From positions 620,001-684,000 of the forward strand of contig NZ_AQQX01000003.1 of assembly GCF_000768315.1 (NCBI RefSeq): DNA of 64,000 bases, written 5' to 3'. Positions 1 to 64,000 of the stretch are shown piece by piece (the stretch's first letter is position 1; the number at the start of each line of letters is the position of its first letter). This DNA comes from Pseudooceanicola atlanticus (lineage in GTDB: Bacteria; Pseudomonadota; Alphaproteobacteria; Rhodobacterales; Rhodobacteraceae). The translations under genes and the position numbers were made by a program. Under the pieces are notes generated by a model, which worked only from the letters and a program-made list of their open reading frames with translations, did not search any database and had not been told where the DNA came from.

Positions 1-1096
1 CCGGCCCGGCGGGTGGGTCGTAGGCGGCCAGCGTCCCACCGGAGGGGCGGATGTCGCCATCGGCCGCGATCTCTTCCAGGCAGACGCGGGCCTGAACGGC
101 AAAACCGCGCGGCGCGAGGTCGAGGGCGAGGTCGTCCAATGTCGCGCCCCGGGCGATCTGCAACTGGCAGGCGACGAGGTCGAGACCATAGATCACCTCT
201 GTCACCGTATGTTCGACCTGGATGCGGGGATTGGCCTCGATGAAGAAGACCTCTCCGGTCGCGGTATCGAGGAGGAATTCGAACGTGCCAAGGCCACGGT
301 ACTGCCCCGCTGCAGCCATGCGCGTCGCATGATCGGCCAGCGCATCGCGGGTGGCGGCGGGAAGTTCGGGGGCCGGTGCGATTTCGACCACCTTCTGGTG
401 GCGGCGCTGCAAGGTACAGTCGCGGTCACCCAGCGTGACGATGCCGCCCTGCCCGTCGCCCAGAACCTGAACCTCGATATGGCGGGCGGCGGCGATGAAG
501 CGTTCGGCATAGATCGCGCCGTCACCAAAGGCGGCTTCGGCTTCGGAGGCACAGCGGGCATGGGCCTCTGCCACCTCGGCCGGGTCGGTCACGACGCGCA
601 TGCCGCGACCGCCACCGCCGGAGACCGCTTTCAGCACCATCGCCGCGCCAACCGGCAGGGTGGCAAAGAAATCCGCGGCGCCCTCTGCGTCGATGGCCCC
701 GGTGCCCGGCAGGACCGGCACGTCATGATCCTGTGCAAGCGCACGTGCCTTCAGCTTGTCCCCATAGAGCGCGAGGCTTTCGGCGCGCGGACCGACGAAG
801 GTCAGACTCGCCTTGTCCAGCGCCGCGGCGAAGTCGCTGTTTTCGCTCAGGAAGCCATAGCCCGGATGGACCATGTCGCAGCCCGACGACTTTGCGGCCG
901 TGACCACCGCGTCGATATCGAGATAGGCCCGCGCCCCGCGCCCCGGAAGCTCGACCGCAGTGTCGGCCCGCAGCACATGCAGGGACCCGGCATCGTCGGC
1001 GGGATGAACCGCCACGGTTTCGATCCCCAGTTCGGCGGCGGTGCGGGCGATGCGCAGGGCGATCTCGCCCCGGTTGGCGATCAGCAGGCGGGTCAT
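1..1096 (-). CDS. Biotin carboxylase domain of an acyl-CoA/pyruvate-type carboxylase (N-terminal part, truncated by window edge)
   Basis: The reverse strand opens with MTRLLIANRGEIALRIART, the classic start of a biotin carboxylase. It continues through the glycine-rich ATP-grasp loop (SGGGGRGM) and the active-site segment EANPRIQVEHTVTE. About 365 codons are present, so most of the biotin carboxylase domain is seen but the C-terminal end, and any biotin-carrier or carboxyltransferase domain, lies beyond position 1. The family carboxylates biotin with ATP and bicarbonate and then transfers CO2 to an acyl-CoA, pyruvate or urea. NPR-QVEHTVTE is common in long multidomain carboxylases, so a fused enzyme is likely but not proven. 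The start at 1096 is the first in-frame ATG before the conserved motif. Family call is certain; substrate is unknown. Confidence 0.9.
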   Translation of the reverse strand, partial: MTRLLIANRGEIALRIARTAAELGIETVAVHPADDAGSLHVLRADTAVELPGRGARAYLDIDAVVTAAKSSGCDMVHPGYGFLSENSDFAAALDKASLTFVGPRAESLALYGDKLKARALAQDHDVPVLPGTGAIDAEGAADFFATLPVGAAMVLKAVSGGGGRGMRVVTDPAEVAEAHARCASEAEAAFGDGAIYAERFIAAARHIEVQVLGDGQGGIVTLGDRDCTLQRRHQKVVEIAPAPELPAATRDALADHATRMAAAGQYRGLGTFEFLLDTATGEVFFIEANPRIQVEHTVTEVIYGLDLVACQLQIARGATLDDLALDLAPRGFAVQARVCLEEIAADGDIRPSGGTLAAYDPPAGP

Positions 1097-1415
1097 TGGG
1101 TCTCCTTCGGCGTCGGGCAGTGTCTGGCGGCCGGTATCGGGGGAAATCGGGTGCGCTCGGGCCCTGTCGCACATGGTCGATCGGCCAAAAATCGCTCCTC
1201 CCTCATCGGCCCCTCCCCGGCTGATGACGCAAAGGGAAGATGATTTTACCCTGGAGTCAACAACCCATCCCTCAATGCAAGCAGCGCGGGCGTTGCGGAA
1301 AAAATAGGCACTCGAAAAATCCACGTCTCAAGGGAATGCAGGAAATCGGGCAAAAAAACGGCACGTGGATCATCGTGGAATTTGCTATTTCAAATCACCA
1401 CTCTAGGCTTGAGGT
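1097..1415. other. Intergenic region between divergent genes
   Basis: This 319-base gap separates the carboxylase (leftward) from the ATP-grasp operon (rightward), so it must hold both promoters. It is more A/T-rich than its surroundings, especially 1300-1400. I could not assign a convincing -35/-10 pair or an operator, and no plausible gene is visible. Confidence 0.5.
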
Positions 1416-2840
1416 ATGGACGAGAATCAAATCTTCGATGAGATGTGGGGCCGTACGGAGACACTCCGTCCGCCTTATTCAATGTTCAAGGAATGGTTCG
1501 ACGGCGAGGACCCCAGCCGCCTGCGTGCAAAACAGCGCGAAGCTGAGGAGTTGTTCCGCCTGACGGGCATTACCTTCAACGTCTATGGGCGTGCCGAGGC
1601 AGAGGAGCGCCTGATCCCCTTCGACATTGTCCCGCGCATCATTTCGGGCCTGGAGTGGCAGCGTCTGTCGCGCGGCATCGAACAGCGGGTGCGGGCGATC
1701 AACGCCTTTCTCTACGACATCTACCACAAGCAGGAGATCGTGAAGGCCGGGCGCATTCCCGAACACATGATCAGCCAGAACGAGGCCTTCCTGCCCCATA
1801 TGGTAGGGGTGAACCCGCCCGGTGGCGTCTATACCCATATCGTCGGAATCGACCTCGTGCGGACCGACGACAACCAGTTCTACGTGCTCGAGGACAATGC
1901 CCGCACGCCCTCCGGTGTCAGCTACATGCTGGAGAACCGTGAGACGATGCTGCAGATGTTCCCGGAGCTGTTCGCCAACAACCGCGTCAAACCGGTGGAG
2001 ACCTATCCGACCAACCTGCGCCGGTCGCTTGCCGCCTGCGCGCCGCCCGCGACGACGGGCAATCCAACGGTTGCGGTTCTGACGCCAGGCATCTTCAACT
2101 CCGCCTATTTCGAACATTCGTTCCTGGCCGACCAGATGGGTGCGGAGCTTGTCGAGGGGCATGACCTGCGGGTGGTCGATGGCCGCGTCGCGATGCGCAC
2201 GACCGAAGGCTACAAGCCGATCGACGTGCTTTATCGCCGGGTGGATGACGATTTCCTCGACCCGCTGAACTTCAACCCGGAAAGCCAGTTGGGCGTGCCG
2301 GGGATCATGGACGTGTACCGCGCCGGCGGCATCACTATCGCCAACACGCCCGGCACCGGGATCGCGGATGACAAGGCGATCTACAGCTACATGCCCGAGA
2401 TCGTCGAGTTCTATACCGGTGAACGCCCCCTTCTGGAAAACGTGCCGACCTATCGCTGTTCGGAACCGGATGCGCTGGCCTATGTGCTGGACAACCTGTC
2501 CGAACTGGTCGTGAAAGAGGTGCACGGATCGGGCGGCTACGGTATGCTGATCGGGCCCACGGCCACGAAGAAGGACATCGCGGCCTTCCGCAAGAAACTG
2601 AAGGCGCGGCCGGGCAATTACATCGCGCAGCCCACGCTGGCGCTGTCGACCGTCCCGGTCTTTTCGCGCGCCGGATTGTCCCCGCGCCACGTCGATCTGC
2701 GGCCTTTCGTGCTGGTCAGCCCCGACAAGATCGACATCACGCCAGGCGGCCTGACCCGCGTGGCGCTGAAGAAAGGCTCGCTGGTCGTGAACTCCTCGCA
2801 GGGCGGCGGGACCAAGGATACCTGGGTGCTGGAGGACTGA
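1416..2840 (+). CDS. Circularly permuted ATP-grasp protein (COG2308, DUF404/DUF407)
   Basis: This 474-aa protein starts MDENQIFDEMWG and carries the conserved core of the permuted ATP-grasp type 2 family, including VLEDNARTPSGVSYMLENR near residue 155 and VKEVHGSGGYGML near 365. ATP-grasp enzymes of this class are thought to form amide or peptide bonds using ATP. The product of this family is not established. It is the first gene of a tight operon: its stop overlaps the start of the alpha-E gene, and transglutaminase and Anbu genes follow. That order matches the known genomic association of these four families, which suggests synthesis and processing of a peptide-like molecule. It is probably cytoplasmic, with no signal peptide. 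Family is clear; the reaction is inferred. Confidence 0.93.
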   Translation: MDENQIFDEMWGRTETLRPPYSMFKEWFDGEDPSRLRAKQREAEELFRLTGITFNVYGRAEAEERLIPFDIVPRIISGLEWQRLSRGIEQRVRAINAFLYDIYHKQEIVKAGRIPEHMISQNEAFLPHMVGVNPPGGVYTHIVGIDLVRTDDNQFYVLEDNARTPSGVSYMLENRETMLQMFPELFANNRVKPVETYPTNLRRSLAACAPPATTGNPTVAVLTPGIFNSAYFEHSFLADQMGAELVEGHDLRVVDGRVAMRTTEGYKPIDVLYRRVDDDFLDPLNFNPESQLGVPGIMDVYRAGGITIANTPGTGIADDKAIYSYMPEIVEFYTGERPLLENVPTYRCSEPDALAYVLDNLSELVVKEVHGSGGYGMLIGPTATKKDIAAFRKKLKARPGNYIAQPTLALSTVPVFSRAGLSPRHVDLRPFVLVSPDKIDITPGGLTRVALKKGSLVVNSSQGGGTKDTWVLED

Positions 2841-3781
2841 TGCTCGGCAAGACGGCAAATGGTTTGTTCTGGATGTACCGCTATCTCGAGCGGGCGGAAA
2901 ACACGTCTCGCCTTGTCGAGACGGGCCAGAGGATCGCGCTGACGCGGCTAGGGTCGTCCGAAGCGGAATGGCGGTCGATCATGCAGACGGCGGGCGTCCT
3001 GCAGGGGTTCGAAGAGACCGGCGAGGAACTGAACGGCGAGGCCGCGATCGACTGGATGCTGCGGTCCAAGGCCAACCCCTCCTCGGTCCTGACCTCGATC
3101 GAGGGCGCGCGGCAGAATGCGCGGCTGGTGCGCACGGCCCTGACCCACGAGGTCTGGGAGGCCGTGAACGGCACCTACATGGCCGCCAAGAAACTGTTGG
3201 CCCGAAAGGTTCCCGAACGCGACCTTCCCGAGGTGCTGGGCAAGATCCGGCAGCGCACGGCGCTGGTGCGCGGGTCGACCCACGGCACGATGCTGCGCAA
3301 CGACATCTACAATTTCGCCCGGATCGGCACCTTCCTGGAACGCGCGGACAACACCGCCCGGATCCTCGACGTGAAATACTACGTGCTGTTGCCCTCGGTG
3401 ATGTCGGTGGGGTCCTCCATCGACAACGTGCAATGGGAAACCATCCTGCGGTCCGTGTCGGCCCGTGGCGGCTTCCGCATGGCCTATGGCAACAATTACG
3501 ACCCGGTCGACATTGCGTACTTCCTGATCCTCGACAAGCGGATGCCGCGATCGCTGGCCTTCTGTGTCGGCAAGATCCGGGACAACTTGAACTACCTCGC
3601 GGAGAGTTACGGCACCAACCCGCCCTCTTGCGAGAAAGCGTCCTTCATCGAGCAGCGGTATCTGTCGCACAACATAGACGCGGTCTTTGACGAAGGCCTG
3701 CATCAGTATATCGAGAAGGTGCTGAACCTTATCGGAGACCTGGGCGGTCAGATCGAAGTCGATTACCGCTTTTACGAGTGA
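2840..3781 (+). CDS. Alpha-E domain protein (DUF403, COG2307)
   Basis: A 313-aa mostly helical protein beginning MLGKTANGLFWMYRYLERAENT, the diagnostic N-terminus of the alpha-E family, with the RADNTARILDVKYY segment in the middle. Its function is unknown. It is almost always found beside the permuted ATP-grasp protein and is thought to act with it. The ATG overlaps the stop of the ATP-grasp gene by one base, so the two are translationally coupled. The transglutaminase gene follows immediately. No signal peptide or membrane segment is visible. Confidence 0.93.
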   Translation: MLGKTANGLFWMYRYLERAENTSRLVETGQRIALTRLGSSEAEWRSIMQTAGVLQGFEETGEELNGEAAIDWMLRSKANPSSVLTSIEGARQNARLVRTALTHEVWEAVNGTYMAAKKLLARKVPERDLPEVLGKIRQRTALVRGSTHGTMLRNDIYNFARIGTFLERADNTARILDVKYYVLLPSVMSVGSSIDNVQWETILRSVSARGGFRMAYGNNYDPVDIAYFLILDKRMPRSLAFCVGKIRDNLNYLAESYGTNPPSCEKASFIEQRYLSHNIDAVFDEGLHQYIEKVLNLIGDLGGQIEVDYRFYE

Positions 3782-3783
3782 CC

Positions 3784-4584
3784 ATGCGCCTGAAAATCGT
3801 TCACAAGACCCACTATTCCTTCCAGCAGCCCGTGTCCTACGGGTTGCAGCAGCTTCGGAAGACGCCCAAGTCGCGCCATCAGCAGATGGTCCACGCCTGG
3901 GAAACCGAGATCGAAGGCGGCAAGAAGGAACTGTCCTATACCGACCACCACAACAACACGGTCGAACTGATCTCGTTCGATCGCGGTGCGACGGCCATGA
4001 CCATCGTGTCCCGTGGCGAGGTCGAGGTCGAGGAAACCCACGGGGTCGTCGGCAAGCATCTCGATTCGTCGCCGCTGTGGATGTACCAGGCGCAAACGCC
4101 CCGCACCAAGGCCGGCGCGGGCATCCGCAAGCTGGTACGCGAGGTCGAAGGCGAGACCGAAGTGCAACAGATGCATTCGCTGATGAAGGTCGTCGGCAAT
4201 GCCATCGAGTACAAGCTGGGCGCCTCGGAACCGGAATGGACCGCCGAAGAAGCCCTGACCGCCGGCCAGGGTGTCTGCCAGGACCATGCCCATGTTTTTC
4301 TGTCCTGCGTCAGAGAGATGGGGCTGCCCGGTCGCTATGTCTCGGGCTACCTGATGATGGATGACCGGATCGAACAGGACGCAATGCATGCCTGGGCCGA
4401 GGCCTATCTGGATGGCCTGGGCTGGGTCGGGTTCGACGTCTCCAATGCGATGTCGCCGGATATGCGTTACGTCAGGGTCGCGACAGGGCTGGACTATTCC
4501 GACGCCGCGCCTGTAACTGGCACCCGGATCGGTGGCGAGGGAGAGTCCCTTGTCGTTCAGATCGAGGTTGCACAGCAGCAGTAG
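3784..4584 (+). CDS. Transglutaminase-like cysteine protease family protein
   Basis: This 266-aa protein opens MRLKIVHKTHYSFQQPV, the usual N-terminal beta domain of bacterial transglutaminase-like proteins. The catalytic triad is visible: Cys165 in GQGVCQDHAH, His202 in MHAWAEAYL and Asp218 in VGFDVSNAM. Such enzymes cleave or transfer amide bonds. Here the enzyme probably acts on the product of the upstream ATP-grasp/alpha-E pair. A GTG at 3778 overlapping the previous stop could add two residues; I chose the ATG at 3784 because the family motif starts there. It lies 12 bases before the Anbu gene, in the same operon. Confidence 0.92.
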   Translation: MRLKIVHKTHYSFQQPVSYGLQQLRKTPKSRHQQMVHAWETEIEGGKKELSYTDHHNNTVELISFDRGATAMTIVSRGEVEVEETHGVVGKHLDSSPLWMYQAQTPRTKAGAGIRKLVREVEGETEVQQMHSLMKVVGNAIEYKLGASEPEWTAEEALTAGQGVCQDHAHVFLSCVREMGLPGRYVSGYLMMDDRIEQDAMHAWAEAYLDGLGWVGFDVSNAMSPDMRYVRVATGLDYSDAAPVTGTRIGGEGESLVVQIEVAQQQ

Positions 4585-4596
4585 TGAAAACGTGAC

Positions 4597-5328
4597 ATGA
4601 CGTATTGCGTGGGAATGGTCCTCGACCGCGGACTGGTGTTCATGTCCGATACCCGGACGAATGCCGGGCTCGACAACATCTCGACCTTCAAGAAGATGCA
4701 TCACTGGGAAGAACCGGGCGAACGCTCGATCACCCTGATGACCGCAGGCAACCTGGCCACCACCCAGGCCGTGGTCAGCCTGCTGGACGAACGCACCAAG
4801 GCCCCCGATGACCGCGAACCGTCTCTGATGGCCGCGCCGTCGATGTTCCAGGCCGCTCGGATCGTTGCGGACACGCTACAGAAGGTCATCCAGAAGCATT
4901 CCCGGTCCGGCCAGGAGGCCAGCAACGCCTTCAACGCGACGATCATCATGGGTGGCCAGATCAAGGGCGGGCCGACGCGGCTGTTCCTGATCTATCCCGA
5001 GGGCAATTTCATCGAGGCCGGGGACGACACCCCGTTCTTCCAGATCGGCGAGATGAAATACGGCCGCCCCATCCTGGTGCGTGCCTATGAACCCACGATG
5101 TCCTTTGACGAGGCGATGCGCCTGCTGCTGGTGAGCTTCGATTCGACGCTGAAGGCCAACCTGACTGTCGGCGCGCCCTTCGATTTCCACGTCTACGAGG
5201 CCGACACGTTCAAGATCGGTCATACCGGCCGGATCGAATTCGACGATCCCTATTTCCAGGCGATTTCTGTCGGGTGGGGCGATGCGTTGAAAACGGCGCT
5301 GCTGAGCCTGCCCAAATACGATCTCTGA
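4597..5328 (+). CDS. Anbu, ancestral proteasome-like beta subunit peptidase
   Basis: This 243-aa protein has the proteasome beta-fold N-terminus MTYCVGMVLDRGLVFMSDTRTN. Thr2 is the expected N-terminal nucleophile after loss of the methionine, and the downstream Asp of SDTRT and Lys33 of FKKMHHW fit the family. Anbu proteins assemble into open helical or ring-like particles whose substrate is debated. It closes the operon with ATP-grasp, alpha-E and transglutaminase, the known partner set, so a role in maturing or recycling a ribosome-independent peptide is likely. No signal peptide. About 200 bases follow before the tRNA gene, with only a weak inverted repeat there (CCGTCA about 5334 and TGACGG about 5356). 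Confidence 0.93.
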   Translation: MTYCVGMVLDRGLVFMSDTRTNAGLDNISTFKKMHHWEEPGERSITLMTAGNLATTQAVVSLLDERTKAPDDREPSLMAAPSMFQAARIVADTLQKVIQKHSRSGQEASNAFNATIIMGGQIKGGPTRLFLIYPEGNFIEAGDDTPFFQIGEMKYGRPILVRAYEPTMSFDEAMRLLLVSFDSTLKANLTVGAPFDFHVYEADTFKIGHTGRIEFDDPYFQAISVGWGDALKTALLSLPKYDL

Positions 5329-5531
5329 TCCGTCAACGCGCTGAAGCTTAGGTTCTGACGGTCCGGCATTCCATGGCGCGGGCTATGGTGCCACTATCAG
5401 GCCCCTGCTGTTCGTCATGCCATCCCGACGGGAAACCACCCAACGAAGGTTGCTCGCGGTCTGTACCAAACCGCTACCTGCCGATTTCTGAAAATCTGGA
5501 CCCGATTATCGTTCGTCTTGCGAAGGATAAA

Positions 5532-5618
5532 TGGTGCGGTCGAGAAGACTCGAACTTCCACGGGAGTTACCCCACAGCGACCTCAACGCTGCGCGTCTAC
5601 CAATTCCGCCACGACCGC
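5532..5618 (-). tRNA. tRNA-Leu (anticodon GAG)
   Basis: The reverse strand folds into a class II tRNA of 87 nt including an encoded CCA. The acceptor stem is GCGGTCG pairing with CGACCGC, the anticodon stem CAGCG/CGCTG encloses loop TTGAGGT giving anticodon GAG, and there is a long variable arm (GTGGGGTAACTCCC) and T-arm GTTCGAGTC. The long variable arm and the anticodon both support leucine. Confidence 0.96.
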
Positions 5619-5793
5619 ACTGTCATGTTGGTGACGGGCGTATAGCGACCCGTTTGCAGGATGTGAAGCGGAAAAATCATCTGTTGGAGAGGGGATGCCG
5701 ATTTCTTGCGGGGGGTGCGGCCCGCACGCGGCATTGAACCCTGCCCCGCCTGCCTCTATGTCGATCCAGCAGCACAGAAAAAGGGGCCCTGCC

Positions 5794-6444
5794 GTGCCTG
5801 AATGGATCACCTCGCCCGGCCTGACCGAGTATGACGACGCGGTCGCCTGGATGGAGGATCGCGTGGCCGCCATCCACGCCGGCGAGGCGGAAGAGGCGAT
5901 CTGGCTGGTGGAGCATCCGCCGCTCTATACCGCAGGCACCTCGGCCAAGCCCAGCGACCTGGTCGATCCGGAGCGGTTCCCCGTCCACGATACCCGCCGC
6001 GGAGGCCAGTACACCTATCACGGGCCGGGTCAGCGCGTCATCTACGTGATGCTCGACCTCAACACCCGCGGCAAGGATGTGCGCCGTTTCGTGGAACAGC
6101 TGGAAACCTGGGTGATCGCCACGCTCGACAGTTTCAACATCCGCGGCGAGATCCGCGATGGCCGTGTCGGTGTCTGGGTGCCCCGCCCCGAAAAACCGCC
6201 CCTGCCCGACGGATCGCCGCGCGAGGACAAGATCGCCGCCATCGGTATCCGCCTGCGCAAATGGGTCAGCTATCACGGGATTTCGATCAACGTCGAACCG
6301 GAGCTCGATCATTTCGACGGTATCGTGCCCTGCGGTATCTCGGGCCACGGCGTCACCAGCCTGGTCGATCTGGGCCTGCCCGTGGCGATGACCGATCTCG
6401 ACGCCGCCCTGCGCGCCAGTTTCGACGACGTGTTCGGCACCTGA
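5794..6444 (+). CDS. lipB: Octanoyltransferase LipB (lipoate biosynthesis)
   Basis: LipB moves the octanoyl group from acyl carrier protein to the lipoyl domains of 2-oxoacid dehydrogenases and GcvH, the first step of lipoate synthesis. The protein (216 aa) has the family signature [12 protein letters not shown], the lysine motif [10 protein letters not shown] and the catalytic-cysteine motif [14 protein letters not shown] chose the GTG at 5794, giving [17 protein letters not shown], because AAAAGGGG lies 8 bases upstream. An ATG at 5758 would add 12 residues without a ribosome site. It is monocistronic, facing away from the leucine tRNA. Confidence 0.93.
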
Positions 6445-6480
6445 GCGAGCGACCTGCGACAATTCACCGGACCCCTCGCC

Positions 6481-6509
6481 TTGTTGCCTGGCGGAGGAAT
6501 GCGTTATCT
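6481..6509 (+). promoter_or_regulatory. Candidate sigma-70 promoter of the cytochrome c gene
   Basis: TTGTTG at 6481-6486 and TTATCT at 6504-6509 are separated by 17 bases and lie about 40 bases before the cytochrome c start at 6552. This fits a housekeeping promoter by eye only. Confidence 0.35.
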
Positions 6510-6551
6510 GTGGGATAAGGACGCGCAAACCTTATCTGAGGATGTAACATC

Positions 6552-6977
6552 ATGACCCCCAAGCTGACATTGGCCGCCGCCCTGATGGCGCTTGCCGCGC
6601 CCGCTTTCGCGGACAGCCATGCCATGGGCGATGCGGAGGCCGGCGAGAAGGATTTCCGCAAGTGCAAATCCTGCCACACCATCGCCTCTGCCGACGAAAC
6701 CTTCGTGAAGGGCGGCAAGACCGGCCCGAACCTCTACGGTATCGTCGGACGCACCGCCGGCACCGTCGAGGATTTCCGCTATGGCAATGACCTGGTCGCC
6801 GCCGGCGAAGCGGGCCTCGTCTGGGACGAAGCCAGCCTGACCGAATACGTGCAGGATCCCAAGGCATTCCTGCAGGACTACCTGGACGATGGCTCTGCCA
6901 AGTCGAAGATGAGCTTCAAACACCGCTCCGACCCCGAGGACGTGATCGCCTATCTCGCGACCTTCTCGGAAGAGTAA
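6552..6977 (+). CDS. Periplasmic c-type cytochrome (cytochrome c2 family)
   Basis: This 141-aa protein has a cleavable signal peptide (MTPKLTLAAALMALAAPAFA, cut about residue 20). It has one heme site, Cys38-Lys-Ser-Cys41-His42, and the KTGPNLYGIVGR segment typical of class I cytochromes c. The likely sixth heme ligand is the methionine in SKMSFKHR near residue 120. It would carry electrons in the periplasm. The gene stands alone: lipB ends about 100 bases upstream and a strong terminator follows. Size and motifs resemble cytochrome c2/c551-type carriers of Rhodobacteraceae; the exact redox partner is not known. Confidence 0.9.
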   Translation: MTPKLTLAAALMALAAPAFADSHAMGDAEAGEKDFRKCKSCHTIASADETFVKGGKTGPNLYGIVGRTAGTVEDFRYGNDLVAAGEAGLVWDEASLTEYVQDPKAFLQDYLDDGSAKSKMSFKHRSDPEDVIAYLATFSEE

Positions 6978-7000
6978 GTCCGGCTTTCTGGCTACGAACC

Positions 7001-7031
7001 AAAGGGGCGGTCCGTTGGGGCCGCCCTTTTT
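7001..7031 (+). terminator. Rho-independent terminator after the cytochrome c gene
   Basis: A GC-rich stem (GGGCGG near 7005 with CCGCCC at 7021-7026) is followed by TTTTT, 24 bases after the cytochrome stop codon. Stem plus T-run is a textbook intrinsic terminator. Confidence 0.8.
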
Positions 7032-7105
7032 CGTCTATTCGTTCGCGCGGACACGCGACCGGGAACCGCCCTAAGGCGCGATCAATGTTCAAGTGTCGTG
7101 AGAAA

Positions 7106-7182
<77 letters not shown>

Positions 7183-7266
7183 CGCGAGGGGCGTCATAGG
7201 ATAATACGCCCCGCCCCGCAATCCGAAATCGTGCGGGGCGCGGGCAAATGCAGTCGGATCGCCCGA

Positions 7267-8280
7267 TCAGGCCGGTTTCGTTGCCTTGGCGATCATCGTC
7301 ATCTGCGGGATCATCTCGTCGACCGAGACGTCCTCGAACCCGGCCTCAGTCAGTTCCGTCGCGAGCGTGCCGCTGTCGACCGAGCGTGCCTCGGGCGTGA
7401 AGGCGGTGTGCTGCAACTGCCAGAGCGCGGCCAGACCGGGTCCGGAGCGGTCGGCATGGACCATGAAATCGTGGATCAGCAATTGCCCACCCGGCTTCAG
7501 CGCCTTCATGGCATCGGCGATCAGCCCCTCATGCATGTCACCCGGCACCCCCGACAGCAGGTACGACATCAGCACGATATCCTGCCCGCCCGGCCAGCCG
7601 GTCTTGAGCGCGTTGCCATCGACATATTCGATGCGATCGCTCAGCCCTGCCTTTTCCACGTAGCCGCGGCCCAGTTCGGCGACATTGGGGAATTCGACGA
7701 TGGTGGTCTTCAGCTCGGGGAACGCCTTGCAGAGCGTGATGGCAAAGGCCCCCGTGCCGCCACCCACATCCAGCATGCTGCGCGCCTCCGACAGGTCCAG
7801 ACGGCGCGCCAGCTGACGTGCGGGCCCAAGCGACCCGGCATGCTGGCTTTCGGAATACAGCCGCGCTTCCTCCGGATCGGAGAACCATTCCTCGTAAGAC
7901 CCGGTGGCATCCTCGCCCAGGTCGCCCTTCACGGCCGGAGCCAGCTGATCCATCAGCGGATACATCTGCTGGCCGACCTGTCGGGCCAGGTAATCGCTGA
8001 AATCGTATTTCGCACCCTTCACCAGGAACGACTCGGCCGCCGGGGAATTGGCGAACTTGCCGTCCTCCACCGTCAGCAGCCCCAGCCCGGCCAGTGCCGT
8101 CATCAGCGTCTCGACCCGGTCGCGGTGAACATCGGTGGCCTCGGCCACCTCGTCCGCGGTCTTCGGGCCTTCCGCCAGCTTGCTGAACAGGTCCAGGTCG
8201 ATCGCCAGGAACAGCGCCTTTGACCCCATGAAACCGAATGCAATGTTTGAGATTTCGTCGGCTTCGGTGGCTGGGGTCAT
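7267..8280 (-). CDS. SAM-dependent O/S-methyltransferase, DsyB-like candidate
   Basis: This 337-aa protein has an N-terminal winged-helix dimerisation domain ([24 protein letters not shown], residues about 7-110) and a C-terminal class I methyltransferase domain with SAM loop [12 protein letters not shown] near residue 170 and [12 protein letters not shown] near 250. This is the acetylserotonin/hydroxyindole O-methyltransferase fold. The length and the segment [13 protein letters not shown] recall DsyB, the methylthiohydroxybutyrate methyltransferase of DMSP synthesis in marine alphaproteobacteria, but I cannot confirm that without an alignment. The start at 8280 is preceded by AGGAGA; a longer upstream reading is unsupported. 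It diverges from a LysR gene. Confidence 0.82.
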
Positions 8281-8436
8281 GGGTCTCTCCTGTCTGGTTT
8301 CGATGCCGGACCGTAACAAGCCGGTCCCGGAAGGGCCATGCCTGGGGCGGAAGTAAACCGGCTTCCGGGCAGGAGGCGCCGGGAGTGCCGCATTCTCAGT
8401 CAGAACGGCGGGACTGGTGTGCAATGCGGGACGCGT

Positions 8437-8453
8437 GATAGAGATGACCTATC
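8437..8453 (+). promoter_or_regulatory. LysR-type operator upstream of the lysR gene
   Basis: GATAG-N7-CTATC is a 17-bp dyad 26 bases before the LysR start and in the divergent region shared with the methyltransferase gene. The same dyad with the same spacing recurs at 9386-9402 before fdsG. It fits the T-N11-A rule of LysR regulators and suggests autoregulation. Confidence 0.65.
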
Positions 8454-8479
8454 AAAATTATCGGATGTGAACGGACATC

Positions 8480-9361
8480 ATGATCGCCAAGCTGGAAATG
8501 CTGATCGCCCTGGCAACCGAACAACATTTCGGCCGCGCCGCACAAAGCCTGTCGATAACCCAGCCGACCCTGTCGGCGGGCATCAAGCAGTTGGAGGATC
8601 ACCTGGGTGTCAAGCTGGTCGAACGCGGATCCCGCTTCGGCGGGCTGACACCCGAAGGCCAGCGCGCGCTCGTCATGGCGCGCAAGATCGTCGGCGATGC
8701 CCGCCGCCTGCGCGACGAGATGCGGGTCAAGCGGGATGGCCTGGCCGGGAGGCTGCGCGTCGCGGTGATCCCGACGGCCCTGACCTGGGCCTCGCACCTG
8801 GCCGCGCGGCTGAACGACAAGCATCCGAGGATCGGGCTGACGATCCGCTCCGCCCCGTCGCAGAACGTGCTGTCCATGCTGGAAAATCTCGAAATCGACG
8901 CCGGCATCACCTATCTCGACAACGAACCGCTGGGCCGCGTGTCCTCGGTTCAGCTCTATCGCGAAACCTACCGTCTGGTCTGCCGGTCCGATCATCCGAT
9001 GGCAGACCTGCCCGGCGTCAGCTGGGGCCAGATCGCCGGGCAGAAGCTGTGCCTGCTGACCCCCGACATGCAGAACCGCCGCATCATCAACCGCAATTTC
9101 ATGGAGGCCGGAGCCGCGCCCGAGGCGATGATCGAATCCAACTCCACCGTCGTGCTGGCCGCGACCGTGGCGCGCGGCGACTGGGTCACGATCCTGCCCG
9201 GCGACATGGCCGACTTCCTGGTCACCGGCATGCCACTTGTCGCCATCCCGATCGAAGGCGCGGCCATCGCGCACAAGGTCGGGCTGATCACCGAACACCA
9301 GGAACCCCACACCCCCGTTCTGGCGGCCCTGATGCGAGAGGCGGCCGCGCTCGCCAGTTGA
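8480..9361 (+). CDS. LysR-family transcriptional regulator, probable regulator of formate dehydrogenase
   Basis: This 293-aa protein has an N-terminal winged helix-turn-helix (residues 1-60, HFGRAAQSLSITQPTLSAGIKQLE) and a C-terminal LysR substrate-binding domain (about 88-290). It lies directly upstream of, and in the same direction as, the fds operon. Matching dyads GATAG-N7-CTATC occur just before this gene and before fdsG, which supports control of itself and of formate oxidation. Formate is the obvious inducer candidate by context, but no ligand residues were identified. It diverges from the methyltransferase gene. Confidence 0.92.
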   Translation: MIAKLEMLIALATEQHFGRAAQSLSITQPTLSAGIKQLEDHLGVKLVERGSRFGGLTPEGQRALVMARKIVGDARRLRDEMRVKRDGLAGRLRVAVIPTALTWASHLAARLNDKHPRIGLTIRSAPSQNVLSMLENLEIDAGITYLDNEPLGRVSSVQLYRETYRLVCRSDHPMADLPGVSWGQIAGQKLCLLTPDMQNRRIINRNFMEAGAAPEAMIESNSTVVLAATVARGDWVTILPGDMADFLVTGMPLVAIPIEGAAIAHKVGLITEHQEPHTPVLAALMREAAALAS

Positions 9362-9385
9362 ACGGGATTTTTGATCGAAGGAGTT

Positions 9386-9402
9386 GATAGATATTCCCTA
9401 TC
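9386..9402 (+). promoter_or_regulatory. LysR-type operator upstream of the fds operon
   Basis: GATAG-N7-CTATC lies 74-90 bases before the fdsG start, the usual place for a LysR activator site. It matches the 8437-8453 dyad in both arms and in spacing. Confidence 0.65.
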
Positions 9403-9475
9403 GACCAACGAAACCGCGATATTGATTCCTGATCGCCCTTGGGTCACGCCTGCGCAAAAGCCATGGGGGGAGCCG

Positions 9476-9958
9476 ATGCGCCAGGACCTAGCCACACCGG
9501 ACAGCGAAACGATCCGTGCGATCATCGCGGCGGAACGCCACCGCGAGGGGCCGCTGCTGCCGATCCTGCATGCGCTTCAGGCCGAATATGACCACATTCC
9601 CGAAAGCGCCCTGCCCCTGATCGCCGAGGCGCTGGCCCTGACCCGGGCCGAGGTTCACGGCGTCGTCACCTTCTACCATGATTTCCGCGAGGCCCCCGCA
9701 GGGCGCCACGTGGTCAAGGTCTGCCGGGCCGAGGCCTGCCAATCCATGGGCGCAAATGACATGGCGGCACGACTGCTCGACCTGCTGGGGCTCGACGGCT
9801 ACGGCACCCTGCCCGACGGGTCCGTGACGGTCGAACCGGTCTATTGCCTGGGCCTCTGCGCCTGCGCACCTGCGGCGATGGTCGACGGCACGTTGCTGGG
9901 CCGCGCCGATTCGCCCGCAATTGCCGCCAAGCTCGCCAAGGCGGAGGCACCGGCATGA
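9476..9958 (+). CDS. fdsG: NAD-dependent formate dehydrogenase gamma subunit FdsG (24-kDa, [2Fe-2S])
   Basis: A 160-aa NuoE-like thioredoxin-fold subunit with the [2Fe-2S] cysteine motif CRAEACQSMG and, about 40 residues later, CLGLCACAP. It also has the helical lead GPLLPILHALQAEYDHIPE. In FdsABG enzymes it passes electrons between FdsA and the FMN subunit FdsB. I chose the ATG at 9476 (MRQDLATPD) because GGGGGAG precedes it; an upstream in-frame ATG would overlap the LysR operator. The stop overlaps the fdsB start (ATGA). First gene of the operon. Confidence 0.93.
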   Translation: MRQDLATPDSETIRAIIAAERHREGPLLPILHALQAEYDHIPESALPLIAEALALTRAEVHGVVTFYHDFREAPAGRHVVKVCRAEACQSMGANDMAARLLDLLGLDGYGTLPDGSVTVEPVYCLGLCACAPAAMVDGTLLGRADSPAIAAKLAKAEAPA

Positions 9959-11472
9959 AGGTCTACATCCCCCTCGACAGCGCCGCCGTGGCGCTTGGCG
10001 CCGACGACGTGGCCGATGCGATCCGGGCCGAGGCCAGCGCGCGCGGCCTCGACGTGCAGGTCATTCGCAACGGCACCCGCGGCATGGTCTTCCTCGAACC
10101 GTTGGTCGAGGTCGACTGCGGCGCGGGTCGGATCGGATATGGCAACGCGAGCCCGGCAGATGCCGGCGCGATCCTCGACGGCACGGCTGACGACCTCGGC
10201 CCGGTCGAAGATATCCCCTATCTGGCGAAGCAGACCCGCCTGACCTTCGCCCGCTGCGGCGTGATCGACCCGCTGTCGCTCTCCGACTACGAGGCCCATG
10301 GCGGCCTCGCCGGTCTGCGCCGCGCCATCGCCATGTCGGGCGAAGAGATCGTGGAAGAGGTCAAGACCTCCGGCCTGCGCGGCCGCGGCGGCGCGGGTTT
10401 CCCCACGGGCATCAAGTGGGACACGGTGCGCCAGGCACAGGCGGATCAGAAATACATCGTCTGCAACGCCGACGAGGGCGACAGCGGCACCTTCGCCGAT
10501 CGGATGATCATGGAGGGCGACCCGTTCTGCCTGATCGAAGGCATGGCCATCGCGGGCCTCGCCACCGGCGCGACCAGGGGCTTCGTCTACCTGCGCTCGG
10601 AATACCCCGTCGCCATTGGCGTGATGGAAGAGGCCATCCGCCGCGCCCGCGGCGCGAAGGTGCTGGGCGATGACGTGCTGGCATCCGGCCGCACCTTCGA
10701 CATGGAGGTCCGCGTCGGTGCCGGCGCCTATGTCTGCGGCGAGGAAACCTCGCTCCTCAATTCGCTCGAGGGCAAGCGCGGCGTGGTCCGCGCCAAGCCG
10801 CCCCTCCCGGCGCTCGAAGGCGCCTTCGGCAAGCCGACCGTGGTGAACAACGTGATCTCGCTCGCCACGGTGCCGGTCATCTTTGAAAAAGGCGCACAGC
10901 ATTATGCCGATTTCGGCCTCGGCCGGTCGCGCGGCACGATCCCGCTGCAGATCGCTGGCAACGTGGCGCGCGGCGGGCTGTTCGAGACAGCCTTCGGCAT
11001 GCCCCTCGGCGACATCGTCAACGACATCGGCGGCGGCACCGCCAGTGGCCGCCCGGTCAAGGCCGTGCAGGTCGGCGGCCCGCTCGGCGCATATTTCGCG
11101 CCCCACCAGTTCGACACTCCCTTCGGCTACGAAGAGTTCGACGGCGAAGGTGGCCTGATCGGCCATGCCGGCCTCACGATCTTCGACGACAGTGCCGACA
11201 TGCTGGGCATGGCCCGTTTCGCCATGGAATTCTGCGCGGTCGAAAGCTGCGGCAAATGCACCCCCTGCCGGATCGGCGCCGTGCGCGGCGTCGAAACCCT
11301 GGACCGCATTGCGGCGGGCGACCCCGCGGCGCAGGAGGTCCTGACCGATCTCTGCGACACGATGACCAGCGGCTCGCTCTGCGCGCTCGGCGGCTTCACC
11401 CCCTACCCCGTCATGTCCGCCCTGCGCCTCTTCCCCGAGGACTTCGGCGCCACGAAGGAAGCCGCGGAATGA
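9955..11472 (+). CDS. fdsB: NAD-dependent formate dehydrogenase beta subunit FdsB (FMN, NAD+ site)
   Basis: This 505-aa NuoF-like subunit reduces NAD+ with electrons from formate. It has a short N-terminal thioredoxin-like region, the FMN/NADH loop GRGGAGFPTGIKW near residues 143-155, the AYVCGEETSLLNS segment near 260, and the [4Fe-4S] motif Cys432-x2-Cys435-x2-Cys438 (ESCGKCTPCRIG) with a further Cys in GSLCALGG. The start overlaps the fdsG stop. About 95 bases with a repeat element separate it from the DUF4287 gene, an unusual gap in this operon. Confidence 0.95.
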   Translation: MKVYIPLDSAAVALGADDVADAIRAEASARGLDVQVIRNGTRGMVFLEPLVEVDCGAGRIGYGNASPADAGAILDGTADDLGPVEDIPYLAKQTRLTFARCGVIDPLSLSDYEAHGGLAGLRRAIAMSGEEIVEEVKTSGLRGRGGAGFPTGIKWDTVRQAQADQKYIVCNADEGDSGTFADRMIMEGDPFCLIEGMAIAGLATGATRGFVYLRSEYPVAIGVMEEAIRRARGAKVLGDDVLASGRTFDMEVRVGAGAYVCGEETSLLNSLEGKRGVVRAKPPLPALEGAFGKPTVVNNVISLATVPVIFEKGAQHYADFGLGRSRGTIPLQIAGNVARGGLFETAFGMPLGDIVNDIGGGTASGRPVKAVQVGGPLGAYFAPHQFDTPFGYEEFDGEGGLIGHAGLTIFDDSADMLGMARFAMEFCAVESCGKCTPCRIGAVRGVETLDRIAAGDPAAQEVLTDLCDTMTSGSLCALGGFTPYPVMSALRLFPEDFGATKEAAE

Positions 11473-11480
11473 CCCCCCGC

Positions 11481-11540
11481 TTCATCTTGCTGGAAATACT
11501 CCGGGGGAGCCGGCCACGGGCCGGCGGGGGCAGAGCCCCC
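11481..11540 (+). repeat. Bipartite intergenic repeat, copy 1 (core plus GGGGGC hairpin)
   Basis: The core ATCTTGCTGGAAATACTCC (11484-11502) is followed by a G-rich stretch and a hairpin GGGGGC-AGA-GCCCCC (11526-11540). The core recurs at 15815-15835 (inverted) and 44081-44102, always between genes. Here it sits inside the formate dehydrogenase operon. Confidence 0.75.
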
Positions 11541-11566
11541 TCCCCGATCCGCCATGAGGCACGCAC

Positions 11567-11785
11567 ATGACCGACAAGGCAAAAGGCCCCGCCTCCTACT
11601 TTCCCTCGATCGAGGTGAAATACGGCCAGCCGGTCGAACACTGGCTGCAAATGGTCCGGGACCGCGCGGACCTCAGGCACATGGAAATCGTGACCTACCT
11701 GAAGACCGACCACGGTCTTGGCCACGGCCATGCCAACGCCCTCGTCGCCCACGAACTTGCCACGCTCAAAAAGGATAAAGGCTGA
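11567..11785 (+). CDS. Small DUF4287-domain protein
   Basis: A 72-aa protein, MTDKAKGPASYFPSIEVKYG, with the HWLQMV and MEIVTYLKTDHGLGHGHANALV segments of the DUF4287 family. The function is unknown. The family usually occurs as short stand-alone proteins, so its place between fdsB and fdsA is odd. It follows a dispersed repeat and ends 4 bases before the fdsA start. It is either a passenger inserted with the repeat or a small accessory factor. No signal peptide or cysteine cluster is present. Confidence 0.85.
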   Translation: MTDKAKGPASYFPSIEVKYGQPVEHWLQMVRDRADLRHMEIVTYLKTDHGLGHGHANALVAHELATLKKDKG

Positions 11786-11789
11786 CCCC

Positions 11790-14714
11790 ATGAAAGACTT
11801 CATCCTCCCCCCCAAGGACTGGGACATGGGCACCCCGCTGCCCAAATCCGACGCGACCGTCACGCTGAAGATCGACGGGTTCGACGTCACCGTGCCCGAG
11901 GGCACCTCGGTCATGCGCGCGGCGATGGAGGCGGGGATCAAGATCCCCAAGCTCTGCGCCACCGACAGCGTGGAGGCCTTCGGCTCCTGCCGTCTCTGCC
12001 TGGTCGAGATCGAAGGGCGCCGCGGCACCCCCGCCTCCTGCACCACGCCGGTGACCGACGGCATGGCGGTGACCACGCAATCCGACAGGCTGCACAAGCT
12101 GCGCAAGGGCGTGATGGAGCTATATATCTCCGACCACCCGCTCGACTGCCTGACCTGCGGCGCCAACGGCGATTGCGAGCTTCAGGACATGGCCGGCATG
12201 GTCGGCCTGCGCGACGTCCGCTACACCAAGGGCGACAACCATTACGCGCCGACCGCGGCGGGGTCTCTGTCGCTCAACGACATCCGCGCCAAGGTGCCGG
12301 ACGGGTCCGACAATGCCCGCTACATCCCCAAGGATGACAGCAACCCCTACTTCACCTACGACCCCTCCAAATGCATCGTCTGCTCGCGCTGCGTGCGCGC
12401 CTGCGAAGAGGTCCAGGGCACCTTCGCCCTGACGATCGAGGGGCGCGGCTTCGACAGCCGGGTCTCCTTCGGCGGCGCGTCGGACAGCGTGTTGTCGTCG
12501 GATTGCGTATCCTGCGGCGCCTGCGTCCAGGCCTGCCCGACCGCCACGCTTCAGGAGAAATCTGTGATCGAGATGGGCACGCCCGACCGGTCCGTCATCA
12601 CCACCTGCGCCTATTGCGGCGTCGGCTGCTCGTTCAAGGCCGAGCTGAACGGCGACAAGCTGGTGCGCATGACCCCCTACAAGCACGGCAAGGCCAATCG
12701 CGGCCATTCCTGCGTGAAGGGCCGGTTCGCCTACGGCTATGCCTCGCATCCCGACCGGATCCTGAACCCGATGATCCGCGACAGCATCGACGAGCCCTGG
12801 CGCGAGGTGACCTGGCAGGAGGCGCTGGAGTTCACCGCCACCCGCCTCAAGGGCATCCGCGAGACGTACGGGCGCAAGTCGCTGGGCGTCATCACCTCGT
12901 CGCGCTGCACGAACGAGGAAACCTACCTCGTCCAGAAACTGACCCGCGCGGTTTTCGAGAACAACAACACCGATACCTGCGCGCGCGTGTGCCATTCGCC
13001 CACGGGCTACGGGCTGGGCCAGACCTTCGGCACCTCCGCCGGCACGCAGGATTTCGACAGCGTCGAGGACACGGATGTCGTCATCGTCATCGGGGCCAAC
13101 CCGACCGATGGCCATCCCGTCTTCGCCTCGCGCCTGAAAAAACGCCTGCGCGAAGGGGCGGAGCTGATCGTGATCGACCCGCGCCGCATCGACCTGCTGG
13201 CCACGCCTCACATGAGCGGCTCGCACCACCTGCCGCTGCGCCCGGGCACCAATGTCGCCGTTGTCTCGGCGCTCGCCCATGTCATCGTCACTGAAGGACT
13301 AGCCGACGAGGCCTTCATCCGCGAGCGCTGCGACTGGGACGAATTCCAGCATTACGCCGAATTCATTCGCGAAGACCGCCATTCGCCCGAGGCGACCGAG
13401 ATGCTGACCGGCGTGCCCGCGCAGAAACTGCGCGAGGCGGCCCGCGCCTTTGCCAAGGGCGGCAACGGGGCGATCTATTATGGCCTCGGCGTCACGGAAC
13501 ACAGCCAAGGCTCGACGACGGTCATGGGCATCGCCAACCTTGCCATGCTGACCGGAAATATCGGGCGGCGCGGCGTGGGTGTGAACCCGCTGCGCGGACA
13601 GAACAACGTGCAGGGGTCCTGCGACATGGGCAGCTTCCCGCATGAACTGCCCGGCTATCGCCACGTGAAGAACCCCGAGGTCCGCGCGATCTATGAAGAC
13701 CTGTGGAAGGTCAAGATCGACCCGGAACCCGGCCTGCGCATCCCCAACATGCTGGATGCCGCCGTCGAGGGCACGTTCAAGGGCCTCTACGTCCAGGGCG
13801 AGGACATCCTGCAATCCGACCCGGACACGAAACACGTGGCCGCGGGTCTCGCCGCGATGGAATGCGTCATCGTGCATGACCTCTTCCTGAACGAGACCGC
13901 GAATTACGCGCATGTCTTCCTGCCCGGTTCCAGCTTCCTGGAAAAGGAAGGCACCTTCACCAATGCCGAACGCCGCATCAACCGCGTGCGCGAGGTGATG
14001 AAGCCGATGAACGGCTATGCCGACTGGGAGGTGACGCAGCTTCTGGCCAATGCCATGGGCGCGGGCTGGCACTATACCCACCCCGCCCAGATCATGGAGG
14101 AAATCGCCGCCACCACCCCCGCCTTCGCCAATGTCACCTACGACATGCTGGAGGAAAAGGGATCGGTCCAGTGGCCCTGCAACGACGACGCGCCCGAGGG
14201 CACGCCGCTGATGCATGTCGACGGCTTCGTGCGCGGCCAGGGGCGGTTCATCGTCACCGAATATGTCGCCACCGACGAGAAGACCGGCCCGCGCTTCCCG
14301 CTGTTGCTGACGACGGGACGCATCCTGTCGCAATACAACGTGGGCGCCCAGACCCGGCGGACCGAGAACTCGGTCTGGCATGGCGAGGACCTGCTGGAGA
14401 TCCACCCCCACGATGCCGAGAACCGCGGCATTCAAGAGGGCGCGTGGATCCGCCTCGCCTCCCGCTCGGGCGAGACGACGCTCAGGGCGACGATCACCGA
14501 CCGGGTCAGCCCCGGCGTGGTCTACACGACCTTCCACCACCCCGACACCCAGGCCAATGTCGTGACCACCGATTACTCTGACTGGGCCACGAACTGCCCT
14601 GAATACAAGGTGACGGCGGTGCAGGTCGCGCCCTCCAACGGGCCGTCGGAATGGCAGGAGGATTACAACGCCCAGGCCGCGCAATCGCGCCGCATCCTGC
14701 CGGCCGCGGAATGA
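11790..14714 (+). CDS. fdsA: NAD-dependent formate dehydrogenase alpha subunit FdsA (molybdenum catalytic subunit)
   Basis: This 974-aa subunit oxidises formate to CO2 at a bis-pyranopterin molybdenum site. Order of domains: N-terminal NuoG-like [2Fe-2S] domain (AFGSCRLCLVEIEG), Cys/His cluster (DCLTCGANGDCELQ), two ferredoxin clusters (CIVCSRCVRAC and CVSCGACVQACP), a [4Fe-4S] motif (CAYCGVGC...CVKG), then the molybdopterin domains. The Mo-ligand cysteine is about Cys401 in RVCHSPTGYG, with the expected following His. The start at 11790 gives MKDFILPPKDWD. The stop overlaps the fdhD start. Confidence 0.96.
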   Translation: MKDFILPPKDWDMGTPLPKSDATVTLKIDGFDVTVPEGTSVMRAAMEAGIKIPKLCATDSVEAFGSCRLCLVEIEGRRGTPASCTTPVTDGMAVTTQSDRLHKLRKGVMELYISDHPLDCLTCGANGDCELQDMAGMVGLRDVRYTKGDNHYAPTAAGSLSLNDIRAKVPDGSDNARYIPKDDSNPYFTYDPSKCIVCSRCVRACEEVQGTFALTIEGRGFDSRVSFGGASDSVLSSDCVSCGACVQACPTATLQEKSVIEMGTPDRSVITTCAYCGVGCSFKAELNGDKLVRMTPYKHGKANRGHSCVKGRFAYGYASHPDRILNPMIRDSIDEPWREVTWQEALEFTATRLKGIRETYGRKSLGVITSSRCTNEETYLVQKLTRAVFENNNTDTCARVCHSPTGYGLGQTFGTSAGTQDFDSVEDTDVVIVIGANPTDGHPVFASRLKKRLREGAELIVIDPRRIDLLATPHMSGSHHLPLRPGTNVAVVSALAHVIVTEGLADEAFIRERCDWDEFQHYAEFIREDRHSPEATEMLTGVPAQKLREAARAFAKGGNGAIYYGLGVTEHSQGSTTVMGIANLAMLTGNIGRRGVGVNPLRGQNNVQGSCDMGSFPHELPGYRHVKNPEVRAIYEDLWKVKIDPEPGLRIPNMLDAAVEGTFKGLYVQGEDILQSDPDTKHVAAGLAAMECVIVHDLFLNETANYAHVFLPGSSFLEKEGTFTNAERRINRVREVMKPMNGYADWEVTQLLANAMGAGWHYTHPAQIMEEIAATTPAFANVTYDMLEEKGSVQWPCNDDAPEGTPLMHVDGFVRGQGRFIVTEYVATDEKTGPRFPLLLTTGRILSQYNVGAQTRRTENSVWHGEDLLEIHPHDAENRGIQEGAWIRLASRSGETTLRATITDRVSPGVVYTTFHHPDTQANVVTTDYSDWATNCPEYKVTAVQVAPSNGPSEWQEDYNAQAAQSRRILPAAE

Positions 14715-15523
14715 GCCGCGACACCTCCTTCAGGGCGACGGGCCTGCGGATCGGGGGCGGAGAGACCGCCCCCGTCACCCGCGCCCTGCCCGAGGAGGTG
14801 CCCGTCGCGCTCAGCTACGAGGGATCGACCCAGGCAGTGATGATGGCCACGCCGTCCGACCTTGAGGATTTCGCCGTCGGGTTTTCCCTGACGGAAGGCA
14901 TCGTCGCCACCGGTGATGAAATCGCGGAGCTGCACGTGCAGGACCACGAGACCGGCATCGACGTGCAGATGTGGCTGGCCGGCGATCGCGGGGCCGAATT
15001 GTCCCGCCGCCGCCGCGCCATGGCCGGGCCCGTGGGCTGCGGTTTGTGCGGGATCGACTCGCTCGACCAGGCGATGCGGCCCCTGCCCCGCGTGACCGCC
15101 CGGCCCGTTCTGGATACCGACCTGATCATCGGCGCCACCGATGCGCTGCGCGCGCTGCAACCGCTGCATGACGAAACCCGCGCGGTCCATGCCGCCGGGT
15201 TCCTGACCCCCGACGGCCTGCATTTCGCCCGCGAGGATGTCGGCCGCCACAACGCGCTGGACAAGGTGATCGGCGCACTGGCCCGCAGCGGCACTGAGGC
15301 TGCCAAAGGCGCCTTCGTGATGACCTCCCGTGTCTCCATCGAACTGGTGCAGAAATGCGCCCTTGCGGGCTGCGGTATGCTGATCGCCGTGTCGGCTCCG
15401 ACCGCCCGCGCCCTGCGCCTGGCCGAAGAGGCCGGCATCACCCTTGTCGCGCTCAGCCGCAATGGCCAGGCCGAGGTCTTCACCCATCCCGACCGTGTCA
15501 CCGGAGAACCCCATGTCGCCTGA
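14711..15523 (+). CDS. fdhD: Formate dehydrogenase accessory sulfurtransferase FdhD (FdsC)
   Basis: A 270-aa chaperone that passes sulfur from a cysteine desulfurase to the molybdenum cofactor before insertion into FdsA. Diagnostic motifs are SDLEDFAVGFSLTEGI near residue 55, the cysteine loop Cys110-x2-Cys113 (GCGLCGID) and FAREDVGRHNALDK near 180. The ATG overlaps the fdsA stop (ATGA), and its own 3' end overlaps the fdsD start by 11 bases. It is cytoplasmic. In the fdsGBACD nomenclature this is fdsC. Confidence 0.95.
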   Translation: MSRDTSFRATGLRIGGGETAPVTRALPEEVPVALSYEGSTQAVMMATPSDLEDFAVGFSLTEGIVATGDEIAELHVQDHETGIDVQMWLAGDRGAELSRRRRAMAGPVGCGLCGIDSLDQAMRPLPRVTARPVLDTDLIIGATDALRALQPLHDETRAVHAAGFLTPDGLHFAREDVGRHNALDKVIGALARSGTEAAKGAFVMTSRVSIELVQKCALAGCGMLIAVSAPTARALRLAEEAGITLVALSRNGQAEVFTHPDRVTGEPHVA

Positions 15524-15737
15524 AAAGATGGTCACCATGGCCAACCAGATCGCCACGTTTTTCAAATCCCAGCCCGGCGCGGACCAGGCGGAGCGGGTGG
15601 CCGATCACCTGAACGATTACTGGGAGCCGCGGATGCGCCGGCAATTGGCCAGCCATGTCGCGGCGGGCGGAGAGGGGCTCGATCCGCTGGTCCTGTCGGC
15701 GATGGACCACCTGTCGGTCCCGGCCGAGACCGCGTGA
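15513..15737 (+). CDS. fdsD: Formate dehydrogenase delta subunit FdsD
   Basis: A 74-aa protein, MSPEKMVTMANQIATFFKS, with the YWEPRMRRQLASHVAAGG segment of the FdsD family. FdsD is a small protein needed for assembly or stability of the soluble NAD-linked formate dehydrogenase. It is the last gene of the operon and overlaps the fdhD end by 11 bases. A second Met, 5 codons later, is an alternative start. Confidence 0.92.
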   Translation: MSPEKMVTMANQIATFFKSQPGADQAERVADHLNDYWEPRMRRQLASHVAAGGEGLDPLVLSAMDHLSVPAETA

Positions 15738-15805
15738 TTGGCCGCATCGGCGTCACCCTTCGGAGATAGCCGGAGGCGGCCCGCTCGTGGCACGCTCCTG
15801 CACGC

Positions 15806-15835
15806 CTCCGGCGGGAGTATTTCCGGCAAGATGAA
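15806..15835 (-). repeat. Bipartite intergenic repeat, copy 2 (inverted)
   Basis: On the reverse strand this reads ATCTTGCCGGAAATACTCC followed by CGCCGGAGG. It is the same core as at 11481 and 44081. It lies between convergent fdsD and the DUF1513 gene. Confidence 0.75.
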
Positions 15836-15864
15836 GAGGAATCGGTGCGCCCGGCAGGGCAATG

Positions 15865-16929
15865 TCAGGCGCCGATCCGGACCAGGTGATTGTCCCAGGC
15901 GCGCGGCGCCTTGCGGGTCGGGGTCAGGCCCTGGTCGGTGACCGTCAGGATCCCGCCCAGCCCGTCCGTCGCCAGTAGCCCCGCAGGCGCGGCCGCGAGG
16001 CCGCAGATATCCGACCGCGACAGGCTTTCCTGAAAATTCCCTGCCTTGTCAAACAGATGCAGGCAGCCGCCACGCGGCGAGGTGATGCCAACCCGCCCCC
16101 CTGCCATCGCGATGCTGCCCGCATAGCCCTGCATGGCCAACTGATCCACCAGCCCGGCACTGGCCAGGACCGGCGCCTCACCCCGGCGATGCAGCCCCAG
16201 AAGCGGCACCGGATCGGACAGGTCGCCCTGCCATTGCATCGCGAATCCCGTGACCTCGCCATCGGTGGCGATGTGACGGATGGAGTTCTGATGCAGCTCC
16301 TCGGGCAACTCGACCAGTTCGACCGGGCCGCTGTCGTCGAGATAAGCGAGGTTCGGGCGCATCGTATCGAGGTTCAGCTTGTCCCGGCCCCGGTCGGGAT
16401 GGGTCAGGATCCCGCCATTCGCCACGACCAGCCGGTCGCCGGGCAGTGCCAGGATCTCGTGCGGACCGATGCCGCCCGAGGCGAGCTCTCCGATCCGTCT
16501 GTAGCCGGCGCGGCGGGACCAGAGGCCGATCCGCCCCTGCCCCGTCTCGATCTCGTTCTCCGTGGTGCAGAGGATGTCACCGCCTTCGATAAAGGCGCCG
16601 TGGCCGTAGAAATGGCGCCCCTCCGGCGCGGTCAGGCGGTGCGCGACAGTCCCGTTAGCGCAGTCGATGACCAGCGCGAAGGTACCGGGGCGGCGGGCAA
16701 AGGCCACGGCCTCGGGCGCGGTCGGATGGGCAGCGGCGGCATGGCCGCGACCGGGCAGCGGGATGCGGAAGATATCCGCCCCGTCCGCCGCGAGACCAAA
16801 GAGCGCATAGGCCCCGTCCGCTTCACGCGCGGCGGCCAGGTGGGTCGGCCCGCCCGCATCGGCCCAGGACAGCCGCGGCGCGGCGGCGGAGGCCAGCAGG
16901 CTTGCCAGGAAGGTGCGGCGGGTGGTCAT
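15865..16929 (-). CDS. DUF1513 beta-propeller-like periplasmic protein (iron-uptake associated)
   Basis: A 354-aa protein with an N-terminal twin-arginine-like export signal (MTTRRTFLASLLASAAAPRLSWA). The body is a DUF1513 domain with the motif EGRHFYGHGAF near residue 105 and GIGPHEIL near 155. Its molecular role is unknown. The family is nearly always encoded with imelysin and DUF1111 genes in iron-regulated clusters. It is last in this operon: the imelysin gene ends 10 bases upstream. I chose the start at 16929 because the signal peptide begins there. Confidence 0.88.
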   Translation of the reverse strand: MTTRRTFLASLLASAAAPRLSWADAGGPTHLAAAREADGAYALFGLAADGADIFRIPLPGRGHAAAAHPTAPEAVAFARRPGTFALVIDCANGTVAHRLTAPEGRHFYGHGAFIEGGDILCTTENEIETGQGRIGLWSRRAGYRRIGELASGGIGPHEILALPGDRLVVANGGILTHPDRGRDKLNLDTMRPNLAYLDDSGPVELVELPEELHQNSIRHIATDGEVTGFAMQWQGDLSDPVPLLGLHRRGEAPVLASAGLVDQLAMQGYAGSIAMAGGRVGITSPRGGCLHLFDKAGNFQESLSRSDICGLAAAPAGLLATDGLGGILTVTDQGLTPTRKAPRAWDNHLVRIGA

Positions 16930-16939
16930 GGGGGACCCT

Positions 16940-17935
16940 TCAATCTCCGTCGGTGGCGTTGAACCCGGCGGCCACGCCGAATTGCGGACCGATCTCGGCG
17001 GCGGCATAGGTCTTGGCGGTCTTGATGTGCTGTTGCAGGATCTCGACCTTCAGGCGTCCGGCCGGGTCCGCCACGCCAGCCAGGACCGGATCGTCCAGTT
17101 CGCGCGCGAGGTCGAGTACGGTGGCGAAGGCGGCCTCGGTTTCCGGGATCGGGCCGTTGGCGAGGTGGCGGGCCAGGTCCTCCAGCGCCTCGACCGACAG
17201 GATCACGTTGCGCAGGGACCGGCCCGAGCGGCGCGCCTCTGCCCGTTCGGGGCGGGGCCGGTCGAAACTGCCCATCGGCCGGCCAAGTCGTTGATCCGCC
17301 GTCCATTCGAGCCCCGAGACCAGCGCGGTAAACAGCTCCTGCGCGGCTTCCTTTTCGGTCAGGTAGGTGGTGTTGCCAGCCTCCCCCGCGGTTTGCAGCG
17401 TCGTGGCATAGTCGGACCAGTCGGCGCGGGTTTCAGCGGCCATGCGGGCAAGATCGGCCGAGACGGCCTGAACCAACTCGCAGCTGTAGCTGCCCGCGTC
17501 ATAGCCTGCGAAATCCGGATCGAAGAGAAGGTATTCCAGCGCGAACAGGCCCCGCCCGGCGACCGAGACCTCGGCGAAGTCCTCTGCCGTGGCGGTGGCT
17601 GCGTCCTGATCCGCCACGAGCCGTGCGACCGTGGACCGGACCATGCCGCGCTTGTCGGGCCAGAAGGCGATGGCCAGCGCCCGGCCCTGATCCTCCAGCG
17701 GGCCGAAGGTCAGGTGGCTGACGCCCATCCAGGCATCAAAGGCCTCCTGGTAGGCGGGCGCCACGGCCTGCGCCGTGCAATCCTCCGCGGCGACATCCGA
17801 CAAGGCGTTGGCCGCGTTGGAGAATTCCGTGAACCCCGGCAGGATGTGATCGGTGATCGCCGCATCGACGTCCGCATGGGCGGGGGCGGCCAACAGGAGG
17901 GTTGCGAGGGCGGCGCGGCGGATGGCGTGGGTCAT
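16940..17935 (-). CDS. Imelysin-family periplasmic protein lacking the canonical GxHxxE motif
   Basis: A 331-aa protein with a signal peptide (MTHAIRRAALATLLLAAPAHA). The helical imelysin domain is marked by WMGVSHLTFGPLE near residue 70 and FALEYLLFD near 135. The family motif GxHxxE reads GLFALE here, so the His is a Phe, unlike the paralogue at 23061. Imelysins are iron-regulated proteins once thought to be peptidases; their role in iron uptake is unsettled. Its start overlaps the end of the DUF1111 gene (ATGA). Confidence 0.9.
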   Translation of the reverse strand: MTHAIRRAALATLLLAAPAHADVDAAITDHILPGFTEFSNAANALSDVAAEDCTAQAVAPAYQEAFDAWMGVSHLTFGPLEDQGRALAIAFWPDKRGMVRSTVARLVADQDAATATAEDFAEVSVAGRGLFALEYLLFDPDFAGYDAGSYSCELVQAVSADLARMAAETRADWSDYATTLQTAGEAGNTTYLTEKEAAQELFTALVSGLEWTADQRLGRPMGSFDRPRPERAEARRSGRSLRNVILSVEALEDLARHLANGPIPETEAAFATVLDLARELDDPVLAGVADPAGRLKVEILQQHIKTAKTYAAAEIGPQFGVAAGFNATDGD

Positions 17936-19479
17936 AGGCTCTCCAGGTAGCGGATCAGGTCGGCGCGGTCCTCGGGGGTCAGGCCGGTGACATGGTCGCG
18001 GGCGGCCTCGGCCTCTCCGCCATGCCAGAGCACGGCCTCGAGCAGCGACCGCGCGCGCCCGTCATGCAGGTAGAAGCTGTGTCCGTTGACCTGCGGCGTC
18101 AGGCCGATGCCCCACAGCGGCGGCGTGCGCCATTCACGGCCCGTGGCGCGGCCTTCGGGGCGGTGATCGGCCAGGCCCTCACCCATGTCATGCAGCAGCA
18201 GGTCGGTGAAGGGCCAGATCAGTTGGAAGCTTTGTTCCGGCTGATCCTCCAGCCGGTGTGTCACGTGTTTGGGCGTGTGACAGGCGATGCAATTCGCCTC
18301 GTGGAAGACGCGCTTGCCGTTCAGTACGGCCGGATCGTCCATGTCGCGACGGCCGGGCACGCCCAGGTTGCGGCTGTAGAATGTCACGAGATCAAGGCCT
18401 TGCGCGTCGATCTCGGTCCCGCGGGCGGTGTCGTTACCATGCGGCGCGGCGCGGCAATCGGCCTGGGCTTCGGTACAGTCGCCCCAAGGCGTGTCGAAGA
18501 GCGGGGTGGAAATGCCGATGTCGCCGGCGAAGGCCGCAGCGCTTTGTTCCAGCACCGTGGGCGCGCCGGCCTTCCAACCGAAGCGGCCCAACATGGGGCG
18601 GCCTTCGGCGAAGGACCAGACGATCGAGGGGCGGCCGGAAATACCGTCGCCATCCGCGTCCTCCGGGTCGGCCTTGGCAAGGATATCGACGGCCGGGATG
18701 GCCTCGAGCAGGCCCAGCCCGATCATCTGCGGGGCGACGCGCGGCGACAGCATCGCGCCCTCGCCCAGCGGGCCGTAGCCGAGGTCGGCGGCCTCCCAAG
18801 TGGGGCGGCGCAAAATGGCCGGGGCCTCGCCTTCCAATGGAATTTCAATGTCTTGCCAGGTGACGGAGAGCCGGTATTCCGCCGGGTAACCGGGCGTTCC
18901 GAAGTCCTGCAACTGGCCGCCATAGGTCGGGTCGGGGCGGGTACGGGGCGTCGGGTCGGTGGGATCGGCGGAGAGGAGGAAGGCCTCGATCTCGGACATC
19001 TCGGTTTCCGGGCTGGCGGGAACGGAGATGCGCAGGAACATGGAGGTCGCCGCATCGTGCGGGCCGGCGGGGGGATGGCCGCGGCCGTCCTTGAGGTGGC
19101 AGCGCTGGCAGGACCGGGCATTGTAGAGGGGGCCGAGACCGTCGGAGGCAAGGGTCGAAGAAGGGCTGGAGACCCAGAGTTTCTTGAACAAGCCGTTGCC
19201 GAGCTTGAAGTCGAGCTCCCGCTCAAAGCTCATGTTTTCAGAGGCTTGCGAGAAAGCGTCGGCGTCTGTGCGGGGGCGGACGGTGGCGGCGCCGGCGGGG
19301 TTGGCCTCGAACGGCTCCGGCGCGGTGAAATCGTCGGTCGGCGCGGTGACGGCGGCGATGCGCGCGGCCTCGGCTTCGGTACGGGGGATCACCTGCAGGA
19401 AGGGATCGCGCAGGTCCTGTGCCGCGGCGGCCTGGGAAATTCCCATCAAGATCAACGAGGTGGCGAGTGCATGGCGCAT
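17932..19479 (-). CDS. Di-heme oxidoreductase, DUF1111 family (thiol-oxidoreductase/peroxidase-like)
   Basis: A 515-aa secreted protein (signal MRHALATSLILMGISQAAAAQ) with two heme-binding motifs, CQRCH near residue 120 and CIACH near 415. There is a calcium-like loop, DADGDGISGRPS, between them. The family resembles di-heme cytochrome c peroxidases and is always found with imelysins. It probably carries out an iron- or thiol-related redox step in the periplasm. It is the first gene of the operon, and AAGGAG precedes the ATG at 19479. A candidate iron box lies 37 bases further upstream. Confidence 0.92.
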   Translation of the reverse strand: MRHALATSLILMGISQAAAAQDLRDPFLQVIPRTEAEAARIAAVTAPTDDFTAPEPFEANPAGAATVRPRTDADAFSQASENMSFERELDFKLGNGLFKKLWVSSPSSTLASDGLGPLYNARSCQRCHLKDGRGHPPAGPHDAATSMFLRISVPASPETEMSEIEAFLLSADPTDPTPRTRPDPTYGGQLQDFGTPGYPAEYRLSVTWQDIEIPLEGEAPAILRRPTWEAADLGYGPLGEGAMLSPRVAPQMIGLGLLEAIPAVDILAKADPEDADGDGISGRPSIVWSFAEGRPMLGRFGWKAGAPTVLEQSAAAFAGDIGISTPLFDTPWGDCTEAQADCRAAPHGNDTARGTEIDAQGLDLVTFYSRNLGVPGRRDMDDPAVLNGKRVFHEANCIACHTPKHVTHRLEDQPEQSFQLIWPFTDLLLHDMGEGLADHRPEGRATGREWRTPPLWGIGLTPQVNGHSFYLHDGRARSLLEAVLWHGGEAEAARDHVTGLTPEDRADLIRYLESL

Positions 19480-19515
19480 CGGCTTGCTCCTTGATCCGGG
19501 GTTTGGCACGGAAAT

Positions 19516-19532
19516 CCGACTGTTTCAATCGG
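19516..19532 (-). promoter_or_regulatory. Iron-box-like operator before the DUF1111-imelysin operon
   Basis: CCGACTGTTTCAATCGG is a CCGA-N9-TCGG dyad 37-53 bases before the DUF1111 start. It matches CCGACTTTTTTAGTCGG at 24904 at 14 of 17 positions. The YGA-N9-TCR form resembles the RirA/IscR-type iron boxes of alphaproteobacteria. Confidence 0.6.
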
Positions 19533-19602
19533 TTTTAGCGCCCCTGCCCTGCGGCATGCTGTCGGAGGGGCCAGGCGACCCCCGCAACACCCACCGAACG
19601 GC

Positions 19603-19646
19603 ACGTCGGTATTACGTCGGTATCGCGTCGGTATCCGGTCGGTGGA
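19603..19646. repeat. Four tandem 11-bp units
   Basis: Units ACGTCGGTATT, ACGTCGGTATC, GCGTCGGTATC and a decayed CGGTCGGTGGA follow one another with no spacing. The period equals about one DNA turn, and the array lies 124-167 bases before the DUF1111 operon start. Confidence 0.75.
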
Positions 19647-19735
19647 TTTTCGGCCGGGTCGGCGCCCGGCCCAAAACCCTTTTCCGCCGAACCACTCCCC
19701 GCAAAACCCGTACCAGCCCCCCGAAAAACGCAGTC

Positions 19736-19765
19736 GCGCCGCGAGGGGGAGGATCCTCGCGGCGC
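19736..19765 (-). terminator. Stem-loop downstream of the aldo/keto reductase gene
   Basis: GCGCCGCGAGG (19736-19746) pairs perfectly with CCTCGCGGCGC (19755-19765), loop of 8. On the minus strand it lies 80 bases after the aldo/keto stop and is followed, after 7 bases, by a short T-run (TTTTT at 19725-19729 complement). Confidence 0.5.
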
Positions 19766-19844
19766 ATCTGACCCGCATGGGGCCGATCCCTGCCCGCCAC
19801 CCCACAGGGAGGAGAGGAGAGCGGGCAACAGGCAGGGAAAGCGC

Positions 19845-20711
19845 TTACATCTTGCCGCCGAAAACGGGGAAGACGCTGGCATCGCCGTAATCCGCGATCG
19901 GCGTCGCGTTGCGCAGCGCCTCCATGTCCTCGTCGGAGATGGTGAAGTCGACATCGGCGTTCGACTTCATGTGATCGGGGTTGCCGGTCTTGGGCAGCGG
20001 CAGCAGGCCCAGTTGCAGCAGGTAGCGGATGCAGAGCTGCGGCACGGAGACACCGTATTTGCCGGCGATGCCCTTGATCTCTTCATTGTCGAGCACTTCG
20101 CCGTGGCCGATGGGCGAATAGGCCTCGGCCAGCATGTCGTTGCCCTGGATGAAGTCGATCAGTTCGAACGGGGTGTTCGAGACGTGGGCCAGGATCTGGT
20201 CGAGCATCGGCTTGACCTTGGCGTTTTCCAGCAGGTTCTCGAGGTCCTGTTTCTCGAAGTTGGACACGCCGATGGCGCGCAGCTTGCCGGCCTCGTAGGC
20301 CTCTTCCATGGCTTTCCACGCGGCGAGGTTGCCTTCGAAGAAGCGGTCTTCGCCGGCGAAGTTTTCCCAGGGCTGCGGGCTGTGGATGATGAGCAGGTCG
20401 ATATAGTCGAGGCCCATCGTTTCCAGCGACGCGTCGATGGCGGCCTTGGCGCCGTCGTAATCCTTGATGCCGGCATCCAGCTTCGTGGTCACGAACAGCT
20501 GGTCGCGCGGGACGCTGGCGCTGCGCACGCCTTCGCCGACGCCACGTTCGTTCTGGTAGGCCTGCGCGGTGTCGATGTGGCGGTAGCCGAGATCGACGGC
20601 CTTGCGGACCGCTTCGGCCACGTCGTTGTCTTCGATCATCCAGGTGCCGAGGCCGAGTTTCGGGATCTCGACGCCGTTGGAGAGGGTGTAGGTTTCGTTC
20701 AGAGTGGTCAT
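19845..20711 (-). CDS. Aldo/keto reductase (2,5-diketogluconate reductase-like)
   Basis: A 288-aa NADPH-dependent reductase of a TIM-barrel fold. Visible motifs are GLGTWMIED, DTAQAYQNERGVGEG (with the catalytic Asp and Tyr), TTKLD (catalytic Lys), the HSPQPWENF histidine region and LPLPKTGNPDHMKSN, the cofactor-binding end. It reduces aldehydes or ketones, substrate unknown. It is transcribed alone from 20711; AGGAAGA precedes the start. A strong palindrome lies about 113 bases upstream, and a WYL regulator gene ends 200 bases upstream. Confidence 0.93.
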   Translation of the reverse strand: MTTLNETYTLSNGVEIPKLGLGTWMIEDNDVAEAVRKAVDLGYRHIDTAQAYQNERGVGEGVRSASVPRDQLFVTTKLDAGIKDYDGAKAAIDASLETMGLDYIDLLIIHSPQPWENFAGEDRFFEGNLAAWKAMEEAYEAGKLRAIGVSNFEKQDLENLLENAKVKPMLDQILAHVSNTPFELIDFIQGNDMLAEAYSPIGHGEVLDNEEIKGIAGKYGVSVPQLCIRYLLQLGLLPLPKTGNPDHMKSNADVDFTISDEDMEALRNATPIADYGDASVFPVFGGKM

Positions 20712-20823
20712 CTGATCTTCCTTTCTTCATGGCCCGCAGGCCGAATGCGTTGGACGGGCCGAAGCCCCAGGCGGCGGGGCCTTGCCGCGTCGTCTGAGGG
20801 GTATGTGGGGCAAGTGGGCGAAC

Positions 20824-20846
20824 TTGATAACCGGCGTGATTATCAA
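20824..20846. promoter_or_regulatory. Palindromic operator TTGATAA-N9-TTATCAA
   Basis: A perfect 7-bp inverted repeat with a 9-base spacer lies between the end of the WYL regulator gene and the start of the aldo/keto reductase gene (113-135 bases before its ATG). It is A/T-rich in a GC-rich region and looks like a repressor or activator site. Confidence 0.55.
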
Positions 20847-20910
20847 GGTACTCATGAGGGAGCTTCATCAATCGGGATGGAACTTTAGGCCACCCCCGCG
20901 CATGGGCGGG

Positions 20911-21657
20911 TCAGATTGACAGGTCGTCGCCCGTGATCGAGGGTTCGAAAAAGTCCTTTGGCAACAAGGAGAAGGCCTTGTCCGTCCGCTGCGCCGACAA
21001 GATACGGTCACAGCGGAAGGTGCGCGGGGCATCGCGGGTCCGGTCGAAGGCCACCACGTACCAGACCGGGTATTTCAGCAGCAGGTAATGCGGCGCGACT
21101 TGGCGGTCCGACGTCTGACCGTCCTCCCGCCGGTAGCGGATTTGCAGCTCGGTCTGGGTGATGAAGGCCTGGTGCAGGGCCTGCACGACCCGGTCGGGCG
21201 GCGCGTCGGCGCCTGTGTGGACACCTGCCTGGACGAAGGTCGAGGCCGTGCTGCCGATCATGATCCGGGATTTCAGCCGGTCCACCTGCCTGCGTTTCTC
21301 GGGCGAGAAGGACGCCACCAATTGCCGCCGGACCGATCCGAGGCTGGCGAGGAAGATCGGCGATTGCATCTGTTCGGCCACGGCGATGCTGATGAGCAGA
21401 TCGACCGCCTCGGCATAGGCCAGGTTCAACCGGCCCACGCCCCAGTTCCGGTCCAGCCGTACACCGCCGCCGCGCCCGCGATCCGCGTCGATCTGCATGC
21501 CCTGTTCGCGCATCAGCGACAGGTCGCGCGCGATGGTTCGCGTGCTGACGCCATGCTGTCGGGCGAGGTCGGCGATGGTGCAATGGCTGTCCTGCTTGAG
21601 CTGAACCGCCAGCAATTCCAGCCGCCGCATCCTGTCATGTGCGCTGGATCGGGACAT
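20911..21657 (-). CDS. YafY-type regulator: HTH plus WYL domain
   Basis: A 248-aa regulator with an N-terminal DeoR-like helix-turn-helix (residues about 8-60, IADLARQHGVSTRTIARDLSLM), a linker, and a C-terminal WYL domain with IRYRREDGQTSDRQVAPHYLLLKYPVWYVVAFD. WYL domains sense small ligands or nucleic acids. It diverges from the VOC gene. A perfect 15-bp palindrome lies 11-25 bases upstream of its start, consistent with autoregulation and control of the VOC gene. Confidence 0.92.
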   Translation of the reverse strand: MSRSSAHDRMRRLELLAVQLKQDSHCTIADLARQHGVSTRTIARDLSLMREQGMQIDADRGRGGGVRLDRNWGVGRLNLAYAEAVDLLISIAVAEQMQSPIFLASLGSVRRQLVASFSPEKRRQVDRLKSRIMIGSTASTFVQAGVHTGADAPPDRVVQALHQAFITQTELQIRYRREDGQTSDRQVAPHYLLLKYPVWYVVAFDRTRDAPRTFRCDRILSAQRTDKAFSLLPKDFFEPSITGDDLSI

Positions 21658-21667
21658 GAAACAAATA

Positions 21668-21682
21668 GGACATAAAATGTCC
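21668..21682. promoter_or_regulatory. Palindromic operator GGACAT-AAA-ATGTCC
   Basis: A perfect 15-bp palindrome between the divergent WYL regulator (start 21657) and the VOC gene (start 21778). Its position next to the regulator start fits an autoregulatory site. Confidence 0.65.
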
Positions 21683-21777
21683 GGTTTAACAATATGAGCC
21701 GGGTCAGGCGGCGTGCGCGGGCGGTCCCGGACCCTGGCGGGCGTCGTCTGTAGGAAACAGGAACCGGATCAAGACCT

Positions 21778-22134
21778 ATGAAACTGAATTACGCCGTGGT
21801 CGGCACCAATGACATGGCCGCCGCGAAAGGCTTTTACGACGCGCTCTTCGACGGCATGGGCCTGCAGAGCTTTGCTCCCTCGGACCGCATGACCTACTGG
21901 ATGGGCGCGGATTTCGCCTTTGCGGCCGCGATCCCCTTCGACACGCAGCCCGCGACGGTCGGCAATGGCACGATGATCGGGTTCTGCGTCGGCGATGCCG
22001 AGGACGTAGCGCGGATACATGCCCGCGCGCTGGAGCTGGGCGGCACCTGCGAAGGCGCGCCCGGACAGCGGGGGCCGAAATTTTCGTCCTATGTCAGGGA
22101 TTTGGACGGCAACAAGCTGTGTCTGTCCGATTGA
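21778..22134 (+). CDS. VOC-superfamily protein (glyoxalase/bleomycin-resistance fold)
   Basis: A 118-aa single VOC domain, MKLNYAVVGTNDMAAAKGFYDALFD, ending YVRDLDGNKLCLSD. The Y-RDLDGNK-C segment is typical of small glyoxalase-like proteins found in many proteobacteria. The catalysed reaction is unknown, and the family covers metal-dependent lyases, dioxygenases and drug-binding proteins. It diverges from the WYL regulator with a shared operator, so the two probably form one response unit. Repeat copy A begins directly after its stop. Confidence 0.88.
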   Translation: MKLNYAVVGTNDMAAAKGFYDALFDGMGLQSFAPSDRMTYWMGADFAFAAAIPFDTQPATVGNGTMIGFCVGDAEDVARIHARALELGGTCEGAPGQRGPKFSSYVRDLDGNKLCLSD

Positions 22135-22213
22135 GGGGCGGGCCCCTCTCGCGGATTGCTTTGCACTCCGCTGCCCGTCAATGCGGCGCTGCCGGGCGTT
22201 GCCGCCGGGCGGG
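22135..22213 (+). repeat. 80-bp direct repeat, copy A
   Basis: This 79-base stretch starting GGGGCGGGCCCCTCTCGCGG is about 90% identical to 25197-25276 in the same orientation, with one indel. Both contain the hairpin GCGGATTGC-TTT-GCA-TCCGC and a GCCGGGC/GCCGCCGGGC end. Copy A lies between convergent VOC and bfr genes. Confidence 0.85.
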
Positions 22214-22279
22214 GTCTGATGAAAATGTGGAGCCGCATCTGCGGCCCCTTCGATCTTGTTTGGCCCTTTATTCGGCCGC

Positions 22280-22765
22280 TTATTCGGCTGCGTCGGCTGG
22301 TTTCGCCTGCAGCTGGCCGTATTTCTCTTCGCCCAGTTTCTCGTAGAGGTCGAGCTGGGTTTCGAGGAAGTCGATATGGCCTTCCTCGTCGGCGATCAGG
22401 GCCTCGAACAGGTTCTTGGAGACATAATCGCCCACCTCTTCGCAATGGCGCCGGGCGGTCATGTAGAGATCGCGGGCGCCATGTTCGGCGGCGAGGTCGG
22501 ATTCGAGCGTTTCCTTCAGCGTCTCGCCGATCTTGAGCGGGTCGAGCTTTTGCAGATTCGGATGCCCTTCGAGAAAGATGATCCGTTCGATCAGCTTGTC
22601 CGCGTGGTGCATTTCCTCGATGCTTTCTTCGCGGGACTTGGCGGCCAGGTGGCCGAAGCCCCAATCCTCCTGCAGGCGGTAATGGAGCCAATACTGGCTG
22701 ACCGCCGTCAACTCGCTGCGCAGCGCATCGTTGAGGAAATCGATAACTTTGGGATCGCCCTTCAT
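22280..22765 (-). CDS. bfr: Bacterioferritin Bfr
   Basis: A 161-aa four-helix ferritin with [38 protein letters not shown] and [13 protein letters not shown]. The ferroxidase ligands are visible as Glu18, Glu51 and His54 of the E-x2-H motif, and Glu127 of [10 protein letters not shown]; Met52 is the likely heme ligand. It stores iron in a 24-mer shell with heme. The start overlaps the bfd stop. It is the last gene of the iron operon beginning at 24785. Confidence 0.95.
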
Positions 22766-23007
22766 TTTGCCGTCCTTCCGGGTTGGGTCCTCCTAAGGTT
22801 GCGCAAGATGAGGGGAACTTCAAGGCTGTCGGACCGGCCCATCGTGTCCATGAAGAGCGGCAGGCAGCCGCCGCAATCGGGCTTCTTGCCGAGGGCACGG
22901 TAGACCTTGCCGGGGGTGATGATCGTTTCGGGGTCGGCGGCGCGCATCCAGTCCATGGCGGCGTGGATGTCCCGGTCGGAAATGGCGTTGCAATGGCAGA
23001 CGATCAT
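22762..23007 (-). CDS. bfd: Bacterioferritin-associated ferredoxin Bfd
   Basis: An 81-aa BFD-like [2Fe-2S] protein with ligands Cys4, Cys6, Cys45 and Cys48 (MIVCHCNAI and KPDCGGC). Bfd binds bacterioferritin and reduces its ferric core to release iron. Its neighbour bfr is the direct partner and overlaps by 4 bases. It sits 53 bases after the imelysin gene in the same direction. The C-terminal tail is somewhat longer than in the Escherichia coli protein. Confidence 0.93.
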
Positions 23008-23060
23008 GGGGGGCTCCGGTCGGGCCGGGTCAGCGAGACCCGGGCCCGTGGCAGGTGGGA

Positions 23061-24323
23061 TTACTGGAAGACGGCGTTCGGGTTGTCGAGGCTGTCGGAG
23101 CCTTCGAAGCCGATCTGGTCGAGGTCCAGCGCGGTGACGACCCGTTCGATGGAGGCGGTCTGGTCGACCAGGGCCTGGACGGCGGACATGATGATCGCCT
23201 CGCCGGCCTCGTTGCCGCGTTCGAGCATCTGGTCATAGGAGAACCCGCCCTCGGCCGCGGCCTTGAGCTGACCCAGCTCGCCCATCGTGTGGTCGAGCGC
23301 GGCGCGCAGTTCGGCGTCCACGGCCGGATCGGCGGCGGCCACCAGCGAGGACAGCGAGGTGCCGGTCACGACGCGGCCGTCGATGCCGACATATTCGCCC
23401 ATGTAGACGTTCCGGATGCCCAGCCCGTCATAGTAATGGCTGTTATGGGTGTTGTCGGAGAAGCAGTCGTGCTCTTCCTCGGGGTCGTTGAGCATCACGC
23501 CCAGCTTCATCCGTTCGCCGGCCTGTTCGCCGTAGGAGAGCGAGCCCATCCCCGTCAGCATCGCGACGATCCCGGCATCGGGGTCGGCCAGCAGGGTGTC
23601 GCGGGCCTCACCGCCCTCGGCCCATTGCGCGGCCATCCAGTCGAGATCGGAGATCAGCAAGTCGGTCGCGGCGATCAGGTAGGCCGCGCGGCGGTCGCAA
23701 TTGCCGCCCGTACACTCCTCGCCGGTGGCGTAGTCGGTATAGGGCCGGTCCCCTGCCCCGTGATCGGTGCCGTTCAGGTCCTGCCCCCAGAGAAGGAACT
23801 CGATCGCGTGGTAGCCGGTGGCGACGTTCGCCTCGACCTCGTCGGCCTCGTGCAGGGTGTCGGCCAGAAGCTCGGGGGTGATGGCGGTGGCGTCGATCTC
23901 TTCGCCCGACAGGGTGAAGGTCGGGTTGGCCACGACGTTGAGCGCCGCGAACTGGTTCTCGTCCGTCGGGCCGCCATAGGTGGTGTCGACATAGTCGATC
24001 AGGCCTTCGTCCAGCGGCCAGGCGTTCACCTTGCCTTCCCAGTCATCGACGATGGCATTGCCGAAACGGAACGCCTCGGTCTGCTGGTAGGGCACGCGGG
24101 CGGCGATCCAGGCGGTGCGGGCCGCGGCCAGGGTTTCGGCGGAAGGCGCGTTGATCAGCGCCTCGACCGCTGTCTTCAGCGTCTGGGCCGAGGTCAGGCT
24201 GTCGGTATAGGCGGCCTGGGCGATGTCGGCATAGGTGGACAGGACGGCAGGCTTGTCCTGCGCCATGAGCGGCGTGGCGAGCCCGAGGGTCAGGCAGGTG
24301 GCTGTGCGAAGCATCTTGGTCAT
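23061..24323 (-). CDS. Imelysin-family iron-regulated protein with intact GxHxxE motif
   Basis: A 420-aa protein with a signal peptide (MTKMLRTATCLTLGLATPLMAQ) and a long imelysin domain. It keeps the motif GYHAIEFLLWG (about residue 168), and has WEGKVNAWPLDEGLIDYVD near 95 and CFSDNTHNSHYYDGLGI near 295, typical of IrpA-like proteins. It is larger than the second imelysin in this window and likely acts in the periplasm in iron acquisition. It follows the hypothetical gene by 21 bases, and bfd and bfr come next. Confidence 0.93.
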   Translation of the reverse strand: MTKMLRTATCLTLGLATPLMAQDKPAVLSTYADIAQAAYTDSLTSAQTLKTAVEALINAPSAETLAAARTAWIAARVPYQQTEAFRFGNAIVDDWEGKVNAWPLDEGLIDYVDTTYGGPTDENQFAALNVVANPTFTLSGEEIDATAITPELLADTLHEADEVEANVATGYHAIEFLLWGQDLNGTDHGAGDRPYTDYATGEECTGGNCDRRAAYLIAATDLLISDLDWMAAQWAEGGEARDTLLADPDAGIVAMLTGMGSLSYGEQAGERMKLGVMLNDPEEEHDCFSDNTHNSHYYDGLGIRNVYMGEYVGIDGRVVTGTSLSSLVAAADPAVDAELRAALDHTMGELGQLKAAAEGGFSYDQMLERGNEAGEAIIMSAVQALVDQTASIERVVTALDLDQIGFEGSDSLDNPNAVFQ

Positions 24324-24344
24324 GAGGGGTCCTGTTCTTGAAAT

Positions 24345-24785
24345 TCAGTTGAGCCGGGTGCCCGGAGGCGGCGCCGACCGGTCGAGGTCGAGGCCCAGCG
24401 TCTGGGCCAGCGAGACGGCCAGCGGCGCCATGTCGGCGCGCAGCAGCAGGCAGGCGATCATCATCGCATCCTCGCGTTCGCCCTGGATCGCCGTGGCGCA
24501 GAAAAGCGCGAAGACGGCCTCGTCCGCGCCGACGCAATCGCAGCCCAGGCTGTGACGCAGGAGCGGGCGGCGCGCGGTCTGGATGACCATCGACATGAGG
24601 TCCTGGAACCGGTCCATGAAGGCCTCGGCCCGGGCCACGCCCATGCGGTCGATCACCTGCTGGCCAAGCGCCGCCTGCCCGTCCGGCCCGTCGCACCACA
24701 GGCGCAGGGCGCGGACCCACCAGGCCTCGATCCCCGGAAGCTGGGAGATCTGGCCGACAGGGCTGGCGCCGCGATCATGCCGCAT
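24345..24785 (-). CDS. Hypothetical protein, first gene of the iron operon
   Basis: I do not recognise this 146-aa protein. It has a helical, cytoplasmic-looking sequence with no signal peptide. There is a small cysteine set, LRLWCDGPDG, LGCDCVGADE and LFCATAIQG, that could bind metal. The ATG at 24785 is the only well-placed start. It leads the transcript containing imelysin, bfd and bfr, and two iron-box-like dyads lie 90-135 bases upstream. The context suggests a role in iron uptake or sensing. Confidence 0.75.
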   Translation of the reverse strand: MRHDRGASPVGQISQLPGIEAWWVRALRLWCDGPDGQAALGQQVIDRMGVARAEAFMDRFQDLMSMVIQTARRPLLRHSLGCDCVGADEAVFALFCATAIQGEREDAMMIACLLLRADMAPLAVSLAQTLGLDLDRSAPPPGTRLN

Positions 24786-24875
24786 GGCGGTTGCCTTGGG
24801 TTCGGGCCGTTTGGGCGGGCCGGGTCTGGATTTGGGTCATCGTCTTGGAGCCGTTTCGATTCCGTCACGGCTTTC

Positions 24876-24892
24876 CTGACTTTTTTGGTCGG
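24876..24892 (-). promoter_or_regulatory. Iron-box-like dyad 1 before the hypothetical-imelysin-bfd-bfr operon
   Basis: CTGACTTTTTTGGTCGG is a TGA-N9-TCG dyad. It matches dyad 2 (24904-24920) at 15 of 17 positions, and the centres are 28 bp apart. Confidence 0.6.
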
Positions 24893-24903
24893 TGAAGTCA
24901 ATT

Positions 24904-24920
24904 CCGACTTTTTTAGTCGG
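24904..24920 (-). promoter_or_regulatory. Iron-box-like dyad 2 (perfect palindrome)
   Basis: CCGACTTTTTTAGTCGG has perfect 6-bp arms (CCGACT/AGTCGG). It forms a tandem pair with dyad 1, and a third related site lies at 19516-19532 before the other imelysin operon. Confidence 0.65.
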
Positions 24921-25196
24921 ACGTTGACAGGTGGGGTTTGAGGAGGCTTGGGGTGGTGTGCCTGGCGGTCAATGCATTGGCTTAGCTTGGTAATTTTCGG
25001 CATGGCGAAACTTGGCGCAGTTGGAGGCATGCGGGTAGAGGCATTGCGTCGCGGCGCAGGCAGGCGCGATTTTCGGACAATAATCTCTCGTATGGTCGAA
25101 GTGATGAGGGCAGCGCCGGCCCGCGGGGTGGCGCAATAGCGCCGCCCGTCCCACCAAAGGTGGTCCGGATCATGCTGGCGCGCCACTGGCGCGACG

Positions 25197-25276
25197 GGGG
25201 CGGGCCCCTCTCGCGGATTGCTTTGCAATCCGCTGCCGGTCGATGCGGCGCTGCCCGGCGGTGCCCGCCGGGCGGG
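25197..25276 (+). repeat. 80-bp direct repeat, copy B
   Basis: About 90% identical to copy A at 22135-22213. It contains a perfect hairpin GCGGATTGC-TTT-GCAATCCGC. The two copies flank the iron operon and its promoter. Confidence 0.85.
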
Positions 25277-25391
25277 ACTTCAGGACATAGACCCAGGAAA
25301 GATGCCCCCTTCCCCCTCCCCTACACGGTTGATTTCCCGGCCCCCTTTGCTAAAAACGCGCGATTTTGCATGGGCACGAGGGGGAAACGGG

Positions 25392-26687
25392 ATGGCCGGG
25401 AACGAGGTTCTCATTGCAGGCGGCGGCATTGGCGGGCTGGCCCTTGCGCTGACGCTGCACCAGATCGGCGTGCCCGCACGGGTGTTCGAAACCGTGGAAA
25501 CCCTGCGCCCGCTGGGCGTCGGCATCAACCTGCAACCCAATGCGGTGCGGGAGCTGTTCGACCTGGGCTTTACCCGCGACGACCTGGACCGGATCGGCCT
25601 GCCCGCCAAGGAATGGGCCCTGGTCGGCCTGCGCGGCCAGGAGGTCTATGCCGAACCGCGTGGCGAGGCCGCGGGCTACAACTGGCCGCAATATGCCGTG
25701 CATCGCGGGGCGCTGCAGATGATGCTCTATGACAAGCTGTGCGCCCGCGCCGGAGCCGAGGCGGTCACCTTGGGCGCGCGCGTCGCCGGCTACCGGCAGG
25801 GCGCGGATGGCGTCACGGCGCTGGTCGAGCACAAGGATGGCCGGGTCGAGGAGGTCGCGGGCCGGGTGTTGATCGGCGCGGACGGGCTGCATTCGGCGGT
25901 GCGCGCGCAGATGTATCCCGATCAGCCGCCGATCCAGTGGGGCGGCGCGGTGATGTGGCGCGGCACGACGCAGACGAAGCCGATCCGGACAGGGTCCTCC
26001 TTTGTCGGGCTGGGCACGCATCATCACCGCATGGTTCTGTATCCGATCTCGCATCCCGATCCCGACACCGGGCTGGTGACGATGAACTGGATCGCCGAGG
26101 TGACCTTCGACAATTCCGAGGGCTGGCGGTCGGGCGACTGGAACCGGCAGGTGCGGCACGAGGAATTCGTGCATCATTTCGAGGGCTGGACCTATGACTG
26201 GCTGGACGTGCCCGCCCTGCTGAACGGGGCCGAGAATGTCTGGGAATACCCGATGATCGACCGCGACCCGATCCCGTCCTGGGTCGATGGCGCGGTGGCA
26301 GTGATGGGCGACGCGGCCCATGTGATGTACCCGACCGGATCGAACGGGGCGAGCCAGGCGATCATCGACGCCCGCGTGATCGGCGCTCAGATGCTGGCGC
26401 ATGGCGTGACGCCGGCGGCCCTGTCAGCCTTCGATGCGGAGCTGTGCGAGAAGGTGTCGGCGCTTGTGCTGCGCAACCGGGGCGCCGGGCCGTTCGGGCT
26501 GCTGAACCTGATCGACGAGCGCTGCGGCGGCGAGTTCGACGATATCGAGGCGGTGGTGCCCAAGGCCGAGCGCGAGGAATTCATGTCCGTCTACAAACGC
26601 GCGGCCGGTTTCGCCATCCAGACCCTGAACGAAGCCCCGCCGACCATCGCGCCGGGCGCGCGGGTTGCAGGGGAAATGGCGGGGTGA
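25392..26687 (+). CDS. FAD-dependent aromatic monooxygenase (PhzS/salicylate-hydroxylase type)
   Basis: A 431-aa class A flavoprotein monooxygenase. The FAD loop VLIAGGGIGGLALALTL is at the N-terminus, the DG motif VLIGADGLHSAVRAQMY near residue 160, and GDAAHVMYPTGSNGASQ near 305 is the second FAD contact. Such enzymes hydroxylate aromatic rings with NAD(P)H and O2. I took the ATG at 25392 (MAGNEV), immediately before the FAD motif; reading frames further upstream run through the repeat. It stands alone, convergent with the ligase gene. The substrate is unknown. Confidence 0.9.
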   Translation: MAGNEVLIAGGGIGGLALALTLHQIGVPARVFETVETLRPLGVGINLQPNAVRELFDLGFTRDDLDRIGLPAKEWALVGLRGQEVYAEPRGEAAGYNWPQYAVHRGALQMMLYDKLCARAGAEAVTLGARVAGYRQGADGVTALVEHKDGRVEEVAGRVLIGADGLHSAVRAQMYPDQPPIQWGGAVMWRGTTQTKPIRTGSSFVGLGTHHHRMVLYPISHPDPDTGLVTMNWIAEVTFDNSEGWRSGDWNRQVRHEEFVHHFEGWTYDWLDVPALLNGAENVWEYPMIDRDPIPSWVDGAVAVMGDAAHVMYPTGSNGASQAIIDARVIGAQMLAHGVTPAALSAFDAELCEKVSALVLRNRGAGPFGLLNLIDERCGGEFDDIEAVVPKAEREEFMSVYKRAAGFAIQTLNEAPPTIAPGARVAGEMAG

Positions 26688-26791
26688 GCGCGGGCTCAAG
26701 GCTGTAGGTCGCCCCCCGGCACGGCGATGCGTGGCTTGCGTTTGACGCGGCCCTGCCTAGGGAGTTCGCCGGGGGTAAAAGGGCGGATGCC

Positions 26792-28759
26792 TCACCCAGC
26801 CAGTTCGGCGCGGGTTTCGGCATAGCGCAGGAAGGCGTCGAAGCTGTCGGGATTGGCCATGGAATCGCGGTTCACGACCTTTTCAGGATCGCCCCCGAGC
26901 AGCAGTTTCTTGACCGGGACCTCAAGCTTCTTGCCCGACAGGGTGCGCGGGACGTCGGCGATCTGCACGATCTCGTCCGGCAGGAAGCGGGCGGAGACGG
27001 CATTGCGGATCGAGAGCCGGATCTTTTCGGTCAGCGCCTCGTCGAAGGCGACGCCCTCGGCCGGGACGACAAAGAGCACCATGAAACTGTCGCGACCCAG
27101 GAATTCGAGGTCGATGACGAGGCTGTCCATGACCTCGTCCAGGCCTTCGACCGCGCGGTAGATCTCGGACGAGCCGAGGCGCAGGCCGCGCCGGTTGATC
27201 GTGGCGTCGGAGCGGCCGTAGATGACCGAACCGCCCTCGGGCGTGATCTCGATCCAGTCGCCGTGGCGCCAGATGCCGGGATAGGTGTCGAAATAGCTTT
27301 CATGCAGGCGAGAGCCGTCCTCGTCGCCCCAGAAGAAGAGCGGCATGGAGGGCAGCGGTTCGGTGCAGACCAGTTCGCCGACCTCGCCGATCAGCTCGGT
27401 CCCGGCCTCGTCGAAGGCGCGCACGGCATTGCCCAGGGCGCGGCACTGCATTTCGCCGGCGCGGACGGGCATCATCGGGTTGCCCAGCACGAAGGCGCCC
27501 GCAAGGTCGGTGCCGCCGCTGATCGGGGCGAGCCAGAGGTCCTGTTTGACCTCGGAATAGATCCAGTCGTAGCCCTCCTGGCTGAGCGGCGAGCCGGTGG
27601 AGCCGAGGGAAACGAGCGCGGAGAGGTCCAGTTCGGCCCCCGGGCGGATACCGGCCTTCTGGCAGGCCATGAAGAAGGCCGCTCCGGCCCCGAAATAGGT
27701 GAGGCGTTCATGGGCGACCATGCGCCAGACCTCGTACATGTCGGGGTGGTTGGCGGCGCCGTCGAACATCGCCACCATCGCGCCCTGCGCCATGGCGTTC
27801 CATTGCGAATTCCACATGATCCAGCCCGAGGACGTCATCCAGCAGAACCGATCCTCGGCGCCGATATCCTGGTGCAGGGCCTGCTTGGACCCTTCCAGCA
27901 GCACGCCGCCATGGCCGTGCACGATGGGCTTGGGATTGCCGGTGGTTCCGGAGGAATAGACGATCCAGATCGGGTGCGAGAAATCCACCATCTCGATCCG
28001 GGGGCTTTGCGGGGCCGAGATCAGGTCGGACCAGAGCGTCCAGCCCGCACCGTCGCCCAGCACCGGGACCATGACCTTGTGGGTCAGGCCGGGCAGTTCG
28101 GCGGCGATCCCCTCCATCACCTCGCGGCGGTCGATCTGGCGACCGGCATGGACATAGCCGTCCTGGGCGATCAGCACCTTGGGGTCGATCTGGCGGAACC
28201 GGTCGATGATCGCGGTATGGCCCATGTCGGGGGCGCAGAGCGACCAGACGGCGCCCAGCCCGATCGTCGCCAGAAAGGCGACCAGCGCATCCTGGGTGTT
28301 GGGCAGGACGGCGACGACCCGGTCACCGCGTTCGACGCCCATGGCGCGCAGGGCCGCCTGGACCGAACCGACGCGGTCGCGCAGCTGTGCCCAGGTCATT
28401 TCCTCACGGCCGAAGGTTTCCGATTGCAGCACCAGCGCGGTGGCGTCGGGCTTGTCCTGGGCGTGGCGCAGGATCTGCGCGGCCATGTTGGTGGTGGCAC
28501 CGGGGAACCAATCGGCGCCGGGCATCTTGCGTTCCGGCAGCACCTCGGTCCAGCCGGCGACGGGGAGGTTGCAGAACTCGATGATCGAGGTCCAGAACCC
28601 TTCGAGGTCGCTGACCGACCATTCCCACATGTCCTGATAATCGGCGAAATCCAGACCGCGATTGTCCTTGAGCCAGCGCTGGTACTGCGCCAGGCGGCTG
28701 GCCTGGGCGCGTTCAGGGCTGGGGGTCCAAAGTATGGGGCGGTCTGTGGCGTCTGTCAT
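26792..28759 (-). CDS. Acetoacetyl-CoA synthetase-like acyl-CoA ligase
   Basis: A 655-aa AMP-forming ligase with an N-terminal ACAS domain (YQRWLKDNRGLDFADYQDMWEWS), the P-loop-like motif IVYSSGTTGNPKPIVHG near residue 260, the hinge YGRSDATINRRGLRLGSSE near 530 and the catalytic-lysine motif TLSGKKLEVPVKKLL near 615. This set and length are typical of acetoacetate-CoA ligase. The context, after two flavoproteins and an importer, leaves open another beta-keto or aromatic acid. The start overlaps the preceding monooxygenase stop (ATGA). Confidence 0.9.
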   Translation of the reverse strand: MTDATDRPILWTPSPERAQASRLAQYQRWLKDNRGLDFADYQDMWEWSVSDLEGFWTSIIEFCNLPVAGWTEVLPERKMPGADWFPGATTNMAAQILRHAQDKPDATALVLQSETFGREEMTWAQLRDRVGSVQAALRAMGVERGDRVVAVLPNTQDALVAFLATIGLGAVWSLCAPDMGHTAIIDRFRQIDPKVLIAQDGYVHAGRQIDRREVMEGIAAELPGLTHKVMVPVLGDGAGWTLWSDLISAPQSPRIEMVDFSHPIWIVYSSGTTGNPKPIVHGHGGVLLEGSKQALHQDIGAEDRFCWMTSSGWIMWNSQWNAMAQGAMVAMFDGAANHPDMYEVWRMVAHERLTYFGAGAAFFMACQKAGIRPGAELDLSALVSLGSTGSPLSQEGYDWIYSEVKQDLWLAPISGGTDLAGAFVLGNPMMPVRAGEMQCRALGNAVRAFDEAGTELIGEVGELVCTEPLPSMPLFFWGDEDGSRLHESYFDTYPGIWRHGDWIEITPEGGSVIYGRSDATINRRGLRLGSSEIYRAVEGLDEVMDSLVIDLEFLGRDSFMVLFVVPAEGVAFDEALTEKIRLSIRNAVSARFLPDEIVQIADVPRTLSGKKLEVPVKKLLLGGDPEKVVNRDSMANPDSFDAFLRYAETRAELAG

Positions 28760-30651
28760 TCGGTCCTCCTCAGCACCCCGTCGAAGAACGCCGCGAGGGC
28801 GGCGGTGTCGGTCAGGGGCAAAATCCCGGCAACGTACTGGTCCGGGCGCACGATCAGCAGGCATCCCTCCTCCGGGTCGATGCCGCGCATGTCGTAGATA
28901 TCCATGCCGGATTTCCGATCGGGGGTGAAGACCTTCTCGGTGTCGGGCAGGCCGTAGCGCCCTTTCGCCGGTTTCAGCAGCGGGTGCAGGTCGTCGATGT
29001 TCACGTCATGGTGGCTTTGCCCGATGACGGCGCGCAGGTCGATCATCGCGTCGATATCGGCGGCTTCGGGCGTGTAGCGCAGCAGCGGCAGGGCGGGGTC
29101 GGTGGCCAGCGCCTCGCAGAGTTGCCAGAGCGGGCTGTCGGTGTCGCGGGGGTCCTGCGATCCGGCGAAGGCATAGAGCCGCCAGCGCCCATCCGCGAGC
29201 GCGGCATGGCCCAGCTGCATCGGCTTGCCATCCGCGAGCCGGATCACCTGGGCCGAATGGAACCGCTTGCCGATCACCTGCCCGGTGGCCAGCGCCTGGT
29301 GCCTGTCCTCCATGACCAGCGCGGAGGGGGCATATTGCACGGCGGTGCCGGCGGTGTAGCGGCCATGCTTGGCGAAGTAATCCTGGAAGGCGGCGGCATC
29401 GAGCGCTGCATCCGTGCCTTCGGCCTGGTCGCCGCCTGCCTCTTCGGAAAAGCGCTTGGCCCAGTGGCGGTCGAAATCGATCAGGTCGGCGGCGACGCCC
29501 TGGCGTTCGGCGGAATAGCTGTGCAGCAGGTCCGGGTCCGCCTGGCCGCGCAGCACGGCGGCGAGTTTCCAGCCCAGGTTGAAGGTGTCGCCCATCGACA
29601 CGTTCATGCCCTGCCCCGCCTTGGGGCTGTGGGTGTGGCAGGCATCGCCCGCGATGAAGATGCGCGGGGTCTGGGCCGGGCCGGTGCTGTCGTCGAACTT
29701 GTCGCAGAGCCGCTGGCCGATTTCGTAGACCGACCACCAGGCGATTTCCTTCACGTCGAGCGTGTAGGGATGCAGGATGCGCTGCGCCGCCGAGACCAGT
29801 TGATCCGAAGTGATGTTGCGGCTGGCGACGCGTTCATCGGCGGCCAGCTTGTCCATCTCGACATAGAGCCGGACGAGGTATCCGCCCTCGCGCGGGATGA
29901 TCAGGATGTTGCCCTCGCTGGCCGAGCGGATCACCGATTTGAAGCGCAGGTCGGGGAAGTCGCTGACCGCCAGCACGTCCATCACGCCCCAGGCCTGGTT
30001 GGCCGCGTCGCCGGTCAGCTGCCGCCCGATGGATTTGCGCACCGTGCTGCGCGCGCCGTCGCAGCCCACGGCGTAGCGGGCCTGCACGACCTGTTCGCCG
30101 TCGGGCGTGTCGAAGCGCGCGGTGATCGGGTATTCGGCGCTGTCGTCGCGGCTGAGGTCGGTCAGTTGCCGGTTGTAGAGCGGCTCCAGCCGGCGGGGGG
30201 AGTTGCGCATCACCTCGAGGTAGAAATCATGCACGCGGGCCTGGTTGAGGATCAGATGCGGGAATTCCGACAGGTCGTCCTCGACATCCTGGATGCGGCC
30301 CGAGCGGGCGATATGGCGCGGCTGGTCGTCATCGGGTTTCCAGAAGGTGGTTTCGTTGACCCAGTAGGCCTCCTGCATCAGCTTTTCGGCAAAGCCGAAG
30401 GCCTGGAACATCTCCATCGTGCGGCAGGCGATGCCGTCGGCCTGCCCCAGTTCGAGCGGCCCGGGTTTCTGGTCGACGATCATGGTCGAGATCCCGGCAA
30501 AGGCCGACAATTGCGCCGCCAGCGTCAGGCCAGCGGGGCCGCAGCCGACGATCAGCACATCGACCTGGTCGGGGATGCCCTCGGGCAGGTTTGGGGCGGC
30601 CGGTTTGACGCGCGGGTCGCCCGTGCGGAACCCATCAAGGTGAAACTGCAT
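28756..30651 (-). CDS. FAD-dependent phenol/3-hydroxybenzoate-type monooxygenase
   Basis: A 631-aa flavoprotein with FAD motif VLIVGCGPAGLTLAAQL near residue 33, the DG motif YAVGCDGARSTVRKSIG, the GDACHTHSPKAGQGMN segment near 345 and a C-terminal thioredoxin-like domain, as in phenol 2-monooxygenase and MobA 3-hydroxybenzoate 4-monooxygenase. It hydroxylates a phenolic ring with NADPH and O2. It lies 58 bases after an FAD-dependent oxidoreductase gene and is coupled to the ligase gene downstream. The true substrate is unknown. Confidence 0.9.
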   Translation of the reverse strand: MQFHLDGFRTGDPRVKPAAPNLPEGIPDQVDVLIVGCGPAGLTLAAQLSAFAGISTMIVDQKPGPLELGQADGIACRTMEMFQAFGFAEKLMQEAYWVNETTFWKPDDDQPRHIARSGRIQDVEDDLSEFPHLILNQARVHDFYLEVMRNSPRRLEPLYNRQLTDLSRDDSAEYPITARFDTPDGEQVVQARYAVGCDGARSTVRKSIGRQLTGDAANQAWGVMDVLAVSDFPDLRFKSVIRSASEGNILIIPREGGYLVRLYVEMDKLAADERVASRNITSDQLVSAAQRILHPYTLDVKEIAWWSVYEIGQRLCDKFDDSTGPAQTPRIFIAGDACHTHSPKAGQGMNVSMGDTFNLGWKLAAVLRGQADPDLLHSYSAERQGVAADLIDFDRHWAKRFSEEAGGDQAEGTDAALDAAAFQDYFAKHGRYTAGTAVQYAPSALVMEDRHQALATGQVIGKRFHSAQVIRLADGKPMQLGHAALADGRWRLYAFAGSQDPRDTDSPLWQLCEALATDPALPLLRYTPEAADIDAMIDLRAVIGQSHHDVNIDDLHPLLKPAKGRYGLPDTEKVFTPDRKSGMDIYDMRGIDPEEGCLLIVRPDQYVAGILPLTDTAALAAFFDGVLRRTE

Positions 30652-30709
30652 CGAAACCCCTCCCTCTGATCAGACGCATTCCAGTTCTTGCACCTGTTTG
30701 GCGCGGGGC

Positions 30710-31975
30710 TCAAGCCGGAACGGGAAAAGTTTGCTCGGGCGTGAGGAAGGCACCGGCCGCGCGCAGGCGGTCGATGGTTTCGACGGCAGAGAACGCCCCG
30801 CCTGCGGTCAGCGATGCGGCGATACCCGCCGCCTGCCCCGTGGCCATACCGGTGCCCATGACCCGGATCGCCGCGCCACCCTTGCGGTCGCCATCGGCGA
30901 GGCGTCCGGCACAGAAGAGGTTGGGCGTGTCGACCGAATGCAGGCACGAAAGCGGGATCTGGTAGGTCGCCTTGTCGGGCGGGTAATCGAAGCTGCTGAC
31001 AAAGCTGTCGCGGTCATGCCATTCCGCGCCCCAGGCGCCAAGCGCGATGCAATCGTCAAAGCTGCGGCGGCTGGCGATGTCGTCCCAGGTCAGGCGGGTG
31101 CGGCAATTCAGGTGGCGGGATTCGCGGGTGCCGATTTCCGGCCCGGTGGAGACGAGGTAGGCGCCCTCGCAGCCCTCGATCGTCTGGATCGCGGTCAGGT
31201 ATGCCCAGGCCTGGCGGCGGGTGTCGGCCTCGGCCCGGCTGAGGGACCCGGCATCGCGCGGGTCGTAATCTGCGGAGGCGAGGTAGACAACCATGTCCCC
31301 CGAGAAGGGCAGCCGGACGATCACGCAGCGATCCTTGGTCACGGTGCCCGGCGGGAAGCCACGCGCCGCCACCGCGTCCGAGATCTGCTGGGCGGTGACG
31401 GTGACGCCCTTGGGAATGCCGCCGAACCGGGTGCCGAGCGTGCCCAGGTTCACCCCGTCCTCGTTGCCGTAGCGGGTGCTGGCCCCGCCATGGGCGGCCA
31501 TGTCGCCATCGCCGGTGCAATCGACGAAGGCCCCCGCGGTGACCGTGGTTTCGCCGCCATGATCGGCATAGCGGACTGACGCGATCCGGTCGCCGTCGCG
31601 GGTGGCGCCGGTGACGAAGGCGCCGAACCGGGTGTCGACCCCGGCCTCTTCCGTCATCTGGTCGAAGATGCGCTTCAGCGCCTCCGGCTCGAACGTGGCA
31701 AAGACCCCGCGGAAGCGTTGCGGCGGGGTGATGGCGTCGAACTGGCGCAGGCGGTCGATCACCTCTCCGGGGATGCCACCGACGGCCTGGTGGGCGGTTT
31801 CGCCCAGCGTGTAGAGCCCGCAGAGCGTCAGCACGTTGCGCACCGCCGCCGCGCCACCAAGGCAGCCATGGCGTTCGATCAGCAGGGTGCGCGCGCCGTC
31901 CCGGGCGGCCGCGATGGCCGCGGCGGTGCCGGCTGTGCCGCCGCCGGCGACGATGACGTCGTAATCGGTGCTCAT
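30710..31975 (-). CDS. FAD-dependent oxidoreductase (PF12831-like)
   Basis: A 421-aa flavoprotein with an N-terminal FAD motif VIVAGGGTAGTAAAIAAARDG and RHGCLGGAAAVRNVL. It has a middle FVDCTGDGDMAAHGGAS segment and a C-terminal VMGTGMATGQAAGIAAS. PF12831 proteins oxidise diverse small molecules; the substrate here is unknown. The ATG at 31975 overlaps the permease stop (ATGA); an upstream GTG is less likely. It is cotranscribed with a NitT/TauT-type ABC importer, so it may act on the imported compound. Confidence 0.88.
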   Translation of the reverse strand: MSTDYDVIVAGGGTAGTAAAIAAARDGARTLLIERHGCLGGAAAVRNVLTLCGLYTLGETAHQAVGGIPGEVIDRLRQFDAITPPQRFRGVFATFEPEALKRIFDQMTEEAGVDTRFGAFVTGATRDGDRIASVRYADHGGETTVTAGAFVDCTGDGDMAAHGGASTRYGNEDGVNLGTLGTRFGGIPKGVTVTAQQISDAVAARGFPPGTVTKDRCVIVRLPFSGDMVVYLASADYDPRDAGSLSRAEADTRRQAWAYLTAIQTIEGCEGAYLVSTGPEIGTRESRHLNCRTRLTWDDIASRRSFDDCIALGAWGAEWHDRDSFVSSFDYPPDKATYQIPLSCLHSVDTPNLFCAGRLADGDRKGGAAIRVMGTGMATGQAAGIAASLTAGGAFSAVETIDRLRAAGAFLTPEQTFPVPA

Positions 31976-32814
31976 GTCCGCCACCCCAGCAGCCGTCGTT
32001 CGATGATGGCGATGGCGCCGCTGACCAGCACGCCCAGCACCGACAGGATCACCACCCCCGCGAACAGACGTTCGAGGTCATAGAGCGACCCGGCTTGCAG
32101 GATATAGGCGCCGATGCCGTATTCCGCGCCCAGCATTTCCGCTGCGACCAGCAGGATGATGGCGATGGCCAGGCTGATGCGCAGCCCCGACAGGATGCCG
32201 GGCATGGCGCCGGGCAGCACGATCTTGCGCACGATGGAGAACCACGAGAGCCCGAAGCTCTGCCCCATGCGGATCAGAGTGCGGTCCACGTTGTCGACCG
32301 CGCCATAGGTGGCCACGACCGTGGGGGTGAAGGTGCCGAAGGCGATCAGCGCGTATTTCGACCCTTCACCGATGCCGAACCAGATCACGAAAAGCGGCAG
32401 CAGCGCGATCTTGGGGATCGGGAAAAGCGCCGCGACCAGCGGGACCATGCCCGCGCGGATGTAGGAAAAGAGCCCGATCAGGATCCCCACCGACACGCCC
32501 AGCGACACGCCGAGCGCCGCCCCGACCGCGAGGCGCGACAGCGACGGGCCGAGATGCTTGAAGAGCAGGCCCGAGGCGTAGAGCTCCTGGAAGGTTTGCA
32601 GCACGTCCGAGGGTTTCGGCAGGGTCAGCGCGGAGATCCAGCCTGCCCGCGTGCCCCATTCGGCGATGGCGATCAGGACGAGGAAGACCACGAGCCCGAC
32701 CCAGCGGCGCGGTTTCGGGGCAAAGCCGCCACCGCGGAAGCTGACCGGGCGGGCGGTGCCGTCCTCGGGCTTGGCCTTGGTGGCGGGGATCGTATCGAGG
32801 GTGGCGTCAGACAT
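31972..32814 (-). CDS. ABC importer permease (NitT/TauT/SsuC type)
   Basis: A 280-aa inner-membrane permease with about six membrane segments, including VGLVVFLVLIAIAEWGT near the N-terminus and IAIILLVAAEMLGAEYGIG. The EAA-like loop (SFGLSWFSIVRKIVLPGAMPGILSGLR) contacts the ATPase. This family imports nitrate, taurine, sulfonates, riboflavin or pyrimidine precursors. It overlaps both the upstream ATPase gene and the downstream flavoprotein gene. Confidence 0.92.
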   Translation of the reverse strand: MSDATLDTIPATKAKPEDGTARPVSFRGGGFAPKPRRWVGLVVFLVLIAIAEWGTRAGWISALTLPKPSDVLQTFQELYASGLLFKHLGPSLSRLAVGAALGVSLGVSVGILIGLFSYIRAGMVPLVAALFPIPKIALLPLFVIWFGIGEGSKYALIAFGTFTPTVVATYGAVDNVDRTLIRMGQSFGLSWFSIVRKIVLPGAMPGILSGLRISLAIAIILLVAAEMLGAEYGIGAYILQAGSLYDLERLFAGVVILSVLGVLVSGAIAIIERRLLGWRT

Positions 32815-33574
32815 TGATCAGCTCCGCATCGGCGGCGCGGGCTTCGTCGCGCATGAGTTGCCAGAGGTGTTTCTGCTGCCGTTCCAGTTCCGGGTCGCCG
32901 TATTCCCGCTCGCCCAGGGGCGTGTCGAGTTCGACGATCTCGCGGATCTGGCCAGGACGGCGCGAGAGCACGACGATCCGGTGGCCCAGGCGCACGGCCT
33001 CGGCCAGGTTGTGGGTGACGTAGACGGCGGTGAAGGGCTGGCGGGTCCAGAGGCTGACGAGGTCGTCCATCAGCAATTCCCGCGTCTGGCTGTCGAGCGC
33101 GGAGAGCGGTTCGTCCATCAGCATGACGGCGGGTTTGACCGCCAGGGCGCGGGCGATGGCGACGCGCTGTTTCATGCCGCCGGAGAGCTGTTTCGGCAGG
33201 GCCTTGGCGAAATCGCTCAGCTTGGTCCGGGCCAGCACGTCGTCGATGATCGCGCGGGCGCGGGCGCCCTTGATCCCGTGATCCTCGAGCACGAGGGAGA
33301 TGTTCCCCTCGACGCTGCGCCAGGGCAGCAGGGCGAAATCCTGGAAGATGTAGGTGAGCGGGTTCAGGCAGCCCTCGGGCGGGTTGCCGACCTGCACGAC
33401 ACGGCCCTGGCTGGGCCGTTCCAGCCCGCCGATGAAGCGCAGCAGCGTGGATTTCCCACAACCGGAGGGGCCGACGATACAGACGATCCTGCCATCCGGG
33501 ATGTCGAGGGTGATGTCGCGCATCACCTCGAAATCGTCATAGGAATGGCTGATGTTTTCCAGCCTTATGTCCAT
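32807..33574 (-). CDS. ABC importer ATPase (NitT/TauT type)
   Basis: A 255-aa ATPase with Walker A GPSGCGKST, Q-loop YIFQDFALLPWR, signature LSGGMKQRVAIARAL and Walker B VMLMDEPLSALD, followed by the VYVTHNLAEAVRL switch His. I chose the ATG at 33574 (MDIRLENIS), preceded by GGAGG. It overlaps the permease gene by 8 bases. It powers import of the compound captured by the binding protein encoded at 33888. Confidence 0.94.
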   Translation of the reverse strand: MDIRLENISHSYDDFEVMRDITLDIPDGRIVCIVGPSGCGKSTLLRFIGGLERPSQGRVVQVGNPPEGCLNPLTYIFQDFALLPWRSVEGNISLVLEDHGIKGARARAIIDDVLARTKLSDFAKALPKQLSGGMKQRVAIARALAVKPAVMLMDEPLSALDSQTRELLMDDLVSLWTRQPFTAVYVTHNLAEAVRLGHRIVVLSRRPGQIREIVELDTPLGEREYGDPELERQQKHLWQLMRDEARAADAELINV

Positions 33575-33887
33575 GTGGCCTCCGGTGGTCTGGGTGAGGT
33601 GATTGCGTGCGCTGCTGCGAAATCGAGGGACGCGCCCGACCCTGGCTGGGCGCTTTGGTGGGCGTCGGCTGGGGGTGCGCATTCAAGCAGCGGTGTTGTT
33701 CGAGCTGTACAGGTCATCGCCAATGCGCCCTCCCGGGGGGAGGGTCGGGCGCGGCCCGGGCTTTCAGCCCGTGCCATGGTAGCGGCTGGTGATTGGGCGT
33801 ATGGGGTGGCAGCGGTCCATGCGCAAGCAAAGGCACGGGACCCGCAGGTCCCGTGCGAGGGGGCAGAGAGGGTCCCTGCCCGGCTCA
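33575..33887. other. Intra-operon gap with stem-loops
   Basis: This 313-base gap separates the solute-binding protein gene from its ATPase. It contains the strong stem-loop at 33833-33856 and weaker ones at about 33731-33745 (CCCTCCC/GGGAGGG) and 33757-33770 (GGGCT/AGCCC). No gene is visible. Confidence 0.55.
33833..33856 (-). terminator. Stem-loop after the NitT/TauT binding-protein gene
   Basis: GCACGGGACC and GGTCCCGTGC pair perfectly across a 4-base loop, 31 bases after the binding-protein stop. The T-run is poor, so it may be a partial terminator or an mRNA-stabilising hairpin. Confidence 0.55.
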
Positions 33888-34904
33888 TCAGCTCATCGTC
33901 TCGACATAGGAGGTGTTGACGAGGTCCTCGATCGTCACGCCCTGGTCGACGTAATCGCCGGCCTTGAACCATTCCAGCTGATCCTGGACGGAGGCCATGT
34001 TCAGCTTGGCGCCCTCGTTGATCCGCATCGTGCCGTTCACGATCGACGGCTTGGCCTTTTCGAAGGGGCGGTCGGCATAGACGTATTGATGGATCAGCTT
34101 GACCATCTCGTCGACGCCGGCCTCGCCATCCGCCATGTCGATCATGGTGGAGTTGTAGTCGGTCACCCCCTTGGAGAACCCGGCGAGGAAGGCCTCGGTC
34201 TTGTCGCGCTGGTTCTCGGCATTGTCGGTGGAGGTGAAGACGGTCGTGGTCTGGTAGCCCGGCAGGTAATCCTGCACCGCGCCGATGATATGCACCGCGC
34301 CCGAGCCGGCCAGCGGCTTGGCGATGTGGGGCACGATGTTCCAGGCGTCGATCTGGCCCGACTTGATCGCGCCGATCACGGCGCCGACCTTCTGCAGCGG
34401 CTTGAAGGACATGGAGATGCCTTCGGCCTGGGCGATCTTGTCCCCGACATAGTGGAAGGACGACCCGGTCTGGGTCACGCCATAGGCCTTGCCGTCCAGC
34501 ATCGCGGGGCTGGTGACACCGGCCTGATACGCCGCGTCGGAGGCGAGGATCTGCTGGCCGTCGATGCCCTCTTCCTCGATCAGCGCGCCGCCGATCACCT
34601 TGATCGCGCCCTTCTGCGCAAGGCTGATCAGGCCGCCGGAAATCGCGGTCACGGCATAGTCGATATCGCCCGAGGCGATGGCGACGGCCATGGGCTGGGC
34701 GGCCTGGAAGAATTCCAGCTCGACGTCGAGGCCGGCATCGGCGAAGTACCCGCGATCCTTGGCCACGAAGCTGCCGGAATGCGAGGTGAAGCGCAGTGCG
34801 CCGACCTTGATCTTGGTGTTCTGGGCGATGGCCGGTGCGGCCAGCGCGGTGGTGGCGGCAGCGCCACCGAGGATAAGTGCCTGACGGCGGTTCAGCTTGA
34901 TCAT
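33888..34904 (-). CDS. ABC importer solute-binding protein (NitT/TauT type)
   Basis: A 338-aa periplasmic protein with a twin-arginine-like export signal (MIKLNRRQALILGGAAATTALAAPAIAQ). It has an SsuA/TauA-like fold (KIKVGALRFTSHSGSFVAKDRGYFADAGLDVELEF split over the N-terminus). It captures the substrate for the ATPase and permease encoded downstream. The substrate is unknown; aromatic or heterocyclic compounds are possible given the flavoproteins in the same transcript. A GntR regulator gene lies 33 bases upstream. Confidence 0.92.
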   Translation of the reverse strand: MIKLNRRQALILGGAAATTALAAPAIAQNTKIKVGALRFTSHSGSFVAKDRGYFADAGLDVELEFFQAAQPMAVAIASGDIDYAVTAISGGLISLAQKGAIKVIGGALIEEEGIDGQQILASDAAYQAGVTSPAMLDGKAYGVTQTGSSFHYVGDKIAQAEGISMSFKPLQKVGAVIGAIKSGQIDAWNIVPHIAKPLAGSGAVHIIGAVQDYLPGYQTTTVFTSTDNAENQRDKTEAFLAGFSKGVTDYNSTMIDMADGEAGVDEMVKLIHQYVYADRPFEKAKPSIVNGTMRINEGAKLNMASVQDQLEWFKAGDYVDQGVTIEDLVNTSYVETMS

Positions 34905-34937
34905 CTGGTCTCCTCCCTATGATCTGGGTTTCGGGGG

Positions 34938-35609
34938 TTAGCCCCCCGTCTTCAATTCGGCCGCGATATCCTGGTCCAGGATCGCGACCGCGGTTTCGGT
35001 GTCGCGCGCCAGCACGGCGTCAAGCAGCGCGCGCTGCCGCGCCGCGCGGGCGGGAAAGTCGAGCCGTCCCTCGCGCAGCAGCGCCAGGCGGAAGCGGCGG
35101 CTCTGGTCGAAGAACTTGCGGTGCAGGTCGATGAGGCGCGGGCTGTGGCAGGCCTCGATCAGGGTGGCGGAAAAGGCGCGGCAGGCCTCGTCCCATTCCA
35201 GCGCGGTCAGGTCGTCGGGGTCCCGGGCGACCCGGTCCTCGGCCTTGCGCAGGGCGTGGTGGGCAGCGATCACGCGCCCCTCCCAGCCGGTATCGCCATG
35301 GGCGATGGCCAGGGTGAGCGCGACGCGTTCCATCTGGCTGCGCACCAGGGTGATGTCGCGGAGGTCTTCTTCTGTCGCGGAGGTGACGCGGAAGCCGCGT
35401 TGCGCCGTCGCCTCGACCAGCCCTTCGGCCGAGAGCATCCGCAAGGTTTCCCGCATCGAATGGTTCGACCCGCCATAGCGCTGGCGCAGCGCTTCGATCT
35501 TGAGTTTCTGGTTGGGTTGCAGCGCCCCGAACGAGATGTCGCGGCGCAGGGCAGAGGCCAGCATGGTGACGACGGTGTCGTCCTCTTTTTCCTCGCGTCG
35601 GAAAATCAC
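34938..35609 (-). CDS. GntR-family regulator with FCD domain
   Basis: A 223-aa regulator with an N-terminal winged helix (residues about 15-80, LKIEALRQRYGGSNHSMRETLRMLSAEGLV) and a C-terminal helical FCD ligand domain containing the His/Asp metal-site region (WDEACRAFSATLIEAC, LHRKFFDQSRRF). FCD regulators sense organic acids. I chose the GTG at 35609 because GGGAGGAG lies 8 bases upstream; the frame stays open further upstream but without family similarity. It heads the NitT/TauT-flavoprotein transcript. Confidence 0.92.
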   Translation of the reverse strand: MIFRREEKEDDTVVTMLASALRRDISFGALQPNQKLKIEALRQRYGGSNHSMRETLRMLSAEGLVEATAQRGFRVTSATEEDLRDITLVRSQMERVALTLAIAHGDTGWEGRVIAAHHALRKAEDRVARDPDDLTALEWDEACRAFSATLIEACHSPRLIDLHRKFFDQSRRFRLALLREGRLDFPARAARQRALLDAVLARDTETAVAILDQDIAAELKTGG

Positions 35610-35647
35610 CTGGCGCTCCTCCCAAAACGTTGGAGATTTCTGGAGGT

Positions 35648-35666
35648 GTTGGACAGTCTTGTCAAC
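35648..35666 (-). promoter_or_regulatory. Imperfect dyad upstream of the GntR gene
   Basis: GTTGGACA-GTCT-TGTCAAC is a near-palindrome (one bulged G) 39-57 bases before the GntR start. The minus strand reads TTGACA here, so it also overlaps a possible -35 element. It is a candidate autoregulatory site. Confidence 0.35.
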
Positions 35667-35782
35667 CGGCCGGTCAGTGTCAGATGCGGGGGCAAAATGT
35701 CGGGCCGAACGCAAGGCAGCGCCGACCGGAGGGGTGGCGCTGCGCTTGGATCGTGTCGGTCGAATAACGGGGGGAGCCGAGG

Positions 35783-36658
35783 TCAGCCGGTCATGTCCGC
35801 CAGCAGGCCACGCAGCAGGTCGATGTCCTGCGGGCGGGTCAGCGTGGGGGCGTGGCCGCATTCCGCGATCTCGGTCACTGCGGGGCGCGGGCCTGAACCT
35901 GCGAGGCGCTCCGCGATACCGGGCGTCAGCAGGTCCGAGGTCGCGCCGCGGATGACATGGGTCGGCAGGGTGATCCGTTCCCAACGGTCCCAGGTGGTCA
36001 TTTCCTGCGGCGAGGCGGTGAACTGCACGGTGATGCGCGGGTCGTAATGCAGGGTGAAGGTCCCCTGCCCCGTCCGCCGCACGGAGGTGCGTGTCATCCG
36101 CCGCCAATACCCTTCGGAGGCGGGTCCGAAGGGCGTGTATGCCGACCGAAACCAGGCCTCGGCCTCGCGCAGCGTGGCGAAGCGCGGCGCGGAAGAGGCA
36201 TAGGCGAGGATTCGGTCGATCGCCTCCTGCGGGACCTCGGGGCCGATATCGTTGATGATCAGGCAGGACAGCCGGTCGGCCAGCGGGCCGGAGGCCATGC
36301 GCATGCCGATCTGCCCGCCCATGGAGGTGCCCAGCCAGGCCGCGCGGTCGATGCCGTAATGGTCCAGCAGGTCGGCGGCGATACCGGAGTAATATTCGAT
36401 CGAATGCTCGGCCTCGGGGTTTTCCGACCAGCTGGACAGGCCGCGCCCGATCGTGTCGGGGCAGAGCACGAAATAGCTGTCGGACAGGGCCGCGGCGGTT
36501 TCGTCGAAATCCCGCCCCGTCCGCGCCAGCCCGTGCCACATGACCAACGGCGGGGCGGACGGATCGCCCCATTCGGTCACGTGGATTTCGTGATCCAGCA
36601 CGGGGACATAGGCGAAGCGCGGGCCGTTCCCTGCGGTGTCCACCGGAAGGCCGGTCAT
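35783..36658 (-). CDS. Alpha/beta hydrolase
   Basis: A 291-aa alpha/beta-fold hydrolase with oxyanion HG motif MWHGLARTGRDFDE near residue 48, nucleophile elbow GTSMGGQIG (Ser about 118) and the C-terminal catalytic His in AECGHAPTL. It cleaves an ester, amide or C-C bond; the substrate is unknown. The start overlaps the LivM-type permease stop (ATGA), so it belongs to the Liv-type importer operon and probably processes the imported compound. Confidence 0.9.
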   Translation of the reverse strand: MTGLPVDTAGNGPRFAYVPVLDHEIHVTEWGDPSAPPLVMWHGLARTGRDFDETAAALSDSYFVLCPDTIGRGLSSWSENPEAEHSIEYYSGIAADLLDHYGIDRAAWLGTSMGGQIGMRMASGPLADRLSCLIINDIGPEVPQEAIDRILAYASSAPRFATLREAEAWFRSAYTPFGPASEGYWRRMTRTSVRRTGQGTFTLHYDPRITVQFTASPQEMTTWDRWERITLPTHVIRGATSDLLTPGIAERLAGSGPRPAVTEIAECGHAPTLTRPQDIDLLRGLLADMTG

Positions 36659-37731
36659 GCCCGTGCCCCCTTCTGCGCGATGGTGCCGGCGATACCCTTG
36701 GGGAAGAAATACACCAGCAGGATGAAGATGATCCCCAGCCAGAAGAGCCAGCGGTCGGGGTTCAGCACCTCGGGCAGCAGCGGGATGTTCGCCGTCGCCT
36801 CGGCCGCCGTGCCCATCAGGTCGCGCAGGTAGTATTGCGCCATGACCATCAACACCGCGCCGATCACCGCGCCCCACATGGTGCCCATGCCACCGATCAC
36901 GACCATCAGCAGGATGTCGATCATGATCGCGAAGCTGAGCGTCGTGTCGGGCCCGGTATATTTCAGCCAGATCGCGTAGACCGTCCCGGCGAGCGAGGCC
37001 AGCAGCGCCGCGATGACGAAGACGAAGGTGCGGTAGGCGACGACGCGGTAGCCGATCGCCTCGGCCCGGGCCTCGTTCTCGCGGATGGCCTTGAGGACGG
37101 TGCCGATGGGCGAGCCGACAAGGCGCAGCATGAAGAGGAACATCGCCAGCGACGTGAAGAAGACGAAGTAATAGGCCGCAAGCTTGCCATTCAGACGCAC
37201 GCCGAAGATGCGCACGACCTTGCCTTCTTCGTCCACGAACAGCTTGGTCGCGGTCTTGAAGATGTCCGGGGAGCGGTAGGTGATCCCGTCTTCGCCGCCG
37301 GTGAATTGCGACAGCTGCGAGGCCAGGACCAGCGCGACCGAAGCGGTGGCGAGGGTGATCATGGCGAAGAAGATCGCCTTGACCCTGAGCGACAGCAGCC
37401 CGACGGCCACGGCCACCACCAGCGACACGGCCATGCCGGCCACGGCGCCCAGTGCCACCGCGTCCCAGCCCGGCCCCATCTGTTTCAGCGCGATGGCCGC
37501 GCCATAGGCGCCGAAGCCGAAGAACATGGTATGGGCGAAGCTGACGATGCCGGTATAGCCGATCAGCAGGTCATAGCTGGCCACCAGCACGATGAAGACG
37601 CAGATCCGGGCGGCCACCTCGAGAGAGCGGACATCCTGGAACAGGAACGGGGCGAACAGCAGGAGCGCGGCAATCACCAGCACGGCGGCCTTCACGATCA
37701 CGGAGCCCTGGGTCGAAGGAATAGCGTTCAT
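36655..37731 (-). CDS. Liv-type ABC importer permease (LivM family)
   Basis: A 358-aa inner-membrane permease with about nine membrane segments. It has the family segments SYDLLIGYTGIVSFAHTMFFGFGAYGAA (in two halves), KAIRENEARAEAIGYR and VVIGGMGTMWGAVIGA. I used the ATG at 37731, which has GAGG 6 bases upstream; a GTG overlapping the previous stop is an alternative. It pairs with the LivH-type permease encoded just upstream. Confidence 0.93.
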   Translation of the reverse strand: MNAIPSTQGSVIVKAAVLVIAALLLFAPFLFQDVRSLEVAARICVFIVLVASYDLLIGYTGIVSFAHTMFFGFGAYGAAIALKQMGPGWDAVALGAVAGMAVSLVVAVAVGLLSLRVKAIFFAMITLATASVALVLASQLSQFTGGEDGITYRSPDIFKTATKLFVDEEGKVVRIFGVRLNGKLAAYYFVFFTSLAMFLFMLRLVGSPIGTVLKAIRENEARAEAIGYRVVAYRTFVFVIAALLASLAGTVYAIWLKYTGPDTTLSFAIMIDILLMVVIGGMGTMWGAVIGAVLMVMAQYYLRDLMGTAAEATANIPLLPEVLNPDRWLFWLGIIFILLVYFFPKGIAGTIAQKGARA

Positions 37732-37739
37732 GTCGGGCC

Positions 37740-38732
37740 TCACTTCACCGCCGGGCGCAGCCCGTTGGGGCGCCAGAGCAGGATAATCATCATCAGGATC
37801 ATGTTGGACGCCAGCGCCAGTTTCGGCGCGAGGAAGCCCACGTAGTTCGAGACCAGCCCGACCATGATCGCGCCCAGCAGCGTGCCCTCGACCGAGCCGA
37901 GACCGCCGATGATCACGACGATGAAGACGACGATCATCATCTCGGCGCCCAGCGACGGGGTGATCAGCGTTTCATAACCCGCCCACATGGCCCCGCCCAT
38001 GGCCGCCAGCGCGGAGCCCGCCATGAAGACGCCGATGAAGAGCCGGTCGATGCGGAAGCCCAGGGCCTCCACCATCTCGCGGTTCTCGACGCCGGCGCGG
38101 ATCAGCAGGCCCAGCCGCGTGCGGTTGAGCGTGAAGTAGAGCGCGAGGTAGACGATCAGCCCCAGCAGGAAGGCGAAGGCGCGGTAGACCTCGATGGTGA
38201 CGTCGCCGATCAGGAACGCGCCTTCCAGGAAATGCGGCCGTGGCACGGACATCGGCGTGCCGCCCCAGATCGCCAGGATGGCCTGTTCGACCACGATCAG
38301 CGCGCCCATGGTGATCAGGATCTGGCGCAGGTGGTCGGAATAGACCGGCTTGATGATCACCGTCTCGAAGAACCACCCGGCGGCGAGGCCGAACAGGATC
38401 GCGGCGGTGAAGGCGATGAAGAGCGCGGCGGAGTTCAGCAGGACCGAATCCGAGCCCAGCCAGCCGCCCATCCAGGCCAGCACGGTAGCGGCAATGAAGG
38501 CGCCGAGGCTGACAAAGGCGGAATGGCCGAAGTTCAGCACGTCCATCAGGCCGAAGACGAGGCTGAGCCCCGAGGCCATGAGGAAGATCATCATGCCCAT
38601 GGCCAGCCCGGCGACGGTCAGCGTCATCCAGGAGGACGGCGCGCCGATCAGCACGAAGGCCACCAGCGCCACGGCGAGCGGCAGCAGGTTCACCCCGCCG
38701 ACCCGTGTCAGAGTTGCATTCATCTGGTTCAT
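37740..38732 (-). CDS. Liv-type ABC importer permease (LivH family)
   Basis: A 330-aa permease with multiple membrane segments and the family motifs ASGLSLVFGLMDVLNFGHSAF (residues split across about 50-70), RAGVENREMVEALGFR and VVIIGGLGSVEGTLLGA. It forms the channel with the LivM-type subunit. The gene starts 11 bases after the LivF-type ATPase gene in the same transcript. Confidence 0.93.
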   Translation of the reverse strand: MNQMNATLTRVGGVNLLPLAVALVAFVLIGAPSSWMTLTVAGLAMGMMIFLMASGLSLVFGLMDVLNFGHSAFVSLGAFIAATVLAWMGGWLGSDSVLLNSAALFIAFTAAILFGLAAGWFFETVIIKPVYSDHLRQILITMGALIVVEQAILAIWGGTPMSVPRPHFLEGAFLIGDVTIEVYRAFAFLLGLIVYLALYFTLNRTRLGLLIRAGVENREMVEALGFRIDRLFIGVFMAGSALAAMGGAMWAGYETLITPSLGAEMMIVVFIVVIIGGLGSVEGTLLGAIMVGLVSNYVGFLAPKLALASNMILMMIILLWRPNGLRPAVK

Positions 38733-38743
38733 TCTCTCCCCCT

Positions 38744-39448
38744 TCAGACCGACAGGCTGAGCAGGCGGTCCTGCAATGCGCGGTCGGCCACGAAATCGGC
38801 CATGGAGCCGGCATGGGCGATCCGGCCGTCATCGATGACGGCCATGTCGCGGCCCAGCGACTTGGCAAATTCGAAATTCTGTTCGACCAGCAGGATGGTC
38901 GTGGTGTCGGATATCTCGCGGAAGGCCTCGGCCATGGCGTCGACGATGGCGGGCGCGAGGCCCTTTGTGGGTTCGTCGATCAGGATCAGGTCCCGCGGTT
39001 CGATGATCGCCCGGGCGACCGAGAGCATCTGTTTCTGCCCGCCCGACAGGGACCAGGCCTGCTTGGTCCAGAACTTCTCCAGCGCCGGGAACAGGCGGTA
39101 GATGCGGTTCAGGCGGTCGCGGTCGAACTTGCCCTTGGCGGTGGCGAGGACGAGGTTTTCCTCGACCGTGAGACCGCCGAAGATGCCCATGTTCTCGGGC
39201 ACGAAGGCGATGCCCAGGCGCGCGATGTCGGCGGTGTGCAGGGCGGTGATGTCCTGGCCGCGGAACATGACCGAACCGGGCGACGGCCGCCACATCCCCA
39301 TGATCGAGCGCAGGGTCGTGGTCTTGCCGGCACCGTTGCGGCCCAGCAGGACAAAGACGCCGCCCTCGGGCACGGTCAGGCTGATGTCATGCAGCACGGC
39401 ATATTCACCGATATTGGTCTGCATGTTGGTGAGGCTGAGAAGGGTCAT
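38744..39448 (-). CDS. Liv-type ABC importer ATPase (LivF family)
   Basis: A 234-aa ATPase with Walker A GRNGAGKTT, signature LSGGQKQMLSVARAI and Walker B LILIDEPTKGLAP, typical of LivF. Its start overlaps the LivG-type gene stop (ATGA). Confidence 0.94.
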   Translation of the reverse strand: MTLLSLTNMQTNIGEYAVLHDISLTVPEGGVFVLLGRNGAGKTTTLRSIMGMWRPSPGSVMFRGQDITALHTADIARLGIAFVPENMGIFGGLTVEENLVLATAKGKFDRDRLNRIYRLFPALEKFWTKQAWSLSGGQKQMLSVARAIIEPRDLILIDEPTKGLAPAIVDAMAEAFREISDTTTILLVEQNFEFAKSLGRDMAVIDDGRIAHAGSMADFVADRALQDRLLSLSV

Positions 39449-40209
39449 GCGGCCTCCGTCGATTTGCCGAGATAAACGTCGCGCACGATCTGGGAAGACA
39501 TGACCTCCTCCGGCGGGCCATCGGCCAGCAATTCGCCGTTGTGCAGCACGATGATCCGGTCGGCCAGCGCGCGGACCACGTCCATCTTGTGTTCGACCAG
39601 AAGCACGGTCTTGGTGCGGTCCTTCTTGATCTCGGCGATCAGGTCCAGCACGTCGGGCGCGTGATCGAGGCTCATCCCCGCCGTGGGTTCGTCGAACATG
39701 TAGATGTCGGGCTCCATCGCCATCAGCAGCGCGACCTCGAGCTTGCGCTGGTCGCCATGCGGCAGCGCCGAGGCGGGCTGATGCGCCTTGTCGGTCAGCT
39801 TGGTCGCTTCGAGATAGCGTTCTGCCTTCTCGGTCAGCTCGGTCAGGGCCTCGACCCGGCGCAGCAATTTCCAGCCCGCACCGGAGCGTGCCTGCACGGC
39901 GAGGCGGATGTTTTCCAGGACGGTCAGGCCGGGAAAGAGGTTGGTCAGCTGGAAGGCGCGGCCGATGCCGTGATGGGCGCGGGCCGAGGGGGCCATCGCG
40001 GTCAGGTCCGTGCCATCCTTCAGGACCTTGCCCGAGGTGGCGGTCAACTGACCGGAGATGAGGTTGAAATAGGTGGTCTTTCCGGCGCCGTTGGGGCCGA
40101 CGATCACGGTCAGCTCTCCGGGGCGGAATTCGCAGGAGACGGCGTTGACGGCGACATGGCCGCCGAAGCGGATCGTCAGGTCCTGCGTGACAAGGGACGG
40201 TTGGGTCAT
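39445..40209 (-). CDS. Liv-type ABC importer ATPase (LivG family)
   Basis: A 254-aa ATPase with Walker A GPNGAGKTT, the LivG-like HHGIGRAFQLTNLFPGLTV segment and Walker B IYMFDEPTAGMS. The signature motif is ALPHGDQRKLEVA, with HG in place of the usual SGG; this degenerate form is common in LivG. A 171-base gap with a stem-loop separates it from the binding-protein gene upstream. Confidence 0.94.
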   Translation of the reverse strand: MTQPSLVTQDLTIRFGGHVAVNAVSCEFRPGELTVIVGPNGAGKTTYFNLISGQLTATSGKVLKDGTDLTAMAPSARAHHGIGRAFQLTNLFPGLTVLENIRLAVQARSGAGWKLLRRVEALTELTEKAERYLEATKLTDKAHQPASALPHGDQRKLEVALLMAMEPDIYMFDEPTAGMSLDHAPDVLDLIAEIKKDRTKTVLLVEHKMDVVRALADRIIVLHNGELLADGPPEEVMSSQIVRDVYLGKSTEAA

Positions 40210-40345
40210 TTGGTCGGGTCCGATCCGTCGGAATTACGGTGTGAAGCGGTCTGCCGCCCGTCGCCCTGTCCCTTGCATGGGATGGGTCGGAGTGGGTGGC
40301 CGGCCGTTGCGCGGCGGGCCATCACGGTGTTCAGGCGGGGGTGGT

Positions 40346-40372
40346 GTCCCGGCCCGCAGAGGGGGCCGGGAC
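40346..40372 (-). terminator. Stem-loop after the Liv-type binding-protein gene
   Basis: GTCCCGGCCC (40346-40355) pairs perfectly with GGGCCGGGAC (40363-40372), 9 bases after the binding-protein stop. There is no T-run, so an mRNA-stabilising or partial-termination role is more likely than full termination. Confidence 0.55.
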
Positions 40373-40380
40373 GGGTGCGA

Positions 40381-41577
40381 TCAATTCTCGCGGCCGATGG
40401 GGATGTTCATCTCTTCGGCGGGGATGATCCGGACCTTTTCCGGGATCGCCCATTCGACGTCATCCTCGACCTTGATCTTGAAGTGCAGCATGTCCTGCAG
40501 GGCCTGGTGGTCCTCGGCGCGGAAAGTCATCCCGCCCTTGGGCGTGTCCCAGGACATGCCTTCCATCGTCTCGATCAGGGTTTCGGTGTCCCATTCCGGG
40601 GCCGCTTCGAGGGCCGCGACCACGGCGAGCGCTGCGGACATGCCACCGGCGGTGAAGAAGTCCGGCGGGCTGTCGAAGCGTTCCATGTGGGTTTCGACGA
40701 GCCAGTTGTTGATCTCGTTGTCGAAGGCTTCGTAGTAGTAATAGACCGCCCCCTCGAGACCCGGGAACCGCTTGTAGGTCGGCAAGACTGGCAGGATATG
40801 CCCGCCCATCGAGATCTCGATGTCGTAGCGGCCCGGATCCATCGCCTGGATCTTGCCCGGCGCGTCGCCGCCACCGGCGATGTAGATCAGGATGACCTTG
40901 CGGCCTTCTTCATCCTTCAGCGCGTTGAACATGCGTTCCGCCACGGCGGTGAAGTCGGTGGTGCCCTGGGGCACGTATTCCTCGGTCACGACCGTCGCGC
41001 CGGAACCGTCGAGCGCGGCCTTGAAGGCCTCGATCCCGTCACGGCCGAACGCGTAATCCTCGGCCAGGGTGGCAACGACGAGGTTTTCGTCGGGCTGGAG
41101 CGCGAGCGCCTGGGCCTGCATGTCCATCGAGGAGTTGCGCGAGGTCTTGAACACGTAGCGGTTGCTGTCGGGGCCGGTGAGGCTGTCGGCCACGGCGGGC
41201 TCGACGATCAGGATCTTCTCGTATTCCTCGGCAATCGGCAGCATCGCCTGGGTCACACCGGACGAGGTCGCGCCAACGGCCAGCAGCACTTCGTCATCGC
41301 CATAGGCCTCGGCCAGGACGGCGCGGGCCACGTCGGGCTTGAACTGGCTGTCCTTGATGACCAGCTCCACCGGGCGGCCCTTGATCTCGTTGGTGCCGCC
41401 GGTGGCATATTCGATCCCCAGCTCGAACCCGGTCTGGGCCTGCTTGGAAAATGCCTCGAAGGCGTGGCCGGAAATGCCGTGAACCAGGCCGATCTTGACC
41501 GGGTCCTGGGCCTGCGCCGGCACGGCGATGGCGAGCCCGAACAAAGCTCCGCCAATCAGTTTGAACACTGACGTCAT
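40381..41577 (-). CDS. Liv-type ABC importer substrate-binding protein
   Basis: A 398-aa periplasmic binding protein with a signal peptide (MTSVFKLIGGALFGLAIAVPAQAQ) and a type I fold (VKIGLVHGISGHAFEAFSKQ, then EVLLAVGATSSGVTQAMLP). It first binds the substrate for the importer encoded downstream. The family includes amino-acid, urea, amide and aromatic-acid binders, so the substrate is open. It is divergent from the PAS-LuxR gene, with about 110 bases between starts. Confidence 0.93.
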   Translation of the reverse strand: MTSVFKLIGGALFGLAIAVPAQAQDPVKIGLVHGISGHAFEAFSKQAQTGFELGIEYATGGTNEIKGRPVELVIKDSQFKPDVARAVLAEAYGDDEVLLAVGATSSGVTQAMLPIAEEYEKILIVEPAVADSLTGPDSNRYVFKTSRNSSMDMQAQALALQPDENLVVATLAEDYAFGRDGIEAFKAALDGSGATVVTEEYVPQGTTDFTAVAERMFNALKDEEGRKVILIYIAGGGDAPGKIQAMDPGRYDIEISMGGHILPVLPTYKRFPGLEGAVYYYYEAFDNEINNWLVETHMERFDSPPDFFTAGGMSAALAVVAALEAAPEWDTETLIETMEGMSWDTPKGGMTFRAEDHQALQDMLHFKIKVEDDVEWAIPEKVRIIPAEEMNIPIGREN

Positions 41578-41689
41578 GGGGTCCTCCTCCCTATATGGGA
41601 ACGGCGGGCGGTCATTGCGCAGCCCCGTCCCGTTCTCTAACTTCCTTGTGGCGTGAAAGGTCACAGACGGACCGTCGAGAGGCAATATT

Positions 41690-42298
41690 GTGGAAATACG
41701 TATCGAGGACAGCTACCGCTCGGGCCGGTTCGAGGAGATCGCGTTTCTCTATGCGCCGGTCGGTCTGGTGGTGACCGAGAACCGGGTCATCCGGGATTGC
41801 AATTTCGCCTTCGCAGAGATGTTCGGCTATGACCGGGACGACCTTAAAGACGAATTGTTTTCAAGTCTTTATCCCAGCCGGGAGGAGTTCGTGAACATCC
41901 GCGACCGGGGCGTGAACCGGCTAAGGGAGACCAACACGTACTGGGACGAACGGATCATGGCGCGCAAGAACGGGGCGCTGTTCTGGTGCCGGGTGCGCGG
42001 CCATTCCTTCACCCCGGACGACCCGTTGCAGCGCGCCGTCTGGAGCTTTGCGGACCTGTCCGAGATCCGCCCCTATTCGGCGTTGACGCGACGGGAACGC
42101 GAGATCGTGTCCTTCCTGGCGGACGGTCTGACGAGCAAGGAAATCGCCCAGCGGCTGGATCTGTCCTACCGGACGGTCGAGGTCTACCGCGCGAAGCTTT
42201 TGAAGAAGTTCGGGGTGACCAATACCAACGCCCTTCTGCAGGCGCTTGGCGATATCGAATCGGCCCATGTGGTGAACCGCGGGGCGGAGGGGGAGTGA
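41690..42298 (+). CDS. PAS-LuxR transcriptional regulator
   Basis: A 202-aa regulator with an N-terminal PAS domain (residues about 15-125, LYAPVGLVVTENRVIRDCNFAFAEMFGY in two parts) and a C-terminal LuxR/GerE helix-turn-helix (LTRREREIVSFLADGLTSKEIAQRL split about 135-160). It has no response-regulator receiver domain, so the PAS domain likely senses a ligand directly. The start is a GTG with GAGAGG 8 bases upstream. It diverges from the Liv-type importer operon and probably controls it. Confidence 0.9.
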   Translation: MEIRIEDSYRSGRFEEIAFLYAPVGLVVTENRVIRDCNFAFAEMFGYDRDDLKDELFSSLYPSREEFVNIRDRGVNRLRETNTYWDERIMARKNGALFWCRVRGHSFTPDDPLQRAVWSFADLSEIRPYSALTRREREIVSFLADGLTSKEIAQRLDLSYRTVEVYRAKLLKKFGVTNTNALLQALGDIESAHVVNRGAEGE

Positions 42299-42320
42299 TC
42301 CCCCTGCCCCGCGCGGCGCC

Positions 42321-43997
42321 TCAGCCGAAGAGTTTCTTCGCCTCGTCGGCGGTGTAGCGCCCCAAGCGCACATCCTCGGCCACGAGGGCCGGATCACGCT
42401 GCGTGGCCGGGCCGTAGCCGCCGCCGCCGGGCGTACGCACATGGACGCGGTCGCCGGCCTTCAGGGCGATGTCCTGCGCCTTGGACAGGTGCTCGGGCGT
42501 GGTGCTTTCGCCGTCGCGGGTGACCACGACGCGGTTCACCCCGCCATCGCCGCCGCCCAGCACGCCCTGGGGGCCGAACCGCCCGTGATCCATGACGAAA
42601 CTTGCCCGCGCCGTCCCCTTGAGCAGCTCCACCTCGTAATCTAGCCCGAAGCCGCCGCGATGCTCCCCCGCCCCGCCCGAGCCCTCGTGCAGGGCGTAGC
42701 GATGATAGAGGACGGGGAATTGCTGTTCCATGATCTCGACCGGCGGGGATTTGGAGATGCCGATGGTCGAACACCCGTTCGAGATGCCGTCGCCGCCCTC
42801 GTAGCCGCCATAGCCGCCGCCCGAGATCTGGTACATCACGTAGCTGCGCCCTTCCTCGGGCACCTCGCCCCCCAGGGCAAAGTTGCCCGACGTGCCCGCC
42901 GGGGCCGCGGTGACGATGTCGGGCAGCGGGTCGACAAGGGCGGCAAAGACCGCCTCGGCGATGCGCTGACTGACCTCTGCGGCGCAGCCCGAGACCGGGC
43001 GCGGATATTGCGCGTCGAGGAACGTGCCCTCGGGGCGAATGATGTTCAGCGGCTCGAAGGCGCCGGCGCTGATCGGAACGTCGGGAAAGATGTGGCGCAT
43101 CGCCAGGTAGACCGACGACAGCGTCGTCGCGAGGACGGAGTTCATCGGCCCGGCGCAGGGGGCCGATGAACCGGTGAAATCGAAGGTCAGGCTGTCGCCG
43201 TCGCTGGTCACCGCAAGGCGGATTTCCAGCGGTTCGTTGACCACCCCGTCACTGTCGATGAACGCCGTCGAGCTATAGGTGCCCGCCGGGATGCGCGCGA
43301 TATTGGCGCGCATCTGCTGGGCCGCGCGGTCGCGCAATTCGGTGATCGCGGCGCGCACCGTGTCGTCGCCGTAGCGATCCAGCAGCCGGGTCAGGCGCGC
43401 CTGGCCGACATACAGCGCGGCAGCCTGGGCCTTCACGTCGCCGATCCGCTGATCCGCCACGCGGATGTTGGAGCAGATGATGCCGTAGATCTCGGGATCG
43501 AGCGTGCCTTCCTTGAAGAGCCGCACGGGCGGCAGCCGCAGGCCCTCCTGTTCGACCGCCGTGGCAGAGGCCGAGAACCCGCCGGGCACCGCGCCGCCGG
43601 TATCGGGCCAGTGCCCGGTATTGGACAGCCAACAGAAGATTTCGCCGTTCCGGTAGACCGGCATCGCAAAGCGCACGTCCATCAGGTGGGTGCCACCCAG
43701 GTAGGGGTCGTTGACGATGTAGATGTCGCCTTCCCTGGGCGCGATGGCCCGGCCGTCGCGGATCATCTCGATCAGGGTGGCGGTGGAATATTGCATCGTG
43801 CCGACAAAGACCGGCAGGCCCATGGAGCCCTGGGCGATCAGGCTGCCATCCTCGGCCGAATAGATACCGTCCGAGCGGTCGTTCGCCTCTGCGATCACCG
43901 GAGAGAACGCAGCGCGGGAGAAGCTCAGGTCCATCTCGTCGCAGACCTGCTGAAGGCCGGACTGGATGACGGTCAGGGTGATCGGGTCGATACTCAT
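42321..43997 (-). CDS. Hydantoinase/oxoprolinase B subunit (HyuB)
   Basis: A 558-aa HyuB-family subunit starting MSIDPITLTVIQSGLQQVCDEMD, with NDPYLGGTHLMDV near residue 95 and the glycine-rich C-terminal GDRVHVRTPGGGGYG. With HyuA it forms an ATP-dependent cyclic-amide hydrolase, like 5-oxoprolinase, or an acetone-carboxylase-like enzyme. It follows hyuA in the operon after a 163-base gap that carries repeat copy 3. GGAGA precedes the ATG at 43997. Substrate is unknown; a ring lactam made by the pathway is a good candidate. Confidence 0.92.
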   Translation of the reverse strand: MSIDPITLTVIQSGLQQVCDEMDLSFSRAAFSPVIAEANDRSDGIYSAEDGSLIAQGSMGLPVFVGTMQYSTATLIEMIRDGRAIAPREGDIYIVNDPYLGGTHLMDVRFAMPVYRNGEIFCWLSNTGHWPDTGGAVPGGFSASATAVEQEGLRLPPVRLFKEGTLDPEIYGIICSNIRVADQRIGDVKAQAAALYVGQARLTRLLDRYGDDTVRAAITELRDRAAQQMRANIARIPAGTYSSTAFIDSDGVVNEPLEIRLAVTSDGDSLTFDFTGSSAPCAGPMNSVLATTLSSVYLAMRHIFPDVPISAGAFEPLNIIRPEGTFLDAQYPRPVSGCAAEVSQRIAEAVFAALVDPLPDIVTAAPAGTSGNFALGGEVPEEGRSYVMYQISGGGYGGYEGGDGISNGCSTIGISKSPPVEIMEQQFPVLYHRYALHEGSGGAGEHRGGFGLDYEVELLKGTARASFVMDHGRFGPQGVLGGGDGGVNRVVVTRDGESTTPEHLSKAQDIALKAGDRVHVRTPGGGGYGPATQRDPALVAEDVRLGRYTADEAKKLFG

Positions 43998-44080
43998 GTC
44001 AGCTCTCCTCGTCGGGTCTGTCCTGCGGCGCCGGACCGTTCCGGCGTGGCGCAACCCGCATCCCGGCCCGTCTTCCGATC

Positions 44081-44131
44081 TTCATCTTGCCAGAAATACT
44101 CCGCGGGGGTCCGGGGGCGCGAAGCCCCCGG
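44081..44131 (+). repeat. Bipartite intergenic repeat, copy 3 (core plus GGGGGC hairpin)
   Basis: Core ATCTTGCCAGAAATACTCC (44084-44102) is followed by hairpin CCGGGGGC-GCGAA-GCCCCCGG (44111-44131), the same order of core and hairpin as copy 1. It lies between hyuA and hyuB. Confidence 0.75.
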
Positions 44132-44160
44132 TGGCGGGACGCAAATCCTCTGTGCGCCGC

Positions 44161-46224
44161 TCATCCCCCTGACCCCACGGTCACGATGAGGTTGCCGTCG
44201 TGGTCCTGCACGGCGGTATCGCCCGGCTCCATCACCAGGGTGCAATCCATCTGTTCCACGATGGCCGGTCCGGTCAGGGTCGCGTCGGCGGGCAGGTGAT
44301 CGCGCCAGTAGACCGGCGTGTCGGTCCAGCCGTCGAACCAGACGGAGCGGGTGTCGGTGCGCGCCTCTTCCAGCGTGGCCTTGCGGGCCGACGCGTCGAT
44401 CAGCAGGGACAGGTCGACCTCGGGCCGGCGGCCGATGACGGAGGTGTTGACGTTGACGAGGGCAGCGCGGATTTCCGGAAGCTCCACCTGGAAGCGGCGG
44501 AAATAGGCGGCCTCGAACAGGCGCTGAAGCTCTTCGCGGCTGGGCGTCGCCGTGGGCAGCGGAACGCGCAGCAGGTGGGTCTGGCCGATGAACTGCATGT
44601 CGACGGAATGCGACACGTGCAGGTCCGCGATCTCGACCCGTTCGCGGTCGATCGCGGCGCGGCCGTCCTCGACCTGGCGGGTGAAGGCGGCGTGGACCTC
44701 GTCCATGTCGCACAGGTCGAGCGGCTGGTTCACCGTCTGCACGAAATCGTGGCGTAGGTCGGCGACGATACAGCCAAGCGCGTTGGTGATGCCGGGCCGC
44801 GCGGGCACCAGCACACGGGGCACGCCCAGTTCGCGCGCGATGGCGCAGGCATGCAGCGGACCAGCCCCCCCGAAGGCGAAGAGCGCGAAATCGCGCGGGT
44901 CCTCGCCCAGGGAGATCGACACCATCCGCACCGCGTCGGCCATCTTGGCTGTGGCGATGCGCAGCACGGCCGAGGCCGCCTCGACCGCGTCGATGCCCAG
45001 CGGATCGCCGATCTTCGCGGCGAAGGCATCTCGGATCGTGTCGAGCGACACGTCGCCCGAGATCGTGTTCAGCTTGCCCGGGTTCATCCGGCCCAGAAGC
45101 ATGTTGGCGTCGGAAATCGTCGGCTCCTCCCCGCCCTTGCCGTAGCAGATCGGCCCGGGGGTGGAGCCGGCGCTGTCCGGCCCGACCTGAAGCAGCCCCG
45201 CCGCATTGACCCGCGCGATCGACCCGCCCCCGGCGCCGACGGTGCGTACATCGACCATGGGGACGTGGATCGGCATGGCATATTCGATCTCGATCTCGTG
45301 GCTGACGGCCGGGTCGGCGCCGCGGATCATCGCCACGTCGGTCGAGGTGCCGCCCATGTCGTAGGTCAGCAGGTCGGGAATATGCGCGCGCCGCCCGGTA
45401 TAGGCGGCGGCCATGACCCCCGAGGCGGGGCCGGACATGACGGTCTTGGCGGCCTCTTCGGCGACGATCCGGGCAGAGACCATGCCGCCATTGCCGTTCA
45501 TCACCAGCAGGTCGCGGGCATAGCCGCGTTCGGACAGCCGGTCGGCCAGACGTTCCACGTAGCGGCGCAGCAGCGGCTGCACGCTGGCATTGACGGCAGC
45601 GGTCACGCCGCGTTCGAATTCGCGGCTTTCCGACAGCAGCGCATGGCCGAGGGTGATGTTGCCGTTGGGCCATTCCTCGCGGGCGATCTCTCCGGCGCGG
45701 GCCTCGTGGGCGGGGTTGGCATAGGCGTGCAGGAAGTGGATCACCAGCGCCTCGCAGCCCTCATCCGCCAGCTGGCGCAGGGCGGCGCGCAGGGCGTTCT
45801 CGTCCAGGGCCGTGTGCACGCTGCCATCGGCGAGCATGCGTTCGGGCACTTCGAGCCGCAGGTCGCGCGGGATCAGTGGGCGGAACTGACCCTTGAGGCC
45901 ATAGGCGTTCGGGCGGGTGCGGCGGCCAAGCTCCAGCACGTCGCGAAAGCCGCGCGTGGTGATCAGCCCGGTCTTGCAGAGCTGGCGTTCCAGCACCGCG
46001 TTGGTCGTGGTGGTGGTGCCATGCACGATCAGGTCGAGCGCGGCGGCGTCGACCTCGGCCGCGTCCAGTGCGGCCAGCACACCATGGGCCTGGTTGTCGA
46101 GCGTCGTGGGCACCTTGGCCAGCCGCACGCGGCCGGCGCGGCTGTCGTAATGCACGAGGTCGGTGAAGGTGCCGCCCACGTCGATCCCGGCGAAACTGCC
46201 GGTCAGCTCGGTCTGGTCTGTCAT
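44161..46224 (-). CDS. Hydantoinase/oxoprolinase A subunit (HyuA)
   Basis: A 687-aa HyuA-family subunit with the actin-like ATP motifs GIDVGGTFTDLVHYD at the N-terminus, HGTTTTTNAVLERQ near residue 60, DMGGTSTDVAMI near 285 and FALFAFGGAGPLHACAIARELG near 450. It cleaves or opens a cyclic amide using ATP. I chose the ATG at 46224 (MTDQTELTG); an ATG 21 bases upstream is possible. Upstream lies the molybdenum hydroxylase gene in the same direction, with a 67-base gap. Confidence 0.92.
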   Translation of the reverse strand: MTDQTELTGSFAGIDVGGTFTDLVHYDSRAGRVRLAKVPTTLDNQAHGVLAALDAAEVDAAALDLIVHGTTTTTNAVLERQLCKTGLITTRGFRDVLELGRRTRPNAYGLKGQFRPLIPRDLRLEVPERMLADGSVHTALDENALRAALRQLADEGCEALVIHFLHAYANPAHEARAGEIAREEWPNGNITLGHALLSESREFERGVTAAVNASVQPLLRRYVERLADRLSERGYARDLLVMNGNGGMVSARIVAEEAAKTVMSGPASGVMAAAYTGRRAHIPDLLTYDMGGTSTDVAMIRGADPAVSHEIEIEYAMPIHVPMVDVRTVGAGGGSIARVNAAGLLQVGPDSAGSTPGPICYGKGGEEPTISDANMLLGRMNPGKLNTISGDVSLDTIRDAFAAKIGDPLGIDAVEAASAVLRIATAKMADAVRMVSISLGEDPRDFALFAFGGAGPLHACAIARELGVPRVLVPARPGITNALGCIVADLRHDFVQTVNQPLDLCDMDEVHAAFTRQVEDGRAAIDRERVEIADLHVSHSVDMQFIGQTHLLRVPLPTATPSREELQRLFEAAYFRRFQVELPEIRAALVNVNTSVIGRRPEVDLSLLIDASARKATLEEARTDTRSVWFDGWTDTPVYWRDHLPADATLTGPAIVEQMDCTLVMEPGDTAVQDHDGNLIVTVGSGG

Positions 46225-46291
46225 TTGCTGGCCCTGTCCTGCCATGTCTTGCCCGGTCGTCCGGGATCCTGGTGTCGGTCTTGCTGCATGG

Positions 46292-49027
46292 TCACGCCGT
46301 TGCCTGGTCACGGGCCGCGAGGATCGCGGCGCGGACCCGGTCGGGCGTGGCCGGCAGGTGGTGGATGCGTGCGCCGCTGGCATGGGCGATGGCGTTCAGC
46401 ACAGCGGGCGCGGTCGGGATCAGGCAATGTTCGCCCAGCCCCTTGGCCCCGTAAGGCCCGTGGGCATCGCCGGATTCGATGATGATCGACTGCACCGGCG
46501 GCACGTCCCCGATGGTGGGGATCAGGTAGTCATGCAGGTTCTCGGTCCGGCCGGGCAGGAATTCCTCCATCAGCGCAAGGCCGAGGCCCTGGGCGATGCC
46601 GCCCTCGATCTGGCCTTCGACCAGCAGCGGGTTGATGGCGCGGCCCACGTCATGGGCGGCGGTGAAGTTCAGCAGCTTGACCGTGCCAAGCTCCATGTCG
46701 ACCTCAAGCTCGACCATCTGGGCGGCGGTGCCGAAGACGGCATAGGGTTCGCCCTGCCCGTTCTCGTCCAGCGGCAGGGTTGGCGGGTCGTAGCTTTCGA
46801 CCACTTCCAGCGCGTAGCCTTCGGCCTGCGGCAGGTCGATGCGGCGGGTCACGCCGTCCTCGGTCAGTTCCACGGCACCGTCGGCAAAGGCGATCACCGC
46901 GCCCTCGCCCACATTGCCGAGGCGGAGGATCTGGCTGCGCAGCGCCTCGCCCGCAAGGCGCGCGGCATTGCCGGTGATGAAGGTCTGGCGGCTGGCCGAT
47001 GTCTTGCCCGCGTCGGGGGTGACGTCGGTATCGGGGCCGATCAGCGTGACCTGCGAGACCGGGACGCCAAGCGCCTCGGCGAAGATCTGGGAGATCACGG
47101 TGTTGGACCCCTGGCCGATATCGATGGCGCCCTGGTGCAGGATCAGGTCCCCGGCCGGGGTCACGCCCGCGCGGATGGTCGAAGGGTTCGACATGGAGGT
47201 GTTGCCGCAGCCATACCAGCCGCCTGCCACGCCGACACCGCGTTTGCGGTCGGCATGGGTGGCGTTGAAGGCCTCGGCCTCGGCCAGGGCGCGATCCCAG
47301 GCGGGTTTCAGGGCGTCGAAACAGGCGTCGATGCCCATGCCGGTGTCAAAGACCTGGCCGGTGACGGTAGGGGCGCCATTGGTCAGACAGTTCATCCGGC
47401 GGAAGTCCAGCCGGTCCATCCCCAGCTTTTCCGCCAGCAGATCGTAGAGCTGTTCCTGCGCGACCGCCGATTGCGGTACGCCGAAGCCACGGAAGGCGCC
47501 CGAGGGGGCGGTGTTGGTGTGGATCCCGGCGGAATTGGCCTCGTAATTCGGGGTCAGGTAGGGGCCGGAGGCGTGGATCGGCACGCGGTTGGCCACGGTT
47601 GGGCCCCAGCTGGCATAGGCGCCGGTGTTGAAGGTGCCGTCGAAGCGGGCGGCGAGGATGCGGCCGGTTTCGTCGGTCCCGATCTCCATATGCACCTCGG
47701 AGGGGTGGCGCTTGGTCGAGGTCGCGATGCTTTCGGTGCGGGTATAGGCGATGCGGACCGGGCGGTTCAGCTTCCACGCCGCCAGCGCGACGAAGGGCTG
47801 TGCGGTCAGATCGAGCTTGGACCCGAAGCCGCCGCCGGTGGCGGTCGGCACGATGCGCACGGCCTCGGGCGGCAGGCCCAGGATCCCGGCCAGCCCGTCG
47901 CGGTTCATGAAGGGGGCCTGGGTGCAGCACTGCACCTCGATCCGGTCGCCGACGCGGCGGGCGGTGGCGGCCTCGGGTTCGATATAGGCGTGTTCGATGA
48001 AGCCGGTGGAGAAATCGCCCGACACCACATGCGCCGCTTGCGCCATCGCGCCCGCCGCGTCACCCCGCCGGACGAGGCCGCGGCACATCAGGTTGTCGGC
48101 GCGGGTCGGGTGCAGTTGCGCGGCCTGAGCGGCACCCTTGGGGGTCAGGTTGGCGGGGCGTTCCTCCCACGTGACGGGGAAGTCCGGCAGGGTGGCGAGG
48201 GCTTCGGCTCTGCCGACGATTGCCGCCACGGCTTCGCCCTTGAAGCGGGTTTCGCCTTCGGCAAAGACCGGCTGGTCCTCGAACCCGGGGATGGTGCCAA
48301 AGCAGTTCTCGCCGGGCACGTCGGCGGCGGTCAGGATCAGGTCCAGCCCGGCCGCATCGCGATAGGCGTCGAGATCGCCGAAGGTAAATCCCGCGCGGTG
48401 GAAGGGCGAGCGGATGACGCGCAGTGTCAGGGCATCGGCTGGGGCCACGTCATCGCCGAACAGCTCTGCCCCCGACACTTTGGGCCAGCCATCGAGCCGC
48501 GCGACCGGGGCACCGACCGCGCCATCCGCCGGCGCGTCATCCGTCGGGGCTGCGCCGCCCGCGTCCAGAACCGCCGCGATGATCTTGCGATAACCGGTGC
48601 AGCGGCAGAGCACACCGCCCAGCGCATCGGCAACCTTGTCTTCGGTCAGCACCTCGCCCGAGCGCAGGAGGGCTATGGCCGACACCATCATGCCCGGCGT
48701 GCAGATGCCGCATTGCGCGGCCTGGTGGCGCTGGAACGCCTGGGCGAGGCGCAGCGCATCTTCATCCGCGCCGACCAAGCCGGCCTGGGTTTCGACCTTG
48801 CGCCCCTCGGCCTGACCCGCAGCGGTGATGCAGGCGCAGACGGGTTCACCGTCCAGCAGCACGGTGCAGGCACCGCAATCGCCGGCATTGCAGCCGACCT
48901 TCACATCGCGCGCCCCGGCGGAATTGCGCAGCATGTCCGACAGGCGGGTCGTCGGCGCGGCGGCCAGAGACATGTCGGTGCCGTTCAGGGTGAAGGCGAT
49001 CTGGCCCTTGGGTTCATCCAGCGACAT
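46292..49027 (-). CDS. Molybdenum hydroxylase with fused [2Fe-2S] and Mo-binding subunits
   Basis: A 911-aa xanthine-oxidase-family enzyme with two normally separate subunits joined. The N-terminal Fe-S domain has ligands Cys46, Cys51, Cys54, Cys66 and Cys106, Cys109, Cys141, Cys143. The Mo domains then follow, with ATGGGFGSKLD, APSGAFRGFGVPQ and the catalytic Glu in GAKGLGEH near residue 860. It would hydroxylate an N-heterocycle with water, as nicotinate dehydrogenase does. The separate FAD subunit is encoded upstream and overlaps by 14 bases. The start at 49027 is the ATG before MSLDEPKGQ. Confidence 0.93.
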   Translation of the reverse strand: MSLDEPKGQIAFTLNGTDMSLAAAPTTRLSDMLRNSAGARDVKVGCNAGDCGACTVLLDGEPVCACITAAGQAEGRKVETQAGLVGADEDALRLAQAFQRHQAAQCGICTPGMMVSAIALLRSGEVLTEDKVADALGGVLCRCTGYRKIIAAVLDAGGAAPTDDAPADGAVGAPVARLDGWPKVSGAELFGDDVAPADALTLRVIRSPFHRAGFTFGDLDAYRDAAGLDLILTAADVPGENCFGTIPGFEDQPVFAEGETRFKGEAVAAIVGRAEALATLPDFPVTWEERPANLTPKGAAQAAQLHPTRADNLMCRGLVRRGDAAGAMAQAAHVVSGDFSTGFIEHAYIEPEAATARRVGDRIEVQCCTQAPFMNRDGLAGILGLPPEAVRIVPTATGGGFGSKLDLTAQPFVALAAWKLNRPVRIAYTRTESIATSTKRHPSEVHMEIGTDETGRILAARFDGTFNTGAYASWGPTVANRVPIHASGPYLTPNYEANSAGIHTNTAPSGAFRGFGVPQSAVAQEQLYDLLAEKLGMDRLDFRRMNCLTNGAPTVTGQVFDTGMGIDACFDALKPAWDRALAEAEAFNATHADRKRGVGVAGGWYGCGNTSMSNPSTIRAGVTPAGDLILHQGAIDIGQGSNTVISQIFAEALGVPVSQVTLIGPDTDVTPDAGKTSASRQTFITGNAARLAGEALRSQILRLGNVGEGAVIAFADGAVELTEDGVTRRIDLPQAEGYALEVVESYDPPTLPLDENGQGEPYAVFGTAAQMVELEVDMELGTVKLLNFTAAHDVGRAINPLLVEGQIEGGIAQGLGLALMEEFLPGRTENLHDYLIPTIGDVPPVQSIIIESGDAHGPYGAKGLGEHCLIPTAPAVLNAIAHASGARIHHLPATPDRVRAAILAARDQATA

Positions 49028-49853
49028 GCGGGGGCTCCATGGCTTGGTGGATCGTGCGGGTGACGAGGGTCCGAACCGCATCCTGGCGATAGCTGGCCGA
49101 GGCGCGGACATCGGTGATCGGGGTCAGGTCGGGCAGATCGGCGGCCTGGACCAGCCCGGCGACAGCAGCGGCATCGGCGCCGACCAGCGCCTCTTCCAGG
49201 GCGGTGGCGCGGAACGCGACCGGCGAACAGGCCCCGACCGAGATCGCCGCGCGGGAGATCACGCCGTCGTCGGATTTGATGACGGCGCTGACCATGGCGA
49301 TGGAAATGACGAGGTAGCGGCGCGAGCCGAGCTTGAGAAACGCGCCCTGCCCCGCCCGGTCGGGAATGAGAAGCGCGGTGATCATCTCTCCGGCCCCGAG
49401 GTCGACGGCGCGCGGGCCCTTGATGAAGTCCTGAAGCATGACGGCCCGGCGGCCTTCCGGGCCCATGATCTCGACCTGGGTGTCGAGCGCCATGAGCGTG
49501 GGCACGCCATCCGCCGCCGGCGAGGCATTGCAGATATTGCCCGCGAGAGTGCCGGTGTTCTGGATCTGGACCGAGCCGACCTCTCGCGCCGCGAGTTTCA
49601 GGCCGGTGAAGAGCTGCGGCAACTCGGCCCGGACGATATCGGTCCAGGTCGTGGCCGCACCAAGTCGCCAGATGCCATCGCGCAGAGAGATGTCGCGCAG
49701 CCCCTCGATCCCGGTGACGTCGATCATGCATTCGGGCGGCGTTGCATCGCGCAGGGCCGGATAGACGTCGGTGCCGCCGGCCAGAATCGTGCCGCCGCCT
49801 TCGGCCAGAAGCGCCAGGGCGGCATCAATCGATTCGGGGCGTTGCAGCGTCAT
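49014..49853 (-). CDS. FAD-binding subunit of the molybdenum hydroxylase (CoxM-like)
   Basis: A 279-aa FAD-binding domain protein with ILAGGTDVYPALR near residue 25, the second FAD loop TGTLAGNICNASPAADGVP near 110 and a C-terminal CO-dehydrogenase flavoprotein domain. It passes electrons from the Fe-S/Mo subunit to the acceptor. It is the first gene of the minus-strand operon: ATG at 49853 with GGAGAGG before it. An operator-like site lies 37-58 bases upstream. Confidence 0.93.
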   Translation of the reverse strand: MTLQRPESIDAALALLAEGGGTILAGGTDVYPALRDATPPECMIDVTGIEGLRDISLRDGIWRLGAATTWTDIVRAELPQLFTGLKLAAREVGSVQIQNTGTLAGNICNASPAADGVPTLMALDTQVEIMGPEGRRAVMLQDFIKGPRAVDLGAGEMITALLIPDRAGQGAFLKLGSRRYLVISIAMVSAVIKSDDGVISRAAISVGACSPVAFRATALEEALVGADAAAVAGLVQAADLPDLTPITDVRASASYRQDAVRTLVTRTIHQAMEPPHVAG

Positions 49854-49889
49854 ATGGGCCTCTCCGATGCGCCGGGACGGGCCCGGAGC

Positions 49890-49911
49890 TTCATTTGTGT
49901 GCAAACGATAT
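49890..49911 (-). promoter_or_regulatory. Operator-like site O1 before the molybdenum hydroxylase operon
   Basis: On the minus strand this reads ATCGTTTGCACACAAATGAA. It shares TCGTTTG-N3-AC-N-AATGAA with site O2 and is related to O3 and O4. It lies directly before the FAD-subunit start. Confidence 0.5.
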
Positions 49912-49990
49912 GAACGCAGCCTAGGGAGTTGCACGAAAAGTTGTCAATCGTCATGGCAGCGTTCCGGCCCCGCGAAGTGGAAAAAGCAGA

Positions 49991-50008
49991 ATTCGTTTGT
50001 GTACGAAT
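49991..50008 (+). promoter_or_regulatory. Operator-like palindrome O2 before the ferredoxin-NADP reductase gene
   Basis: ATTCGTTTGTGTACGAAT is an 18-bp palindrome with perfect 6-bp arms (ATTCGT/ACGAAT), 50 bases before the reductase start. Its reverse-strand counterpart occurs at 50937-50954 with 16 of 18 matches. Confidence 0.65.
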
Positions 50009-50057
50009 GAATATTGACGCAGCATCTGCCGTGAAATGTAGCACAAGGAGCACCGCG

Positions 50058-50885
50058 ATGACCGATCTTGCCGACGATCTGATCCTGGAAGGCGCCCCCG
50101 CCGGATTCGGCCTGCCCGCCGGCTGCCACGCCCTGACCGTCACGGAGGTGCAGCATTACACGGACCGCCTGTTCCGGTTCCGGGTGACGCGGCCCGCGAG
50201 CTTTCGGTTCCGGTCGGGCGAGTTTGTGATGATCGGGCTGCCCAACGCGGAACGGCCGGTGATGCGCGCCTATTCCATCGCCTCCCCCGCCTGGGACGAA
50301 ACGCTGGAATTCTACTCGATCAAGGTGGCGGAGGGGCCGCTGACCGAACACCTTCAGAAGATCCGAGTGGGCGACACGGTGCTGATGCGCAAGAAAGCGA
50401 CCGGCACGCTGGTCCTGGATGCGCTGAAACCGGGCAAGCGGCTTTGGATGCTGTCGACCGGAACCGGCATCGCGCCCTTCGCCTCGCTGATCCGCGACCC
50501 GGACACCTATGAGCGATTCGAACAGGTGATCCTGTGCCATGGCTGTCGCGAAGTTGCGGAACTGGCCTATGGTCAGGAGATCGTGGAGGCGACGAAAAAT
50601 GACCCGTTGGTGGGGGAATATGCGGCGGATCGCCTGCATCTGTATAATGCCACCACGCGCGAGGCCTATCCGGTACAGGGGCGCATCACCGACCTGATCA
50701 CGTCGGGCGCGGCCAGCAAGGCCTTGAACCTGCCGATGATTTCGCCAGCGGACGACCGTGTGATGATCTGCGGATCGATGGCGATGCTGAACGATTGCCG
50801 GGACATCTGTCTCAATTCCGGCCTTGAAGAAGGCGCCAACAACCGGCCTGCTGAATTCGTGGTCGAAAAAGCCTTCGTGGATTGA
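50058..50885 (+). CDS. Ferredoxin-NADP(H) reductase (Fpr-type)
   Basis: A 275-aa flavoprotein with the FAD motif RAYSIASPAW near residue 75 and the NADP motif STGTGIAPFASLIRD near 140, ending in VVEKAFVD, as in subclass IA bacterial ferredoxin reductases. It moves electrons between NADPH and ferredoxin or flavodoxin. Here it may feed the ring reductase encoded next and the Rieske oxygenase, neither of which has another reductase nearby. AAGGAG lies 7 bases before the ATG at 50058. Confidence 0.93.
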   Translation: MTDLADDLILEGAPAGFGLPAGCHALTVTEVQHYTDRLFRFRVTRPASFRFRSGEFVMIGLPNAERPVMRAYSIASPAWDETLEFYSIKVAEGPLTEHLQKIRVGDTVLMRKKATGTLVLDALKPGKRLWMLSTGTGIAPFASLIRDPDTYERFEQVILCHGCREVAELAYGQEIVEATKNDPLVGEYAADRLHLYNATTREAYPVQGRITDLITSGAASKALNLPMISPADDRVMICGSMAMLNDCRDICLNSGLEEGANNRPAEFVVEKAFVD

Positions 50886-50916
50886 GCCATGCGGATGCGC
50901 ACTTCAAAACTGTTGA

Positions 50917-50928
50917 CATACAAACGAT
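50917..50928 (-). promoter_or_regulatory. Operator-like half site O3
   Basis: The minus strand reads ATCGTTTGTATG, matching one arm of O2 and O4. It is 8 bases from O4 and may be a second, weaker binding unit. Confidence 0.4.
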
Positions 50929-50936
50929 CGCCGTGC

Positions 50937-50954
50937 GTTCGTATACAAACGAAT
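50937..50954 (-). promoter_or_regulatory. Operator-like palindrome O4 before the 6-hydroxynicotinate-reductase-like gene
   Basis: GTTCGTATACAAACGAAT, reverse ATTCGTTTGTATACGAAC, matches O2 at 16 of 18 positions. It lies about 65 bases before the GTG at 51020, in the 134-base gap after the reductase gene. Confidence 0.65.
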
Positions 50955-51019
50955 ATCCCCGCGATGCGGCCCGCCCCAGACCTAGCCCGACCCCCGGTTC
51001 AGACCCCGGAGCATGCCAA

Positions 51020-52543
51020 GTGACAGACGCACCGACAAAGCGCAGCCAGGCCGAGAAACCGGACAAGATCCGCTGCGATGCCTGCCCGGTGATGTGCTAC
51101 ATCGCCGATGGCCGGTCCGGCGCCTGCGACCGCTATGCCAACGAGGGCGGAGAGCTGGTGCGTCTGGACCCGCTGACCATCCTGGAAAACCGCGAGGACA
51201 CGCCGCTTGTCCCCTTCCTCGACCGAGAATGGGACGGAGAGATCGTTTCCGGCGAGGATACGTTCATCACAGCTGTCGGGTCCGGCACGACCTATCCCGA
51301 CTACAAGCCCGCGCCGTTCATCGTCGCGTCGAAGGCCGCGGATGCCGACATGATCACCGTCGTGACCGAGGGGATCTTCTCCTACTGCGGGGCGAAGGTG
51401 AAGATCGACACCGACCGGCACCTTGGCTCGGAATGCGCGTCGGTGCGGGCCGAGGGTGAAGTGATCGGACATGTCACGACGTCGGAATACGGGTCGCAGA
51501 TGCTGTCGCTGGGCGGCGTGAACCACCTGACCGGCGGATCGAAGAAAGAGGGCCGTGCGACCTGCAACGCGCTGCTGGCCCTTTGCAACGGCGAAGCGGT
51601 CGACATGACGATCGACGGCGGCGCGGACCTTCAGATCACCGCGGGCGAGGCCCCCGTGGTCAACGGTCAGCCCGAGGAACGGATGCGCGTCGGCTGTGGC
51701 TCGGCCACGGTGGGCATGTTCGCCGCCCAATGGATGGGGCTGGTGGACGAGGTCGTCGTCGTCGATGACCACATCACCGGCGTCATGTCCGAACACCAGG
51801 CCGGCAAGGTCATCGGATGGGAGCCATCGGGCATCCGCATCAAGGGCCGCCGATCGACGCCGGGGCGGTATTTCCAGGTTGCGGAACCCGGCACCGGCTG
51901 GGGCGGCACCGACCTGACCGATCCGCTGACGATCCTGGACACCTGGCAGGAGGCCAAGGGCGCGCGCCCGGGCCTGTCGCTGCTGATGGTATCCACCACT
52001 GGCGAAAACGCCGCCTATTACGAGCTGAACGAGGACCTCGTGCCGGTTCAGCTGGACATGCCCGACCGCCTACTCCCTTCTGTCCGGCGCATCGAAGAGA
52101 ATTGCGAGCCCTCTCTGGCTTCGGTTCTGTTCATGGCCGGGGCGGGCGGGTCGCTGAGGTCAGGCGTGACGGAAAACCCGGTCTCCCTGACCCGGTCTGT
52201 CCAGTCGCGCCTGACCCGCGTGACCGTCGGGGGCGCGCCGGTCTTCATGTGGCCAGGTGGTGGGATCACCTTCATGGCGGACGTGACGCAGATGCCGAAG
52301 AACGCCTTCGGTTATGTCCCCACCCCGGCGCTGGTCGCCCCCATCGAATTCACCATGTCGGCCAGCGATTACGCCGCGCTTGGCGGGCACATGGATTACG
52401 TCATGCCGCTGGAAGACGCGCTGCGCGGCGCGAAGGGGCGGCAGAACGATCACATCCTGTCGGGCCAGCGGGCGGAGCGGCGCAAGCCCGGATCGCCCTG
52501 GCCGGTCACGCGTGCGGATGCCCGCAAGGAGACATCCGAATGA
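51020..52543 (+). CDS. 6-hydroxynicotinate reductase-like iron-sulfur protein
   Basis: A 507-aa protein of the 6-hydroxynicotinate reductase family. The N-terminus carries an Fe-S-type cysteine set, Cys19, Cys22, Cys26 and Cys36 (CDACPVMC then GAC). It has conserved TEGIFSYCGAKVKIDTD, the VGCGSATVGMFA segment and FMWPGGGITFM. The known enzyme reduces the pyridine ring of 6-hydroxynicotinate with reduced ferredoxin. The start is a GTG with CGGAG 9 bases upstream; frames further upstream run through the operators. Cotranscription with UPF0280 is likely (overlap at 52540). Confidence 0.85.
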   Translation: MTDAPTKRSQAEKPDKIRCDACPVMCYIADGRSGACDRYANEGGELVRLDPLTILENREDTPLVPFLDREWDGEIVSGEDTFITAVGSGTTYPDYKPAPFIVASKAADADMITVVTEGIFSYCGAKVKIDTDRHLGSECASVRAEGEVIGHVTTSEYGSQMLSLGGVNHLTGGSKKEGRATCNALLALCNGEAVDMTIDGGADLQITAGEAPVVNGQPEERMRVGCGSATVGMFAAQWMGLVDEVVVVDDHITGVMSEHQAGKVIGWEPSGIRIKGRRSTPGRYFQVAEPGTGWGGTDLTDPLTILDTWQEAKGARPGLSLLMVSTTGENAAYYELNEDLVPVQLDMPDRLLPSVRRIEENCEPSLASVLFMAGAGGSLRSGVTENPVSLTRSVQSRLTRVTVGGAPVFMWPGGGITFMADVTQMPKNAFGYVPTPALVAPIEFTMSASDYAALGGHMDYVMPLEDALRGAKGRQNDHILSGQRAERRKPGSPWPVTRADARKETSE

Positions 52544-53430
52544 GCTTTATCGAAACCGCCCGCGCCACCGCGATGCCCGACGGGCGGCTGCGCCTGAGCC
52601 ATGGCCCGATCGACATGATCGTGACCGCCGAGGGGCCGGAGGCTGCCGTGCGCGCGGCTTACCATCGGGCGCAGGCGGCGTTCCTGCCGCTGCTAAACCG
52701 GCTGGTCGAGGAATTGCCGCGCCTGCGCAGCGCCGAGGGGCCGGACCTGTCGGGTCCCGTGGCGCGTCGGATGCAGGCCGCGACCGAGCGGTTCCGCCCG
52801 ACCTTCGTCACGCCGATGGCGGCCGTGGCTGGGGCCGGGGCGGATCACGTGCTGGCGGCGATGCTGCAGCCCGGTCACGGGCTGACCCGCGCGCATGTGA
52901 ACAATGGCGGGGATATCGCGCTGTGGACGTCTGGGATGCCGCTGCGGCTGGCCATCTGCGAGGACCCGGTGACTGGTGCAGCCGGGGCGCGGGCCGAGAT
53001 CGGGCCTGACAGCGGGATCGGCGGGATCGCAACCTCCGGCTGGCAGGGGCGGTCGCATTCTTTGGGCATCGCCGATGCGGTGACCGTGCTGGCCCGCGAC
53101 GCGGCCAGCGCCGATGCCGCCGCGACCCTGATCGCCAATGCCATCGACCTGCCCGGCCATCCCGCCGTCACCCGCGAGCGAGCCTGCGACATCGCTCCGG
53201 ACAGCGACCTCGGCGACCGGATGGTCGTCACCGGTGTCGCGCCGCTTTGCGACCGGCAGATCGCGCAGGCCCTCGACGCGGGCGAAGCTGTGGCGCAGGA
53301 TTACCTGGACCGGGGGCTGATCCTGTCGGCCTGCCTGGCCGTGCAATGCGCGCGGCGGATCGTCGGCGGCGCGATTGCGCCCGTCGCCGGACTGACCGCG
53401 CAGAAGACGAAAGACCTGACCGATGCCTGA
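52540..53430 (+). CDS. UPF0280-family protein
   Basis: A 296-aa protein of the UPF0280 family, structurally related to ApbE-like flavin transferases. The HVNNGGDIALW segment near residue 120 and IGGIATSGWQGRSHSLGIADAVTV near 165-185 are the diagnostic motifs. The function is unknown; a cofactor or substrate modification role in the heterocycle pathway is inferred from context. The ATG overlaps the preceding stop, and its 3' end overlaps the next gene by 8 bases. Confidence 0.88.
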   Translation: MSFIETARATAMPDGRLRLSHGPIDMIVTAEGPEAAVRAAYHRAQAAFLPLLNRLVEELPRLRSAEGPDLSGPVARRMQAATERFRPTFVTPMAAVAGAGADHVLAAMLQPGHGLTRAHVNNGGDIALWTSGMPLRLAICEDPVTGAAGARAEIGPDSGIGGIATSGWQGRSHSLGIADAVTVLARDAASADAAATLIANAIDLPGHPAVTRERACDIAPDSDLGDRMVVTGVAPLCDRQIAQALDAGEAVAQDYLDRGLILSACLAVQCARRIVGGAIAPVAGLTAQKTKDLTDA

Positions 53431-54007
53431 ACCCCAGATCCGCAAGACCGCGATCCTGACCGAGACAATCTATCACGAGGGCGGCCCCGCCCCCGAGGTG
53501 CCGCAGCGCCGCGCCGCCTGCATGACCGTGATCGCGAACCCCTTTGCCGGGCGCTATGTCGAGGATATCGCCGGGTTCATGGAAGACCTGAAGCCGCTGG
53601 GCGCGCAGATGGCGCAGGACCTGATCGATGCGCTTGGCGGCGATGCAGCGGCCGTCGAGGGCTATGGCAAAGGCGCCATCGTCGGCACTAATGGCGAGCT
53701 GGAGCACGGCGCACTGTGGCATGTGCCCGGCGGCTACGCCATGCGCGAGAAGATCGCGGACAGCATGGCCATCGTGCCCTCGACCAAGAAGGTCGGCGCG
53801 CCGGGGGCGCGGCTGGACGTACCGGTGACGCATACGAATGCCTCTTACGTTCGGTCGCATTTCGACGCGATGGAAGTGGGGCTGGCGGATGCGCCCAAGG
53901 CCGACGAGATCCTGCTGGTCCTCGTCATGACCACCGGGCCGCGCATCCACGCCCGTGTCGGCGGCCTGGCCGCGGCGGACGTGAAAGGCGAAGACGGGCT
54001 GAGATGA
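53423..54007 (+). CDS. DUF1185 ('amino acid synthesis') family protein, copy 1
   Basis: A 194-aa protein with the family core MTVIANPFAGRYVEDI, VEGYGKGAIVG, ALWHVPGGYAMREKI and VPVTHTNASYVRSHFDAMEV. Its biochemical function is not established. It is closely related to the next gene, with the same order of motifs, suggesting duplication. The pair lies within the heterocycle cluster between UPF0280 and the Rieske oxygenase genes and overlaps both neighbours. A ring-opening or lactam-processing role is speculation. Confidence 0.88.
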   Translation: MPEPQIRKTAILTETIYHEGGPAPEVPQRRAACMTVIANPFAGRYVEDIAGFMEDLKPLGAQMAQDLIDALGGDAAAVEGYGKGAIVGTNGELEHGALWHVPGGYAMREKIADSMAIVPSTKKVGAPGARLDVPVTHTNASYVRSHFDAMEVGLADAPKADEILLVLVMTTGPRIHARVGGLAAADVKGEDGLR

Positions 54008-54582
54008 CGGCACGGCGGATCATCACCCTGGTCGAGGAGACACGGACCGAGATGGGGCAAACCCTGCCCCGCCCCTCGCGTCGCGCCCTCGCCGCGTCGG
54101 TGATCGCCAACCCTTTCGCGGGCCGGTTCGTCCGGGACCTGTCCGAACTGATGGAAACCGGGGCCGAGCTGGGCCACGTGCTGGGCGAGGCTGCCCTCGC
54201 CGCCCTTGGCTGCGAGGCGTCCGAGGTTCAGGGCTATGGCAAGGCCGCCCTGGTCGGCGAGGCCGGGGAACTGGAACATGCCGCCGCGCTGCTGCACCCC
54301 AAGCTGGGCGCGCCCCTGCGCAACGTGCTGGGCGGTGGCAAGGCGCTGGTGCCGTCGTCAAAGGCAATCGGCGGTCCGGGCGACGTGCTGGACGTGCCGC
54401 TAGGGCACAAGGATGCGGCCTATGTGCGGTCGCATTTCGACGGGATGCGGATACAGCTGCCCGACGCGCCCCGCGCCGGTGAAATCGTGGTCGCCGTGGC
54501 CCTGCAGATCGAGGGGCGCCCCCTGCCCCGCGTCGGCGGGCTGACCCACGAGGAGATGGTCGGGGAGGACGGGCTGAGATGA
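54004..54582 (+). CDS. DUF1185 ('amino acid synthesis') family protein, copy 2
   Basis: A 192-aa paralogue of the previous gene with ASVIANPFAGRFVRDL, VQGYGKAALVGEAGELEHA, GGGKALVPSSKAIGGPGD and AAYVRSHFDGMRIQ. The two proteins share the order and spacing of these motifs but differ over most other positions, so they may form a heteromer. The ATG at 54004 overlaps the previous stop (ATGA). A 114-base gap follows before the Rieske gene. Confidence 0.88.
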   Translation: MTARRIITLVEETRTEMGQTLPRPSRRALAASVIANPFAGRFVRDLSELMETGAELGHVLGEAALAALGCEASEVQGYGKAALVGEAGELEHAAALLHPKLGAPLRNVLGGGKALVPSSKAIGGPGDVLDVPLGHKDAAYVRSHFDGMRIQLPDAPRAGEIVVAVALQIEGRPLPRVGGLTHEEMVGEDGLR

Positions 54583-54696
54583 GCTTTGCCACCCCGAAGC
54601 CAGGAATGCCCGCGCCGTGCGGGGAAGAGCTGGCATCCTATTGGACGCGGCCCTCAAACCGCGCCCCAAGACCCTGAACCCGAAGGAGGAAGACCG

Positions 54697-55770
54697 ATGA
54701 CGAATTTCGTGCGCAACGCCTGGTACGTCGCAGCCTGGTCCACCGAGATCGACGATGACCTCCGACGGTTCACCATCCTGGGCGATCATATCGTGATGTT
54801 CCGCAAATCCGACGGCACAGTCGCCGCGCTGGAGGATCGCTGCCCGCATCGCCTGCTGCCGCTGTCCAAGGGCAAGCGGATCGGCGACAATGTGCAATGC
54901 GGCTATCACGGGCTGACCTTCGACGGCACGACCGGCATGTGCACCCGCGTGCCGGGCCAGACAAACCTGCCGAAATCTGCCTATGTCGAACGCTTCCCGA
55001 TCGAGGAACGCCACGGCATCGTCTGGATCTGGATGGGCGATCCGGACAAGGCCGACCCGGCCAAGGTCTTCGACATGCCCGAATTCACCGATCCGGCCTG
55101 GAAAGTGCATCACGGCGACGCCCTGCACCTGAAATCGAATTACCTGAACGTGGCCGAGAACCTGGTCGACCCGGCGCATGTGAGCTTTGTCCACCCGACG
55201 ACGCTGGGCAATGCGGCGTCGGAAAACGTCCCGGTCCATGTCCAGACCGAAGGCGAGGCCATCGTCGCCTGGCGCTGGATCCGGGATGCGGAGCCCATCG
55301 GGTTCTTCAAGAACTTCGGGGGGTTCACGGGTAATGTGGACCGCTGGCATTACTACTACCTGCACACCCCCTGCACGGCGGTGATCGATTTCGGATCGGT
55401 CGAGACGGAAAAGAAATGCGCCGAAGAGGACCGCAACGAGGGCGTCCGGATCTTCGCGCTGCATTTCATGACGCCGGTGACGGAGACCTACACGATCGAC
55501 CGCTGGCTCCATATCCGCAACACGGCGCTGGACGACCCGGAGGCCGAAACCAACATGGATGCGATGTTCCGCAAGGCCTTTGACGAGGACAAGGAGATCC
55601 TCGAGGCCGTGCAGGAAGAGGAGAACCGCCCGCAGAAACGGCGCCCCATCCGCATCGCCATCGACAAGGGTCCGCTGGTCTATCGCAAGCGGATCAACGA
55701 CCTGCTCGAACTGGAGCGGACCGAAGACCTTGCGAGCGATCCGTCGCCCGCATTTGTCTACCACGACTAA
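54697..55770 (+). CDS. Rieske non-heme iron oxygenase (VanA/demethylase-like alpha subunit)
   Basis: A 357-aa oxygenase. The Rieske ligands are Cys49-x-His51 and Cys68-x2-His71 (CPHR and CGYHG), and the mononuclear iron motif is NLVDPAHVSFVHP near residues 150-162. Such enzymes hydroxylate rings or remove O- or N-methyl groups. No dedicated reductase lies alongside it; the reductase at 50058 is the best partner. AAGGAGGA precedes the ATG at 54697. A methylated heterocycle is a plausible substrate, by inference only. Confidence 0.92.
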   Translation: MTNFVRNAWYVAAWSTEIDDDLRRFTILGDHIVMFRKSDGTVAALEDRCPHRLLPLSKGKRIGDNVQCGYHGLTFDGTTGMCTRVPGQTNLPKSAYVERFPIEERHGIVWIWMGDPDKADPAKVFDMPEFTDPAWKVHHGDALHLKSNYLNVAENLVDPAHVSFVHPTTLGNAASENVPVHVQTEGEAIVAWRWIRDAEPIGFFKNFGGFTGNVDRWHYYYLHTPCTAVIDFGSVETEKKCAEEDRNEGVRIFALHFMTPVTETYTIDRWLHIRNTALDDPEAETNMDAMFRKAFDEDKEILEAVQEEENRPQKRRPIRIAIDKGPLVYRKRINDLLELERTEDLASDPSPAFVYHD

Positions 55771-55793
55771 CCGGCGTAAGACCGGATCACCAA

Positions 55794-55812
55794 GGTTGCC
55801 CCTAGGGCAGCC
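55794..55812 (+). terminator. Stem-loop between the Rieske and binding-protein genes
   Basis: GGTTGCCC and GGGCAGCC pair (one G-T) across a 3-base loop, 24 bases after the Rieske stop and 22 before the next start. No T-run; may be an attenuator or processing site. Confidence 0.35.
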
Positions 55813-55833
55813 ATACCAACAGGAGAGACCCTC

Positions 55834-57042
55834 ATGAACCTCACGCGACGCATGATGCTCGCCGCGGCCACCGCCCTGGCGCTGGTTCCGGCGGCAGGCA
55901 TGGCCCAAGAGACGATCAAGGTTGGCGAGATCAACCATTACAAGCGGATGGCGGCCTTCGCCGAGCCCTACAAGATGGGGATCGAACTGGCGCTGAAGGA
56001 AATCAACGCGGATGGCGGCGTGCTGGGCAAGCCGCTGGAATTCGTGTTCCGCGATGACCAGGGCGACCCGGCCGAGGCGGTGAAGATCGCCGAGGAACTG
56101 ATGACCCGCGATGGCGCGGTGATGCTGACCGGCACGATCCTGTCCCATGTGGGCCTGGCGCTGTCGTCCTTCGCGGCCGAGAAAGGGTACCTGTACCTGG
56201 CCGCCGAACCGCTGGCCGACAGCCTTGTCTGGGCCTCGGGCAACCCGAACACCTTCCGCCTGCGCGCCTCGACCTGGATCCAGGCGGCGATGCTGGCCGA
56301 GGAAGCGGCCAAGACCGACGCGGTCAAATACGCCACGATCGCGCCGAACTACGCCTATGGCCAGGACGCCGTCGCGGCCTTCAAGGAGAACCTCAAGCGG
56401 CTGAAGCCCGAGGTGGAGTTCGTGGCCGAGCAATGGCCGGCTCTGTTCAAGATCGATGCCGGCGCCGAGGTGCAGGCCATTGAACGCGCCAAGCCGGACG
56501 CGATCTACAACGTGACCTTCGGCACCGACCTGGCCAAGCTGGTCCGCGAAGGCGGCGACCGTGGCCTGTTCGACGGGCGCAATGTCTATGGCCTGCTGAC
56601 CGGTGAGCCCGAATACCTCGACCCGCTGGGCGACGAAGCGCCCGAAGGCTGGTTCGTGACCGGCTATCCCTGGTACGCCTTCGAAGACGGCACCCCGGAA
56701 AAAGCCTTTGTCGACGCATACATGGAAGAGACCGGCGAAACCCCGAAAATCGGTTCGCTCGTCGGCTACCTGACCGCGCAATCCATCGCGGCGGCCATCG
56801 AAAAGGCCGGTGCCACGGATACTGCCGCGCTGATCGAAGCCTTCGAAGGGCTGGAGATCGAGGACACGCCGATCGGCCCGCTGGCCTATCGCGCCGTCGA
56901 CAACCAGTCCACCATGGGCGCCTATGTCGGCACCCTGGCGCTGGAAGACGGCAAGGGCGTGATGGTCGACTGGGAATACAAGACCCCGGACGGCTACCTG
57001 CCCAGCGACGAAGAAATCACCGCCATGCGTCCGGCTGAATAA
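55834..57042 (+). CDS. Liv-type ABC importer substrate-binding protein (heterocycle cluster)
   Basis: A 402-aa periplasmic binding protein with signal peptide MNLTRRMMLAAATALALVPAAGMAQ and the type I fold (IKVGEINHYKRMAAFAEPYKMG, RDGAVMLTGTILSHVGLALSS). It likely captures the compound degraded by the surrounding enzymes. A 12-bp-stem hairpin follows 9 bases after its stop, before the permease gene. Confidence 0.93.
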   Translation: MNLTRRMMLAAATALALVPAAGMAQETIKVGEINHYKRMAAFAEPYKMGIELALKEINADGGVLGKPLEFVFRDDQGDPAEAVKIAEELMTRDGAVMLTGTILSHVGLALSSFAAEKGYLYLAAEPLADSLVWASGNPNTFRLRASTWIQAAMLAEEAAKTDAVKYATIAPNYAYGQDAVAAFKENLKRLKPEVEFVAEQWPALFKIDAGAEVQAIERAKPDAIYNVTFGTDLAKLVREGGDRGLFDGRNVYGLLTGEPEYLDPLGDEAPEGWFVTGYPWYAFEDGTPEKAFVDAYMEETGETPKIGSLVGYLTAQSIAAAIEKAGATDTAALIEAFEGLEIEDTPIGPLAYRAVDNQSTMGAYVGTLALEDGKGVMVDWEYKTPDGYLPSDEEITAMRPAE

Positions 57043-57050
57043 GCCCGACC

Positions 57051-57079
57051 CCGGCGGCGCGGCCCGTCCGCGCCGCCGG
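57051..57079 (+). terminator. Strong stem-loop after the binding-protein gene
   Basis: CCGGCGGCGCGG (57051-57062) pairs perfectly with CCGCGCCGCCGG (57068-57079) across a 5-base loop. It lacks a T-run and lies between the binding-protein and permease genes. Confidence 0.55.
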
Positions 57080-57255
57080 AACCGCACGCCCCAGAGACGG
57101 GGCGCTGGCGGGGTGAGACGCCCCTTCCCTTTTCACCGCCGTGACCCGGCCATCCCCAGATGGCGCGTGCCTGTCCGGCGACCCGACCGATCCTTCCGCA
57201 CCCGGCCCCCGGCCCGGTTCGGACAGACCTGCAAGACCAGAGGTTCCCTGCCCCC

Positions 57256-59115
57256 ATGGCCTTTCTATTCGCCCAGTTCCTGACCGGACTTGCCAATGCC
57301 TCGTCCCTGTTCCTCGTGGCCTCCGGGCTGTCGCTGATCTTTGGCGTCACGCGGATCGTGAACTTCGCCCATGGCTCTTTCTACATGCTGGGGGCCTTCA
57401 TCGGCGTCACGCTGATGGAAATCCTGCCCGGCCATTTCGGTTTCTGGGGCTCGATCCTGCTGACCGGCCTCGCGGTCGGGGTGATCGGCGCCTTTGTCGA
57501 GATCGTCGTGCTGCGCCCGATCTACCGCGCACCCGAGCTGTTCCAGCTGGTGGCGACCTTCGGGGTCATCCTGGTGATCCAAGACCTCGCGCTGATGATC
57601 TGGGGCGCGGAGGACCGGCTGGGACCGCGCGCGCCGGGTCTGCGCGGTGTCTGGCGCATCTTCGGTGAGCCCGTTCCGAAATACGATATCGTGCTGATCG
57701 CGATCACGCCCTTCATCCTGTTCGCGCTGTGGTACCTGATCACCAAGACGCGGGTCGGCGTGCTGGTGCGCGCCGCGACGCAGGACCGCGAGATGGTCGG
57801 CGCACTTGGCGTGAACCAGGCGTGGCTGTTCACCGGGGTCTTCGCGCTCGGCTCTGCCCTCGCCGGTTGGGGCGGTGCGCTGCAATTGCCCAAGGGCGGC
57901 GCGGACTTGCTGATGGATTTCAACATCATCGGCGCCGTCTTCGTCGTCGTGGTGATCGGCGGGATGGGGTCCCTGCCCGGGGCCTTCATCGCGGCCGTGC
58001 TGATTTCGGTCCTGAACGTGCTGGGCGTCACCTATATCCCGCAATCGACACTGGTGCTGATGTTCGTCGTCATGGCCATCGTGCTGATTATCCGTCCCTA
58101 CGGCCTGCTGGGCCGCGAGGAGGTCGCGGGCGAACATGGCCAGGTCGGCGCGCCGGAAACCCCGATCCGTCCCTACGGGCCGACGGGTCAGGCGGTGATC
58201 GCGGCGCTGTTGCTGGTGCTGGCGGCGCTGCCGCTGGTGGTCGACCAATTCGTGCTGATCCTGATGATCGACATGGTGGTCTTTGCATTGTTCGCCGCGT
58301 CGCTGCATTTCATCCTCGGCACCGGCGGGCTGGTCAGCTTTGGTCATGCCGCGTTCTTTGGTGGCGGGGCCTATGCGGCGGCGCTGCTGGTCTTCCATAC
58401 CGGAACCCCGATGGAGCTTGCCTTCCTCTTTGCGCCGCTGGCGGCGGGTCTGTTGGCGCTTGGCATCGGGTGGTTCTGCATCCGGCTGACCGGCGTCTAT
58501 TTCGCGATGCTGACGCTGGCCTTTTCACAGCTGGTCTGGTCGCTGGCCTATCAGTGGCGCGCGGTGACGCGGGGCGATGACGGGCTGGTGAATATCTGGC
58601 CGTCGGACTGGCTGAGCGAGACGATCCCCTATTACTACTTCACCCTGATCCTTGGCATCGGTGGCATCCTGTTCCTGCGCCACGTCATCCACGCGCCCTT
58701 CGGCTATGCCCTGCGCGCGGGTCGTGACAGTCCACGGCAGGCCGAAGCCATGGGGATCAATGTCAAGCGCGTGCAATACGCGGCCTTTGCCCTGGCGGGC
58801 GTCATGGCCGGGCTGGCCGGTGGCATCTTCGTCTTCTCCAAGGGGTCGGTGTTCCCGACGGAGCTTGAGATCGCGGCCAGCTTTGACGCGCTGATCGTGG
58901 TCTTCCTGGGCGGCGTGAAGACGCTGGCCGGCGGGGTCGTCGGCGCAGGCTTCATGACCATGGTCGAGGATTGGTTGACGCGGCTGGAATACTGGCGGCT
59001 TCTGCTGGGCCTGGTCATCATCGCGGTGGTCATCATCGCGCCCGAGGGCATCGTCGGGTCCATCCGCACCGCCTGGAACAAGTACCGCGGCACTGAAGAG
59101 GAGATCGCGAAATGA
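57256..59115 (+). CDS. Fused Liv-type ABC importer permease (LivH-LivM)
   Basis: A 619-aa membrane protein with both permease subunits in one chain. The LivH half (residues about 1-290) has VASGLSLIFGVTRIVNFAHG and VVIGGMGSLPGAFIAA. The LivM half (about 320-610) has GTGGLVSFGHAAFFGGGAYAAALL (in parts), RAGRDSPRQAEAMGINV and VVFLGGVKTLAGGVVGAGF. The ATG at 57256 directly precedes the first membrane segment. The other Liv-type importer in the window has two separate permease genes. ATPase genes follow with an overlap. Confidence 0.93.
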   Translation: MAFLFAQFLTGLANASSLFLVASGLSLIFGVTRIVNFAHGSFYMLGAFIGVTLMEILPGHFGFWGSILLTGLAVGVIGAFVEIVVLRPIYRAPELFQLVATFGVILVIQDLALMIWGAEDRLGPRAPGLRGVWRIFGEPVPKYDIVLIAITPFILFALWYLITKTRVGVLVRAATQDREMVGALGVNQAWLFTGVFALGSALAGWGGALQLPKGGADLLMDFNIIGAVFVVVVIGGMGSLPGAFIAAVLISVLNVLGVTYIPQSTLVLMFVVMAIVLIIRPYGLLGREEVAGEHGQVGAPETPIRPYGPTGQAVIAALLLVLAALPLVVDQFVLILMIDMVVFALFAASLHFILGTGGLVSFGHAAFFGGGAYAAALLVFHTGTPMELAFLFAPLAAGLLALGIGWFCIRLTGVYFAMLTLAFSQLVWSLAYQWRAVTRGDDGLVNIWPSDWLSETIPYYYFTLILGIGGILFLRHVIHAPFGYALRAGRDSPRQAEAMGINVKRVQYAAFALAGVMAGLAGGIFVFSKGSVFPTELEIAASFDALIVVFLGGVKTLAGGVVGAGFMTMVEDWLTRLEYWRLLLGLVIIAVVIIAPEGIVGSIRTAWNKYRGTEEEIAK

Positions 59116-59882
59116 CCGAGATCCTGCGCGTCGAGAACCTGAAGAAGAGCTACGACGGCTTCCTTGCGGTCAACGGGGTGTCCTTCTCCGTCGAACAGGG
59201 CGAGCTCAAGGCGCTGATCGGCCCGAACGGCGCCGGCAAGTCCACCTGTTTCAACATGCTCATGGGGCAGCTGAAACCGACCGAGGGCGATGTCTGGTTC
59301 GACGGGGAAAAGATCACCGGCAAATTGCCGAGGGAGGTCTGGCGGCGTGGCGTCGGGCGGACCTTCCAGATCACCGGCACCTACCAGTCCATGACCGTGA
59401 TCGAGAACGTGCAGATGGCACTGATGAGCCATCACGGCAAGCTGTTCTCGATCCAGCCCCGGGCATGGAAGCTCTACCGGGAAGAGGCGTTCGAATTCCT
59501 TGAAACCGTGTCGATGCAGGATCAGGCCGACCGGCCCTGTTCGATCCTGGCCTATGGCGACCTGAAGCGGCTGGAACTGGCGATTGCCCTGACGCACCGC
59601 CCCCGGCTTCTGCTGATGGACGAACCGACCGCGGGCATGGCGCCCTCGGCCCGGGTGGAACTGATGCAGCTGGTGGCGGATATCGTGCGCGACCAGGGGG
59701 TCAGCGTGCTGTTCACCGAGCATGACATGGACGTCGTCTTTGCCCATGCCCATCACATCATGGTGCTGAACCGGGGCGAGCTGATCGCCGACGGCAACGC
59801 CACCGAGGTCCGCAACAACCCGCAGGTTCAGGAAGTCTACCTGGGCGGCGGAACGCTCTTCAAGGAGGCCGAGGATGCTTAA
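59112..59882 (+). CDS. Liv-type ABC importer ATPase (LivG family, heterocycle cluster)
   Basis: A 256-aa ATPase with Walker A GPNGAGKST, GVGRTFQITGTYQSMTV, the degenerate signature LAYGDLKRLELAIALT and Walker B LLLMDEPTAGMAP. It overlaps both the permease and the LivF-type genes. Confidence 0.94.
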   Translation: MTEILRVENLKKSYDGFLAVNGVSFSVEQGELKALIGPNGAGKSTCFNMLMGQLKPTEGDVWFDGEKITGKLPREVWRRGVGRTFQITGTYQSMTVIENVQMALMSHHGKLFSIQPRAWKLYREEAFEFLETVSMQDQADRPCSILAYGDLKRLELAIALTHRPRLLLMDEPTAGMAPSARVELMQLVADIVRDQGVSVLFTEHDMDVVFAHAHHIMVLNRGELIADGNATEVRNNPQVQEVYLGGGTLFKEAEDA

Positions 59883-60576
59883 CGTCGAAGGCATTCACAG
59901 CTATTACGGCAAGGCCCACATCCTGAACGGCCTGTCGTTCGAGGTGCGCCGGGGCGAGGTCGTGGCACTGCTGGGCCGCAACGGTGCGGGCAAGTCCACA
60001 ACGATGAAATCGGTGATGCAGCTCGTGCGGCCACGCACGGGCCGGGTCATGTTCCAGGACGATGACCTTGTGGGCCAGCCGGCCTACCGCGTCGCCAAGT
60101 CCGGGATCGGCTACGTGCCCGAGGATCGCCGCATCTTCACCGACCTGACGGTTATGGAAAACCTCGAGGTCGGCCGCCAGCCCAAGCGCAAGGACGCGCC
60201 CGACTGGACCATCGAGCAGCTGTTCGAGATCTTCCCCAACCTCGCCGAGCGCCGGGGCAATCGTGGCAAGCAGATGTCGGGCGGCGAACAGCAGATGCTG
60301 ACCATCGCGCGGACCCTCATGGGCAACCCGGCCCTGCTGCTGCTGGACGAACCGTCGGAAGGGATCGCCCCGGTCATCGTGGAACAGATGGCCGAGACGA
60401 TCCTCAAGCTGAAGGCCGAGGGGCTGACGGTCATGATCTCGGAGCAGAACCTGCATTTCGCGCGTTCGGTAGCGGACCGGGCGATCATCATCGAAGGGGG
60501 CGAGAAGAAGTTCGACGGCTCCTTCGCGGAGCTGGAGGCGCATCCGGAGATCCGCGATGCCTACCTGTCGGTGTGA
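59875..60576 (+). CDS. Liv-type ABC importer ATPase (LivF family, heterocycle cluster)
   Basis: A 233-aa ATPase with Walker A GRNGAGKST, signature MSGGEQQMLTIARTL and Walker B LLLLDEPSEGIAP. It overlaps the LivG-type gene by 8 bases. About 105 bases separate it from the MarR gene. Confidence 0.94.
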   Translation: MLNVEGIHSYYGKAHILNGLSFEVRRGEVVALLGRNGAGKSTTMKSVMQLVRPRTGRVMFQDDDLVGQPAYRVAKSGIGYVPEDRRIFTDLTVMENLEVGRQPKRKDAPDWTIEQLFEIFPNLAERRGNRGKQMSGGEQQMLTIARTLMGNPALLLLDEPSEGIAPVIVEQMAETILKLKAEGLTVMISEQNLHFARSVADRAIIIEGGEKKFDGSFAELEAHPEIRDAYLSV

Positions 60577-60681
60577 CCGGGTGCGGCCGGGGGACGTGGC
60601 GTGGTGCTGGGCGTAGTGCCGGGCGTTGCGCCTTGTCCCCCGCCCCTGCCCCGGCTAATCCGGTGACGGGAGGACCTGCGC

Positions 60682-61128
60682 GTGACGAGTGAGCTGAAAC
60701 CGAAGACCAGTGCCGAACATGGCTACCGCTTGGACGAACAGATCGGGTTTCTGCTGCGCAAGGCCTATCAGCGCAATTCCAACATCTTCCTTGAAAAGGT
60801 TCCGGGCAAGCTGACCACGACGCAGTTCGCGGTGATGCATCGCCTGGCCGAGGATGGCCCGATGTCCCAGAACCTGCTGGGCCGATCTGTGGCGATGGAC
60901 GGGGCTACCACGAAGGGCGTGGTCGACCGGCTGATTGCGCGGGGGCTGGTCCAGACGCGCCGCGACCCCGGGGATCGGCGGCGCTATCTTGTGTCGCTGA
61001 CGCCCGACGGGGTGGTGCTGATCGACGCGGCCGTGGAGGCCGCGATCGAGGTGACGACAGAAACGCTGGAGCCGCTGAAACCGCGCGAACGCGAAACGTT
61101 GTTGCGGTTACTGGCACGGATCATGTGA
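60682..61128 (+). CDS. MarR-family transcriptional regulator
   Basis: A 148-aa winged-helix regulator with the MarR core LTTTQFAVMHRLAEDGPMSQNLLGRSVAMD (in two parts), the recognition helix TTKGVVDRLIARGLVQTRRD and the wing DPGDRRRYLVSLTPDG. The start is a GTG with GGGAGG 9 bases upstream. It ends the heterocycle gene cluster and is the only regulator gene in it. It is therefore the leading candidate for the O1-O4 sites, although no such site lies before its own gene. Confidence 0.92.
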   Translation: MTSELKPKTSAEHGYRLDEQIGFLLRKAYQRNSNIFLEKVPGKLTTTQFAVMHRLAEDGPMSQNLLGRSVAMDGATTKGVVDRLIARGLVQTRRDPGDRRRYLVSLTPDGVVLIDAAVEAAIEVTTETLEPLKPRERETLLRLLARIM

Positions 61129-61140
61129 TCCGCCCGGCGG

Positions 61141-61682
61141 TCAGGCGGTGGCCGTGGCGCCCAGAGAGGCGACAAAGCCGGCCAGTTCGACCTCTGCGAA
61201 ATCCAGCACGACATCGTCGGTCAGCAAGCCGTCCTCGACCTTGGTGTTGGCCATTGTGACGAGGATTTCCTTGCACGGATAGACCACCGCCAGCATCCCG
61301 TTCAGGATATATTTCAGGTGCGATTGCGCCCGCACACCGCCAAGCGCCCCGCCCGATGTCGAGACGAGGAAGCAGGGCTTGCCCTTGAAGACCGACTCGT
61401 AGGCCGGGCGAGAGGCCCAGTCGATGGCGTTCTTCAGCACACCGGGCACGCTGTAATGTATTCCGGCGTCACGAAGACGAGGCCGTCGGCCTTGCGCACC
61501 TCCTCGATGAAGGCGCTGACGGCCGGGTCCTCGGTGAGATCCGCATCGTAATGCGGCAGCGCGCCGGGGTCGGCCGTTGCGTGGGTGGTGCCCTCCGGCA
61601 GGCGTGCGGCCAGGGCGCGGGCGGTCGCGCGAGAGGACGAGGCGGCCCGCAGGCTGCCCGGGATCATCAGGATGTGAGGCAT
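61141..61682 (-). pseudogene. NAD(P)H-dependent FMN reductase, disrupted by a one-base deletion
   Basis: The first 76 or so codons (MPHILMIPGSLRAASSSR to FVTPEY) match the FMN-reductase family. The frame then shifts and runs into a stop. The second frame resumes with PGVLKNAIDWASRP and continues to the normal end (ELAGFVASLGATATA). The family signature is EYNYSVPGVLKNAIDW. The DNA reads GAATAC-ATTACAGC where GAATAC-AATTACAGC would restore it exactly, so one base is missing near 61455-61458. It could be a real pseudogene or a sequencing error. It is convergent with the MarR gene. Confidence 0.85.
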
Positions 61683-61698
61683 GGAAACTCCATTCAGA

Positions 61699-63012
61699 TC
61701 AGAGCCTTGCGAGCCATGTCGAGATCGGCGGGAAGACGATCAGGATGGCCAGCGCGACGACCATTGCCAGGACAAAGGGAAAAGCGCCACGGAAGATGTC
61801 ACCGACCGACAGGTCCGGATCGTCGATGGCCGACTTGATCGTGTAGACCGACAGGCCGAAGGGCGGCGTCAGCAACCCGAGCTCTACCGCGACGACGGTG
61901 AGGACGCCGAACCAGATCAGGTCGAAACCCGCGGCCTCGGCCACCGGAAGGGCGATCGGCAGGACGATCAGCATGATCGAGATCGAGTCGATCAGGCAGC
62001 CCAGGATGACGATGAGGATCAGGTAGAAGATCAGGAACCCGAACGGCCCGATGGAACTGTCCAGGAAGAACGACGCCAGTTCACGCGGAACGCCCGACAG
62101 CGCGAGCATCCGCGAAAAGAACGTGGCGGCGAGGATCAGGAACAGCACCGAGACGGTGATCTGCCCGGTTTCGACCATCAGGTTCCAGAGCGTCCGCTTG
62201 GGCAGGGATTTGCGCAGGATCGCGATGACCAGGGCACCTGCGGCACCCGCCGCGCCGGCCTCGGTCGGGTTCAGGAACCCGCCGTACAGACCGCCCAGCA
62301 CGATCAGCATCAGCGACAGGATCGGCACCGCCTTGCGGAGCAGTTCACCGAAGGAGAAATCCTCGTACTCCGTATGGTCGTCGGCATTGTCGAAGACGAA
62401 GTTCTTGCGCTGTTTCGCCAGCAGCAGGATCGTCACGGCAAAGACCACCGAAAGCAGCAGCCCCGGCCCCACGCCTGCGAGGAACATCCGGCCCACCGAT
62501 TGCTCGGCCAGCACGGCGTAGACGATCATCAGCAGCGAGGGCGGGATCATCATGCCCAGCACCGACGACCCGGCCACCACGCCGGTGGCGAATTTCTTGG
62601 AATAGCCATGGCGCGTCATCTCGGGCACCGCGACGCGGGAAAATACGGTGGCGGAGGCGATGGAGATCCCCGTGATCGATGCGAAGACGGCGTTGGCAAA
62701 GACCGTGGCGATGCCCAGCCCCGCCATGACCCTTCGCAACATCTTCTGGAAGACGTCGAACGTGTCCTTGCCGACATTCGAGACCGTCACCAGCAGTCCC
62801 ATCAGCACGAAGAGCGGGACAACGGCGAAAAGGTATTCGCGCAGGCTGTCATTGCCGACCGCGCCCAGCATCCGAAGTGCAACGACATCGTTGCGGATCA
62901 TCGACACGCCGAAGAACGACACGCCCAGCATGGCGATCCCGATCGGCATGCCGAGATAGATCAGCACGACCAGCCCGCCGACGGCGGTATATCCAATTTC
63001 GAGGGGGCTCAT
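61699..63012 (-). CDS. TRAP transporter large permease subunit (DctM-like)
   Basis: A 437-aa inner-membrane protein with about 12 membrane segments and the TRAP signature regions GLLVTVSNVGKDTFDVFQ, ASITGISIASATVF and NPTEAGAAGAAGALV. With the small subunit it imports an organic acid or similar solute using a sodium or proton gradient. The ATG at 63012 (MSPLEIGYTAVGG) overlaps the small-subunit stop (ATGA). Confidence 0.93.
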   Translation of the reverse strand: MSPLEIGYTAVGGLVVLIYLGMPIGIAMLGVSFFGVSMIRNDVVALRMLGAVGNDSLREYLFAVVPLFVLMGLLVTVSNVGKDTFDVFQKMLRRVMAGLGIATVFANAVFASITGISIASATVFSRVAVPEMTRHGYSKKFATGVVAGSSVLGMMIPPSLLMIVYAVLAEQSVGRMFLAGVGPGLLLSVVFAVTILLLAKQRKNFVFDNADDHTEYEDFSFGELLRKAVPILSLMLIVLGGLYGGFLNPTEAGAAGAAGALVIAILRKSLPKRTLWNLMVETGQITVSVLFLILAATFFSRMLALSGVPRELASFFLDSSIGPFGFLIFYLILIVILGCLIDSISIMLIVLPIALPVAEAAGFDLIWFGVLTVVAVELGLLTPPFGLSVYTIKSAIDDPDLSVGDIFRGAFPFVLAMVVALAILIVFPPISTWLARL

Positions 63013-63575
63013 CGCGTGACCTCCGCCAGGCCCGCAGCGGCGCGGGCCGAATGTATCGCGCGGGAGACGAATTCCAGCGCGGCGACCGTCAGGCCGACCA
63101 GGATGAACAGGCGGAACGGCCAGGTGGGCAGCGTGCCCAGCCCCGGGGTTCCGATGAATTCGCCCCGCTCCCAATCGGTCGAGAGGACGTCGAGCGTGGC
63201 CCAGGCCATCATGCCAACCATCACCGCCCCCACGATCGAGAAGGCCACTTCAAGCGCGGCGCTGGCGCGGGGTCGTTTGCGGCGCAGCGGGTCGATGAAC
63301 AGGCCGGCACGGGCCAGTCGGTCGGCGCGCACCGTCGCCGCGAATTGCAAGCAGACGATCATGACAAGCAGCAGCGCACCCAGTTCCGAGACAAGTGGCA
63401 GCGACGCCCCCATCCCGTTCCGCGCCACGATATCGGCACAGATGATGATCATGAGCCCGGCAATCAGGGCCGTGCCGAGCGCGGCCAGCGTGTTGACCAC
63501 GCCGCCCCAAATCCGCGCTGGCAGGGAATGGCGCCGCGTCCGGGCGCCATTCTGTTCTGTGTCAAAATTGGTCAC
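63009..63575 (-). CDS. TRAP transporter small permease subunit (DctQ-like)
   Basis: A 188-aa protein with four membrane segments, including LAALGTALIAGLMIIICADIVARN near residue 35 and the FSIVGAVMVGMMAWATLDVL region near 110. It is the small partner of the DctM-like subunit. It starts 15 bases after the binding-protein gene ends. Confidence 0.9.
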   Translation of the reverse strand: MTNFDTEQNGARTRRHSLPARIWGGVVNTLAALGTALIAGLMIIICADIVARNGMGASLPLVSELGALLLVMIVCLQFAATVRADRLARAGLFIDPLRRKRPRASAALEVAFSIVGAVMVGMMAWATLDVLSTDWERGEFIGTPGLGTLPTWPFRLFILVGLTVAALEFVSRAIHSARAAAGLAEVTR

Positions 63576-63590
63576 GTTCCGGGTCCGCGA

Positions 63591-64000
63591 TCAGAGTTCA
63601 TCGTCCCAGGCGCGCACCGGCTCACCACCGCGTTCACGCACCCCGTCGATATAGGCCTTCATGAATTCGCGGGCGGGTGTGCCACGCTCTTCCAGACCAT
63701 CGGCCCATTCCTTGGCGATGTTCGGCATGGCCGTCACCCAGGCCTCGCGGTCGGCTTCGCTCATGTCGGTGATCTGGACCGGCGGGTTCTGGTCTGCGCC
63801 GGCCTCGACCATCTTCTCCAGCGCCATTTCGTGGCGTTCGTTCAGGTCCTTGCCGTGGCTTTCCGTGTAGTATTCACCGGCCTCGATCATCGCTTCCTGC
63901 ACCTCTTCGGGCAGCGCGTCCCAGCTGTCGCGGTTGATCGCCACGGCGCCCGAGAACGCCACGCCCATGTCGACGCGGGTGATATGCGGTGCGACCTCGT
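63591..64000 (-). CDS. TRAP transporter solute-binding protein (DctP-like), C-terminal part, truncated by window edge
   Basis: The reverse frame is open to the window end and reads VAPHITRVDMGVAFSGAVAINRDSW at the right, then LPEEVQEAMIEAGEYYTES, ending in RERGGEPVRAWDDEL. This is the C-terminal third of a DctP-family binding protein. The N-terminus and signal peptide lie beyond position 64000. An ATG at 63968 is internal, not the start. It is first in the TRAP operon. Confidence 0.88.
   Translation of the reverse strand, partial: EVAPHITRVDMGVAFSGAVAINRDSWDALPEEVQEAMIEAGEYYTESHGKDLNERHEMALEKMVEAGADQNPPVQITDMSEADREAWVTAMPNIAKEWADGLEERGTPAREFMKAYIDGVRERGGEPVRAWDDEL

What the first reader, a model, noticed from the sequence alone, without database searches (positions are those of the whole stretch)
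42321..61128. Candidate N-heterocycle degradation system built from a fused molybdenum hydroxylase, ring reductase, HyuAB, two DUF1185 proteins, UPF0280 and a Rieske oxygenase
The sequence shows two divergent gene sets between 42321 and 61128 in which nearly every gene overlaps or nearly touches the next. By family: molybdenum hydroxylases oxidise N-heterocycles; 6-hydroxynicotinate reductase reduces the oxidised ring; HyuAB opens lactams with ATP; Rieske enzymes often demethylate. Inference: import by the Liv-type ABC system, demethylation or hydroxylation, ring reduction, then ring opening to an amino-acid-like product, with UPF0280 and the DUF1185 pair at unknown steps. A methylated pyridine carboxylate (such as trigonelline or homarine) or nicotinate itself would suit a marine host. 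No enamidase or other known late nicotinate-pathway gene was seen in the cluster, so the route may differ from the described one.
Basis: partly seen in the sequence, partly recalled or inferred. Interest (0 to 1): 0.75.

Follow-up and report, generated by a model that had tools for sequence, protein, structure and literature searches.

The report
Nicotinate-type degradation cluster, swapped ring-opener
A bacterium carries a gene cluster for breaking down a vitamin-B3-like ring (nicotinate or a methylated form of it) in which an ATP-driven lactam-opening enzyme appears to stand in for the usual ring-opening enzyme, and in which a protein family of unsettled role is tied so closely to the ring reductase that it probably equips that enzyme for work.

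Summary
It is a variant of the known reductive (THON) nicotinate pathway of Azorhizobium and Bradyrhizobiaceae. New here: (1) Of 73 genomes with 6-hydroxynicotinate reductase (Hnr), 26 have enamidase, 46 have this HyuAB type, none has both and one has neither; the Hnr tree needs at least 7 switches, 5 on well-supported branches. HyuAB therefore most likely does enamidase's ring opening, at the cost of ATP. (2) UPF0280 (COG2122) and Hnr occur in exactly the same genomes: 51 of 289 in a class draw and 38 of 397 in a phylum draw. UPF0280 folds like ApbE flavin transferases, so it probably matures Hnr, perhaps by attaching its flavin. (3) The MarR regulator is a relative of BpsR, a 6-hydroxynicotinate sensor, and operator-like sites lie in the control regions. 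The Rieske oxygenase and importer also occur with enamidase-type clusters, so they probably feed an N-methylated nicotinate such as trigonelline into the pathway; that is inference. No activity was tested.

The parts
42321..43997 (-). HyuB, metal-site subunit of an ATP-dependent lactamase
   Evidence: PF02538 E=4.7e-158; Asp40-His104-Asp107-His129 line up with the caprolactamase CapB metal site; start chosen by homology
44161..46224 (-). HyuA, ATP-binding subunit
   Evidence: PF05378/PF01968/PF19278; DVGGT, DMGGT and GSTPGP motifs; start chosen by homology
46292..49027 (-). Molybdenum hydroxylase, 2Fe-2S and MoCo domains fused in one chain
   Evidence: Fer2, Fer2_2, Ald_Xan_dh_C, MoCoBD_1, MoCoBD_2
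49014..49853 (-). FAD subunit of the molybdenum hydroxylase
   Evidence: FAD_binding_5, CO_deh_flav_C
49894..50011 (.). Two operator-like sites in the divergent promoter region
   Evidence: Pattern search, sites 49894-49909 and 49992-50007 with an overlapping match 49996-50011; both conserved in three other species
50058..50885 (+). Ferredoxin-NADP-reductase-like protein
   Evidence: FAD_binding_6 and NAD_binding_1; best NCBIfam NF008178, under its cut-off
50938..50953 (.). Third operator-like site, before hnr
   Evidence: Exact pattern match; its conservation was not checked
51020..52543 (+). Hnr, 6-hydroxynicotinate-reductase-type Fe-S protein (start uncertain)
   Evidence: Plasmid homologues annotated 6-hydroxynicotinate reductase; conserved cysteines; no known fold found
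52540..53430 (+). UPF0280 (COG2122), ApbE-like fold; proposed Hnr maturation factor
   Evidence: NF003322 over cut-off; co-occurs with Hnr; fold
53423..54007 (+). DUF1185 protein 1
   Evidence: PF06684 E=1.3e-69
54004..54582 (+). DUF1185 protein 2
   Evidence: PF06684 E=5.3e-66
54697..55770 (+). Rieske oxygenase, proposed demethylase
   Evidence: Rieske and VanA_C; nearest PDB sequence dicamba O-demethylase 3gb4; CxH...CxxH and ENLVDPAHVSFVH motifs
55834..57042 (+). Liv-type binding protein
   Evidence: Peripla_BP_6
57256..59115 (+). Liv-type permease, two domains in one chain
   Evidence: BPD_transp_2, two stretches
59112..59882 (+). Liv-type ATPase 1
   Evidence: ABC_tran, BCA_ABC_TP_C
59875..60576 (+). 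Liv-type ATPase 2
   Evidence: ABC_tran
60682..61128 (+). MarR regulator related to BpsR
   Evidence: MarR; BpsR entries 6pcp/6pco E=4.5e-27 and 8.1e-27, after 2nnn at 8.5e-36

Best explanation
A substrate-inducible catabolic cluster for nicotinate or, more likely given the Rieske enzyme, an N-methylated nicotinate such as trigonelline. Proposed steps: import by the Liv system; N-demethylation by the Rieske oxygenase (inferred); 6-hydroxylation by the fused molybdenum hydroxylase (by family); two-electron reduction of 6-hydroxynicotinate to 1,4,5,6-tetrahydro-6-oxonicotinate (THON) by Hnr, with electrons through the ferredoxin-reductase-like protein (by homology); ATP-dependent opening of the THON lactam by HyuAB in place of enamidase (from comparative evidence). 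The product should be 2-formylglutarate or its enamine precursor, then glutarate; the DUF1185 proteins probably act next to ring opening. UPF0280 matures Hnr, most likely by attaching its flavin. MarR probably represses the operons until 6-hydroxynicotinate or a close relative binds. Nothing here was shown by assay.
For: Core shared with the published nicotinate cluster (loci). Enamidase in 26, HyuB in 46, both in 0, neither in 1 of 73 Hnr genomes; in 73 genomes without strong Hnr, 1 and 2. At least 7 switches on the Hnr tree, 5 on well-supported branches. Sulfitobacter S190 has the same cluster with an amidohydrolase and no HyuAB nearby; Sagittula has HyuAB. HyuAB keeps the ATP and metal-site motifs of caprolactamase. 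UPF0280 and Hnr in the same 51 of 289 and 38 of 397 genomes; ApbE-like fold. MarR keeps BpsR's Tyr15 and Arg26.
Against: No assay and no substrate known. The phylogenetic pairs test has only 5 supported pairs, p=0.0625. HyuAB and enamidase could instead mark different substrates. UPF0280 lacks an invariant His where ApbE has its base (17 of 32 rows, by my sequence reading) and misses Pfam's ApbE cut-off; the covalent flavin of Hnr is recalled, not read. No UPF0280 was found within the stretch in 3 of 100 loci. DUF1185 is missing in 8 of 73 Hnr genomes. Of BpsR's four contacts two differ in the window. Most Hnr clusters lack the Rieske gene: 13 of 72 labelled genomes have it in the stretch. Late-pathway genes were not looked for in the genome.
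Confidence: 0.65

Rival explanations
1. HyuAB-type clusters act on a different ring (for example a picolinate such as homarine, or a ring that stays N-methylated) and HyuAB opens that lactam, while enamidase-type clusters act on nicotinate. The exclusion then reflects two substrates, not one step done in two ways.
For: The window's MarR differs from BpsR at the residue that contacts the ring nitrogen (Asn for His32), as in all 7 rows of its Rieske-bearing clade. Many HyuAB genomes have a ketopantoate-reductase-like gene beside the cluster that enamidase genomes lack (13 of 46 against 0 of 26 in the stretches).
Against: Switching at least 7 times on the Hnr tree while Hnr, UPF0280 and mostly the molybdenum hydroxylase stay. 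The same Rieske-importer module goes with both types. The MarR contacts Tyr15 and Arg26 are kept in both types, and His32 is kept in 22 of 26 non-Rieske HyuAB rows.
Confidence: 0.25
2. UPF0280 is not a flavin transferase but a sulfur or Fe-S maturation factor for Hnr, in line with the persulfide role suggested for COG2122 in cysteine and homocysteine synthesis.
For: PMC5764234 (passages) reports that suggestion and says the homology to ApbE seems not to reach its flavin-binding region. Hnr is rich in conserved cysteines. No strict ApbE target motif, as given in PMC12052999 (passages), is conserved in Hnr: the nearest are DGRSGAC, partly variable, and the invariant DHITGVxS.
Confidence: 0.35
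3. The Rieske oxygenase and Liv importer serve another substrate and are only neighbours; the core simply degrades nicotinate.
For: Most Hnr clusters lack the Rieske gene: found in 13 of 72 labelled genomes in the fetched stretches (9 of 26 enamidase type, 4 of 46 HyuAB type).
Against: Rieske followed by the importer recurs near Hnr in several clades of both types, and in the window it lies inside the plus-strand set between DUF1185 and the importer.
Confidence: 0.2

Closest known systems
Nicotinate (THON) cluster of Azorhizobium caulinodans and Bradyrhizobiaceae strain SG-6C (PMC3511419, passages read)
   Same: [quoted passage not shown] Bradyrhizobium loci fetched here carry Hnr, DUF1185, UPF0280, importer and MarR.
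   Different: Bradyrhizobium loci have an enamidase-type amidohydrolase and a MoCo chain with cytochrome c domains; the window has HyuAB, a fused Fe-S/MoCo chain and a Rieske oxygenase.
Nicotinate fermentation of Eubacterium barkeri (enamidase step in PMC7356986, passage read; the rest recalled)
   Same: Hnr-type ring reduction to THON.
   Different: Ring opening there by enamidase without ATP; anaerobic later steps (recalled).
ATP-dependent caprolactamase CapAB (PMC8453981, passages read)
   Same: Two-subunit ATP-dependent lactamase; ATP motifs and Asp-His-Asp-His metal site conserved; best NCBIfam hits of both subunits.
   Different: Far below the caprolactamase equivalog cut-offs (299.7 and 501.3 bits against 1000); tied to Hnr.
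ApbE/Ftp/FmnB flavin transferases (PMC12052999, passages read)
   Same: Fold; an Asp/Thr pair and the VNNGGD stretch of UPF0280 resemble ApbE (the likeness to ApbE residues is recalled).
   Different: Under Pfam's ApbE cut-off; no invariant His at the matching place.
COG2122 in homocysteine synthesis of Desulfovibrio and methanogens (PMC5764234, passages read)
   Same: Same protein family; nearest solved structure is Desulfovibrio DVU1097.
   Different: There with DUF39 and NIL/ferredoxin; here with Hnr. DUF39 was found in 0 of 58 genomes of the class.
BpsR, 6-hydroxynicotinate-responsive MarR repressor (PMC6837509, passages read)
   Same: Homologous over nearly the whole length; Tyr15 and Arg26 conserved.
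   Different: His23 is Phe (the commonest residue in this set) and His32 is Asn; it sits with a reductive pathway, not with nicC/nicE.

Membership tests
Reductive (THON) nicotinate pathway | Hnr-type 6-hydroxynicotinate reductase gene | tested here: met
   Homologues annotated as such at 59-86% identity; enzyme activity not tested
Reductive (THON) nicotinate pathway | Molybdenum hydroxylase genes in the cluster | tested here: met
   Pfam domains; substrate not tested
Reductive (THON) nicotinate pathway | Enamidase | tested here: not met
   No match at E<=0.001 in the whole genome; HyuAB present instead. So it is filed as a variant, not as the described pathway
Reductive (THON) nicotinate pathway | Substrate nicotinate, intermediates 6-hydroxynicotinate and THON | not testable with these tools
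   Needs metabolite work; the BpsR-like regulator is indirect support
ATP-dependent lactamase (HyuAB/CapAB) | HyuA and HyuB domains, ATP motifs and DHDH metal site | tested here: met
Caprolactamase proper | Score over the NCBIfam equivalog cut-offs | tested here: not met
   299.7 and 501.3 bits against 1000
ApbE flavin transferase (PF02424) | ApbE fold | tested here: met
   [not shown]
ApbE flavin transferase (PF02424) | Sequence score over Pfam's gathering cut-off | tested here: not met
   13.7 bits against 25.6. Not filed as an ApbE; it stays UPF0280/COG2122
ApbE flavin transferase (PF02424) | Catalytic His and flavin transfer | tested here: inconclusive
   The nearest His is in 17 of 32 rows, matched by eye; no residue-level structural alignment was available, and activity was not testable
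UPF0280 (COG2122) | Score over the NF003322 cut-off | tested here: met
   320.7 bits against 290
BpsR-type 6-hydroxynicotinate sensor | Tyr15, His23, Arg26, His32 ligand contacts | tested here: not met
   Tyr15 and Arg26 kept, Phe and Asn at the other two. A relative that may sense a similar ligand
Rieske N- or O-demethylase | Rieske motif and mononuclear iron motif | tested here: met
   Motifs (the meaning of the second motif is recalled); VanA_C domain; dicamba O-demethylase nearest in the PDB
Rieske N- or O-demethylase | Demethylation of an N-methylpyridinium carboxylate | not testable with these tools
   Needs an enzyme assay

The most novel reading that the evidence does not exclude
UPF0280/COG2122 is a soluble flavin transferase dedicated to 6-hydroxynicotinate reductase, using a target site unlike the usual ApbE motif (for example the invariant DHITGVxS stretch). 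The family's part in homocysteine synthesis in methanogens and Desulfovibrio would then also be a flavin-attachment step. In the same pathway an ATP-dependent lactamase has repeatedly exchanged places with enamidase.
Probability: 0.35. Interest if true: 0.8.

Novelty: new variant of a known kind. Interest (0 to 1): 0.6.

Why it matters
It predicts an ATP-dependent ring-opening step in nicotinate-type breakdown in many Alphaproteobacteria, where annotation would look in vain for enamidase. It offers a direct handle on COG2122, whose biochemical role is unsettled although it is needed for homocysteine synthesis in Desulfovibrio: Hnr is a tightly coupled partner that can be assayed. It gives marker genes (Hnr with HyuAB and Rieske) for turnover of methylated pyridine carboxylates, which are plausible algal metabolites.

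Tried and rejected
Hnr as a relative of DUF39 (which would explain the shared partner COG2122): Pfam at E<=10 gave no DUF39 hit for three Hnr proteins, and no DUF39 protein could be fetched for a profile comparison, since 58 genomes of the class had none. Left open.

Homarine as substrate: literature searches listed no paper on a homarine gene cluster by title or abstract start; I recall that one has been reported elsewhere. Passages in PMC9723723 and PMC9038784 mention homarine as a diatom metabolite and hold no 'trigonelline'.

Print check: searches for '6-hydroxynicotinate reductase' (2 papers), UPF0280/DUF1185 (7 papers), nicotinate with enamidase (4 papers), UPF0280/COG2122 (14 papers) and hydantoinase or oxoprolinase with 6-hydroxynicotin and similar (30 of 62 papers listed) showed no title or abstract start linking HyuAB or UPF0280 to this pathway. 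The library is open-access only, and I read passages, not whole texts.

A chorismate-mutase-like or amino-acid-synthesis role for DUF1185 (PMC2954203, passages): not supported by this context, but not excluded.

Working errors: gene picking took an antisense ORF for UPF0280 in 10 loci, the window among them, and the tblastn table used a wrong frame for UPF0280; corrected by profile search. Alignment A1 held three rows on the wrong strand and is not used; A2 replaced it. In one search two of six rows (L021, L043) were taken from the wrong stretch and are not used.


Full report
WHAT IS THERE. The cluster runs from 42321 to 61128. On the minus strand, reading away from 49853, lie the FAD subunit and a fused Fe-S/MoCo chain of a molybdenum hydroxylase, then hyuA and hyuB. 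On the plus strand from 50058 lie a ferredoxin-NADP-reductase-like gene, hnr, UPF0280, two DUF1185 genes, a Rieske oxygenase, a Liv-type importer with a two-domain permease, and a MarR gene. Hnr has no Pfam or NCBIfam hit at E<=0.001; it is named from plasmid homologues annotated 6-hydroxynicotinate reductase. The own genome has one Hnr. A plasmid of Sagittula stellata E-37 carries the same genes in the same order. Of 100 loci typed by profile (20 unnamed relatives and these 80; at least one contig, L025 = L095, is in both sets), Actibacterium ureilyticum and Salipiger marinus (L041, L042) show the full gene set of the window.

RELATION TO THE KNOWN PATHWAY. [quoted passage not shown] Bradyrhizobium loci fetched here carry Hnr, UPF0280, DUF1185, importer, MarR and, where the stretch reaches far enough, an amidohydrolase. 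That amidohydrolase family (alignment A5) matches the solved enamidase 2vun at E=5.8e-131, the next PDB hit being 1.3e-7. Enamidase turns THON into ammonia and 2-formylglutarate (PMC7356986, passage). I infer that UPF0280 and DUF1185 are the two unknown proteins of PMC3511419; its figure was not seen.

HyuAB IN PLACE OF ENAMIDASE. I took 73 genomes with a strong Hnr match: 51 of the 53 matches in a draw of 289 genomes of the class (G072 and G193 had only short weak hits and were dropped) and 22 more from 60 relatives (G035, whose frame holds five stops, was dropped). Enamidase at E<1e-200 is in 26 of 73. HyuB of this type at E<=1e-200 is in 46 of 73. No genome has both; one, G004 (95% complete), has neither. 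In 73 genomes without a strong Hnr, HyuB reached the threshold in 2 and enamidase in 1, with a second, weaker hit at 4.5e-109 in another. That control set holds smaller genomes on average, so the contrast is somewhat flattered. Weaker enamidase-like paralogues (E 4.5e-112 to 8.1e-90) occur in six Hnr genomes, two of them HyuAB-type (G129, G285); they were not counted as enamidase. In the 100 loci, within the stretch, enamidase is in 29, HyuA in 22, both in 0. On an Hnr tree of 69 rows (four genomes gave no usable row) the two labels need at least 7 changes, 5 of them forced by well-supported branches. A pairs test has only 5 supported pairs, all in the expected direction, p=0.0625. Near Hnr, in the fetched stretches, enamidase was found in 16 of 26 and HyuA in 31 of 46 genomes. 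The clearest single comparison: the plasmid of Sulfitobacter sp. S190 has the same molybdenum hydroxylase, Hnr, UPF0280, two DUF1185, MarR, Rieske and importer with an amidohydrolase and no HyuAB in the stretch, against Sagittula with HyuAB. The window's HyuAB keeps the ATP motifs and the Asp-His-Asp-His metal site described for caprolactamase (PMC8453981, passages). Conclusion: HyuAB most likely performs the same lactam opening at the cost of ATP. This is comparative evidence, not an assay.

REGULATION AND SUBSTRATE. The MarR protein's best PDB hits are 2nnn and then the two BpsR entries. Of BpsR's four 6-hydroxynicotinate contacts (PMC6837509, passages), Arg26 is kept in all 102 MarR rows taken from Hnr loci and Tyr15 in 100 (Trp in 2); the rows include overlapping genomes. 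His32, which contacts the ring nitrogen, is kept in 83 of 102, is Asn in 7 (the window's clade, all Rieske-bearing) and Ala in 12, three of them Rieske-bearing. This supports an effector with a carboxylate and a 6-oxo group and hints, no more, at a changed ring nitrogen in the window's clade. Operator-like sites lie in the divergent region (two) and before hnr (one): the pattern gave 5 matches in the window, two of them overlapping others, all between 49894 and 50953, with 1.66 expected over the window and 3 of 100 shuffles reaching 5. The two divergent sites are conserved in three other species. The Rieske enzyme is nearest in the PDB to dicamba O-demethylase. Since Rieske with this importer goes with both ring-opening types, it most likely acts upstream, for example demethylating trigonelline to nicotinate. 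That is inference.

DUF1185. PF06684 is in 65 of 73 Hnr genomes (no Hnr-negative control was run). Copies sit within about 100 bp of enamidase in G036, G042, G095 and G195, in G036 on a contig other than Hnr's, while in other enamidase genomes they are further off or unlinked (my reading). I suggest a step just after ring opening, such as enamine or formylglutarate processing. Solved members have a chorismate-mutase-like fold (PMC2954203, passages).

VERDICT. A well-supported new variant of a known pathway, with one strongly coupled protein of unsettled role. Interest 0.6.

Noticed in passing
window 36655-41685, minus strand: A second complete Liv-type importer (binding protein, two permeases, two ATPases) lies directly beyond hyuB. 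Whether it belongs to the cluster was not tested; the Sagittula plasmid does not have it beside its cluster.
   Followed up: partly
window 26792-36572, mostly minus strand: Another catabolic-looking set: GntR-type regulator, NMT1-like binding protein with ABC importer genes, FAD oxidoreductase, phenol-hydroxylase-type monooxygenase and an AMP-binding enzyme.
   Followed up: no
window 15865-24323, minus strand: DUF1513, di-haem oxidoreductase and imelysin genes near one another, which I recall as an iron-uptake-type set.
   Followed up: no
G219 and G295 genomes: Weaker enamidase paralogues (E about 1e-109 and 1e-112) sit about 120 bp from an extra DUF1185 gene away from Hnr (G219:C1 near 100 kb, G295:C1 near 1040 kb), as if the two families work together in another pathway as well.
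   Followed up: no
Relatives, for example L025, L035, L095: Many HyuAB-type relatives have a ketopantoate-reductase-like gene just after DUF1185 (13 of 46 HyuAB genomes, 0 of 26 enamidase genomes in the stretches; family): a candidate later step.
   Followed up: no
L121 and other plasmid hits: Hnr was found on 26 plasmid records, 12 of them Sulfitobacter; the Sagittula plasmid is typed conjugative, so the cluster may move.
   Followed up: no
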